The notes under the pieces were generated by a model that was not told where the DNA came from, searched no databases, and saw only the letters and a list, made by a program, of their open reading frames with translations. Shown in pieces: positions 1-41,402 of a stretch of 41,402 nucleotides of DNA (its first letter is position 1; the number at the start of each line of letters is the position of its first letter). Made by a program: the position numbers and the translations under genes. The stretch spans positions 1 through 41,402 of the forward strand of contig JAFWVX010000003.1 in the NCBI GenBank assembly GCA_017523785.1. The letters run 5' to 3'. The DNA comes from Lachnospiraceae bacterium. GTDB taxonomy: Bacteria > Bacillota > Clostridia > Lachnospirales > Lachnospiraceae.

Positions 1-22
1 ATGTATGTATGTATGTATGTAT
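1..22. repeat. ATGT tetranucleotide microsatellite at the window edge
   Basis: Five uninterrupted ATGT units open the window. The tract may continue outside the window. It lies downstream of the last minus-strand gene and I see no coding role. Such tracts can vary in length by slippage, but nothing here shows that it does. Confidence 0.75.
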
Positions 23-138
23 TATATGTAGAAACTCGCACGCTAAAACTCCTTTGTAGAATTATTATTTATAAATTATATACTAAACTGCACTTCAGTG
101 CAATAGTTATTTCTTAAGAAATTATTAACTTTATTAGC

Positions 139-165
139 ATTAAAATAGCGCCAGTCGTGGCGCTA
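139..165 (-). terminator. Rho-independent terminator after the SGNH lipoprotein gene
   Basis: Positions 146-153 and 158-165 form a perfect 8-bp stem (TAGCGCCA/TGGCGCTA) around a 4-nt loop. Read on the minus strand it is followed by TTTTAAT. It lies about 45 bases beyond the stop of the gene at 211-1014 and would end the long minus-strand operon. A second small palindrome (TGCACT-TC-AGTGCA, 89-102) lies further downstream and I see no other signal in the first 210 bases. Confidence 0.65.
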
Positions 166-210
166 TAATAGGTGTCGCTTATGTTTTGATAATTTTCATT
201 ATTCTTACAA

Positions 211-1014
211 TCACTTTTGTTTCATTTTCGCAATATCTATAACAGTCTTAAGCATCAGCTGCGCATATGCAGCACTTCCTTCTCCAGTGGGGTGAACTCC
301 ATCCTCTGTTATAAAATCTTCACCCATTCTTGCGATTTTATTCCAGTCAGCTATGTAACAATTCTCGTGAGTATTTACAAAATTTATCAAATCTCTATTT
401 CTATTTCGCTCCTGACCTGCGTAAGGCATCACTATCGTAGGAATTATAAGTGGTCTACCTTCTATGCCATTATACACATGCTCCAAGACATCAACTTCTA
501 TTCCTCTCATCGCATTGTTGCCAAGCGACAAAATCATTATGTCTCCAATCCTGCCTATCTCTTTCATCGCATCAAAGGCTTCTATTCCAACCACCATCTC
601 CCTGCCTGGAACTGAATCCTGCACAAGATTTCTAAAGCATCTATTCAAATGAGTCTTCGAGAACTCTGCTATAGAATCTCCAATCAGCGAAACCTTTACA
701 TCTTTATATTTTAGATAATCTTCTTTTGTCACATAGATAGCTTCACCAAGTATATGATTTAGCTCGTCAATTTTTATAAGTGCATTTCTATATTGGTCGC
801 CGCTCACATCGGAAATGTCTATGCTCTCAGGCACGAAAGCAGTTTTAGTTTCTACCACAGTTGTTTCTTCCTTTCTTTCAGTTTCAATTACTTCAGCTGT
901 TGATTCTGTTTTCTCTACAGTTTGACTACAAGAAAAACAAATCACAATTAAAGAAATTGCAAATATTGATAAAACTATTTTTCTTATTAACTTTTTAATA
1001 TCTCTTAAAACCAT
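211..1014 (-). CDS. SGNH-hydrolase-like lipoprotein
   Basis: Predicted exported lipoprotein of 267 aa. Residues 10-30 are a hydrophobic signal segment ending in a lipobox-like CFSC, followed by a Thr/Glu-rich linker to about residue 60. The rest is an SGNH/GDSL-type domain: GDSI with Ser114 as likely nucleophile, a GNN block near residue 165, and DGVH with Asp238 and His241 completing the Ser-Asp-His triad. It strongly resembles the SGNH domain of the acyltransferase encoded immediately upstream (shared blocks: DVLE, PYxxQEx-RN, THxNCxxADW), so the two are probably paralogues. The family transfers or removes O-acyl groups on cell-surface glycans; the substrate here is unknown. The start lies 1 nt after the stop of the upstream gene and lacks an obvious ribosome site, suggesting translational coupling. 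Confidence 0.8.
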   Translation of the reverse strand: MVLRDIKKLIRKIVLSIFAISLIVICFSCSQTVEKTESTAEVIETERKEETTVVETKTAFVPESIDISDVSGDQYRNALIKIDELNHILGEAIYVTKEDYLKYKDVKVSLIGDSIAEFSKTHLNRCFRNLVQDSVPGREMVVGIEAFDAMKEIGRIGDIMILSLGNNAMRGIEVDVLEHVYNGIEGRPLIIPTIVMPYAGQERNRNRDLINFVNTHENCYIADWNKIARMGEDFITEDGVHPTGEGSAAYAQLMLKTVIDIAKMKQK

Positions 1015-1015
1015 T

Positions 1016-3652
1016 TTATTTATATGTAACCTTAATCATTGGTCTAACACCAAAGTCATCAGTGTTCACATAATCTCCCATCATTATTATTTCGCCATTT
1101 GCAGATACATTCATTACATGACTATCAGAATCGCCTGCAGTTCTTGTCCACCAATCAGCGAAGCCATTTTCATCCACATAGCCACCGATTGATTTAAAAT
1201 AATTCGTTCCCTCACACTTCAAATATTTATCTTTAATATATTTTTTCAATTCATCATATGAAGGTAAAAATACTTTATCAAAGGTCGTGCCTGATTCAAG
1301 CGACCTATACTCTGGATTCTGGTGATTATCGAGTGCACTTGTCATAACAAATTTTGATCCGACATTCTCAAATGCTTCATTGTAAAACTCTTTATTAAGC
1401 CATTTCCTTATATTGCTCTTCTGCCAAGGTGTGCTCATATAAATGTCATTATATTTTTTTCTTTCAAGTGCATATTTTGAAAGTAACAATTCAGTCTTTA
1501 ATTCTTCATTTTTACTAACTATTATCCACTCAATCGGCTCCTTCTCTTCAGAGTTATTTATATAATAATTTCCAAACTGAATAGTGTCTCCAACATTCTT
1601 TTCAATCTCCACTGACAATTTCATCTTGTTATCACTGCCAAAATACTGCCAAGCATTTCCAACCTTTCTCCACTCAAGACTTTCAATTGCAGTTTTAAAT
1701 ATAAGTTGTGCATAGACATCAGTTCCTAGTCCCTGTGGATGAGTATCATCTCCCACAAAATATTCTTTATGAGTTTTCATTGTGCTATACCAATCAGCCA
1801 AATGACAGTTATCGTGAGTGTCAGCAAATTTTCTAATCGCCGCATTTCTCTGCTGCTCCTGCACCACATAAGGAATTGCAACAGTCAATATAACCATCAT
1901 TCTTCCATCAAGATTCTCATATATCTCTTCAAGTACATCCACTCTTATCTCATTATCTGAATTTGTTCCGAGTGCGACAACAACTACATCACCGAGTTCA
2001 CCCTTTTCTTTCATCTCATAGAATATAGGAAGTGCCTTCCTGAGTTGCCTATTTCCTTCAGCATTTATAACAGCCTTTGGGAAATAAACTGAAAGCGAAC
2101 CTCTTGAACCTTGAGTCACCGAATCACCTATGAAAGAAATTTTCATATTTCTATATTCCAAGAACTCTTCGTTTGTAAGTGTTGCATCTCCACCTATTAA
2201 AGCATTGACACTTCTAATTCTGCTAAACACTGTTTGTATGCTGTAAGAATGCAATTCTTCATTAGTCACAAGAAGTCTTCCATCCTTACTGTAAATGCCG
2301 TCCTCTTTATTTGCATCATTCACAACATCGTCTATAACTTCTGTCTCTTCCGCCACCGTAGTTGCATTTATTCCATCAGTCAATTTTTTTATTTGGTCCT
2401 CTTCATGTGTCTCCGCCTGAAAATATTTCAAGATGTCATTTTCTGTAGTATTTGTGAGCCAACTTGTATCATTCTTATCACTTGACTTTGGCACATCCCC
2501 TGATATATGTTTAATCACTATTGCACTGCAAGATATTAGGAGTACCATTGAAACTAGAAGGACTGTCGACAATTTATCATCTTTATGTCCGACAAATAAT
2601 ACATGTTCCAATCTATAAATCATTTCTGACACAACTATAGTCACAAGTATGATTGATAAGAAAAATATTTTCATATCAACATTTGCATGTGCCAAAAGTC
2701 TGTTTGAGAAAATAATTATTGGATAGTGAACTAGATAGATTACATAACTTCTCTTCACAATCTCTGTGATTATTTTGTCGAAAATACTCGGCTTATCACT
2801 TACTTTCTCAGTACTATATAGCAAAATGAGTAGACAGCCACTTAGTAATGAATATATAATTATGACTTCTATCACCTGTGCGTCAGTTCTAAAATTAACT
2901 ATCATCGCATAGACCATTATGAGTATCAATAAAACTTCTATAAGTCTATTAAATGCCGGTATCTTCTTTGTAATGTCACTAAATCCATCAGCGACAAGTG
3001 CAGCCATCGCACCTATCAAAAATGTTGCAATTCTTGAGTCAAAGCCATAGTAAATTCTTGTGAGATTTGCACCTAGATTTACAAGATGAACCGATAAAGC
3101 TATAGATGCAACTGTCAATAAAAAGAAGATAAATAGAAATATATTCTTTCTTGATTTTTTATAAAACGAAAATACAAATAAGAAAAATGCTATGTAAAAC
3201 TGAAATTCTAAAGACAGTGCCCAGATATGTGTCAGTGGCTTTATACTATTCATTGCCTCAAAGTAAGATTCATTTCTAAGTATCTGTGCATAGTTATTGA
3301 AAGAGAAAATACTACTTAGTGCATCGACTGGATATTGCACTAAGAAATTTTTAAAACTGAAAAACATAACTCCGGTCACAATTAAAACTGTCATCAAAAG
3401 TGCTGGAGATAATTTCAATATTTTATCAGATATCTTTCGCCAAACATCTTTAAATGATGCCGTCTCTTCTCTCTCTACAATCGGCTTCATCGTGAGAAAG
3501 CCAGCAAGTACAAAAAATATAACTACACCAAGATAACCACTTGGCACATAGTTTGGCATTAGGTGATATAAAAATACACCAAGAAGTGCGATGACCCTTA
3601 GTGCATCAAAAGATTTTATATATTTTTTATTATTGTTTTCCATTAATTTCAT
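1016..3652 (-). CDS. OatA-like O-acyltransferase with SGNH and DUF6273 domains
   Basis: A three-part membrane protein of 878 aa. Residues about 10-370 are an acyltransferase-3 (OatA/OafB type) domain starting with FDALR and the LYH histidine motif, with about ten membrane segments. After a linker, residues about 500-670 form an extracytoplasmic SGNH domain: GDSV (Ser511) and DDTH (Asp635, His638). OatA-type enzymes move acetyl groups across the membrane onto peptidoglycan or other surface glycans. Residues about 686-878 add a DUF6273 domain (WIIVSKN, LLLSKYAL, NIRKWLN, WWTRTAG, GVRPMI), which is not part of the usual OatA architecture and also occurs in three neighbouring secreted proteins. 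An alternative ATG at 3643 has better spacing from the AAAGAG ribosome site and may be the real start. The acceptor glycan cannot be read from sequence. Confidence 0.88.
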   Translation of the reverse strand: MKLMENNNKKYIKSFDALRVIALLGVFLYHLMPNYVPSGYLGVVIFFVLAGFLTMKPIVEREETASFKDVWRKISDKILKLSPALLMTVLIVTGVMFFSFKNFLVQYPVDALSSIFSFNNYAQILRNESYFEAMNSIKPLTHIWALSLEFQFYIAFFLFVFSFYKKSRKNIFLFIFFLLTVASIALSVHLVNLGANLTRIYYGFDSRIATFLIGAMAALVADGFSDITKKIPAFNRLIEVLLILIMVYAMIVNFRTDAQVIEVIIIYSLLSGCLLILLYSTEKVSDKPSIFDKIITEIVKRSYVIYLVHYPIIIFSNRLLAHANVDMKIFFLSIILVTIVVSEMIYRLEHVLFVGHKDDKLSTVLLVSMVLLISCSAIVIKHISGDVPKSSDKNDTSWLTNTTENDILKYFQAETHEEDQIKKLTDGINATTVAEETEVIDDVVNDANKEDGIYSKDGRLLVTNEELHSYSIQTVFSRIRSVNALIGGDATLTNEEFLEYRNMKISFIGDSVTQGSRGSLSVYFPKAVINAEGNRQLRKALPIFYEMKEKGELGDVVVVALGTNSDNEIRVDVLEEIYENLDGRMMVILTVAIPYVVQEQQRNAAIRKFADTHDNCHLADWYSTMKTHKEYFVGDDTHPQGLGTDVYAQLIFKTAIESLEWRKVGNAWQYFGSDNKMKLSVEIEKNVGDTIQFGNYYINNSEEKEPIEWIIVSKNEELKTELLLSKYALERKKYNDIYMSTPWQKSNIRKWLNKEFYNEAFENVGSKFVMTSALDNHQNPEYRSLESGTTFDKVFLPSYDELKKYIKDKYLKCEGTNYFKSIGGYVDENGFADWWTRTAGDSDSHVMNVSANGEIIMMGDYVNTDDFGVRPMIKVTYK

Positions 3653-3669
3653 CTCTTTATAAATTTTTA

Positions 3670-5349
3670 TTACTTAACTACATATGTTCCATCAGTCAAA
3701 ACTATAGGACTGCCATGACTATTGAATATTGCTTGTGCCTCAGCTAAAGACATTTTTTTACCAAAGTTATTAACACTATAAACTATAAAAGAACCTAGTC
3801 CATCTTCTGAATTTGTATAATAGTGATACTCATCATAAACTTCCAAGTCGTAGTCCTTCAAATAAACTGCCTCATAATAATAAACATCATGATTATGAAT
3901 ATTATATATCTTCGCCCTTTCACTTTCAGGTAAATAACTATAATCAATAGAATTGTCTCTAACTTCTTCTACAATATGCTTTACAATGAAATTGTCAGGG
4001 AATAATGAAATCTTATAGTTTTGATCATTATCTATTAAGAAACGATTTACTGTGATCAATGATGGATAATAGTCTTTTTTATACTCAGGATAGTTTTCGT
4101 ATCTCCCTCTCTGCAATTTAAATATAATAACTAAATTGCCATCATTATAAAGCAGCAACTCTTTAACATCATCTTTATCAATATCTCTCAAGCCATAAGT
4201 AAATGTAATACTTCCATCATCATCTATTTTATAAAGTGGTTTTGAATTACTATAATAATTGTCACTAAGATAAATTTTTCTATAATATTTAATTTCATCT
4301 TCAAGTTGTAAAAAAGCAAAATCCAAATACTCCTTTTCCCAACCATCAAGACCTGTATCAGCCTTCACTTCCTGAGCAGTTTTATTCTCTACCCTCTTAT
4401 CTACTACCTTATTATGTCCAAGCATATTGCTTGCCTTTTCGCTACTGATATTCGCTACATCAATTAAAATCATCGGTCTAACACCAACCCCCAAGTCCGT
4501 GTCTTGAGAAGTATTAAAAGTTCCGTCATACCACACAGTCTCAACCATATTAGTATAAGGACTGCTGTCAAAATTAAACTTAGTTCTAAGCCAGTATACA
4601 CCACAATCTTTATACCAACTTTTTTCTTGAGCAACCATAAGTTTTATACGATACTGCCTGTAAATATTTTTTGCAAACTCAGTTGGCTTTGCAGCAAGCT
4701 TACGCACATGAAATTGGTCGTTTTCGTTATCACTTGGTCTCCCAAAACACTCTATCAACTCATCAAATCCCATAAGAGTAACCAAGTCACTTGTTACCAT
4801 TCCTTCATAGACATGATCCTTTCTGTCTATCTCTGTGTGGACATCAATAGAATAGTTTTTATAAGCCGATCTAGTTATAAAAGATTTCTCTTCATCATCG
4901 AATGCAGCATTATAGAAATATGTGTTTAGCCAGTTTCTAAGATTTGACTCTTTCCACTCTATAAATCCAGTTCCATCATAGTATTCATACTTATCTAAAA
5001 TATATTTGCTTAACAAAAGTAATTTCGTTCCGTCTTTCTTAAGTACAATCCACTCAATATCTTCTTCGCCATTATCTTTATTATTATCCTGTTCGTATTT
5101 TCCTAATTTTATACTTTCAAATGTCTCTGCCATTTCTAATACATCATAATCTGCAACAGTTTTTATTGTGTCAAAACTAATATTATTGCTTCCTGAATTA
5201 TCTAAAGCGGTATTTGTTTCGACATTATTTTCTTTACTTACAACTTCGCTATTGGTAGATTTATTACTAACTTTCAATTCACTATTATTACATGCAAAAA
5301 TCAAAATGCAAATTACAAAAACAGTTAATAACTTTAAACACTTATTCAT
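3670..5349 (-). CDS. DUF6273-containing lipoprotein
   Basis: Predicted exported lipoprotein, 559 aa from the chosen start. The ATG at 5349 is preceded by AAGGAG with correct spacing; a longer reading frame to 5376 overlaps the upstream gene and lacks a site. The signal sequence ends in IFAC, a slightly non-standard lipobox with Cys20. A Ser/Asn-rich linker leads to a DUF6273 domain (about 78-292) with LGKYEQ, EWIVLKK, LLLLSKY, NLRNWLN, YWLRT and GVRPMI. The C-terminal half (about 320-559) is Tyr/Asp-rich and includes DIDKDDVKELLL, resembling the calcium-binding-like D-x-D-x-D repeat seen in many secreted Firmicute proteins. Function unknown. It follows another DUF6273 gene 8 nt upstream and precedes the acyltransferase by about 17 nt, so the three are probably co-transcribed. 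Confidence 0.82.
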   Translation of the reverse strand: MNKCLKLLTVFVICILIFACNNSELKVSNKSTNSEVVSKENNVETNTALDNSGSNNISFDTIKTVADYDVLEMAETFESIKLGKYEQDNNKDNGEEDIEWIVLKKDGTKLLLLSKYILDKYEYYDGTGFIEWKESNLRNWLNTYFYNAAFDDEEKSFITRSAYKNYSIDVHTEIDRKDHVYEGMVTSDLVTLMGFDELIECFGRPSDNENDQFHVRKLAAKPTEFAKNIYRQYRIKLMVAQEKSWYKDCGVYWLRTKFNFDSSPYTNMVETVWYDGTFNTSQDTDLGVGVRPMILIDVANISSEKASNMLGHNKVVDKRVENKTAQEVKADTGLDGWEKEYLDFAFLQLEDEIKYYRKIYLSDNYYSNSKPLYKIDDDGSITFTYGLRDIDKDDVKELLLYNDGNLVIIFKLQRGRYENYPEYKKDYYPSLITVNRFLIDNDQNYKISLFPDNFIVKHIVEEVRDNSIDYSYLPESERAKIYNIHNHDVYYYEAVYLKDYDLEVYDEYHYYTNSEDGLGSFIVYSVNNFGKKMSLAEAQAIFNSHGSPIVLTDGTYVVK

Positions 5350-5357
5350 AATACTCC

Positions 5358-6866
5358 TTAATTTACCTTTATCCACATCGCCGGTCTAATCCCTTGACTA
5401 TTGTTAGAAGGATTACCTTTTAAATCTATCTTTCCAAAACTATTCACTACCGAAACTCTATTATCTTTATCACCTGGAGTTCTTAATGCCCACGATGAGA
5501 TTCTAGTCTTGTCAAGCGGCTTTGCCTCTAGTAAATATTTATTCTCCATCCCGATACAATTCATTACATCTTCATAACTTAACAAAAATACTTTATCTAA
5601 TGTATATTCATCGGAACTTAATGAAGATGATGGATTTTTACTAGTCTTTATGTTTACGCTTTGTATCTTTTGCTTTTCATCATCATTAAATACAAAATTG
5701 TAAAACTCATCATTTAAATATTGCCTTGCATAACTATCTTTCCATGTAACCAGTTCAGCTTTTTTCTTATTATATTTTACTTTTGTAATGACATCTTTTG
5801 CAAGAAGCAGTTTCTTACCTTCCTCATTAGCTATTACATACCATTCTAATTCTACATTGTTTTTATCGTCTAACCATCTACCAAGTTTTACTGTCTCATA
5901 TATAGAAAGTGCTGCTTCTTTTTTATCTTCAATTACTTTTTTATCTGCTGCTACATCTCTTACATCTTTACTTAAATCAATCCTTGCCATATCATAGCTA
6001 TCTTTTAACTTAATAGTAATACATGGTCTTATACCATATCTCTTATCATAAATATTTACTTTACTATTAAATCTTCCATTTGCCCTAATTACCGATAAAT
6101 CCGACTCAGTTATTTGCACATTTCTAATCCAATAGTCACTAAAACCTTTATACCAATTATTTTGTGTATTTGTATTTAAATCTCTAAACTTTATTGCGTA
6201 GTCAGTACCTTTTGTGGCTTTAAGTTTAGATTCTTCAACATCTATTCCACCCTTACCCAAAAAATGAAATAATTCTTCTTCGTTTAATATATATATTTTA
6301 TCTTCTGTATGATTTCCAGCAATCACATAGTGCTCATAATCCTTCACATAAGTATTATCCAAGTATGTCGTATTAATTAAACTTTTTTCATCATCACTAA
6401 AAAGTTCATTATACATTGTCTCATTCATCCACTTTCTCAATGTACTATATTTCCAGTCAGAAGCCATACCATATATGTTTGAATCATAAATATATGCTCC
6501 TCTTTCAAATACTGGTTTTTCAGTATTGTATGGAAGTGAGTCAAGCACATATTTTGACATAAGATATGCATTGTCATTATCTCTATACAACAAAATCCAT
6601 TCTACTGATTCTTTATTATAAATTTCATATTGGTCTTTATATTGTTGATAACTACCGAACTTTACCGTTTCAAGTTCTTCAACACCAGTACGAGTATCAC
6701 AAGACGATGCCATCTTCATCGTCTTTAATCTGTTTATCAATTCTTCTTTATTAAATACAACTTTATTATTAGCATATGTAATTAAATTACAACAAAAAAA
6801 TAAACTTATTGCAAAAAACAATTTTAAAAACTTTAATATTTTGATTCGATAATTTAAACTATTCAT
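5358..6866 (-). CDS. Secreted protein with two DUF6273 domains
   Basis: A 502-aa protein with an N-terminal hydrophobic segment (about 10-32) ending near TYA-NN, compatible with signal peptidase I cleavage; the CC at the end of the core makes lipidation an alternative. Two DUF6273 copies follow: about 66-282 (EWILLYR, AYLMSKYVLD, TLRKWMN, YWIRN, GIRPCI) and about 324-502 (EWYVIANE, LLLAKD, YARQYLN, SWALRTPG, GIRPAMW). The second copy ends with the protein. The repeated W-R-x(n)-G-x-RP ending resembles the C-terminal part of C-type-lectin/FGE-like folds, but that is my inference. It begins 10 nt after the ROK glucokinase stop without a clear Shine-Dalgarno site, so coupling is likely. Function unknown. 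Confidence 0.8.
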   Translation of the reverse strand: MNSLNYRIKILKFLKLFFAISLFFCCNLITYANNKVVFNKEELINRLKTMKMASSCDTRTGVEELETVKFGSYQQYKDQYEIYNKESVEWILLYRDNDNAYLMSKYVLDSLPYNTEKPVFERGAYIYDSNIYGMASDWKYSTLRKWMNETMYNELFSDDEKSLINTTYLDNTYVKDYEHYVIAGNHTEDKIYILNEEELFHFLGKGGIDVEESKLKATKGTDYAIKFRDLNTNTQNNWYKGFSDYWIRNVQITESDLSVIRANGRFNSKVNIYDKRYGIRPCITIKLKDSYDMARIDLSKDVRDVAADKKVIEDKKEAALSIYETVKLGRWLDDKNNVELEWYVIANEEGKKLLLAKDVITKVKYNKKKAELVTWKDSYARQYLNDEFYNFVFNDDEKQKIQSVNIKTSKNPSSSLSSDEYTLDKVFLLSYEDVMNCIGMENKYLLEAKPLDKTRISSWALRTPGDKDNRVSVVNSFGKIDLKGNPSNNSQGIRPAMWIKVN

Positions 6867-6876
6867 AAACTAACTT

Positions 6877-7827
6877 TTATAATTCCGATACTGCACCATA
6901 GAAGCCGGCTTGATTTTTTAACTTTGCTATGATTATCTTTGGGAAAGTATTTGTGATATAAACTTTTTCCTTCAAATGTTTCATTATGATGTCAGTGATA
7001 AAAGTTCCTTCATTTGAAACTCCGCCACCAATCAATATAATTTCTGGCTCATATACGAGCATTATTATAGAAATGACCATACTAAGATAGTCGAGTGATT
7101 TTTCAAGTGCAACAAGTGCCTTCTCATCTCCCTCTTTCGCATGTCTAATAACTTCTTGAGCATCGTGTGCTATGTTTGTGTTATACATCTTGTTGTAGAC
7201 ATTAGCAATTCCTCTACCACCAGTAACTGTTTCAAGACAGCCAGTGTTTCCACAATTACATTTTAATGCATCTTCAGAAAAATCTACTTTAAGATGTGAA
7301 AGTTCGCCTGCGACTCCGCTCTTTCCTTCTATGAGTTTGCCATTGATTATAATCCCAATTCCTACAGCAGTTCCAAGTGTCATAAGACAGATAGATTTAT
7401 ATTTGCCTTTAAGTGTCTCTTTGTATTCACCAAGTGCAGCTGCGTTTGCATCATTATATACTTTTACATTGACCTTGCTGCCAAATCTTTTTTTAGTCTC
7501 TTTGACTATGTCATATTTTTTCTTCCAGTTAATGTTTACAGCTCTCAAGACCTGATTATTGACAACCGGACCTGGTATAGCAAAGCCGATACCAGCAATT
7601 TTTGATTTTGTTACACCATACTTATTGTTATCGCAATAGTTTTCAATTGCAGCTAGCATCTCTGCTACGATTGCTTTCTCAGCATTCTTCTCTCTAAACT
7701 GAGTGACAACTGAAAACTTATCAATAAATTTTTTACTGCCGTCGAAAACTCCAAACTTAATTGAAGTGCCGCCGACATCGACACCGATGTAAAACTTTCT
7801 AAGATTTAAACTACTCTTTTTACTCAT
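6877..7827 (-). CDS. ROK-family sugar kinase, probable glucokinase
   Basis: Cytoplasmic 316-aa ROK kinase expected to phosphorylate glucose with ATP. It shows the N-terminal phosphate-binding block DVGGTSIKFGVFD (about 16-28), the GELSH zinc-ligand histidine (about residue 178) and the ROK zinc motif CNCGNTGCLE with Cys190, Cys192 and Cys197. Length is normal for ROK glucokinases. AGAAGGA precedes the ATG. Its position just after glgP, glgC, glgD, glgA and a GH13 hydrolase fits capture of the glucose released from alpha-glucans. Other ROK substrates, such as N-acetylmannosamine, cannot be fully excluded by eye. Two palindromic repeats separate it from the upstream hydrolase. Confidence 0.88.
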   Translation of the reverse strand: MSKKSSLNLRKFYIGVDVGGTSIKFGVFDGSKKFIDKFSVVTQFREKNAEKAIVAEMLAAIENYCDNNKYGVTKSKIAGIGFAIPGPVVNNQVLRAVNINWKKKYDIVKETKKRFGSKVNVKVYNDANAAALGEYKETLKGKYKSICLMTLGTAVGIGIIINGKLIEGKSGVAGELSHLKVDFSEDALKCNCGNTGCLETVTGGRGIANVYNKMYNTNIAHDAQEVIRHAKEGDEKALVALEKSLDYLSMVISIIMLVYEPEIILIGGGVSNEGTFITDIIMKHLKEKVYITNTFPKIIIAKLKNQAGFYGAVSEL

Positions 7828-7845
7828 AATTATTTCCTTCTCGTC

Positions 7846-7897
7846 GTAGGGGACGACATCCTGTCGTCCCTCGGGCGGACAGAATGTCCGCCCCTAC
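7846..7897. repeat. 52-bp double-hairpin palindromic repeat
   Basis: Two adjacent hairpins, GGACGACA-tcc-TGTCGTCC and GGGCGGACA-gaa-TGTCCGCCC, are enclosed by matching ends GTAGGGG and CCCCTAC. The unit ends a few bases from the ribosome site of the ROK kinase gene. Confidence 0.93.
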
Positions 7898-7922
7898 CAT
7901 ACTTTTAACACTTTATATCCTA

Positions 7923-7974
7923 GTAGGGGACGACATCCTGTCGTCCCTTGGTCGGACAAAATGTCCGCCCCTAC
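7923..7974. repeat. 52-bp double-hairpin repeat overlapping the hydrolase stop codon
   Basis: Same architecture as the copy at 7846-7897, separated from it by 25 bases; the second hairpin has one mismatch (GTCGGACA against TGTCCGCC). On the minus strand its terminal GTAGGGG supplies the TAG stop codon of the GH13 gene. Confidence 0.93.
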
Positions 7975-9899
7975 TTTATTGCAAATACCTTGTAACCCAA
8001 TGGGGTCATATCAACTTCTAATCTATTGTCACTAATTGTAATAACTTCCCCACTCAACAAATCCACCGCCTCATTTCCATTTAATTCTATACTTACATGC
8101 TCACCTTCATCGTGGAAAATGCCTCTATTTACAATTACAACTACTTTCTCATCCTTAGTAGTTCTCTCAAATGCATATGTGTGTGCACCAGTATATAAAG
8201 TTCTAAACTCACCTTCCGCAAACACCTTCGACTTCTTTCTCATTTCGCCTAAGGCAACATAGTGAGAGCAAAGTTCAGTGTCCTCTTTGCCCCATGGATA
8301 TGGTTTTCTATTATATGGGTCGTTGTAGCCATAAACTCCAACCTCATCTCCATAGTATAGAAGTGGTGTGCCTGGAACTGTGTACTGCAAAACCGAAAGT
8401 GTTTTCAATCTACTAACTGCAAGTAAGTACTTATCTCTATCTATAAAATGATTTTTCTTTTCATCTTCACTCATCTCACTTACATCTCTTGAATCAGATA
8501 ACTGAGTTATAATTCTAACTCTGTCGTGACCATCAATAAGATTTAAGTTTGCATTAAAGTATTCTCTTGGATAATTTTCCATCTGCTTATAGAAAAACTC
8601 AGAGAGTTCGTAAGCAGATATATGTCCTTCCATAAAATTGATTGCATTTACCATGAAAGGATAATTCATAACTGACTTAAGTGAGCCATTTATAAAATAT
8701 TTTCTATTCTTGTCATAAGAAACTTTATTTGTCGCATCTTCCCAAACTTCACCTACAAGTATACTGTCCTTATTGACTCTATCCATCGCCTTTCTAATCT
8801 CTACTATAAACTCATCAGGAAGTTCATCAGCAACATCAAGTCTAAATCCTGCAATGCCAGTTCTCATCCAATGCTTTATAACTGAGTTTAATCCCTTGCA
8901 AATGAAGTCTACATATGATGGACACATCTCATTTACTTCAGGCAAATCAGAAACTCCCCACCAACTCTCATACACATCAGGATATTTTATAAACTTATAC
9001 CATGGATAATATTTTGAGTTCTCGCTGTTGTATGCACCGACACTGTCATAGTTACTAAACTTATTGAAATAAACTGAGTCTGCACCCTGATGACTAAATA
9101 CTCCATCAAGCACAACTCCGATTCCCTCTTTCTTAGCAGCATGCACAAATGCTTTGAAACTCTTGTCATCGCCGAGGAATGAATCTATCTTCATATAGTC
9201 GCCAATGTCGTATCTATGATTGCTTCTTGCTTCAAAAATTGGATTTAAGTAAAGGCAAGTTACACCAAGCTTTTTCAAATACTGAAGTTCTTCCTCTATA
9301 CCCTTAAGTGTGCCGCCGTAGAATTCGAAATCAAGTACACCACCATTTTCATCTCTCACATACTCAGGGTCCTTATACCAGTCATCTACAAAAGTCTTTC
9401 CGTGATTCTTTCCTTCTATTCTCTTTAATGTATTTTCTTTTCTCTCCTCATAGTCTTCGCCTCTCTTAAATCTATCAGGGAAAATCTGATACACAATTCC
9501 CTCTTTAAACCACTTAGGAGACTTATCATCTTTATAAACAGTCAACTGATAACTCTTAGGACTATTATCAACTAAGACACCTTCACCACCTGACTGCAAA
9601 TCATTATTCGAATAAAAATATTTCTCATCAAAACTTTGCAATATGAAATGATACCAAATTAATGCTGGCTCCTTTGGCGCTTTAAATCTTGCAACATAAA
9701 TTTCTTCATTGTCATTACCTGACTCTTTTTCCATCTCGATCTCAGGAAGTTTTTTGTCATCCTGCCACATAGCAAGATAACACTTAAGACCTTTTATGTG
9801 GTCTACCACCTTAAGTCTAAATGTAACCTCTGTGCCAGTTGTAACAGCACCGAAAGGTTTCCTATAAAATTCATCCCTTGAGTTAAAGTATACTCTCAT
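7971..9899 (-). CDS. Neopullulanase/cyclomaltodextrinase-type GH13 alpha-glucan hydrolase
   Basis: Cytoplasmic 642-aa GH13 enzyme without a signal peptide. Residues 1-125 form the N-terminal beta-sandwich (CBM34-like) typical of neopullulanases and cyclomaltodextrinases. The catalytic barrel begins at GIVYQIFPDRF; conserved regions are DGVFSH, GFRLDVADE (nucleophile Asp355), GEVWE (acid/base Glu384) and DGHDR (Asp459 transition-state residue). It should hydrolyse alpha-1,4 (perhaps alpha-1,6) bonds of maltodextrins released from glycogen. AGGAG lies just before the ATG. It sits between glgA and the ROK kinase, consistent with dextrin breakdown to glucose. The TAG stop lies inside a palindromic repeat, suggesting the insertion truncated or replaced the original C-terminal end by a few residues. 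Confidence 0.9.
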   Translation of the reverse strand: MRVYFNSRDEFYRKPFGAVTTGTEVTFRLKVVDHIKGLKCYLAMWQDDKKLPEIEMEKESGNDNEEIYVARFKAPKEPALIWYHFILQSFDEKYFYSNNDLQSGGEGVLVDNSPKSYQLTVYKDDKSPKWFKEGIVYQIFPDRFKRGEDYEERKENTLKRIEGKNHGKTFVDDWYKDPEYVRDENGGVLDFEFYGGTLKGIEEELQYLKKLGVTCLYLNPIFEARSNHRYDIGDYMKIDSFLGDDKSFKAFVHAAKKEGIGVVLDGVFSHQGADSVYFNKFSNYDSVGAYNSENSKYYPWYKFIKYPDVYESWWGVSDLPEVNEMCPSYVDFICKGLNSVIKHWMRTGIAGFRLDVADELPDEFIVEIRKAMDRVNKDSILVGEVWEDATNKVSYDKNRKYFINGSLKSVMNYPFMVNAINFMEGHISAYELSEFFYKQMENYPREYFNANLNLIDGHDRVRIITQLSDSRDVSEMSEDEKKNHFIDRDKYLLAVSRLKTLSVLQYTVPGTPLLYYGDEVGVYGYNDPYNRKPYPWGKEDTELCSHYVALGEMRKKSKVFAEGEFRTLYTGAHTYAFERTTKDEKVVVIVNRGIFHDEGEHVSIELNGNEAVDLLSGEVITISDNRLEVDMTPLGYKVFAIK

Positions 9900-9927
9900 G
9901 TTTTTCTCCTATATGTCGCTAGCATTT

Positions 9928-9976
9928 GTAGGGGACGACATCTTGTCGTCCCTTGGGCGGACAACATGTCCGCCCC
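9928..9976. repeat. Double-hairpin palindromic repeat
   Basis: GTAGGGGACGACA-tct-TGTCGTCC followed by GGGCGGACA-aca-TGTCCGCCCC. It lies between glgA and the GH13 gene, ending upstream of the GH13 ribosome site. The last three bases of the outer stem are degenerate (AAC instead of TAC). Confidence 0.9.
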
Positions 9977-9980
9977 AACT

Positions 9981-10005
9981 GTATGGGCGAGCTGCGCGAG
10001 CCCTA
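9981..10005. repeat. Single-hairpin palindrome touching the glgA stop codon
   Basis: GGGCGAGC-tgc-GCGAGCCC-type unit with a GTAT flank. On the minus strand the first G of the repeat is the last base of the glgA TAG stop. Confidence 0.88.
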
Positions 10006-11604
10006 TTGCACGCCAGCTACTTCTTTGTATAGTTTTTTATATTCTTTCGCAGAACTTGCCCACGAATAATCATTTGCACTTGCATTCTTTATCAAAGTCT
10101 TAAATGTATCATAGTCATCATAGTATAATCCTATCGCCTCTTTTATAGTGAATAACAGCTCATGTGCATTTATATTTTGGAATGCAAAACCTGTTCCATC
10201 TTTTGTAAACTTATTGAATGGCTCTACTGTGTCCTTAAGTCCTCCTGTCTTTCTAACTATAGGAAGTGACAAATATCTCATTGATATAAGTTGACTAAGT
10301 CCACATGGCTCAAATATACTTGGCACTAAGAATAAATCTGATGCCGCATATATTCTTCTTGATCTCTCTTCTGAAAAGCAGATGCTTGAACTTACTTTTC
10401 CTCTATATTTATTTTCAAAATATCTAAACGAGTCTTCATATCTTCTATCACCTTGACCTAGTAATACAAATTGCACTTCACAAGTATTAATCATCTCTTC
10501 AAATATTGCAGTGAGTAAATCCATTCCCTTTTGGTCGGTGAGTCTACTTACAAGTCCTATCACACAAACTTTCTCATCTTCTTTAAGTCCAAGTTCTCTT
10601 TGAAGTCCAATCTTATTTTTCTTTTTTAATTCTAAAGTATTTATATCATAGTTCATAAAAAGATTTTTATCAATCTTAGGATTATAAACTTCATAGTCAA
10701 TTCCATTTACAATTCCTCTAAAGATACTTGCTCTTCTATTAAATATTTCTTCTAAGCCTTCACCAAAGAATGAATTCTTAACCTCATCCGCATAAGTTGG
10801 ACTAACTGTAGTGAGATAATCTGAATAGTTGAGCGCTCCCATCATAAAGTTCACTGCATCTTTTTGAAGGAGCTGTCTTTTTGCATTTGGATATCTCTCA
10901 AGGTCAAGTGGGTCCTTAAGCATATTTGGGTCAAACTTTCCTTGGAATTTTAAATTATGAACTGTGAAAATTGTTTTAAGTTTCCTAAACTTCTCAAGCC
11001 CCTGATACATTTCACGAAGGTACACTGCAGAAAGTGCTGTGTGCCAATCATTTAAATGTAAAACTTCTGGCTCAAAGTCCATATAGATAAGTGCTTCAAG
11101 AAGTGCCTTTGAGAAAAATGCAATTCTCTCGCCATCATCATAATATCCGTAAGCCTTATCTCTCTTAAAATAATATTCGTTATCTAAAAAATAAACTATT
11201 GTGTTTCCATGCTTAAGCTCATAGAGTCCAAGATACTGATTTCTCCAACTAAATGGAACATAGAACTCTGAAACCTTCTTCATGTTTTTTCTATATTCCT
11301 CTTTTATAGAAGAAAATAGTGGCATGATAACTCTCGTCTCAACACCAATCTCATTTAAATATCTTGGAAGTGCTCCTGCCACATCACCAAGTCCACCAGT
11401 TTTTATAAATGGTGCAACTTCAAATGCCGCAAATAAAACTTTCACCTCAGGTTTCTTTTCCGTCGGTGCTACAACTGCACTTGCGTTTGTTTGTGCTACA
11501 ACTGTTGTAACTGGTGCTACTGCAACACTTGTTGGTGTTAATCCATTTGAATTCGTATGGGCGAGCTGTGCGAGCCCCTCACTTTTTATCTCGTTTCCAC
11601 TCAT
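10003..11604 (-). CDS. glgA: Glycogen synthase (ADP-glucose)
   Basis: GT5 glycogen synthase of 533 aa that transfers glucose from ADP-glucose to the growing alpha-1,4 glucan. The conserved core starts near residue 53 (VKVLFAAFEVAPF) with the ADP-glucose-binding KTGGLGDV motif; the C-terminal half has SIFEPCGLSQ and KTGGLKDTV. The first 50 residues are a Thr/Ala/Val-rich extension absent from most GlgA proteins, and residues about 9-17 (EGLAQLAHT) are encoded by a palindromic repeat. The start is supported by GAGGAA at proper spacing 10 nt after glgD; an internal start at the core lacks similar support by eye. The TAG stop is completed by another repeat. It lies in the order glgP-glgC-glgD-glgA. 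Confidence 0.95.
   Translation of the reverse strand: MSGNEIKSEGLAQLAHTNSNGLTPTSVAVAPVTTVVAQTNASAVVAPTEKKPEVKVLFAAFEVAPFIKTGGLGDVAGALPRYLNEIGVETRVIMPLFSSIKEEYRKNMKKVSEFYVPFSWRNQYLGLYELKHGNTIVYFLDNEYYFKRDKAYGYYDDGERIAFFSKALLEALIYMDFEPEVLHLNDWHTALSAVYLREMYQGLEKFRKLKTIFTVHNLKFQGKFDPNMLKDPLDLERYPNAKRQLLQKDAVNFMMGALNYSDYLTTVSPTYADEVKNSFFGEGLEEIFNRRASIFRGIVNGIDYEVYNPKIDKNLFMNYDINTLELKKKNKIGLQRELGLKEDEKVCVIGLVSRLTDQKGMDLLTAIFEEMINTCEVQFVLLGQGDRRYEDSFRYFENKYRGKVSSSICFSEERSRRIYAASDLFLVPSIFEPCGLSQLISMRYLSLPIVRKTGGLKDTVEPFNKFTKDGTGFAFQNINAHELLFTIKEAIGLYYDDYDTFKTLIKNASANDYSWASSAKEYKKLYKEVAGVQ
11554..11578. repeat. Palindromic repeat in frame within the 5' end of glgA
   Basis: CGTATGGGCGAGCTGTGCGAGCCCC matches the single-hairpin repeat family. 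It is translated in frame in the glgA N-terminal extension as part of EGLAQLAHT. Confidence 0.88.
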
Positions 11605-11613
11605 ATCTTCCTC

Positions 11614-12711
11614 TTAGTCATTTGAAATAATCGCCGGCTTCTTATCAGTTCCCTTATGTACTTCACCTTCGTCAATCACAACTTCTTTCTCAATGATTGC
11701 ATCTTCAATTTCGGCTTTCTTTCCTATATGACATTTCTGCATTATAACTGCATTTTTAATCTTTGCACCTTCTTCTATAACTGCATCTCTAAAGATAATT
11801 GAGTTCTCAACTTGTCCTTTAACTATAGAACCTGTTCCTATGAGAGCATTTTTAACTTTTGCAGTTTCTGTATATTTGACAGGAGGTGCATCGTGAATCT
11901 TTGTATAAATCAATCTGTCACCCATAAATAATTCTCTCATTACATTTTCATCCAAAAGTTCTTTAGAAACTTCCATATAATCTTGCACACTGCTTATCGC
12001 TCTTGCAAAACCTTTGAACTCATAAGTTGCTATAGAAAATCTATTGATGTTCTCTGCGATTGCATCCATCACATCCATATAACTATAATCTTTATACCAG
12101 TCAAGAATTTTTATCATAGCATTCTTTTCAATTATAGTTCCGTCAAGGAAGAGATTAACTTTTTTCTCTTTCTTCTTTAATCTTCTTATGCCTTTAACTT
12201 TTCCTCTCTCATCAAAGTCAAGAACACAGTCACCCTCATCAGCTGATGCATCTTTCTTATATACAAAAGTAATGTTTGCATCTTTTTCAACATGAACTTT
12301 CTCTACATCTCTATAATCAATATTATAAATTTTGCTGCAAGTTGAAAGCACCAATCTATCAAACTTAGTCTTAGTGAAAAATTTCATATTACCACAGCAA
12401 TCTCTTATAGAAAACTTTCCCTTTCCGAGATCATATCCATAAGTAGAACCAGGCAAGATAAAAAGTCCTCCATTCTTTCTTGAGAGACCAAAGTCCTTTC
12501 CTGAACCAAGATGGTCCATGATACTTCTATATATATGTGGTGTAATTAGTCCGACCTGTGTTATTCCACTATTCACCATATTTGAAAGTGGAAAATCTAT
12601 CATTCTATAACGGCTTCCAAATGGTATTGCCGCAATTGGTCTATGTGCAGTAAGTTTTCCAAACTTTGCATTATTATAATTTGTTGAAATTAATCCTGCT
12701 AATTTTCCCAT
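11614..12711 (-). CDS. glgD: GlgD subunit of glucose-1-phosphate adenylyltransferase
   Basis: A 365-aa paralogue of GlgC typical of Firmicutes, acting as the regulatory or activating partner of GlgC in ADP-glucose synthesis. It has the nucleotidyltransferase core (GSRYRMIDFPLSN near residue 33) and a C-terminal left-handed beta-helix of hexapeptide repeats (about 285-350, IIFRDAVIEEGAKI). The N-terminal GG-x-GxRL substrate loop present in GlgC is replaced by LAGLISTNYNN, consistent with a non-catalytic or weakly catalytic subunit. A strong AAAGGAGG site precedes the ATG. It follows glgC by 42 nt, with a palindromic repeat in the gap. Confidence 0.94.
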   Translation of the reverse strand: MGKLAGLISTNYNNAKFGKLTAHRPIAAIPFGSRYRMIDFPLSNMVNSGITQVGLITPHIYRSIMDHLGSGKDFGLSRKNGGLFILPGSTYGYDLGKGKFSIRDCCGNMKFFTKTKFDRLVLSTCSKIYNIDYRDVEKVHVEKDANITFVYKKDASADEGDCVLDFDERGKVKGIRRLKKKEKKVNLFLDGTIIEKNAMIKILDWYKDYSYMDVMDAIAENINRFSIATYEFKGFARAISSVQDYMEVSKELLDENVMRELFMGDRLIYTKIHDAPPVKYTETAKVKNALIGTGSIVKGQVENSIIFRDAVIEEGAKIKNAVIMQKCHIGKKAEIEDAIIEKEVVIDEGEVHKGTDKKPAIISND

Positions 12712-12728
12712 TTTTTCCTCCTTTAATC

Positions 12729-12753
12729 CGTAGGGGCGAGCTACGCGAGCCCT
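12729..12753. repeat. Single-hairpin palindrome between glgC and glgD
   Basis: CGTAGGGGCGAGC-tac-GCGAGCCC-type unit. On the minus strand it starts one base after the glgC TAG stop codon. Confidence 0.9.
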
Positions 12754-13890
12754 CTATTTATATACCTCGTTGTCTCCGATAAGAGCAATCTCTGCATTCT
12801 TTGCACTCGAGCCCAACTTCGCCTTCTCTGAAATGACACTGCTTTCACCAACTATTGCTCTCACAACTTTTGCTCCTGCTTTTACAACTACATTTGGAAG
12901 TAGAATTGAGTCGATGACCTCTGCACCCTTTTCAACTATCACATGAGTTGAAAGGATTGACCTTGTAACCTGTCCATCTATTAAGCAACCATTACTTACT
13001 AAACTCTGATCTACCTTTCCACTTTCTCCAACATATTGAGGTGGGGAAATATTTGAATTTGAATAAACTCTTAAATCTCTATCAAAAATATCTATACTTG
13101 GATTCTCTTTAAGTAAATCCATGTTTGCTTCGTAATAACTATCAAGTGTTCCGATATCTTTCCAATAACCTTTGAACTCATATGCGAGAAGTCTCTTCTC
13201 TTCTGCCAAAAGATTTGGAATTATATTTTTTCCAAAATCGTGTTCGCTCTTTTTATCATTGCTATCTTCAATGAGTGCTTTTCTAAGTACGCTCCAAGTG
13301 AAAATGTAGATACCCATAGAAGCAAGAGTGCTGTCTGGTTTTTTTGGTTTCTCTGTAAACTTTGTAATCTTTAAATCCTTATCTACAGACATTATTCCAA
13401 AACGGCTTGCCTCTTCAAGTGTGACATTTATAACTGACACAGTTAAATCTGCCTTAGTGCTCTTGTGATACTGAAGCATGTCATTGTAATCCATCTTATA
13501 TAAGTGGTCACCTGAAAGTATCAAAACATATTCAGGATTTTGCTCATCTATAAAATCCATATTTTTAAATATGGCATCAGCTGTTCCGTTATACCAAGAA
13601 CCACCCTCTTCAGTGAAGTAAGGAGGTAATAAACTCACTTGCCCATTAAGCCCATCTAAATCCCAACCTTCACCATTTCCGATGTAGGAATTTAAAAGGT
13701 ATGGCTTATACTGGGTGAGGATTCCGACGGTATTTATATCACTGTTGATACAGTTTGATAAGGCAAAGTCGATAATACGATATTTGCCACCAAAAGATAC
13801 TGCTGGTTTTGCAATTCTCTTGGTAAGTGCCTTAAGTCTACTTCCTTGACCACCGGCGAGCAACATTGCTATACATTCTTTCTTTTGCAT
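12754..13890 (-). CDS. glgC: Glucose-1-phosphate adenylyltransferase, catalytic subunit
   Basis: Makes ADP-glucose from glucose-1-phosphate and ATP, the committed step of glycogen synthesis. The protein is 378 aa from ATG 13890, which has GGGAGGAAAT directly upstream. A longer open frame to 13992 only translates three palindromic repeats and is rejected as coding. It shows the [14 protein letters not shown] nucleotide loop, [15 protein letters not shown], the [10 protein letters not shown] metal/sugar block, FTEKP, and a C-terminal beta-helix domain with hexapeptide repeats. It is followed by glgD and glgA and preceded by glgP. Regulation by allosteric effectors is usual in the family and cannot be judged here. 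Confidence 0.95.
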
Positions 13891-13901
13891 ATTTCCTCCC
13901 T

Positions 13902-13924
13902 GGGCTCGCACAGCTCGCCCATAC
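13902..13924. repeat. Single-hairpin palindrome upstream of glgC
   Basis: GGGCTCGC-aca-GCTCGCCC with an ATAC flank, 2 nt from the glgC ribosome site. First of three repeat units packed into the glgP-glgC gap. Confidence 0.88.
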
Positions 13925-13927
13925 ATG

Positions 13928-13947
13928 CGGGCGGATGATATCCGCCC
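13928..13947. repeat. Divergent single palindrome GGGCGGAT/ATCCGCCC
   Basis: GGGCGGATgatATCCGCCC is a perfect inverted repeat with an 8-bp arm, related to the GGGCGGACA half of the composite repeats but with a different tip. Confidence 0.8.
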
Positions 13948-13955
13948 TATTGGCT

Positions 13956-14007
13956 CGTAGGGGCGGACATTCTGTCCGCCCATGGACGACAAAATGTCGT
14001 CCCCTAC
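13956..14007. repeat. Composite double-hairpin repeat, inverted order, after glgP
   Basis: GTAGGGGCGGACA-ttc-TGTCCGCC followed by GGACGACA-aaa-TGTCGTCCCCTAC, the reverse orientation of the copies near 7.9 kb. It starts 3 nt after the glgP TAG stop. Confidence 0.93.
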
Positions 14008-14010
14008 ATT

Positions 14011-16422
14011 CTACTTCCAGATTTCATCGTAGTATTCCTTAATAGTTCTATCAGATGAGAAGTAACCAGCCTTTGCAATATTTACAAGTGATACCTGGTT
14101 AAATCTTCTTCTATCTCTATACATATCTATCATCTCATTTGACTTCTTAATATAATCATCAAAATCTTTTACTACCATATACTGGTCGCCAAATTTAAAT
14201 AACTCATCATAGATGTCAAAGAAATCTACTGTGTTGTCTTCTGCAACTTTTCCAAGCAATTGATTTCTTATCGCACCAATTCTATGGTCCTCATCTGCAA
14301 TCTTTGATGGGAAATATCCAGCTTGGCGAACCTTTTGAACTTCATCTTCTCTAAGTCCAAATATTTTTATATTGTCCTCACCAACTAAATTATAAATCTC
14401 TACATTCGCACCATCCATCGTGCCAAGTGTCACTGCACCATTGAACATGAATTTCATATTTCCAGTTCCTGATGCCTCTTTGCCTGCAAGAGAAATTTGT
14501 TCACTTATGTCAGCTGCAGGATAAATTATCTCGCCATTTGTTACACAGAAGTTTTCTATAAACACTACCTTCAATATTTTATTTACTGCCTCATCTTTGT
14601 TGATTAGGTCTGCGATAGTGTTGTAGAGTTTGATAGTCTTCTTTGCAAATGCATAACTACCAGCTGCCTTACCTGACATAACAAAAGTCTGCGGATGAAC
14701 ATCTTTTAAACTTCCGTTCTTTATGCCATTATAAGTATTTAAGATTTTAAACATAAATAAGAGTTGTCTCTTATATGCATGTATTCTCTTAACCTGCACA
14801 TCAAATATAGAATTTGGGTCTACATCGATGTCGTTATGTTCTTTTATATATTTTGCGAGATTAACTTTATTTTGATATTTGATTTTTGAAAGTTGCTCAA
14901 CGAAACCACTGTCATCTTTAAAGTCAAGCAGGTTTTCCATGAGCGACGCATCTTTCTTAAAATCTTTTCCTATAGTATCAGTTATTAACTTTGTGAGTCC
15001 TTCATTTGCAGATAACAAAAATCTTCTGAAACTCACACCATTTGTCTTGTTGCAAAATTTCTCAGGCATCAATTTATATAACTCATGAAGTGTTTCTTTC
15101 TTTATTATTTCTGAGTGAATTGCTGCAACTCCATTTACATGATGACTGCAAATTACTGAGAGCACTGGCATATTGACATGACCTTCAAAGAGTATAGAAT
15201 TTTTTGCAGTTCTTGGCACAGCATATCCTGCTTCTTTATCAAGCTTCTCAAAAAATCTTCGATTGATTTCTTCTATAATCATATAAATTCTTGGCACAAC
15301 TTTTATCATAAGATCAATAGGCCATTTCTCGAGTGCCTCTGGCATAACAGTGTGATTGGTGTATGCTATGGTGTGAATAGTTATATCATAAGCTTGATCC
15401 CAACTTAAATTATGGTCATCCATAAGAACTCTTATGAGTTCAGGAATACACATAGTTGGGTGAGTATCATTTATATGTATAGCAACTTGCTCTGGGAATT
15501 TATCCCAAGCATTGAGTCCGTGACCTTTTATAAATCTTCTAACTATGTCTTGAACTCCTGCCGATACGAGCAAATACTCCTGCTCGAGTCTTAACCTCTT
15601 ACCTACTGCATTTCTATCATCAGGATAGAGAATTGCAGTGATTGCCTCTATCTCATTTCTATGTTTTACTGCTGTTGAGTAGTCGCCATTGTTAAATGCA
15701 TCGAGGTCAAATTTCTCATCCTTTGGACTTGCATACCAGAGGCGAAGTGTATTTACAAAATCACAACCATAGCCAACGATTGGTATGTCATATGGAATTG
15801 CACGAACTTCTCTATAATCTCTGTAGTGGAATTTGAAACCACCGTCCACCCACTCTCTATCAACTACTCCACCGAGTTTTACCATCTGAACTCTGTCGTT
15901 TCTTCTATCTTCAAATTGATATGCGTCGAGCAACCAGTTGTCAGGTAACTCAATCTGCTCGCCATTTTCAATCTTCTGTCTAAATAATCCAAATCTATAT
16001 CTTAAGCCCATACCCATGGCATTTATGCCTAGTGATGCAAGTGAATCCATAAAACAAGCTGCAAGACGTCCTAAACCACCATTACCAAGTCCTGGGTCTG
16101 CCTCTTGATTAAATATTTCTTCAAGGTCAAAACCAAGTTTTTTCATTCCATCGCGAACCTTGTCAAGTATTCCAAAGTTTACAAGATACTCTTTGAGAAG
16201 TCTTCCAATTAAAAACTCCATTGAGAAATAATAAATCTCTTTTTTCTTTTGCTCAAAACACTCTTTTGCAACTTCAGATTTTTTTTGCTTTGCCACTGAT
16301 GTAATCATATGGCAGAGGGTTTCATATGCTTCTCTAACTGAAAGGTTTTCGGCGTCCTTGCCATGAACTCTCTTAGCATATTCTTTAAAGTCCTCTACAA
16401 AATTCTTCTTACTAAAATCCAT
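14011..16422 (-). CDS. glgP: Glycogen/maltodextrin phosphorylase
   Basis: PLP-dependent GT35 enzyme of 803 aa that releases glucose-1-phosphate from alpha-1,4 glucans. ATG 16422 was chosen because a GTGAGGA Shine-Dalgarno site lies upstream; the longer GTG-started frame to 16437 would begin inside that site. Visible family features are the YFSMEFLIGR block near the N-terminus, NGGLGRLAACF, HINDTHP, and the PLP-lysine region EASGTGNMKFMFNG with Lys657. Length is normal for bacterial GlgP. It pairs with GlgB and GlgA/C/D for storage turnover and is the first enzyme of the contiguous glgP-C-D-A run. A palindromic repeat block follows its stop codon. Confidence 0.96.
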   Translation of the reverse strand: MDFSKKNFVEDFKEYAKRVHGKDAENLSVREAYETLCHMITSVAKQKKSEVAKECFEQKKKEIYYFSMEFLIGRLLKEYLVNFGILDKVRDGMKKLGFDLEEIFNQEADPGLGNGGLGRLAACFMDSLASLGINAMGMGLRYRFGLFRQKIENGEQIELPDNWLLDAYQFEDRRNDRVQMVKLGGVVDREWVDGGFKFHYRDYREVRAIPYDIPIVGYGCDFVNTLRLWYASPKDEKFDLDAFNNGDYSTAVKHRNEIEAITAILYPDDRNAVGKRLRLEQEYLLVSAGVQDIVRRFIKGHGLNAWDKFPEQVAIHINDTHPTMCIPELIRVLMDDHNLSWDQAYDITIHTIAYTNHTVMPEALEKWPIDLMIKVVPRIYMIIEEINRRFFEKLDKEAGYAVPRTAKNSILFEGHVNMPVLSVICSHHVNGVAAIHSEIIKKETLHELYKLMPEKFCNKTNGVSFRRFLLSANEGLTKLITDTIGKDFKKDASLMENLLDFKDDSGFVEQLSKIKYQNKVNLAKYIKEHNDIDVDPNSIFDVQVKRIHAYKRQLLFMFKILNTYNGIKNGSLKDVHPQTFVMSGKAAGSYAFAKKTIKLYNTIADLINKDEAVNKILKVVFIENFCVTNGEIIYPAADISEQISLAGKEASGTGNMKFMFNGAVTLGTMDGANVEIYNLVGEDNIKIFGLREDEVQKVRQAGYFPSKIADEDHRIGAIRNQLLGKVAEDNTVDFFDIYDELFKFGDQYMVVKDFDDYIKKSNEMIDMYRDRRRFNQVSLVNIAKAGYFSSDRTIKEYYDEIWK

Positions 16423-16472
16423 TGGTATATTCCTCACTTACTTAAACTAACTTATATGAATATTTTTTAATT

Positions 16473-19112
16473 TTACTCTTCTAAATTTATACAAATCACT
16501 GGTCTTATCCCACTTGATTTGTAATTTGGTGGTACAAAACCATCTTTAAGTCTACCAGATACATCAATCACACATGCTTCTTTTTTAGCCAAACCCTCAC
16601 CGCCATCTTGTCTTACCCAATACTCACAAAAAGTATATGAAACATCATAATCATCTCCGAATATACTTTTTAAATTTTGATCATAAGCATTTAAGTGCGA
16701 ATTATAATTGTCAACTTTTACTGCATATTCTGTTGCTTGTGCCATTAAACTACCATTCGGGTAATTAAGTTCTCCACCTAATAACTGCTCTGTTTCTTCT
16801 CTATCAAGAATTGTAACATAATCATTATAGTATTTATGCATCATCATCTTTTCATTGTCATTAAAAGCTTCATTAAAAAACTCTTCGTTCAACCACTTTC
16901 TTAAACTACAACTTTCCCATGTAAGATAATTATAATCTTCACTATTTTCATCATAACACTTACAATCTAAAACATACTTTGAAATAAGCAATACTTTATT
17001 ATCGACTCTGCGAATTAATATCCATTCAATATTTTCTTTACCATTTTTATTATTATTATCTTGTTCATACCTACCAAATTGAAATGTTGGGCTCTTCATA
17101 ATTTCATCATGTGGATATCCACCATAGCGTCCTATAAGCACTTTACCTTTCTTTAAATCATCTTTCAGTATTTTATAATTGATATCTCTATCATCCTGCT
17201 TGATATCCTCACCCGATACAAGTTCTGTCTCTTTTTTTGAAACCAATTTTTCAACACTTATTTCCTTTTTATCACTGTATCTTATGTAACCCTTTCGGTC
17301 ACCCTTCTCATAATAACCCGCATATACAGACTGATAATCTAATCTATCATATTCACTAAGAACCACTTCTCCAGTTTTGTCAATTGCGCCCCATTTATCA
17401 TTTTGTTTCACAAATATTAAGTCTCCACATTTATAATCAGTTCTTATGCTATTACCCCATGCATTAAAATTGCTAACATCTTTCAAAATTAATTCTTTTG
17501 ATTTAAAATCTTTTGAATATCTATAAATATTACCATTAATACAAACTAACACCCCATTTTTCAAAAAACTAGCATCTATGTAACTAATTCCACTAAGTAT
17601 AATATTAAATTCATCATCATACAAATCAGATAATCCGCCATCTATGATAGTTAAATAGTACTTTTTGCGATTAATATCTAATAATGCTATATCATTGGCA
17701 TAATACTTACTATCAAACTTTTTTACAACATTATAATCAAAATCGTAGATTACCAAATCATTGAAATTATATTTTGGCAAATTTGCATCATTCTGACCAA
17801 CGACAAACATACCATAATTCATTAAATCCCAATCATCTCTATATCTACTAGTAACATTATTAAGTAGTACACCATACACTTCAACCACATTCAAATCAGT
17901 ATCAAGAAACTTAAATGCTTGTCGATAAGTATATTGAGATTGCCGAACTGAATATGTACCAGTAATTAACATTTGACCATTGTATATATTGCTTTCGAGC
18001 TCATTATAGTCTTCATCTAAACTTTTAATTATATTATAATTATCATCAATGACTACAGTTTCTTTATTGTTTGATGAAAATTTCTTACCATTTAATTCAA
18101 AATATTTTATCTTTCCCACATCTTCAAATAACAGTTTTAAATCTCTGTTATAAATATTATATGTGCGATCCTCTAGTCTTGCAATGATTAAATCTTTATT
18201 ATTCTCAGCAAAGTTGATTTCTACAATTTTAATATTGTTCTTTTTCTCTATCTCATCAATAATTCTTCTTTCTTCTTCTTTTATATTGATAATTTCATCT
18301 TTGTTTATAATTTGTCTTTTATTTATATCAAATAATACTTTGTATTTTCCATCTTTTAATTCTATAGTGCTTCTATTGTAATTATCATTAATTACCTCGT
18401 ATGGCTCGTCAAACAATAAGTTGCCATTTGTATCAAGTAAATTGTTTCCATCTTTCTTTAATGTATAACCATCAGTAAATAGTTTTAAATATTTATTTCC
18501 GCATATTTTTACAATCTGATGAGTAAAACATGAATAATCTAAATATCCCTCTAATCTTTTTATAAAATTTAGATTTTCATCACATAAAACTGATACACCC
18601 CACACGCTTCCTTCACCCACTTTAGAAAAAACGGAAAACTCACCAAACTTTGTCAAATAGTTGTATTCGTTTAATTCTTTAATTTGTTCTATTTCGTTAG
18701 TTAATTTGTTAACACGAACAAATCCCTTTTTGTTTCTAAAAATATGATAGTCCGAAGTTGAATACTCATATACTGCATCTTCCATTTCAAATTCAAAGCC
18801 CAACTTATTACCTTTCATATCATAAAAAACAAATCTTGACATGCCATATTCTATTAATTTATGTTTTATACATATAGTTGGTACTTTATCGGCTACCCCT
18901 ACATCATAACTCTCTGATTCAGTGTCATATGTCATTATTTCATTGAAATCTTTATCATATATATGGCTCCTACCATATTTATCATCTAACACAAATGGAT
19001 ATGATACATTTGCATTAGTATCAAAATTATTTGACTTAAAAGCACTACAAGAGCAAAGAATATTTATAATTAATACGTATATTAAAACTTGTATTTTGAA
19101 CTTGTTTATCAT
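16473..19112 (-). CDS. Large lipoprotein with WG-like repeats and a C-terminal DUF6273 domain
   Basis: Predicted exported lipoprotein, 879 aa, signal segment 5-22 ending in LCSC. Residues about 40-640 consist of beta-rich repeats of the kind found in WG-repeat proteins (YDMKGNKLGF, LDTNGNLLFD, DKWGAIDKTGEVVLSEYD near residue 571), probably a propeller-like surface domain. Residues about 672-878 are a DUF6273 domain, with FGRYEQDNN, EWILIRR, LLISKYVLD, SLRKWLNEEFFNEAF, YWVRQDG and GIRPVICI. The segment FGRYEQDNNNKNGKENIEWI is very close to that of the 3670-5349 protein, indicating recent duplication or shared selection. It lies between the DUF3990 cassette (21 nt) and glgP (50 nt). Function unknown; binding of a surface glycan or peptidoglycan is conjecture. 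Confidence 0.8.
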   Translation of the reverse strand: MINKFKIQVLIYVLIINILCSCSAFKSNNFDTNANVSYPFVLDDKYGRSHIYDKDFNEIMTYDTESESYDVGVADKVPTICIKHKLIEYGMSRFVFYDMKGNKLGFEFEMEDAVYEYSTSDYHIFRNKKGFVRVNKLTNEIEQIKELNEYNYLTKFGEFSVFSKVGEGSVWGVSVLCDENLNFIKRLEGYLDYSCFTHQIVKICGNKYLKLFTDGYTLKKDGNNLLDTNGNLLFDEPYEVINDNYNRSTIELKDGKYKVLFDINKRQIINKDEIINIKEEERRIIDEIEKKNNIKIVEINFAENNKDLIIARLEDRTYNIYNRDLKLLFEDVGKIKYFELNGKKFSSNNKETVVIDDNYNIIKSLDEDYNELESNIYNGQMLITGTYSVRQSQYTYRQAFKFLDTDLNVVEVYGVLLNNVTSRYRDDWDLMNYGMFVVGQNDANLPKYNFNDLVIYDFDYNVVKKFDSKYYANDIALLDINRKKYYLTIIDGGLSDLYDDEFNIILSGISYIDASFLKNGVLVCINGNIYRYSKDFKSKELILKDVSNFNAWGNSIRTDYKCGDLIFVKQNDKWGAIDKTGEVVLSEYDRLDYQSVYAGYYEKGDRKGYIRYSDKKEISVEKLVSKKETELVSGEDIKQDDRDINYKILKDDLKKGKVLIGRYGGYPHDEIMKSPTFQFGRYEQDNNNKNGKENIEWILIRRVDNKVLLISKYVLDCKCYDENSEDYNYLTWESCSLRKWLNEEFFNEAFNDNEKMMMHKYYNDYVTILDREETEQLLGGELNYPNGSLMAQATEYAVKVDNYNSHLNAYDQNLKSIFGDDYDVSYTFCEYWVRQDGGEGLAKKEACVIDVSGRLKDGFVPPNYKSSGIRPVICINLEE

Positions 19113-19133
19113 AAATTACCAAATGCTTTTATC

Positions 19134-19334
19134 TCATTTATTCTCTGCAATTATATTGTCAGCAAGATATATATCACTTCTACAATGCATATCTGCTATC
19201 TTTTCTCTCATGTAATCATAAGTATCAGATGTGTAAAACATTTTAAGTGCCTCATCCAAACTTTTTCCTGCTCTTTCAGCAAGAACTTCTATAACCTTTG
19301 CATATTTTCTTTGCATCAATATCTTATTAGCCAT
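19134..19334 (-). CDS. DUF3791 family small protein (antitoxin-like partner)
   Basis: A 66-aa acidic-to-neutral helical protein resembling DUF3791: an N-terminal helix with KYAKVIEVLAERAGKSLDEALKMF and a C-terminal IADMHCRSDIYLADNII block. Its start overlaps the end of the DUF3990 gene by 8 nt, so it is translationally coupled. DUF3791 proteins are commonly encoded next to DUF3990 proteins, which belong to the ADP-ribosyltransferase fold; an antitoxin or accessory role is inferred from this pairing. No DNA-binding motif is obvious. Confidence 0.7.
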   Translation of the reverse strand: MANKILMQRKYAKVIEVLAERAGKSLDEALKMFYTSDTYDYMREKIADMHCRSDIYLADNIIAENK

Positions 19335-19812
19335 TTACAACATCTGCCCCTACATATTTTAAATACTTATCTATCGCCTCTTGTTTCCTTATACAAATTT
19401 GACTATTCACGGTTTCATACTTAAGTCTTCCTATAGCCTCATCTGCACTAATTAAATTGTCAAAATATAATTCTATCGTGTCAAACACTTTATCATTAGC
19501 TATGCCACCAACAACTACATCAAAATCCGTATTATCTTTACCACTTCTACATATTGATATAAAGTCTAACCATTCTTTAGAATACGAATTAAATCGTAGC
19601 ACTTTTAACTCTGAGAAAATCTTATCATCCAAATCAAGCTTTAGCACATAACTTTTTGCAGTTTTTTCTATATTCTTTTTTCTCTCACTCCACTTTTTGG
19701 CTTGCTCATAAATCTCTGTCAAATAAAAACCTTTTGAAAAATCTAATTCTTTTCTTGAATATTTTAGATTTGGGTTTTCAAACGATGTATTTGAACCATG
19801 ATATACTATCAT
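19327..19812 (-). CDS. DUF3990 family protein, ADP-ribosyltransferase-like (putative toxin)
   Basis: A 161-aa cytoplasmic protein matching DUF3990 by eye. It starts VYHGS (His5, the first conserved ART residue), continues SRKELDFSKGFYLT with the expected second-motif Tyr, then a helix EQAKKW, the block DFDVVVGGIANDKVFDTIELY, and the terminal KYETVNSQICI. DUF3990 is grouped with ADP-ribosyltransferase folds; NAD-dependent modification of an unknown target is the likely activity, but the catalytic third residue is Gln rather than Glu at the best candidate site. It overlaps the preceding DUF3791 gene by 4 nt and the following one by 8 nt, a three-gene coupled cassette typical of toxin-antitoxin systems. 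The toxin role is inference. Confidence 0.72.
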   Translation of the reverse strand: MIVYHGSNTSFENPNLKYSRKELDFSKGFYLTEIYEQAKKWSERKKNIEKTAKSYVLKLDLDDKIFSELKVLRFNSYSKEWLDFISICRSGKDNTDFDVVVGGIANDKVFDTIELYFDNLISADEAIGRLKYETVNSQICIRKQEAIDKYLKYVGADVVNG

Positions 19813-20027
19813 ATAATTATTCCTTCTTTATCAACTATTTCTTTTAAATCACTGACTATATATTCTTTTCCTTGTGTATGTAACACATCAAAATTTTTAA
19901 CAATATAATTTTCTATAATATTATCGTTACCTTTAAATGCACTATAAACTTTCTTTGCATCTAAATTGTACTTATCTGCAAAGTTTTCAATACAAAAAAC
20001 TACAAATTCTAATTGCTCTTTACTCAT
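19809..20027 (-). CDS. DUF3791 family small protein, first gene of the cassette
   Basis: A 72-aa protein, second DUF3791-like copy in the cassette. It has the helix EFVVFCIENFADKYNLDAKKVY and the block IENYIVKNFDVLHTQGKEYIV, matching the family pattern of a helical body followed by Y-D-LHT. It precedes DUF3990 with a 4-nt overlap. A GAAGAG site lies about 10 nt before the ATG. It is clearly divergent from the other DUF3791 copy at 19134-19334, so the two flanking partners may have different roles. Confidence 0.7.
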   Translation of the reverse strand: MSKEQLEFVVFCIENFADKYNLDAKKVYSAFKGNDNIIENYIVKNFDVLHTQGKEYIVSDLKEIVDKEGIII

Positions 20028-20055
20028 ATTCTAATATCTCTTCTTTAAGTTTATC

Positions 20056-20078
20056 GGGCTCGCAATGCTCGCCCCTAC
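20056..20078. repeat. Single-hairpin palindrome upstream of the DUF3791 gene
   Basis: GGGCTCGC-aat-GCTCGCCCCTAC unit, about 28 nt before the DUF3791 start, between glgB and the cassette. Confidence 0.9.
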
Positions 20079-20084
20079 GAGTAT

Positions 20085-20134
20085 GTAGGGGCGGACATTT
20101 TGTCCGCCCTTGGACGACAGAATGTCGTCCACTA
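20085..20134. repeat. Composite double-hairpin repeat after glgB
   Basis: GTAGGGGCGGACA-ttt-TGTCCGCC followed by GGACGACA-gaa-TGTCGTCC and ACTAC. It begins within 3 nt of the glgB TAA stop on the minus strand. Confidence 0.92.
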
Positions 20135-20137
20135 CAT

Positions 20138-22267
20138 TTATTGTTTTTTACGTCTAGATCTAACTACCTTATCTACAGTTTCTTTGACAGTAGTTGCAGC
20201 TTTCTCAATTACTTTTGGTTTATCTTGTGCTCTGCTTTTTAGTTTCAAAATCACCGCCGAAAGTTTTGGTATCTTTACTTCTATATAATTATCTCTGCCG
20301 TGAACTTTCTTTATACACTCATCCTTCTTGCCATCATTTGAATTGCAAGTACATCCTTCTTTTCCGCCACAACTGCATTCATCTTTACTATCACCGCAAC
20401 TGCATTCTCCACAGTCATCAACTGGCACACTCTCAATCACTTTATCATTGATGCAAGTACCTGTGCCACCCCACTTTGATTCATTTGAATTAACTATCTC
20501 TTCATATTTGCCGGGCACATTTACACCAAATTTAAAATTATCTATCTCATCCTTTCCAAAGTTGAGTATAACTATACATCTGTCATCTGGGTCAAGGGCA
20601 CATCTTTCATATATGAAAATATGTTGTTTAGCATTTCCAGCATCTATCCAGTCAAAGCCTTCCCAAACCACTTGATCTTTTTCATAAAAAGCTTTCTCTT
20701 TCAAATATAAATGGTTCATCATCTTTACAAACTCGTGATGCTTTTTATGTTTATCTATATCAAGCAAGAACCATTCAAGCCCTTCATAATATCTCCACTC
20801 AATAAACTCAGGCAACTCATTTCCCATAAAATTAAGAGCTGCACCTGTTCTTGTAATTTGATACACAAGCAAAGTCTTAATTTGTGCAAATTTCTCATCG
20901 TAGTCGCCAGGCATCTTATTTATTATAGATGCTTTCCCATGCACGACTTCATCGTGGCTTAAAGATAACACATAATTCTCTGCATCAGCATATGACATTG
21001 AAAAAGTTAACATATTATGATTTTGTTCTCTATATGGGAAGTCTGATTTTAGATAGTTAAGTGTATCATGCATCCAGCCCATATCCCATTTATAATGAAA
21101 ACCGAGTCCTCCTATCTCAGCAGGCTTTGTGACATTTGGCCAAGCAGTTGACTCCTCTGCGATAGTTATGACTCCTTTAAATTTTTCACCGATTATTTTA
21201 TTTAAATTTTGAATAAATGAAATTGCTTCAAGATTTCCTTCATCACCATATTTATTAAATACTCGTTCACTTGGATTATCAACACCATAATTTAGATACA
21301 GCATACTTGACACGCCATCAAATCTTATGCCGTCAATGTGATATTTATCAAGAAGAAAAATTGCAGATGAATTTAAGAAAGATAAAACTTCTTTTTTATT
21401 GTAATTGAATGTCATTGTTCCCCAGTGCTTATGTTCTTTTCCGTCATAGACTCTGCCACCATCAAAAAATCTTAGTCCATGCTCGTCCATACAAAAATGC
21501 CCAGGTACCCAATCAAGTATTACTGAAATATTATTCTTGTGACATTCATTTACAAAATACATAAAATCTTTTGGATTTCCATAACGAGATGTTATCGCAA
21601 AATAACCAGTCGCTTGATATCCCCAAGAACCATCATAAGGATGCTCATTTAATGGCATCACTTCTATGTGAGTGTATCCCATATCTTTTATGTATTTCAC
21701 AAGTGCTTCAGCAAGTTCTCTATAAGTTAAAAAATCTTCTATCGGCACATCATCAGGCTTATCTCTCCAGATGCCAGTGTTGTGTTGCATGAATGAACCG
21801 AAATGCATCTCATAAATATTTTTTGGTTTGTTGAAATGTAAATCTTTATTTCTCTCATCGATGAATTTTTTGTCGCTCCATTTAAATCCTTCGATGTCAA
21901 AAATCTTTGATGCAGTATTTGGTCTAACCTCTGCAAAAAATGCATAGGGGTCAGCCTTGTAAATGTCTCTATACTCAGATGTTGTTATCAAATATTTGTA
22001 AATGTCATTTTCTTTAAGTCCCTCAGCAAAAAGAATCCAGCAACCAGTGTTATCTATTTTTTGCATCTCATACGCTTCGTGCTTTTTCCAGTCGTTGAAA
22101 TTTCCAACCACAAAAACTTTTACAGCATTTGGTGCATATACTAAAAATCTAAAGCCATCTTTCCCCTCATGTTTATAAGGGTGAGCACCAAAAATGTTGT
22201 AAGACTCATAGTCCTCACCATTATTAAATAGGAAAATCTGGTCTTTTGAAATACCATATAATTCCAT
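20138..22267 (-). CDS. glgB: 1,4-alpha-glucan branching enzyme with a Cys-rich insertion
   Basis: GH13 branching enzyme, 709 aa from ATG 22267, which has GGAGGGA directly upstream (a longer frame to 22297 lacks one). It adds alpha-1,6 branches during glycogen synthesis. An N-terminal CBM48 domain (VFVVGNFNDW) precedes the barrel with DGIRFDGVSSMLY (nucleophile Asp317), TIAEEST (acid/base Glu371) and LSHDEVVHGK (Asp439). The C-terminal domain is unusual: residues 619-651 hold eight cysteines, three of them pairs of the form CxC (CGECSCG, ECSCGG, GCTC), rich in Gly, Asp and Lys, followed by an IEVKIPKLSAVILKL strand and a basic tail (RSRRKKQ). Such an insertion is not a normal GlgB feature; metal binding or disulfides are possible. 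It starts the locus upstream of the DUF3990 cassette. Confidence 0.94.
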   Translation of the reverse strand: MELYGISKDQIFLFNNGEDYESYNIFGAHPYKHEGKDGFRFLVYAPNAVKVFVVGNFNDWKKHEAYEMQKIDNTGCWILFAEGLKENDIYKYLITTSEYRDIYKADPYAFFAEVRPNTASKIFDIEGFKWSDKKFIDERNKDLHFNKPKNIYEMHFGSFMQHNTGIWRDKPDDVPIEDFLTYRELAEALVKYIKDMGYTHIEVMPLNEHPYDGSWGYQATGYFAITSRYGNPKDFMYFVNECHKNNISVILDWVPGHFCMDEHGLRFFDGGRVYDGKEHKHWGTMTFNYNKKEVLSFLNSSAIFLLDKYHIDGIRFDGVSSMLYLNYGVDNPSERVFNKYGDEGNLEAISFIQNLNKIIGEKFKGVITIAEESTAWPNVTKPAEIGGLGFHYKWDMGWMHDTLNYLKSDFPYREQNHNMLTFSMSYADAENYVLSLSHDEVVHGKASIINKMPGDYDEKFAQIKTLLVYQITRTGAALNFMGNELPEFIEWRYYEGLEWFLLDIDKHKKHHEFVKMMNHLYLKEKAFYEKDQVVWEGFDWIDAGNAKQHIFIYERCALDPDDRCIVILNFGKDEIDNFKFGVNVPGKYEEIVNSNESKWGGTGTCINDKVIESVPVDDCGECSCGDSKDECSCGGKEGCTCNSNDGKKDECIKKVHGRDNYIEVKIPKLSAVILKLKSRAQDKPKVIEKAATTVKETVDKVVRSRRKKQ

Positions 22268-22304
22268 ATTCCCTCCAAATGCTTTTTTTAGATACAAAAA
22301 ACAA

Positions 22305-22321
22305 TTTGTCGCTTAGACAAA
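22305..22321. promoter_or_regulatory. Inverted repeat TTTGTC-N5-GACAAA upstream of glgB
   Basis: A perfect 6-bp-arm inverted repeat with a 5-bp spacer, 38 nt upstream of the glgB start. A possible minus-strand -10 (TATACT, 22325-22330) lies just upstream but has no convincing -35. It could be a repressor site or a 5'-UTR hairpin for the glycogen locus. Confidence 0.4.
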
Positions 22322-22373
22322 CTTAGTATATACATATTTTATCATTTAGAGGGCTAAATTACAAGGCATAAAA

Positions 22374-22398
22374 AGGGACGCCAGGATGTCGTCCCCTA
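22374..22398. repeat. Single GACGAC-type palindrome, degenerate
   Basis: GGGACGCCAggaTGTCGTCCCCTAC is one half of the composite repeat, with one arm mutated (GCCA for GACA). It lies about 107 nt upstream of glgB, at the decayed end of a small secreted-protein gene. Confidence 0.82.
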
Positions 22399-22399
22399 C

Positions 22400-22601
22400 G
22401 GTTGACTCAGTCTCTTCAGTTGACTCGCTCTCTTCTTCCGGGCTCGCAGTGCTCGCCCCTACGGGTTTCTTCGCTAGTTTCCTCAACATACTATGTTGCT
22501 TCTTTGCTCGCATCATTTGTAGATGCCAAACTTGGCAATGTGCTACACATCACCATTGCAATACTTAAAAAGATTGCTAAAAGTTTTTTGAGGTTTTTCA
22601 T
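22400..22601 (-). pseudogene. Decayed small secreted protein interrupted by a palindromic repeat
   Basis: An ATG at 22601, with GGAGG 7 nt upstream, starts a 36-codon frame (22491-22601). It encodes a clear signal peptide: MKNLKK, a hydrophobic core, and a likely cut after LPSLA. It stops at TAG inside a short palindrome (AACATAGTATGTT). Past that stop the same frame reads YVEETSEET, then enters a repeat copy at 22440-22464. Beyond the repeat a Glu/Ser/Thr-rich peptide (EEESESTEETEST) continues one frame off. The simplest reading is a secreted Glu/Thr-rich protein broken by a stop mutation and a repeat insertion. Alternatively the 36-aa product is functional by itself. Neighbours are Fic upstream and glgB downstream. 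Confidence 0.55.
22440..22464. repeat. Single-hairpin palindrome inside the decayed secreted-protein gene
   Basis: GGGCTCGC-agt-GCTCGCCCCTACG, the same sequence core as the copy within the histidine kinase. Flanking bases on both sides encode Glu/Ser/Thr-rich peptides in different frames. Confidence 0.9.
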
Positions 22602-22633
22602 AATTGGTCCTCCGTATCAATTACTATCTATAA

Positions 22634-23746
22634 TTATATTTTTACATACCATGCGCCATTAGTGACGCCATGCTTTTTAATCAATCCCTTGTCTTGCATG
22701 AGTTTTAAAGCTCTTTTTATTTTTCCTTCGTGCTCATCTACATTTGCATGTATATATTTTAAGTCTACTCTATCTACCTCTTCAAATAATTTATATATTT
22801 TCACAGCCGCAATTGGCAAGTCCTCGATAATTTCCTCTTCATTTTTCGCCGCATGATTTTTAAATTTATTTTCTTCGAAATGATTTTCTGCATTACTCAT
22901 TTCAATTTGGCTTATTTTGTATTCAAGTCTTACTTTTTGCTTTTCTAATATCTTTATAAAAAAATCTATCCACGCACTGTAATCAGTTTCATTACTCTTC
23001 AATGTCTCTTGGGTTTTTCTAAGTTCTAAATAATATTCAGACTTATTGTCCTCTACAACCGCTTCTAGTGATGAATAAGCAACATATCCATATCCTGCTT
23101 TCAGAAGAAGTAAGTTTGTAAGAACTCTACTCAACCTTCCATTGCCGTCTTGAAATGGATGTATCGCCAAAAAGTGAACTACAAAAACTGCTATTAAAAT
23201 CAGCGGGTGATAAATTCTTTTTTCCAAATTGTAATTTGTCCAGTCGATAAGTTCTTTCATAAGATTCGGTGTATCAAACGGTGTCGCTGTCTCAAATATC
23301 ACACCTATCTCTTTACCATTTTCATCAAATGCTGATACAGAATTTGATAGCGTTTTATACTCACCCCTATGTCTCTCATCTTTTGAAGAATATTTTAATA
23401 AAATTGAATGAAGTTGTTTAATATAATTCTCTGTGAAAGGAACTATCTCATAATCATTAAAAATCAAATTTGAAACTTCTGCATATCCTGCGACCTCTTC
23501 TTCATCTCGTGATTTAAATGAAGTCATTTTTACATTTGAAAGAATTTTTTCAACTTCTTTATCTGATAATTTATTTCCCTCTATACGATTTGATGAGCCC
23601 ACGCTTTCTATAGTCGCAACTTTTTTCAAGTAATTTAAAATCTCAGGACTCATTTGCTTTATCGCCTTCCACTCACCTCTAAATTCTTCGATGACGGAAA
23701 TCCTGTTGAGTATTTCATTATTAATTTTTGCCTTAAAATTAATCAT
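22634..23746 (-). CDS. Fic family AMP-transferase with N-terminal inhibitory helix and winged helix
   Basis: A 370-aa cytoplasmic Fic protein. The catalytic motif HPFQDGNGR lies at 196-204 (His196) and is complete. An N-terminal inhibitory motif SNRIEGN (Ser52, Glu56) matches the [S/T]xxxE[G/N] helix of class II Fic enzymes, so activity should be self-restrained. Residues about 310-370 (AAVKIYKLF to NGAWYVKI) look like a winged helix-turn-helix, as in many stand-alone Fic proteins. Fic enzymes usually transfer AMP from ATP to Ser, Thr or Tyr hydroxyls; the target is unknown. A GGGGG stretch about 11 nt before the ATG is the best ribosome site. Its promoter carries five phased decamer repeats, and the winged helix makes autoregulation plausible. 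Confidence 0.9.
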   Translation of the reverse strand: MINFKAKINNEILNRISVIEEFRGEWKAIKQMSPEILNYLKKVATIESVGSSNRIEGNKLSDKEVEKILSNVKMTSFKSRDEEEVAGYAEVSNLIFNDYEIVPFTENYIKQLHSILLKYSSKDERHRGEYKTLSNSVSAFDENGKEIGVIFETATPFDTPNLMKELIDWTNYNLEKRIYHPLILIAVFVVHFLAIHPFQDGNGRLSRVLTNLLLLKAGYGYVAYSSLEAVVEDNKSEYYLELRKTQETLKSNETDYSAWIDFFIKILEKQKVRLEYKISQIEMSNAENHFEENKFKNHAAKNEEEIIEDLPIAAVKIYKLFEEVDRVDLKYIHANVDEHEGKIKRALKLMQDKGLIKKHGVTNGAWYVKI

Positions 23747-23790
23747 TTAGCGTAATGCCCCCTGATTGAAAATGCTTTAATTTTTACAAT

Positions 23791-23840
23791 ATGTGCTAAT
23801 ATAACTTAATATGTTCTAATGTGTTCTAATTTGTACTAAT
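23791..23840 (-). promoter_or_regulatory. Five tandem 10-bp repeats (ATTAGAACAT type), probable operator array
   Basis: Read on the minus strand, five consecutive decamers begin ATTAGTACAA, ATTAGAACAC, ATTAGAACAT, ATTAAGTTAT, ATTAGCACAT. All start ATTA and are spaced exactly 10 bp, one helical turn. They lie immediately downstream of the Fic -10 box, covering the transcription start. This arrangement suits cooperative repressor binding. Confidence 0.7.
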
Positions 23841-23869
23841 ATAATGTCATTTTTTTGCTCTCTTGTCAA
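23841..23869 (-). promoter_or_regulatory. Sigma-A promoter of the Fic gene
   Basis: On the minus strand, TTGACA (23864-23869) is separated by 17 nt from CATTAT (23841-23846). The -35 is perfect and the -10 matches four of six. It leads straight into the decamer array. Confidence 0.6.
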
Positions 23870-23944
23870 GTAATACATGCATTAATATTTTTAAAAAAAT
23901 CAATTGGATTTTTGCGATATTGGGCAATTTTCCAACATAAAACC

Positions 23945-23971
23945 AATAAAAAAGAACGGCCTTAGCCGCCC
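23945..23971 (-). terminator. Rho-independent terminator after the FG-GAP-like lipoprotein gene
   Basis: On the minus strand GGGCGGC-TAAG-GCCGTTC forms a 7-bp stem (including G-U pairs) followed by TTTTTTATT. It lies about 20 nt after the stop of the gene at 23993 and separates that transcript from the Fic promoter. Confidence 0.75.
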
Positions 23972-23992
23972 TTTTACATTGTCATTTGAGTG

Positions 23993-25063
23993 TTATTGTA
24001 TGCTAGAAAGTGCCTTAAAATCTATCTTTTCGTGCTTTGAGAACCTATCCTGGAACTCGTCGAATTGTTTTTCATCTGCAGGCTGATAATTCCAGTCATC
24101 GCCATTTTTATCATAGGCTATGAACCAAGGATTTTTTTCATCTGTGTATCCATCGTATTTGAATGCTAGTTGTGGGAACAACTCGGTTGAGTTAGAAGTG
24201 AGTGCATATACAGCAACACCACTTGAGTCCGCACCATCTGAATACTCATTAACTATGAGTCCACTCTCATACGAATAATATCTATTTCTATCCCAGCCAC
24301 TTAGGACATGCTCTGCCTTACCATTTACCATAGTGTATACATCATACATCTCGCTATCTGTGTCATCGCTTACTTCACCTATAATCAATTCATCAATGCC
24401 ATCGATGTTTAAATCTTTATATGCATAGCCAACCTTATCAAAAATGTCGCCATCGCCATCTGCCATAAGTGCATACATAGTGCTCATGTTTTCACTCTCA
24501 AGTTTTGATGAATCCCAATTTTCTTTTAATGCTTTGATGTGCTTATCTAATTCTTCATTGTAGAGGTTTTCACCCTTCGCTCCAGAACCCATGCCAACCT
24601 TTTCGCCATTTAAGCCATAGACATTTTCAGCAATCTCAAATCTTGCATCATAGAAACTCTTATACTTCTCTGGCATCTCTTTATCAACACCATACTGTGT
24701 CTCTGTTGGATAACTTATAATCACATCAAACTTCTTACCATCTTTAGTTTTGAGTTCGCCAACTTTCTCAACAGGTCCACCTGCCCACTCATCAGGCTCC
24801 TCGTAGGCACAAATTCCAAAGAGCCAGCCATTGTAACCTGCCTTCACACACTCTTTGTCATAAAAATCAATTACATTCTCCTTAACCTTTGTAAGATACT
24901 GTCCATCAAATCTTGAAGGAACCTTAACTTCAAAAATATCATTTGAAAGAACTGGTGCTGCATTCATATCAAACTCAGCATCGCCTTGTCCTTTCTTTCC
25001 ACAAGAAACTAATAAACTAAAAGTTGCAACTACTGTCGCTAAAATAATTAAAAACTTTTTCAT
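23993..25063 (-). CDS. Uncharacterised lipoprotein with a D-x-D-x-D repeat
   Basis: Exported lipoprotein of 356 aa with a textbook signal (MKKFLIIL, lipobox LVSC at residues 18-21). Residues about 45-190 resemble a hypothetical domain seen in Firmicute lipoproteins (GYNGWLFGICAYEEPDEW). Residues about 200-290 contain DLNIDGIDELIIG, a calcium-binding-like FG-GAP/VCBS-type motif also hinted at in the 3670-5349 protein. AGGAG lies at normal spacing before the ATG. It is the last gene of the run after the ABC transporter ATPase (47 nt gap), followed by a terminator, so it could be an accessory surface component of that transporter or its sensor. Function not known. Confidence 0.75.
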   Translation of the reverse strand: MKKFLIILATVVATFSLLVSCGKKGQGDAEFDMNAAPVLSNDIFEVKVPSRFDGQYLTKVKENVIDFYDKECVKAGYNGWLFGICAYEEPDEWAGGPVEKVGELKTKDGKKFDVIISYPTETQYGVDKEMPEKYKSFYDARFEIAENVYGLNGEKVGMGSGAKGENLYNEELDKHIKALKENWDSSKLESENMSTMYALMADGDGDIFDKVGYAYKDLNIDGIDELIIGEVSDDTDSEMYDVYTMVNGKAEHVLSGWDRNRYYSYESGLIVNEYSDGADSSGVAVYALTSNSTELFPQLAFKYDGYTDEKNPWFIAYDKNGDDWNYQPADEKQFDEFQDRFSKHEKIDFKALSSIQ

Positions 25064-25110
25064 AATTTTACTCCTAACATTACAAATTTCATCTATGTAA
25101 GTATAATTTT

Positions 25111-26214
25111 CTAGACATCATCATTTTTAAGTATCAACTCAACTCTGTTTACATAGTTTTCATCATTACTTAGTTCAACATAGCTGATACTCTTACTTGC
25201 ACTCTCCAAGACATAGTATGAGAGTCCATTCTCTGTATCCTTAGGATCAAATTTGTCACCATTATATCTTACAGTCATCTTGAGTGTATCTGACTTTCTC
25301 GAATACTCTACCACAACATTTACTCTCGGTTCATCGAGCCTACTGAGTATTATCTCTCTTACAAGTTCGTCAAACACAAGTGTAAGTCGAGTCTTTACCT
25401 TTGGGGAAATGTGATTCTTTATAGCATATCGATTTATCTCTGCACCAATCTCCCAGAAGTCTTTATCTTTACTATCTATATTGATTGTGAGCAATCTCAG
25501 ATTATGAATAAATGTTCTCGTCTTAGCTTTCTTAGGATGCTCAAATATTTCTTCAGGAGTTCCATCTTCATATATAGTGTGCTCGTCCATATATAAAACT
25601 CTATTTGAAATCTTTTTCGCAAACTCCATCTCGTGAGTCACCACTACCATCGTCTTACCCATATGCGACAACTCATCAATTACAACCTCAACCTCTTCAA
25701 CCATATTTGGGTCGAGTGCACTTGTTGGCTCATCAAATAAAATTATCTTTGGGTCCATCGCGAGTGCTCTCGCAATTGCAACTCTTTGCTTCTGTCCGCC
25801 AGACAACTCTCTTGGGTAACTATATGCCTTCTCGCGAAGTGAAACTATGTCAAGCAGTCTCACACTCTCTTTATATGCCTCAGACAATGTCTTATTCATA
25901 ATGTCTATCTGAGGTCTCATTATATTTTCTATCACAGTTAGATGTTTAAACAAATGAAAATCTTGGAACACCATTCCAATTTTCTTTCTTGCGACAGCGA
26001 TGTCATAACCCTTTGCAGTAACTTCTTCGCCATCCACAAAAATCTTACCCTCAGTCGGCACTTCAAGCAAATTTATCATTCTCATGAACGTTGATTTGCC
26101 CGCGCCCGAGGGCCCGATTATGGAAATAATGTCGCCATCATTTATAGTTACATTTAAATCTTTGACGATAACTTCATCTCCAAATGCTTTTGTCACATTC
26201 TCAAATCTAATCAT
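25111..26214 (-). CDS. Amino-acid-type ABC transporter ATPase fused to a GHKL-like domain
   Basis: A 367-aa protein. Residues 1-240 are a polar-amino-acid ABC ATPase (GlnQ/HisP type): Walker A GPSGAGKST, Q-loop VFQDFHLF, signature LSGGQKQR, Walker B IILFDEPTSALDP, and the switch His in VVTHEM. Residues about 245-367 are extra. They follow the layout of RsbW/SpoIIAB-type HATPase domains: helix TLVFDELVREII at the N-box position, strand VNVVVEYS, YNGDKFDP at the G1 box, GLSYYVLESASKSISYV at the G2 helix, and a final VNRVELILK strand. The usual N-box Asn is absent, so ATP binding may be lost. Its start overlaps the permease gene by 8 nt. The fusion suggests partner binding or regulated transport; this is inference. 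Confidence 0.88.
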   Translation of the reverse strand: MIRFENVTKAFGDEVIVKDLNVTINDGDIISIIGPSGAGKSTFMRMINLLEVPTEGKIFVDGEEVTAKGYDIAVARKKIGMVFQDFHLFKHLTVIENIMRPQIDIMNKTLSEAYKESVRLLDIVSLREKAYSYPRELSGGQKQRVAIARALAMDPKIILFDEPTSALDPNMVEEVEVVIDELSHMGKTMVVVTHEMEFAKKISNRVLYMDEHTIYEDGTPEEIFEHPKKAKTRTFIHNLRLLTINIDSKDKDFWEIGAEINRYAIKNHISPKVKTRLTLVFDELVREIILSRLDEPRVNVVVEYSRKSDTLKMTVRYNGDKFDPKDTENGLSYYVLESASKSISYVELSNDENYVNRVELILKNDDV

Positions 26215-27754
26215 CTGTCTTTATTCCCTTTAATTGATCCTTGTTGAATCTCAATTTTTTAAGCATTATATCGCAAATGAATTTAACTATCACAGTTATA
26301 ACTTTCGCCATGACGATATAGATGATTGCAACTGCGACGAGTGGGAAAAAGGCACCGAAGGTTCTGCTTCTCACTATGTCGCCCGCCTTTGTCAAATCAT
26401 ACACCATTACATAACCAACAATTGCAGTTGAATTTACAAGTCCCAATATCTCTGACTGATATAGTGGCAACACACCTGGTAAGATTTGCGGAATAATTAT
26501 TTTGAAAAATGTTTTCATCTTGTTGTAGCCAAGTGCTGATGCTGCTTCTATCTGACCGTAATCAATTCCCTGCACACCACCATCTATCAATGAAAATACT
26601 GTCGTCGCAAACACAATTGTAAAACTTATAATCGCAACAATGATACCATCTATATCCACCTTTGCAAATACCACATACAATATAAACATGAGGAACACAA
26701 CCAGCGGCAGCCTCTTAAATAGCCATGATAAGAAATTGAAAATTCGTGCTATAAATGTGTATCCAATGTAATTAGCAAGATACAATAAAAATCCTATCAC
26801 TGTTCCGAGTATAAGTGTCATAACAGATATAATTATAGTAGTGATTGCACCTTCGATGAAAAGTTTATATCTATTCTCACTTATAAATGTTCCAACAAAT
26901 CCCACTTTCAACTCATTGATGATTCCTATGTTCTCCACAAGTGATGAATCACTTATAACTATCACATCATCAGTCACATAAGTTGGCTCGGAAAACAAAA
27001 TAGACTTTTCTCTCTCGTCTGTAATCTCTAATCCACTACCAACCAAATCACATTTTCCTGAAGTAAGTGCAGGTATAGCAGAAGAAGTTTCCACAATACT
27101 TAATGCATAACCCTTTTCTTTGCAGAATGCTCTAGCCAAATCCAAGTCTAGTCCTACACTTCTAGTAAAATGTGAAAATGAAAATGGTCTAACTTGAGGG
27201 TCTGTGTACATAGTCAATTCGCCATTTATATTTTCCAAATCACTCAAATCTACTTTCAAGTCTTCTGGTAAATCTACAGGAAACCAAATGTCCATCATTT
27301 TTTGCATTGTGCCATCTAACTTTATTCTTTGCAAGAACTCATTAAAATCGGAACACAGTTTCTCACCCTTTTCTGTTTTAGGAAATCCCAATGCATATTT
27401 AGTTTCTCCTACAACTATATTGTCAACTACTTTTATATTTTTGTTGTCATCATATAAATAATCAAGTGCATACCTCTCTTGTATAGTTGCATCTATTTTC
27501 CCAAGTTTTAAGGCATTAAATAAATCCGCCCCACCACTAAAATATTCTATCTTTGCATTTTTAAAAACCTTTTCAGTTATTACTGAAATATTTGTTCCAA
27601 TTATTACACCTATCTTCACATCTTTATTGTCAAACTCTTCAATTGATTTGTAATTGCTCAAATCAACTTTTCTTCTTGAACAAGAAAAAATCATAGGCAA
27701 TGCTAACATTGAAACCAGTAGTATAAATATTATTTTCTTTATGACTTTTCTCAT
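26207..27754 (-). CDS. Amino-acid ABC transporter, fused substrate-binding protein and permease
   Basis: A 515-aa membrane lipoprotein. Signal segment 8-25 ends in FSC. Residues about 45-165 match the second lobe of an SBP_bac_3 domain (VGVIIGT, DGTMQKMMDIWF); residues about 180-280 match the first lobe (YTDPQVRPFSF, GLDLDLARAF, ALTSGKCDLVGSGLEITDERE). The lobes thus appear in swapped order, as in other fused Clostridial transporters. Residues about 300-510 form the permease with about five membrane segments and the EAA loop IEAASALGYNKMKTFFKI. Together with the ATPase downstream it makes an importer for polar amino acids or opines; the substrate is not readable. It follows the sensor kinase by 18 nt. 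Confidence 0.88.
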   Translation of the reverse strand: MRKVIKKIIFILLVSMLALPMIFSCSRRKVDLSNYKSIEEFDNKDVKIGVIIGTNISVITEKVFKNAKIEYFSGGADLFNALKLGKIDATIQERYALDYLYDDNKNIKVVDNIVVGETKYALGFPKTEKGEKLCSDFNEFLQRIKLDGTMQKMMDIWFPVDLPEDLKVDLSDLENINGELTMYTDPQVRPFSFSHFTRSVGLDLDLARAFCKEKGYALSIVETSSAIPALTSGKCDLVGSGLEITDEREKSILFSEPTYVTDDVIVISDSSLVENIGIINELKVGFVGTFISENRYKLFIEGAITTIIISVMTLILGTVIGFLLYLANYIGYTFIARIFNFLSWLFKRLPLVVFLMFILYVVFAKVDIDGIIVAIISFTIVFATTVFSLIDGGVQGIDYGQIEAASALGYNKMKTFFKIIIPQILPGVLPLYQSEILGLVNSTAIVGYVMVYDLTKAGDIVRSRTFGAFFPLVAVAIIYIVMAKVITVIVKFICDIMLKKLRFNKDQLKGIKTDD

Positions 27755-27772
27755 ATTGATATATTATCACAT

Positions 27773-29182
27773 TTAGAGGTATAACTCAAATGTCGTTCCT
27801 TTATCAATCTCACTTTTTACATCAATTTTTGCTCCCAGATAATCAACTGAACTTTTTACAACCGCAAGACCTATACCAAAGTGACCATCATCACCTTTAT
27901 AATAACGAGTAAAAATATTTTGTAATTTGCTGTTATCTATGCCCTTTCCATCATCAGTAATTGAAACCACAAATTCATGGCGTAGGGGCGAGCACTGCGA
28001 GCCCGCACCTTCAACTTTAATTACAACTTGCGAATTTGCATACTTTATAGCATTGCTTAGCAAGTTTTGTATTATTCTCACCACCAACTTCCTATCACTC
28101 TTTATTACGCCCTCATCATCCAATCTATTTTCAAACACCACCGCCTTACTCTCATCAATCACTTTCACTGTCTCTACCTGCTCATTTATTAAGTCCACGA
28201 GACTCAACTCTTCCTCATTTCCCTTATATGTATCATTGTCAAAACGGCTGAGTATCAAAATATTTTCAATCATCTCTTTCAACTGATTTCCAGTTCTCAA
28301 AATTACATCGCAGGCTTTGTTCTTATCCTTTATAATTCCAGACTTAAGTCCATCCGCATATCCAAGAATAGACACAAGCGGTGTCCTCAAATCATGTGCG
28401 ACATTTTCATAAATGGTATTCTTTCTATTTGACTCCTCGTCAATTTTTTCTTGCATATTGATGAGTGACTGTCTAAGCGACTCAAGTTCAGTTGTAGAAA
28501 TGTTTTTATCTCCAATCGTCACACCTTTACCAATCACATATTCCTCCGACTCTTTTGAAAGTTTGATTATTGGCTTTGACAAATCTCTTGCAACCATAAA
28601 CACTGTGAGGATTACTAAGACAAGTATGGCGAGTTGAATTAATAGCAACTGTCTCGAACTCTCTCTAAGTAAGTTTGACTTGCCGGTTAATTCTTGAATT
28701 ACTACAAAATATTTCCCATTTATATTAAGTGAATCACTCGTCACATAAGTATTTGCAATATACTCTTTATTATTGAAAGTAATATTAGTAAGAGTCTCTT
28801 CTTCAAGCTCGTAGTCAGCAAGAAGTGATGACAAAAATGAGAGCATTTCTCTATCTATGTATATGTTGTTGTCAAAAAGTGAAACTTCATTATAATTTTT
28901 ATCAAACACATAAACTTGAGTGTTATTACTCTGATTCACAAGATGTTCAGAAGGCTTCAACACAAAAACATTTTCACTTGACTCCTTGAAACTATTCACC
29001 TGCTCAACCACATCATTGTATGCTTCAGAAAGTTTTTCCTTCGCATTATCTTTTACAAATCTATCTATAGAAAAATAGTTAATTAAAAAAGTGGCAACTG
29101 CAAAAATCACCACTATCTGCACAATGGGCCAAAATATCTTACTAAAAATTTTTTTAGTTTTTTTATTTGCTACTCTTTCCAT
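27773..29182 (-). CDS. Sensor histidine kinase with a repeat inserted in its ATPase domain
   Basis: Membrane sensor kinase partner of the adjacent response regulator, 469 aa from ATG 29182. A longer TTG-started frame to 29200 overlaps the regulator and has no suitable site. Membrane segments flank an extracytoplasmic domain (about 45-165), followed by HAMP, the H-box ENVAHDLRTP (His263), N-box QNLLSNAIKYA, G1 DDGKGID, F-box FTRYYKGDD and G2 GIGLAVVK. Between the N-box strand (QVVIKVEG) and EFVVSI, about ten residues (AGSQCSPLRH) are encoded by a palindromic repeat at 27981-28004 and are in frame. The insert sits in a surface turn before the G1 box, so function may survive. It is followed by an amino-acid ABC transporter, its likely regulon. 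Confidence 0.9.
   Translation of the reverse strand: MERVANKKTKKIFSKIFWPIVQIVVIFAVATFLINYFSIDRFVKDNAKEKLSEAYNDVVEQVNSFKESSENVFVLKPSEHLVNQSNNTQVYVFDKNYNEVSLFDNNIYIDREMLSFLSSLLADYELEEETLTNITFNNKEYIANTYVTSDSLNINGKYFVVIQELTGKSNLLRESSRQLLLIQLAILVLVILTVFMVARDLSKPIIKLSKESEEYVIGKGVTIGDKNISTTELESLRQSLINMQEKIDEESNRKNTIYENVAHDLRTPLVSILGYADGLKSGIIKDKNKACDVILRTGNQLKEMIENILILSRFDNDTYKGNEEELSLVDLINEQVETVKVIDESKAVVFENRLDDEGVIKSDRKLVVRIIQNLLSNAIKYANSQVVIKVEGAGSQCSPLRHEFVVSITDDGKGIDNSKLQNIFTRYYKGDDGHFGIGLAVVKSSVDYLGAKIDVKSEIDKGTTFELYL
27981..28004. repeat. Palindromic repeat in frame inside the histidine kinase gene
   Basis: CGTAGGGGCGAGC-act-GCGAGCCC unit. Translated on the minus strand it gives GSQCSPLR, a peptide foreign to HATPase domains. 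The same peptide would be encoded by other copies of this repeat in this frame. Confidence 0.93.
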
Positions 29183-29882
29183 CAGAAAGTCTATATCCAA
29201 CTCCCCAAATCGTGTCTATACTAATTTTAGCTTTGTTCTCTTCAAGTTTCTTTCTAAGTCTCTTAAGTAAATCATCTATAACTCTATTGTCGTCCTCTTC
29301 ATATCCCCATACATCTGCAAGTATATCCTTCTTAGTCACTGCCTCTTTCTTTTTCTCAAACATATAAGTCAAAAACTTATACTCTATATTTGTAAATGAC
29401 ACTGGTTTCTTATTGATAGTTACCTGCATCGCACCTGTGTCTATGACCATATTAGAAAATTCCAAAATCTCTTTTGGCTTCTCAACTTTCTTCACCGGTC
29501 CTCTCTCACTTCTTCTCAAGACATTTTTAACTCTCGCCACAAGTTCGAGCGGCATAAAAGGTTTAACTATATAGTCATCACTTCCCTCATTGAAACCTCT
29601 GACCTTGTCCACCTCTTGATCCTTCGCAGAAACCAAAATCACCGGCACCTCGCTCTTATCTCTTATCTTTGCGAGTGCATCAAAGCCATCCATTCCTGGA
29701 AGCATTATGTCAAGAGTTATGAGATTTGGCTCCTTCTTCTTCACTGCATTTAAAAGTTTCTCAGCAGTGTCAAATGTCTCTGCCTCAAAGTTGTCATTCT
29801 CAAGATACATCTTTATGAGCTCAGAAATATTTTTATCGTCATCACAGACATATATTATTTTTTTTGCTTGCTTATCTGCCAT
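29163..29882 (-). CDS. OmpR-type response regulator
   Basis: A 239-aa two-component regulator. The receiver domain (1-125) has the acidic pocket CDDD (14-16), phospho-acceptor Asp58 in LDIMLPG, and the LVSAKD block with the conserved Lys. The C-terminal winged helix (about 145-235) has FTNIEYKFL, KKDILADVWGYEEDDNRVIDDLLKRLR and GVGYRL, typical of OmpR/PhoB. GAGGTG precedes the ATG. Its end overlaps the kinase start by about 20 nt, so both are coupled. It lies 10 nt after the DUF234 ATPase gene. Target promoters are unknown. Confidence 0.94.
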   Translation of the reverse strand: MADKQAKKIIYVCDDDKNISELIKMYLENDNFEAETFDTAEKLLNAVKKKEPNLITLDIMLPGMDGFDALAKIRDKSEVPVILVSAKDQEVDKVRGFNEGSDDYIVKPFMPLELVARVKNVLRRSERGPVKKVEKPKEILEFSNMVIDTGAMQVTINKKPVSFTNIEYKFLTYMFEKKKEAVTKKDILADVWGYEEDDNRVIDDLLKRLRKKLEENKAKISIDTIWGVGYRLSDGKSSK

Positions 29883-29892
29883 ATTCGCACCT

Positions 29893-31284
29893 CTATTTTA
29901 CCATATCTTCTAAACTAACTAAGCGAAGATTTTTACTTTTTAGTTTCTCAACTTCTTTTGAAAAACCACTCTTACTTACAATATAGTAATATTTGTTTGT
30001 CAAGTTTGTAAAGTTTTCCGATGCAAGAATCAAATCTTGATACTCGCTCATAGAAACTTTTTCATTTTTAAATTTACACTCGCAAAATATTCCCTGTTTT
30101 TTGTCCTTGCTAATCATTAAAATGTCTATGTCGTCCTGTTTCTTTATTTTTTTGTTATTGCCCCACCATTTGCCAAAACTCTGTGGCACAAAAGGAAGTT
30201 TACCATTCTTAGCAAGTCTAAGCATATATTGAAGTGAAATCTTTTCAAATACCTTGCCCATATAGTTTGACAATTCATCATATATTTCTTTCGCTGCTTT
30301 TTCAGGCGGTAGCAACTCGTAATAACTTTTATTTTTAAATATGAACTTGTACCAGAAATAAATGAAATTATCACTTATCTCATACAAGCTTTTTTTAGTA
30401 TCATTCTTTTCTCCTGCAGGACTTTGCTTTTCAACAATTCTTATGTTCTTCAAAGTATTGATATATTTTAGACATTTGTTACTCTCTTCATGTATGCAGT
30501 TTGAAATCTCATTCAAACGGTTTCGACTTGAACTTATTGCCTCAAGAATTGAATTATATGTCGCTGGCTCTCTAAGTTCCATTCTAAGTAAGGTCTGTGG
30601 CTCATCTCTTAAGATTGAGTTATTTTTCAAAATGCTATTTCCTATATTTTTAATTATATCTTTTTTATAGTCAAATTGCAAAAGATAATGTGGTATCCCA
30701 CCCAAGATACCATAGGTCAAGAACTTGTCCACAAGCGAGTACTGACCCATAAATTTAAATGCATCCAAGTAGTCGAGCGGTTTAATTTCCATCTTTGAAG
30801 TGGCTCTGCCATATAGCGGACTCTTAGAACCAAGCACCCCCTCTTCCATAGAACTTACACTTGAACCACACAAAACCAACATTACATTCTCATTTTTTAA
30901 ATCATGATCTATTATATGTTGAATGACACTTTTGATTGTAGCATTTTCATTTGCTATATATGGAAACTCGTCTATTATAAGAATTTCTCTCTTACCTTTT
31001 TTAACCTTTTCTGCAAAGTATCTAAATGCATTTTCCCAATTATTGAATGTAGGTAAATAGTTCTCTTTGAAATGTTTCCTGAGTATCTCTGAAAAGTCAC
31101 TCAAGTTGAGTAAATCATTTTTCTCTTGTGCAGAAAAAAATATAGTGTTAAACTCTTTTGATATTTCCTTCAATATCTCAGTCTTTCCAACTCGCCTTCT
31201 TCCATACATAACAAGAAACTCAAATTTCTTTGAGTTGCAAAGTTCCTTAATTTCTTTCAATTCTCTTTCCCTTGCTATAAGCAT
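29893..31284 (-). CDS. DUF234-type ATPase with a nuclease-like C-terminal domain
   Basis: A 463-aa cytoplasmic P-loop ATPase of the archaeal-type ATPase/DUF234 group. Walker A is GRRRVGKT (28-35) and Walker B ILIIDEFPYI with an SSVSSME sensor stretch. A winged-helix region covers about 205-300 (ILEAISSSRNRLNEIS). The C-terminal DUF234 domain has DDIDIL followed by GIFCECKFKNEKVS, a PD-(D/E)xK-like nuclease pattern. These proteins are frequent in Clostridia, poorly characterised and often mobile. GGAG precedes the ATG and an almost perfect sigma-A promoter lies just upstream. The two-component genes follow within 10 nt and may be read through from the same promoter. No cognate partner is visible. 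Confidence 0.88.
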   Translation of the reverse strand: MLIARERELKEIKELCNSKKFEFLVMYGRRRVGKTEILKEISKEFNTIFFSAQEKNDLLNLSDFSEILRKHFKENYLPTFNNWENAFRYFAEKVKKGKREILIIDEFPYIANENATIKSVIQHIIDHDLKNENVMLVLCGSSVSSMEEGVLGSKSPLYGRATSKMEIKPLDYLDAFKFMGQYSLVDKFLTYGILGGIPHYLLQFDYKKDIIKNIGNSILKNNSILRDEPQTLLRMELREPATYNSILEAISSSRNRLNEISNCIHEESNKCLKYINTLKNIRIVEKQSPAGEKNDTKKSLYEISDNFIYFWYKFIFKNKSYYELLPPEKAAKEIYDELSNYMGKVFEKISLQYMLRLAKNGKLPFVPQSFGKWWGNNKKIKKQDDIDILMISKDKKQGIFCECKFKNEKVSMSEYQDLILASENFTNLTNKYYYIVSKSGFSKEVEKLKSKNLRLVSLEDMVK

Positions 31285-31309
31285 AAAATATCTCCATTTA
31301 TCTACTTAC

Positions 31310-31322
31310 GAGTATTATACTC
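31310..31322. promoter_or_regulatory. Palindrome GAGTATTATACTC overlapping the -10 box
   Basis: A 13-bp palindrome with 6-bp arms around one central base, embedding the -10 hexamer of the DUF234 ATPase promoter. It is well placed as a repressor site but could be coincidental given AT-rich context. Confidence 0.45.
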
Positions 31323-31342
31323 TAAAGTTGATTAATTGTCAA
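31314..31342 (-). promoter_or_regulatory. Consensus sigma-A promoter of the DUF234 ATPase gene
   Basis: On the minus strand TTGACA (31337-31342), 17-nt spacer, TATAAT (31314-31319). Both hexamers match the consensus exactly. It is about 30 nt from the ATG and could also drive the response regulator and kinase genes. Confidence 0.82.
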
Positions 31343-31392
31343 TCTGCACCATATTTTACCACATTTCTGCCACTCACTTATTTTTCTATTTG

Positions 31393-31401
31393 TGGTATAT
31401 T
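31393..31401 (+). promoter_or_regulatory. Extended -10 promoter for the coiled-coil secreted protein
   Basis: TGGTATATT is an extended -10 element (TG-n-TATATT). No good -35 is visible 17 nt upstream. The transcript would start just before the first leader hairpin at 31408. Confidence 0.45.
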
Positions 31402-31407
31402 AGACTC

Positions 31408-31480
31408 GTAAGGGAAAGCCTTACATATAACTCAACAAGGTAGGAGGAAACTCCTACTAAAAATAAAATCCCATAGGGAT
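31408..31480 (+). promoter_or_regulatory. Structured leader with three consecutive hairpins
   Basis: Three stems follow in 73 bases: GTAAGG-gaaag-CCTTAC (31408-31424), GTAGGAG-GAAA-CTCCTAC (31440-31457, perfect 7-bp stem with a GNRA tetraloop) and ATCCC-ata-GGGAT (31468-31480) followed by A-rich sequence. They precede the ribosome site of the small secreted protein. I recognise no known riboswitch class. Possible roles are mRNA stability or translation control. Confidence 0.5.
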
Positions 31481-31502
31481 AAAAAATATAAAGGTGAAAA
31501 TT

Positions 31503-32015
31503 ATGAAAAACTTTTTGAAAATTTTGACAGTTATGGCAGTGACATTTACAGTAGGCGGTATGCAGGTCTTCGCTCTCGGTGTGAACACTCCAAACCCAGC
31601 AACATTTGCAACTAGTACCAACTCCAATGCCCTTAATCACGCCTATCTCGAAAAGGCAAATGCCATAAGAGCGGAAATCGACATTTACACAGGACAGATT
31701 AAAGAGATGAACGAGTATAACAAAGCCGTTAATCAGAAGTTAAAGACATTGAATGAAAAATATAAGGCAGATAAGAACTCATTCTCAAGCGACAAGATGA
31801 AGCAAATTAAGGAACTCAGAAAGTCAATCGAGAAAAGAGAAAAGAAAGAGAAATCTGTGACAGAGGACAACTCAATCAAGTCGCTGGTTCAAAATCAGGA
31901 ATACGACAAGGCATTAGAGAGATTGAACGAGATACTTGAGGCAAAAAAAGAGCAACTAAAGGTCGTTCAAGAGAGAAATGCTATCTGGCGTCAAATAGAC
32001 GCATTAATCGGATAG
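31503..32015 (+). CDS. Small secreted coiled-coil protein
   Basis: A 170-aa exported protein. ATG 31503 has AAAGGTG at proper spacing; a GTG nine bases earlier falls inside that site. The signal peptide (about 1-24) has a Lys-rich start and ends near VFALG, cut by signal peptidase I. The mature part begins with a Thr/Asn/Pro-rich stretch, then a highly charged helical region (about 45-165) rich in Lys and Glu with IKELRKSIEKREKKEK, consistent with coiled coil. No catalytic motif is visible and I do not recognise a family. It is monocistronic: own promoter, a structured leader and a strong terminator. It is a candidate abundant surface or envelope protein. Confidence 0.82.
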   Translation: MKNFLKILTVMAVTFTVGGMQVFALGVNTPNPATFATSTNSNALNHAYLEKANAIRAEIDIYTGQIKEMNEYNKAVNQKLKTLNEKYKADKNSFSSDKMKQIKELRKSIEKREKKEKSVTEDNSIKSLVQNQEYDKALERLNEILEAKKEQLKVVQERNAIWRQIDALIG

Positions 32016-32037
32016 AACATATAACCCCTCCAAAGAG

Positions 32038-32066
32038 AAACCGGAAATTAAGTTTTCCGGTTTTTT
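32038..32066 (+). terminator. Rho-independent terminator after the coiled-coil protein
   Basis: AAACCGGAAA pairs with TTTTCCGGTTT around a short loop (32048-32052) and is followed by T residues to 32066. It lies about 23 nt after the stop. Confidence 0.88.
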
Positions 32067-32067
32067 C

Positions 32068-32096
32068 TTGCTAAAATTTTCTAATTATTCTATAAT
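32068..32096 (+). promoter_or_regulatory. Sigma-A promoter of pduL-ackA
   Basis: TTGCTA (32068-32073), 17-nt spacer, TATAAT (32091-32096). It sits directly after the preceding terminator and about 37 nt upstream of the pduL ATG. Confidence 0.75.
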
Positions 32097-32132
32097 AGTA
32101 GCAATGTAAGGGCACAGCCCGGAGGAGTTATT

Positions 32133-32690
32133 ATGATAATGTTAGAAATGAGTGCACGTCACGTTCACGTTTCAAAAGAAGACTTAGAGACCTTATTTGG
32201 AAAAGGTTATGAATTAAAAAAGAAAAAAGACCTCTCTCAGCCAGGACAATTTGCCTGTGAAGAGAAGGTTGAGGTAATAGGAGAAAGAGGTTCTGCAATG
32301 CTCTCTATCTTAGGTCCAGAGAGGAAAGAGACTCAAGTCGAGATATCTCTCACTGACGGAAGATCTCTTGGTCTTAAAGCGCCTGTTCGCGAATCAGGCG
32401 ACCTTCACGATGCTGGTCCAGTAACTTTAAAAGGTCCTGCAGGCGAAGTAAAAAAAGATCATGCTGTCATCTGTGCTAAGAGACATATACATATGACTGA
32501 GGCAGATGCAAAAACTCACAATGTAACTAACGGTGAGATAGTAAAAGTTGAAGTTAACTCACCTGTGAGAAAATTAATTTTTGATGATGTAGTAATCAGA
32601 GTAAGTAACTCATATGCACTCGCTATGCACATCGACACCGATGAGGCAAATGCCTGTGTAGGAGCAACTGAAGCTAAAATTATAAAATAG
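32133..32690 (+). CDS. pduL: PduL-type phosphate acyltransferase
   Basis: A 185-aa zinc-dependent phosphotransacylase that interconverts acyl-CoA and acyl phosphate (propanoyl or acetyl). It shows the duplicated PduL layout: N-terminal SARHVHVSKEDLE and second-half AKRHIHMTEADA, both with paired His metal ligands, plus LGPERKETQVEISLTD and the C-terminal AMHIDTDEANA. There is no N-terminal microcompartment-targeting extension: it starts directly at IMLEMSARH, so it is probably a cytosolic housekeeping enzyme. GGAGGAG precedes the ATG. It lies 50 nt upstream of ackA, so PduL likely replaces the classical Pta to make acetyl phosphate for ATP formation. Confidence 0.93.
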   Translation: MIMLEMSARHVHVSKEDLETLFGKGYELKKKKDLSQPGQFACEEKVEVIGERGSAMLSILGPERKETQVEISLTDGRSLGLKAPVRESGDLHDAGPVTLKGPAGEVKKDHAVICAKRHIHMTEADAKTHNVTNGEIVKVEVNSPVRKLIFDDVVIRVSNSYALAMHIDTDEANACVGATEAKIIK

Positions 32691-32696
32691 TAACAT

Positions 32697-32721
32697 CGTA
32701 GGGGCTTTTCCCTGCGAGCCC
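32697..32721. repeat. Degenerate palindromic repeat between pduL and ackA
   Basis: CGTAGGGGCttttccctGCGAGCCC retains the GTAGGGGC and GCGAGCCC ends of the single-hairpin family, but the left arm and the loop have mutated. It starts about 6 nt after the pduL TAG stop. Confidence 0.72.
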
Positions 32722-32740
32722 AATTTTAAAGGAGAAAATT

Positions 32741-33931
32741 ATGAATGTATTAGTAGTTAACTGCGGTTCTTCATCACTCAAGTATCAATTGATCAACATG
32801 GAAAATGAATCAGTTATTGCAAAAGGACTTGTAGAAAGAATTGGCATCGATGGTTCTAACATCGTGCAAAAAGTTCCTGGCAAAGATGATTACAAGATTG
32901 AGAAGCCATTGAAAGACCATGTTGAGGCAGCAACTCTTATGTTTTCTACATTGACAGATTCAACTCATGGAGCTGTAAAATCACTTGATGAAATCTCTGC
33001 CATAGGTCACAGAGTTCTCCATGGCGGTATGAAATTTACTGAATCAGTATTAGTTGATGATAAGGTTAAAGATGTTATAAAGGAATGTTTTGACCTTGGA
33101 CCTCTTCACAACCCTGCAAACTTAATGGGTATAGAGGCTTGCGAGAAAAATGCTCCAGGAAAGAAAAATGTTGCAGTATTTGACACTACTTTCGGTATGA
33201 GTATGGAGGAGAAGGCTTATCTCTATGCCATCCCTTATGAATACTTTGAGAAATATTCAATTCGTCGCTATGGTTTCCACGGAACAAGCCACATGTTTGT
33301 ATCAAGAGAGACAATCAAATTTGGAAATCTTAAACCAGATGCAAAAGTTATAGTTTGCCACCTTGGAAATGGTGCTTCTATCTCAGCTTCTATCGGCGGT
33401 AAATGTGTAGACACTTCTATGGGACTCACACCGCTTGAAGGTCTCGTAATGGGTACTCGTAGTGGTGACCTTGACCCTGCTATCGTTCAATACATTAGCC
33501 ACAAAGAAAATAAAAATGTTGATGAAGTTTTAAATATCTTAAATAAAAAGTCTGGCTTACTCGGACTTAGTGGAATCTCATCAGATTGCAGAGACATAAG
33601 TAAGAAATTGGCTGAGAAAGATCCAGGGGCAGTTAGAACATATAATGTAATGCTCTATAGAATTGCAAAATACATTGGTGCATACATGGTTGCTCTCGCC
33701 GGATGTGATGCAATATCATTTACAGCAGGTATTGGTGAAAATGACATCGCGATAAGAAAAGCAGTTTGTGATTACCTTTCATTCTTAGGTGTAAAGATTG
33801 ATGATGAAAGAAATAATATAAGAGGCGAAGCAAGACTTATATCAACAGATGATTCAAAAATAAAAGTATTCTTAATGCCAACAAATGAAGAATTAATGAT
33901 AGCAAGAGAAACTTTAAGACTTGCAAAATAA
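32741..33931 (+). CDS. ackA: Acetate kinase
   Basis: A 396-aa acetate kinase converting acetyl phosphate and ADP to acetate and ATP (or propionyl phosphate likewise). The N-terminal MNVLVVNCGSSSLKYQL phosphate block, GHRVLHGG, the FDTTFG active-site block with its conserved Asp, RRYGFHGTSH, HLGNGAS, the GLMMGTRSGD-type stretch GLVMGTRSGDLDP and FTAGIGEN are all present. Length is typical. AAAGGAG lies 7 nt before the ATG. It is co-transcribed with pduL and ends at a bidirectional terminator facing deoC. Confidence 0.97.
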   Translation: MNVLVVNCGSSSLKYQLINMENESVIAKGLVERIGIDGSNIVQKVPGKDDYKIEKPLKDHVEAATLMFSTLTDSTHGAVKSLDEISAIGHRVLHGGMKFTESVLVDDKVKDVIKECFDLGPLHNPANLMGIEACEKNAPGKKNVAVFDTTFGMSMEEKAYLYAIPYEYFEKYSIRRYGFHGTSHMFVSRETIKFGNLKPDAKVIVCHLGNGASISASIGGKCVDTSMGLTPLEGLVMGTRSGDLDPAIVQYISHKENKNVDEVLNILNKKSGLLGLSGISSDCRDISKKLAEKDPGAVRTYNVMLYRIAKYIGAYMVALAGCDAISFTAGIGENDIAIRKAVCDYLSFLGVKIDDERNNIRGEARLISTDDSKIKVFLMPTNEELMIARETLRLAK

Positions 33932-33942
33932 AAAATGTAAAA

Positions 33943-33975
33943 TAAAAAGGGTGCGGAATGAACCGCACCTTTTTT
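33943..33975. terminator. Bidirectional terminator between ackA and deoC
   Basis: GGTGCGG-aatgaa-CCGCACC (33950-33956 with 33963-33969) is a perfect 7-bp stem flanked by A residues on the left and T residues on the right, so it works for both converging genes. Confidence 0.9.
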
Positions 33976-33989
33976 ATTCTTAGTTCTAA

Positions 33990-34649
33990 TTATAACTCTT
34001 TTGCTATCTCTTCTGTCCTACTTACACCAAATCTTCTTGCTCCAGCCGCATAAAGTGCTTCTACATCAGATTTAGTCTTTATACCACCTGCTGCTTTAAT
34101 CTTACACTTATCTCCTACAACTTCTTTCATAAGTTTTACATCAGCTACAGTTGCACCAGTAGGTGCGAAGCCTGTTGAAGTTTTTACAAAGTCTACCCCC
34201 ACTTCTCTACATATCTCACAAACTTTTCTCTTTTCTTCATCTGTGAGGTAGGCATTTTCAATTATTACTTTTAAAAGTTTATTGCTCCAACTAACTGCTA
34301 CAAAGATTTCTTTTATCTCTTCCTTAACATAATCATATTTTTTATCTTTAAGTGCAGCGACATTTATAACCATGTCTATCTCATCTGCTCCATTCTTTAT
34401 AGCATCCTTAGTCTCTAAAACTTTTACCTCTTTAGTATTCTGTCCAAGCGGGAATCCTATAACTGTGCAAACTTTTACTCCACTACCCTTCAAAAAGTCG
34501 CTTGCATACTTCACATAATAAGGATTTATACAAACAGATGCAGTGTGATATCTCTTCGCAAACTCAAGTACCTTTAGGACATCTGCCTCTGTAGCATTTG
34601 CCTTGAGGACGGTGTGGTCTGCCATTGTTAAAAAACTATGTTTATCCAT
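33990..34649 (-). CDS. deoC: Deoxyribose-phosphate aldolase
   Basis: A 219-aa class I aldolase that splits 2-deoxyribose-5-phosphate to glyceraldehyde-3-phosphate and acetaldehyde. The Schiff-base Lys156 is in FVKTSTGF, the second Lys in KIKAAGGIKT, and the N-terminal half has TVIGFPLG and EIDMVINVAAL. Length is typical. AGGAG precedes the ATG. It is the last gene of the nucleoside importer operon (8 nt after the second permease), which supports uptake and catabolism of deoxynucleosides. Confidence 0.96.
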   Translation of the reverse strand: MDKHSFLTMADHTVLKANATEADVLKVLEFAKRYHTASVCINPYYVKYASDFLKGSGVKVCTVIGFPLGQNTKEVKVLETKDAIKNGADEIDMVINVAALKDKKYDYVKEEIKEIFVAVSWSNKLLKVIIENAYLTDEEKRKVCEICREVGVDFVKTSTGFAPTGATVADVKLMKEVVGDKCKIKAAGGIKTKSDVEALYAAGARRFGVSRTEEIAKEL

Positions 34650-34657
34650 TTATGCTC

Positions 34658-35611
34658 CTATCTCTTCATCTTATCAAATGGTATACCTGATGCTCTTGGT
34701 GCTGCAGACTTCTTTGAAGTGAATATGAGAACTAATATTGTAGCAATATATGGAATCATCTTATATATATTACTTTGGATATTGAGTGCAAATAAGAATG
34801 GTATACTTGCATAACTATTTGACAATGCCTTCATAAATCCAAAGAAGAATGATGCAAAGAGTATGTATTTAGGTTTCCATTGACCGAAGATAAGAACTGC
34901 TACTGCAAGGAATCCGTAACCAGAAACTGTAGCATTGAAATTAGTTGATGTAGGAACTACGAATACGAGTCCGCCAATTCCTGCAAGTGCTCCTGAGATT
35001 AAAACTCCAGCATATTGAATTAACTCTACTTTTATACCTGCTGTATTTGCAGCATGTGGATTTTCACCACAGGCACGAAGTCTCAAACCGAATTTTGTCT
35101 TGTAGAGAACTAAACTTGATAAAATAAGTATCAATATTCCTATGTAAGTTGTGATATAAGAATTCTTAAATAACATCTCGCCGATTATTGGAATCTTTGA
35201 AAGTATAGGAACCTCTACTATTCTAAATGTATTCTTGAACTCAATCTGTTGCACTGTCTGAATAATTCTTGCGATGAAGATTGCAAATGCAGGTGCAAAC
35301 ATATTAAGTGCTGTTCCAGATATAGTTTGATCTGCTTTTAAATTAACTGATGCAATTGCATGAAATAAACTAAATACTATGCCTGTTGCTGCTGCAATTA
35401 ATATTGCTATTAAGAGCTGTCCATTTCCTGACATAAATCCCTGTGTTAAATTTATAAAGAAAATGCTTGTGAATGCGCCCATTACCATGATACCTTCAAG
35501 TGCAATGTTTACTACGCCTGCTCTCTCACTAAACATTCCTCCGAGAGCAACTATAAGTAATGGTATCATAAAGAGTAATGTCTGCTGTATCAAAAAATAT
35601 AATAAATCCAT
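34658..35611 (-). CDS. Nucleoside-type ABC transporter permease 2
   Basis: A 317-aa integral membrane permease of the BPD_transp_2 family, about eight to ten membrane segments, equivalent to NupQ/RnsD in nucleoside importers. Characteristic blocks are PLLIVALGGMFSERAGVVNIALEGIM at the start (only the first part quoted in families), LRACGENPHAANTAGI and FGQWKPKYIL. It starts 1 nt after the stop of permease 1 and is followed by deoC. The pair of permeases forms the channel for the BMP-type importer. Confidence 0.92.
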   Translation of the reverse strand: MDLLYFLIQQTLLFMIPLLIVALGGMFSERAGVVNIALEGIMVMGAFTSIFFINLTQGFMSGNGQLLIAILIAAATGIVFSLFHAIASVNLKADQTISGTALNMFAPAFAIFIARIIQTVQQIEFKNTFRIVEVPILSKIPIIGEMLFKNSYITTYIGILILILSSLVLYKTKFGLRLRACGENPHAANTAGIKVELIQYAGVLISGALAGIGGLVFVVPTSTNFNATVSGYGFLAVAVLIFGQWKPKYILFASFFFGFMKALSNSYASIPFLFALNIQSNIYKMIPYIATILVLIFTSKKSAAPRASGIPFDKMKR

Positions 35612-35612
35612 A

Positions 35613-36713
35613 CTATGCCCCCTTATTTCCTATCAAATTATATTCTTTGTCTTTCTTCTTCTCATTATATCTTTCAAGAAATTTCTTTATTATGAGTGCA
35701 AATGCTGAGAAGTAAATTATAACTGCAACTATGATATCTATAATTTCTTTTGAGAAATGGAACAATTGAAGATAAAATCCTCCAGCAGTAAGGTATGCTA
35801 TAAAGAGACCACTAAATATAACTCCAATAGGATTACTTACACCTAGAAGTGCTACTGATATACCGTTAAATCCTTCACTTGGTATTACGTCTTTTATCTC
35901 TATATGTCTACCAGTTCCTGATAGAAGCATTATGCCTCCTGCAAGACCTGCTATAGCACCTGCTATAACCATTGAGTAGACAATAGATCTATTTTCATTG
36001 ATACCTGCATACTTACTTGCATTTTTATTAAGTCCACAAGCTTTTAATTCATAACCGAAAGTGGTCTTCTCTAAAATTATATATAATAGTATCGCAACAA
36101 GTATTGCAATTATTATTCCGCTATTTACTGATGAGCCATCAAATATCACATCAAAACCAAGTTTAGGAAGTGTGGCTACTTTTGGAATGTCCTTTGACTC
36201 ATTTCTCAATGCATTAAATAAAACTTTACTTCCCTTTACAGTCATATTTACCCAGAAAAGAGAAACATAGTTTAACATGATACAAGTTATAACTTCATTG
36301 ACATTAAAATAAGCTTTTAGTATTCCTGGTATAGCACCCCAAATTGCTCCAAGAAGTATAGCAAAAAGAAGACCGACCACCCATTGGAAAGGTCCAAGTT
36401 GAGGGCAGGTTAGACCGATTACAACTGCACCGAATGCGCCCATTAAAAATTGTCCTGAGCCTCCGATATTGAAAAGTCCTGTCTTGAAAGCAAATCCTAC
36501 AGAAAGACCGCAAAGTATAAGCGGGGTTGCATAATATAGAACTTGTCCTACACCTTTAGTTCCATGTGTTAAAGATCCAGTAAGTATAGTTACAAATCCA
36601 GCAACTGCCTCAGTTGGATTTGACAAAATCAATATTATAAATCCAATTATAAGACCACACACTATTGCAGCAAGTGATGAAATAAAAGGTGCAAAATCCT
36701 TTTTTCTTTTCAT
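35613..36713 (-). CDS. Nucleoside-type ABC transporter permease 1
   Basis: A 366-aa integral membrane permease of the BPD_transp_2 family, equivalent to NupP/RnsC. It has about ten membrane segments, with the conserved FKTGLFNIGGSGQFLMGAF block near residue 75 and LKACGLNKNASKYAGIN near residue 225. It directly follows the ATPase gene (1 nt gap) and precedes permease 2 by 1 nt, a tightly coupled set. The C-terminal cytoplasmic tail is Lys/Glu-rich. Confidence 0.92.
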   Translation of the reverse strand: MKRKKDFAPFISSLAAIVCGLIIGFIILILSNPTEAVAGFVTILTGSLTHGTKGVGQVLYYATPLILCGLSVGFAFKTGLFNIGGSGQFLMGAFGAVVIGLTCPQLGPFQWVVGLLFAILLGAIWGAIPGILKAYFNVNEVITCIMLNYVSLFWVNMTVKGSKVLFNALRNESKDIPKVATLPKLGFDVIFDGSSVNSGIIIAILVAILLYIILEKTTFGYELKACGLNKNASKYAGINENRSIVYSMVIAGAIAGLAGGIMLLSGTGRHIEIKDVIPSEGFNGISVALLGVSNPIGVIFSGLFIAYLTAGGFYLQLFHFSKEIIDIIVAVIIYFSAFALIIKKFLERYNEKKKDKEYNLIGNKGA

Positions 36714-36714
36714 A

Positions 36715-38271
36715 TTATGCCACCTCCTTCATATTCATTCTTTTGCCGCCTGCCATATAAAGTCCTAACTCATTTAAATCAAGATTTTGGATATCTGTGA
36801 ACTCTGCAACAATCTCACCTTCAAACATAACTAAAATTCTATCTGCGAGATTCATAACTTCTTCAAGTTCAAATGACACAAGTAAAACTCCTATTCCCAT
36901 ATCTCTTTGTTTTACTATGCTCTTATGAATATACTCTATCGCACCTACATCAAGACCACGAGTAGGTTGAACTGCTATCATAAGCTTATGTTCTTTTGTC
37001 ATTTCTCTTGCGATAATTATTTTTTGTTGATTTCCACCTGACATATTTCGAACTATGCTTGTTCCACCCGCCATACTTCTTATATCATACTCGTCTATCA
37101 ATTCATCAGTGTATTCAGCAATTTCTTTTTCCTTTAAGAAACCTGAGTGTGAAAATCTTTTTTCAAAATACTCCTGAAGCACCATATTCTTTTCCATGTC
37201 ATAGTCAAGTATAAGTCCATCTCTATGTCTATCTTCTGGAATATGTGATATACCATGAGTATTTTTATATCTTATAGACTTATGTGTGAAATCCTGTCCA
37301 TCTATTTTAATTGTTCCAGATTTAAGCGGTTTAGTTCCTGTAATTCCTTTTATAAGTTCTGATTGACCATTTCCATCAATTCCAGCTATACAAACTATCT
37401 CACCAGCTCTAACATCAAAACTTACATCACGAACTTTATCTTTATGTCCTCTCTCACCTGCAACTGATAAATGTCTAACTTCAAGCACTACATTTCCTGG
37501 TTTTGCTGGAGCCTTATCAACTTTAAGATTAACTTTTCTTCCGACCATCATCTCTGACAATTCTTCTTTAGAAACTTTGTCAACATCTACTGTCGCTATA
37601 CATTTTCCTTTTCTTAAAATTGTGCATCTATCAGCAACTTCTTTAATCTCATCAAGTTTATGAGATATGAATAATATAGATTTCCCCTCTGCTTTTAAAT
37701 TCTTAACAATAGTCATAAACTCTCTTATCTCTTGAGGTGTTAAAACTGCAGTTGGCTCATCAAAAATCATAATGTCATTGTTTCTAAACAACATCTTCAA
37801 TATTTCTGTTCTCTGCTGCATACCTACAGTTATATCTTCTATCTTCGCATCTGGATCTAAGTCAAAATGATATTTATTACATAACTCCACAACTCTCTTT
37901 CTTGCATCAGCAAGTTTTAACAGTCCAAGATGTGTTTCTTCAACACCAAGAACTATGTTTTCAAGTATTGTAAAATTATGAACAAGCTTAAAATGCTGAT
38001 GAACCATACCGATACCAAGTTTATTGGCTGTAACGGCATTATCAATAACCTCTTTTTTTCCATTTACATATATTTCTCCGCTGTCAGCCTTGTAGAGTCC
38101 AAACAACACATTCATAAGTGTTGATTTTCCTGCTCCATTTTCACCAAGAAGAGCATGCACTTCACCTTTTCTTAACCGCAAAGTGACATTGTCATTTGCA
38201 ATCTTTTTATTGAATGACAATGTGATGTTCTTCATTTCTATCGCATAATTTTCATTTGCATTGTTTCCCAT
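36715..38271 (-). CDS. Nucleoside-type ABC transporter ATPase (double ATPase)
   Basis: Double-domain ATPase of 518 aa in the NupO/RnsB family. The first half has Walker A GENGAGKST and Walker B IMIFDEPTAVLTP with the ITVGMQQR signature. The second half has degenerate Walker A GIDGNGQSE and signature NMSGGNQQK with MIAVQPTRGLDVG in place of a Walker B acid; this asymmetry is usual for the family. ATG 38271 was chosen because AAAGGA lies at good spacing; an ATG six bases earlier is too close. It energises import with the two permeases and the BMP lipoprotein. A stem-loop separates it from the upstream lipoprotein gene. Confidence 0.93.
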   Translation of the reverse strand: MGNNANENYAIEMKNITLSFNKKIANDNVTLRLRKGEVHALLGENGAGKSTLMNVLFGLYKADSGEIYVNGKKEVIDNAVTANKLGIGMVHQHFKLVHNFTILENIVLGVEETHLGLLKLADARKRVVELCNKYHFDLDPDAKIEDITVGMQQRTEILKMLFRNNDIMIFDEPTAVLTPQEIREFMTIVKNLKAEGKSILFISHKLDEIKEVADRCTILRKGKCIATVDVDKVSKEELSEMMVGRKVNLKVDKAPAKPGNVVLEVRHLSVAGERGHKDKVRDVSFDVRAGEIVCIAGIDGNGQSELIKGITGTKPLKSGTIKIDGQDFTHKSIRYKNTHGISHIPEDRHRDGLILDYDMEKNMVLQEYFEKRFSHSGFLKEKEIAEYTDELIDEYDIRSMAGGTSIVRNMSGGNQQKIIIAREMTKEHKLMIAVQPTRGLDVGAIEYIHKSIVKQRDMGIGVLLVSFELEEVMNLADRILVMFEGEIVAEFTDIQNLDLNELGLYMAGGKRMNMKEVA

Positions 38272-38309
38272 AATCATCCTTTCACTTCTCTTTTGCTTTT
38301 AACTTATAT

Positions 38310-38341
38310 AAAAAATAGGACTCAAAATTTTTTGAGTCCTA
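38310..38341 (-). terminator. Intra-operon stem-loop between the BMP gene and the ATPase gene
   Basis: On the minus strand TAGGACTCAAAA-TTTTGAGTCCTA-type arms form a stem of at least ten pairs followed by TTTTTT. It lies about 18 nt after the lipoprotein stop. Partial termination here would leave the binding protein in excess over the membrane subunits. Confidence 0.75.
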
Positions 38342-38358
38342 CTTTCATATGATATAAA

Positions 38359-39483
38359 TTATTCAATAAAAGTCACTTTTGTATTTGATAAATTAGTTAA
38401 TGCTGTTGCTGGATTACTTTCTGTAACATCATTAAAGATGTTAAATTTACCTGCTTTTAAGTCATTATAAACAACATCATAATCAGCTTTAGTAAATGTA
38501 TTAAATCTTGCATTGTCCATAGCAGCACCAACACCATTATTCTTTGCATTAAATACTGTTGTCTTTCCACCTGGGAATTTGCCATCATAGAACATTGTGA
38601 TTCCGTCGTAAACTGAATTTGAAAGAAGCTTTATAGCAGATGTAATAACTGTATCACTTTCTGAATATTGATCAACATCTACACCAATAACCTTTGCAAC
38701 AAACTTTCCTTCTTGTTGATTCTTTCCTTCAGCTGCACTCATTGCTGAGTTACCAACAGCACCGCCACAACCGAATACTACTTCTGTACCGGCATTATAC
38801 CAAGAAGAAGCAAGTGCTTGAGCTTCTGGAGTAGCTGCAAATGCTCCTGTGTAGTTGTAAACTACTTCACAATTTACACCGAGTTCTTTTGCTGCTGCAT
38901 CTATTCCTTGAATATATCCAAATCCGAAACGAACAACTGCTGGAACTGCCATACCACCTAAGAAACCAAGTTTAGTGTTGCCGTCTTTTACTGCTGCATA
39001 ACCAGCAAGGAACCCTGCTTCGTCCTCTTGATATAGGATAGGCATAGTATTGCTTCCTGTCTTATATGTGCTGTAATCTGCAGTATGTGGCTCACCATCA
39101 AGAAGAATGAAGTGAGTATCTGGATACTTTTCTTGAGCAAGATATACTGGCTCTTCAAATAAGTAACCTGGGCATACAACTAACTTTGCTCCACCTTCGA
39201 TAGCAAGTTCAATTGTCTCAAAATAAGCATTAGTCTCTGCTGCTTGTGGTTGATAGTACTTGTGAGAAATGCCTTTTTCATTTGCATACTTTACAAGACC
39301 TTCCCATGCACCTTGGTTAAATGACTTATCGTCAATAGTTCCAAGATCAGTTACAAGTGCCAATTCAAATGTCTCCTTGTTTGATGAAGCAGAAGCACCT
39401 GAAGTAGCTGCTTGCTTTTGACCACATGCTACAAGTGTCAACACCATAGCAAGAGCCAATAAAGTAGATAATAATTTTTTCAT
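38359..39483 (-). CDS. BMP-family nucleoside-binding lipoprotein
   Basis: Extracellular substrate-binding lipoprotein of 374 aa, basic membrane protein (BMP/PnrA/Med) family, lipobox LVAC at residues 17-20. Typical blocks are LVTDLGTIDDKSFNQGAWEGL near residue 44 (first 20 residues define the family), YYQPQAAETNAYFE, GFLGGMAVPAVVRFGFGY and VIGVDVDQYSES. Members bind purine nucleosides and related compounds. GGAGGG precedes the ATG. It is the first gene of the importer operon ending in deoC, which favours a nucleoside ligand; the exact specificity is not readable. Confidence 0.95.
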   Translation of the reverse strand: MKKLLSTLLALAMVLTLVACGQKQAATSGASASSNKETFELALVTDLGTIDDKSFNQGAWEGLVKYANEKGISHKYYQPQAAETNAYFETIELAIEGGAKLVVCPGYLFEEPVYLAQEKYPDTHFILLDGEPHTADYSTYKTGSNTMPILYQEDEAGFLAGYAAVKDGNTKLGFLGGMAVPAVVRFGFGYIQGIDAAAKELGVNCEVVYNYTGAFAATPEAQALASSWYNAGTEVVFGCGGAVGNSAMSAAEGKNQQEGKFVAKVIGVDVDQYSESDTVITSAIKLLSNSVYDGITMFYDGKFPGGKTTVFNAKNNGVGAAMDNARFNTFTKADYDVVYNDLKAGKFNIFNDVTESNPATALTNLSNTKVTFIE

Positions 39484-39510
39484 GATAATTTCCCTCCGAA
39501 ATTTTATTTT

Positions 39511-39516
39511 ATTATA
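39511..39516 (-). promoter_or_regulatory. Possible -10 box of the nucleoside importer operon
   Basis: TATAAT on the minus strand, 27 nt before the BMP lipoprotein start. No good -35 hexamer is seen 16-18 nt upstream (AAGAAA at best), so an activator may be needed or the site may be fortuitous. Confidence 0.35.
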
Positions 39517-39591
39517 GAAACCTTGTTCACCAGTTTCTTAAAATACTCTTAATATATTACCACATTTTTCATAAATTTTATAGTGCTTTTT

Positions 39592-41313
39592 TTACCTAGT
39601 TCCGCCCCCTGAGCCTCCGCCCGAGAAGCCTCCGCCACCGCCAAGAGATGCCATTCCGCCAAAGCCTTCTGCCGCCATTGTTGCAGCCTTTGCCATCTCT
39701 GCGGCTCTCCTTGCATTGTAGGTGCTATAATATAAGTTTCTAAAATAGATATCTGATACATAGTAAGTATTTGAAATCTTCTCTATCTCAACTAACTTAT
39801 CAGGATATACTTCTTTAAGTTCAGATAGCACCTTCTTAGCTATCCCAAAGAGTGTGGCATATACCATCAGGTCTTCCCAAATTATGCCTTCCATTACACC
39901 TCTTTCATTTATAAGTGTAAACTCGTCTAAGAACTTTCTAAGCCCATAAACTTCAGACAACTCTTTTTTGCCTTTTTCATTTAAATCGTTTAATCTTTTA
40001 CCGCCTACTCTATTGTAGCAGTCCTCTTGATTAAGTGCATTATGTCCTTTTGTATCAAGTGATTTTATATAATCAGTAAGTGCTTCGTAATTTTTCTGTG
40101 CATACTTTTTAAGTTCATTTTCTTGAAGCACCCCATCATCACCAGCCGCTTTTATTATAATGTCATACAATTCTCTTAAAAGCGGTTCAGTCGGTGCCTC
40201 GCCCACTCTAAGACTTGTGCTGATTTTTTCATTTCCAAAAAAGCCATATGACTTTTCTTGTATAGGTTCAAGATTGCCACTGTTAATTAATTTCATAATG
40301 ATGGCACCTATGACATTTGTTTCTTTATTTTTCCAAATGTCAAAATCTTTATATAGCATATGTGTCATCACCAAGTTTCCACCATTTGGATTATCTCTAA
40401 AATAATTTACTTCTTTATAAAAATTTTTTAATTCGGCTTTTCTTTTTATTTTAGCAACTATTGATGCAATTAAGGCAATGAAAAATATAACATATATTCC
40501 CGCAAAAAGAATGTCAGATAGTGATGGTCCTCGTCTCTTATTTCTCTCTAAGGTTTCTGCATAACTACTATTCTCAAGTGCCTTATTCAATACCGCATTT
40601 TCAAAAGTCTCACCTACTTCTACATTTGGAGTTAGTAATCCTTTAAAAATCTTAAGAGTTATATTCATGTAGTTGCTTCCTCTTAGTGCTTGATTGCTGT
40701 ATGCAACTGCATATCCCTCTTCTGAAAATGTTGCCATTCCACTATATCCAAAGCCCCAAATCCTCGCGATGTCAGATGTTAACTTCCTATCGCCATCAAC
40801 TCCTATCCTTAAAACAACATCACTTGGAAATGTAATCATATTTGGATTTACAAATTGAAAATTGAAACCGTCTGCATCTGTGTAGGATTTCACAAGTGGG
40901 TCTATATCGTAGCTAAAAGTATATATATTATTGCCATACTCTGATATTCCAAAACAAAGTTCCACACCCTTAGCCGTGCGGTAAATGCCGTATCTCCATT
41001 TTTTACTTTCGAAACTCCAGTCTGGGTTCCAAGTATCTGCTTCTAAATATTCTCTACCATCTTTCCATACTTTCAAGTTATTGACAATTAAACTCTTGTC
41101 CTCTATAGGTAGGTATACTTCTGTCCCCTCATTAAATGTGCCTGCCCACCTCTGTGTTATAGTTGCACTACCATTATTATGTATTGCAACATCAATGTCC
41201 ATTTTGTCTATATGGTTTTTGGCAAGACATAATGAGCAAGTGAAAATTGATATGAGAATGGTGCTCACAAGTAGCAATAATATTTTATTCATTTTTCTTA
41301 TTATACTTTTCAT
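39592..41313 (-). CDS. DUF2207-containing membrane protein with a Gly-rich C-terminus
   Basis: Predicted exported membrane protein of the DUF2207 family, 573 aa from ATG 41313 (alternative ATG 41292). A frame open to 41385 is rejected as a start because its first 24 codons only translate palindromic repeats. It has a signal or first membrane segment (KILLLLVSTILISIF), the DUF2207 beta-rich ectodomain (about 30-230, ITQRWAGTFNEGTEVYLPI), a second membrane helix near residue 270 (ILFAGIYVIFFIALIASIV), a cytoplasmic region of about 270 aa and the usual Gly/Ser-rich tail GGGGGFSGGGSGGG. Function of the family is unknown. Neither start has a clear ribosome site. It lies upstream of the importer operon, same strand, without visible terminator between them. 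Confidence 0.85.
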   Translation of the reverse strand: MKSIIRKMNKILLLLVSTILISIFTCSLCLAKNHIDKMDIDVAIHNNGSATITQRWAGTFNEGTEVYLPIEDKSLIVNNLKVWKDGREYLEADTWNPDWSFESKKWRYGIYRTAKGVELCFGISEYGNNIYTFSYDIDPLVKSYTDADGFNFQFVNPNMITFPSDVVLRIGVDGDRKLTSDIARIWGFGYSGMATFSEEGYAVAYSNQALRGSNYMNITLKIFKGLLTPNVEVGETFENAVLNKALENSSYAETLERNKRRGPSLSDILFAGIYVIFFIALIASIVAKIKRKAELKNFYKEVNYFRDNPNGGNLVMTHMLYKDFDIWKNKETNVIGAIIMKLINSGNLEPIQEKSYGFFGNEKISTSLRVGEAPTEPLLRELYDIIIKAAGDDGVLQENELKKYAQKNYEALTDYIKSLDTKGHNALNQEDCYNRVGGKRLNDLNEKGKKELSEVYGLRKFLDEFTLINERGVMEGIIWEDLMVYATLFGIAKKVLSELKEVYPDKLVEIEKISNTYYVSDIYFRNLYYSTYNARRAAEMAKAATMAAEGFGGMASLGGGGGFSGGGSGGGTR

Positions 41314-41324
41314 ATATATGAATC

Positions 41325-41344
41325 GGGCTCGCAGTGCGAGCCCC
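41325..41344. repeat. Single-hairpin palindrome upstream of the DUF2207 gene
   Basis: GGGCTCGCAgTGCGAGCCCC, a perfect 9-bp-arm inverted repeat of the same family with an altered right arm. It is 12 nt from the likely start codon. Confidence 0.85.
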
Positions 41345-41357
41345 AACCAAACTTCAC

Positions 41358-41377
41358 GGGCTCGTATAACACGCCCC
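41358..41377. repeat. Degenerate palindromic repeat at the window end
   Basis: GGGCTCGTataACACGCCCC keeps the GGGC/GCCC frame of the family with mutated arms. A further GGGACGTATAA fragment at the window edge (41392-41402) may be the start of another copy. Confidence 0.65.
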
Positions 41378-41402
41378 AACAACACATCACTGGGACGTAT
41401 AA

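Follow-up and report, generated by a model that had tools for sequence, protein, structure and literature searches.

The palindromic repeats scattered through a stretch of 41,402 nucleotides of a Lachnospiraceae genome (hereafter, the window) are best explained as a population of GTAG-class REPs and REPINs that was spread in trans by RAYT-type HUH enzymes acting on single-stranded DNA. We assign this interpretation a probability of about 0.9. The observations behind it are the structure and copy number of the repeats, the family palindromes that border the RAYT genes, the empty sites in congeneric species, and the conserved enzymes into which repeats have inserted in frame. The assembly, 1.216 Mb in size and 56% complete, includes the window as one contig.

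REP units of the window

The heptamers GTAGGGG and CCCCTAC occur 16 times in the window, as compared with 1.14 expected, and none of 100 shuffled sequences reached this number. By reading of the sites, 14 of the 16 belong to hairpins. The heptamers at 18896 and 19347 were considered as REPs and rejected, being without an adjoining palindrome or hairpin in the sequence, and are ascribed to chance. A chance origin of the repeats as a whole is rejected by the shuffles and by reversed-pattern controls. The preliminary description had counted about 17 units with this frame; the full count is 22 REP units: five head-to-head pairs (REPINs, 51–52 bp) and 12 singles. This count takes in degenerate feet (GTAT and GTTG) and second arms; an automatic pattern alone gives 18. 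Three tip types (GAGC, ACGACA, and CGGACA) are joined by a fourth, CGGAT, which occurs once in the window.

Each of the five REPINs is composed of one ACGACA unit and one CGGACA unit, with 2–3 bp separating the hairpins, as in the definition of a REPIN as two inverted REPs close together. Three are in one orientation and two in the other. REPIN 1 (7846–7897, + strand) has an ACGACA-type REP (7846–7870, +) head to head with a CGGACA-type REP (7873–7897, −). REPIN 2 (7923–7974, +) has the same composition, and the TAG of its right-hand GTAG (7971–7973) is the stop codon of a gene for a 642-amino acid glycogen-debranching-like protein (7971–9899). REPIN 3 (9928–9979, +) likewise combines ACGACA and CGGACA types and has GTTG as its right foot. 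The reverse orientation, with CGGACA on the left and ACGACA on the right, is found in REPIN 4 (13957–14007, −), located between glgP and glgC, and in REPIN 5 (20085–20135, −), which has a right arm of GTAGTGG and lies just after a gene for a 719-amino acid protein of the alpha-amylase family. Positions 7841–7994 constitute a local duplication, in which two REPINs stand in tandem at a spacing of 77 bp and the units, including the spacer, are 82% identical.

Most singles are of the GAGC type. Three of these have the foot GTAT: 9981–10003 (+), which overlaps the stop codon of a glgA-like gene; 11555–11577 (+), which is coding in the N-terminal extension of the glgA-like gene; and 13902–13924 (−). 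Others are at 12730–12752 (+; between glgC and the downstream glgD-like gene, a site that is empty in six congeners and has other REPs in two), 20056–20078 (−), 22440–22462 (−), and 27982–28004 (+; inside a histidine kinase gene, 27773–29200, −). A degenerate GAGC-type REP (32698–32721, +) is upstream of an ackA-like gene, at a site that is empty in the congeneric genome G005. The remaining singles are an ACGACA-type REP with one stem mismatch (22375–22399, −), a REP with a perfect CTCGC stem (41325–41347, −) and a degenerate REP (41358–41380, −), both having the foot GTTG, and the CGGAT-type hairpin (13929–13947, no strand assigned), which was read by eye and is without a clear GTAG foot. The glycogen gene cluster is flanked by three large DUF6273-domain proteins (3670–6866 and 16473–19112) that share short DNA similarities, and the alpha-amylase-family gene lies between a DUF3990 protein (19327–19812) and a Fic-domain protein (22634–23746).

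Folded as single-stranded DNA, the REPINs form two adjacent hairpins, each with 8–9 pairs and a 3-nt loop, and in all five the fold is better than in any of 200 shuffles (z of −6.9, −6.6, −8.3, −8.1, and −8.9 for REPINs 1 to 5, respectively). The folds place GTAG directly before the hairpin, in agreement with the foot of the GTAG class (GT[AG]G, 0–2 nt before a short GC-rich hairpin) and not with the CGTC class of Rickettsia palindromic elements. The GTAG and CTAC feet are unpaired in four of the five folds and paired only in REPIN 5, which has a Y shape as a result. The composites of two hairpins and the occurrence of both orientations are as first described, whereas the Y shape with a common outer stem applies to a single REPIN. 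The perfect palindrome at 41325 also folds well (z of −4.9). A tandem GA mismatch in the stem makes the fold of GAGC singles weak (z of −0.8 to −0.9 in three foldings of two sites).

Distribution in the genome, genus, and family

A genome-wide search gave 176 matches to GTAGGGN12-20CCC in the assembly, a few of them nested duplicates, and three to the reversed pattern. Across 12 genomes of the genus, matches ranged from 6 to 442 and reversed-pattern controls from 3 to 25. The fewest matches were in G004 (6; control 8) and the most in G008 (442; control 7), and the signal was weak in G002 (36; control 25). G005, which is 98% complete, had 137 matches; of the first 100 listed, about three-quarters are REP-like, with the rest being another repeat, nested duplicates, or chance. 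In contig C3 of G005 (e.g., 195913–195939), a second repeat of a different family, GTAGGGGGTGGTGCTGGGGAGACCCCC, recurs ~30–70 bp from GAGTT-type REPs.

A narrower REP pattern was run on 100 genomes of the family, one per genus, and matched in 19. Sets that look real were found only in our genome (128 matches) and in G047, of another genus (8 rows, 7 distinct, with GGCAT-like tips); the remaining genomes had one to four matches, the same as controls. A comparable set is thus present in 1 of 99 other genera, and copies at identical positions in distant genera did not come to light. Within this family sample, the repeats are nearly confined to the genus. The small set in G047 consists of GTAGGGGCGGCAT...CCGCCC palindromes and is probably a separate REP family.

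Sequence variation was followed in 79 REPs placed in the window and in 20 genome stretches (190 kb), which were chosen around REP hits and are therefore non-random and give no density. GAGC is the commonest type, and one 23-mer, GTAGGGGCGAGCACTGCGAGCCC, accounts for 19 of the 79 units in identical form. At RAYT loci, stems differ by lineage (GGGCGAACA, GGGCGATT, GGGCGACC, and GGGACGC), with both sides changed together as read by eye. The joint exchange of both sides between tip types, noted previously, is seen in the same way.

RAYT transposases

A search with Pfam Y1_Tnp found no Y1 transposase in the window contig, in keeping with the preliminary description, and found two genes on other contigs of the genome. 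RAYT-1 (172 amino acids) is encoded on contig C10, where CGGAT-type REPs in inverted orientation stand ~11 bp ahead of the start codon and 1 bp behind the stop codon. For RAYT-2 (161 amino acids, contig C11), the upstream REP is of the CCGACA type, ~36 bp from the start codon, and the inverted downstream REP is of the CGGACA type, ~4 bp from the stop codon. Both genes are thus bracketed by inverted palindromes of the family, the type of transposase for which a search had been suggested, and the repeats may be taken as the non-autonomous REP-like elements they were first supposed to be. Association with a RAYT holds in this genome for the CGGAT and CGGACA types; GAGC and ACGACA types bracket neither of the two RAYTs found, the assembly being 56% complete.

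The NCBIfam model of REP-associated tyrosine transposases (NF047646) matches RAYT-1 with an E-value of 4.9e-22 and RAYT-2 with an E-value of 4.6e-19. The scores (78.4 and 68.7 bits, respectively) miss the cut-off of 80 bits, yet this is the lone best family for both proteins; RAYT-2 also scores below the Pfam cut-off. Both reading frames are open and have HUH (NHLH or NHIH), WQ, and Y..YNP motifs, with the tyrosine present in each. E. coli TnpAREP (4er8) can be aligned with the C-terminal block of RAYT-1 (E-value of 0.00034), with W-Q, E-H, R, and Y..NP retained; E-H is replaced by D-R in RAYT-2. Among the matches listed, the closest named relatives of RAYT-1 are from Clostridia. The six best plasmid matches listed for the GlgC protein come from Clostridia and other Bacillota, and the two results together suggest a Clostridia-like host.

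GTAG-tagged hairpins are concentrated around RAYT genes, with 1.58 per kb within 400 bp of 35 such genes and 0.17 per kb beyond 1 kb. These 35 loci are 26 of 41 named loci and nine from our genome or its congeners; L027 and L030–L043, which are partial or weak, were left out. By a strict rule, a tagged hairpin is found beside 18 of the 35, on both sides in nine, and beside none of the other 17. GAGC-type REPs bracket the RAYTs of G003 and G009 and occur only upstream of the RAYT on contig C25 of G011, and GAAGC-type units are on both sides of the RAYT of G008.

A Y1 match is present in 10 of the 12 genomes of the genus, and RAYT-1-like proteins in 6 of 11 congeners (G001, G003, G008, G009, G010, and G011). 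The Y1 proteins of G002, G006, and G007 are all longer and unlike RAYT-1, that of G007 having internal stops, and G006 and G007 carry REPs despite being without a RAYT-1-like protein. G004 has neither a RAYT nor REPs above control. In the 98% complete G005, the Pfam search gave no Y1 match despite the 137 REP-pattern matches, and the RAYT of G008 (L046/L064), the genome with the most matches, has an in-frame TAA. These last two genomes indicate that REP sets can outlive their transposase.

Turnover of REP sites between species

The sequences flanking the window sites were located in nine congeneric genomes, within stretches that are syntenic, and occupancy was judged by eye from the segments. 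Turnover is assessed from five intergenic sites, sites F, G, H, and K giving no alignment on both sides. Both flanks of site A are present in six genomes, none of which has its two REPINs. At site B, the REPIN is likewise absent in six of six, four of which are without any REP and two of which have other or degenerate REPs. Site D is empty in six genomes and has other REPs in two. For site E, both flanks are close by in seven genomes; G005 and G010 have intervals of 0 and 8 bp, respectively, and G001 and G011 have other REPs at this site. At site J, G007 has a different filling and G005 has none. There is thus turnover of sites from one species to another, and different types hit the same gaps. 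Fixation of the positions by common descent is rejected for the aligned sites, as they are empty or otherwise filled in congeners. Empty orthologous sites, for which the preliminary description proposed a comparison, do exist; as the polymorphism is between species, not strains, continuing mobility is at most a possibility. The flanks are too diverged for exact insertion junctions.

REPs inside genes

REPs occur both between and within genes, as first described. Of the 79 sampled REPs, 28 lie in ORFs that are 100 amino acids or longer, 48 between genes that run in the same direction, two between divergent genes, and one between convergent genes. The 51 outside such ORFs contrast with the ~91% of sampled bases that lie in them (mechanically defined ORFs): REPs are depleted in genes yet frequent there. 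About 21 of the 28 are probably coding. The other seven were judged by eye to be upstream of the true start, namely that at glgC (13957), three in the threonine synthase ORF, and those in the CysS, LepA, and L129 ORFs.

Genes bearing REPs include, by Pfam, those for MnmE, KsgA, threonine synthase, a HisS-like protein, MnmA, a U32 peptidase, an ABC-F-like ATPase, and the histidine kinase. MnmG also bears REPs, and further genes are named only by eye or unnamed. Comparison with solved homologues shows that the insertions add to the proteins. Residues 110–141 of KsgA, comprising a REP insertion, have no facing residue in 6ifs; residues 132–170 of MnmG are opposite two residues of 2zxh; and residues 205–270 of MnmA, only partly REP, are opposite 13 residues of 9hln. 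In MnmE the extra length is about five residues.

The same loops of KsgA and MnmA are, in congeners, empty or filled with intact or decayed REPs. For KsgA, 10 of the 11 genomes with a match were compared (G003 gave no ORF under the filter), and loop 1 is REP-coded in three of the 10, as is loop 2. For MnmA, 10 of the 12 genomes with a match were compared (G004 and G010, at 46–49% match, were left out); the first loop is REP-coded in five of the 10, among them G007 with four units, and three have a REP-coded loop after DVCF. The N-terminal extension of GlgA varies among congeners in like manner. The REP at 27982–28004 is read in frame within GAGSQCSPLRH of the HATPase_c domain of the histidine kinase, and this case is equivocal, as a REP-free loop of about the same length is present in G005. 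In MnmA (L121:1697–2953) and MnmG (L111:6477–8000), decayed REP-like peptide strings (VGAN.., VGAK.., and VGMS..) occur beside intact ones, as if insertions accumulate and erode within one loop.

The main 23-mer is open in five of its six frames. Among 26 REPs in ORFs with a stop codon, the 19 in sense orientation use two phases (12 and 7) and never the third, which would read TAG. The TAG of GTAGGG serves as stop codon in 3 of 152 ORFs, two of these in clear REPs. One might see in the RAYT-driven REPs of this genus a generator of new protein loops, with single-stranded transposition repeatedly bringing in-frame cassettes of ~8–9 codons into core enzymes of translation and metabolism, the element being shaped to survive in genes, and insertion and decay remodeling essential proteins. 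We regard this as speculative and rather improbable.

Sequence preceding the GTAG foot

A pyrimidine (C or T) precedes GTAG in 73 of 79 REPs of our genome, as against 505 of 942 other GTAGs (Fisher, 5e-13). Congeneric REPs have one in 41 of 43 cases, as against 924 of 1907 other GTAGs (5e-11); these tests are indicative only, since REP copies are not independent. The use of both C and T looks more like a site preference than a copied base. CT is the dinucleotide cleaved by E. coli and Stenotrophomonas TnpAREP, according to the account of cleavage in PMC8266576. CT directly before GTAG was considered as a signature here and is not favored, occurring in 11 of 79 REPs.

Proposed mechanism of spread and alternative explanations

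The unit would be a non-autonomous element consisting of a GTAG foot and a short hairpin, occurring singly or in head-to-head pairs. HUH/Y1 tyrosine transposases of the RAYT type, whose genes lie elsewhere in the genome, would recognize the foot and hairpin as single-stranded DNA, cut beside the unit, and join it to a new site, thereby spreading it in trans. New copies might persist between genes, at gene ends, or inside genes if they are in frame, free of stops, and in a tolerant loop. Single-strand cleavage and strand transfer by these RAYTs are suggested by the published biochemistry of E. coli and Stenotrophomonas TnpAREP. We infer that every tip type was moved by these two RAYTs or by further ones encoded in the portion that the assembly lacks.

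The same REP system might now be inactive, its copies being relics of earlier RAYT activity that only decay and recombine. The retention of many REPs by G005 with no RAYT found, the in-frame stop in the RAYT of G008, the decayed stretches in MnmA and MnmG, and the fact that every polymorphism seen is between species are all in accord with this. However, both RAYTs of our genome are open with HUH and tyrosine motifs, and the identical 23-mer in 19 of 79 units suits recent spread, or else selection. We consider inactivity possible, if on balance unlikely.

Much less plausible is that the palindromes are RNA-level elements under selection, such as terminators or stabilizers of mRNA 3' ends, with only an incidental link to RAYTs. 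The 48 of 79 REPs between genes of the same direction would suit such elements, and published REPs are often transcribed and near gene 3' ends, as noted in the discussion of REP location in PMC3733652. But 28 of 79 are in long ORFs, with coding positions among them, sites turn over between species, and the neighborhood of RAYT genes is enriched in REPs. MITEs of a conventional DDE transposon would also be short, palindromic, non-autonomous, and present in both orientations; the GTAG foot with its hairpin, the heteromeric head-to-head pairs, and the bracketed Y1 genes instead fit a RAYT, and we give a DDE transposon hardly any credence.

Relationship to known REP systems

Elements of this kind are already known, as intragenic REPs and the link between REPs and RAYTs are published. 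The present case adds the host genus, the co-residence of several types with heteromeric REPINs, a species series in which a RAYT is present or absent, and many in-frame copies in core enzymes for which sister species have empty alleles. GTAG REPs with RAYT genes are here combined with Rickettsia-like in-frame insertion into core genes, and the 12 species genomes, widely differing in load, form a natural series for REP movement, its effects on proteins, and the fate of REPs after loss of a RAYT. The word Firmicutes is absent from the text of PMC3733652 in a search for this word alone. Among the best matches in the open-licence literature on REP or RAYT with Firmicutes, Clostridia, Lachnospiraceae, or Bacillota, or on the sequence of the element itself, nothing relevant beyond PMC6006769 appeared, which does not establish absence from print.

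The passages of PMC3733652 (Di Nocera et al. 2013) on GTAG families describe REPtrons, TAG stops derived from REPs, and intragenic REPs, including those in tRNA-modification genes. The GTAG-tagged REPs treated there, in 24 families, have in common with ours the GTAG foot, stems of 6–9 bp, loops of 2–3 nt, head-to-head dimers, tip variants with paired changes, several families per genome, and REPs bracketing RAYT genes. The likeness extends to GTAG-derived TAG stops and to REPs in ORFs, tRNA-modification genes included. Rickettsia palindromic elements, as presented in the same source, are similar in that they too are palindromes inserted in frame into genes of conserved proteins, at times with several in one gene. 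However, RPE-4 and RPE-6 belong to the CGTC class and are listed there without a known dedicated transposase, whereas ours are of the GTAG class and accompanied by RAYT genes.

Inverted pairs of unlike REPs are also seen in the E. coli REPIN/BIME (Y and Z REPs), as outlined in sections of PMC6006769 and PMC8266576, although the stem sequences differ from ours. E. coli REPs have a mid-stem mismatch, described in PMC8266576 as needed for cleavage, which resembles the GA mismatch of the GAGC type; the GA/GA found here is not the E. coli one. REPtron Sm of Stenotrophomonas maltophilia, as depicted in PMC8266576, has a REP of 23 nt with an 8-bp perfect palindrome and a 3-nt loop, near in size to the CGGAT type. 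It differs in sequence and host, and CT is not favored directly before GTAG in our repeats. In the classification portion of PMC6006769, TnpAY1 subclass 2.4 (RAYT group 4) shares with our RAYTs the NH-hydrophobic-H, WQ, and Y...NP motifs, as compared by eye, along with long REPs and three G-C pairs at the foot of the stem. YIxNNP is listed for subclass 2.4, while the two RAYTs described here have YMVYNP and YIIYNP.
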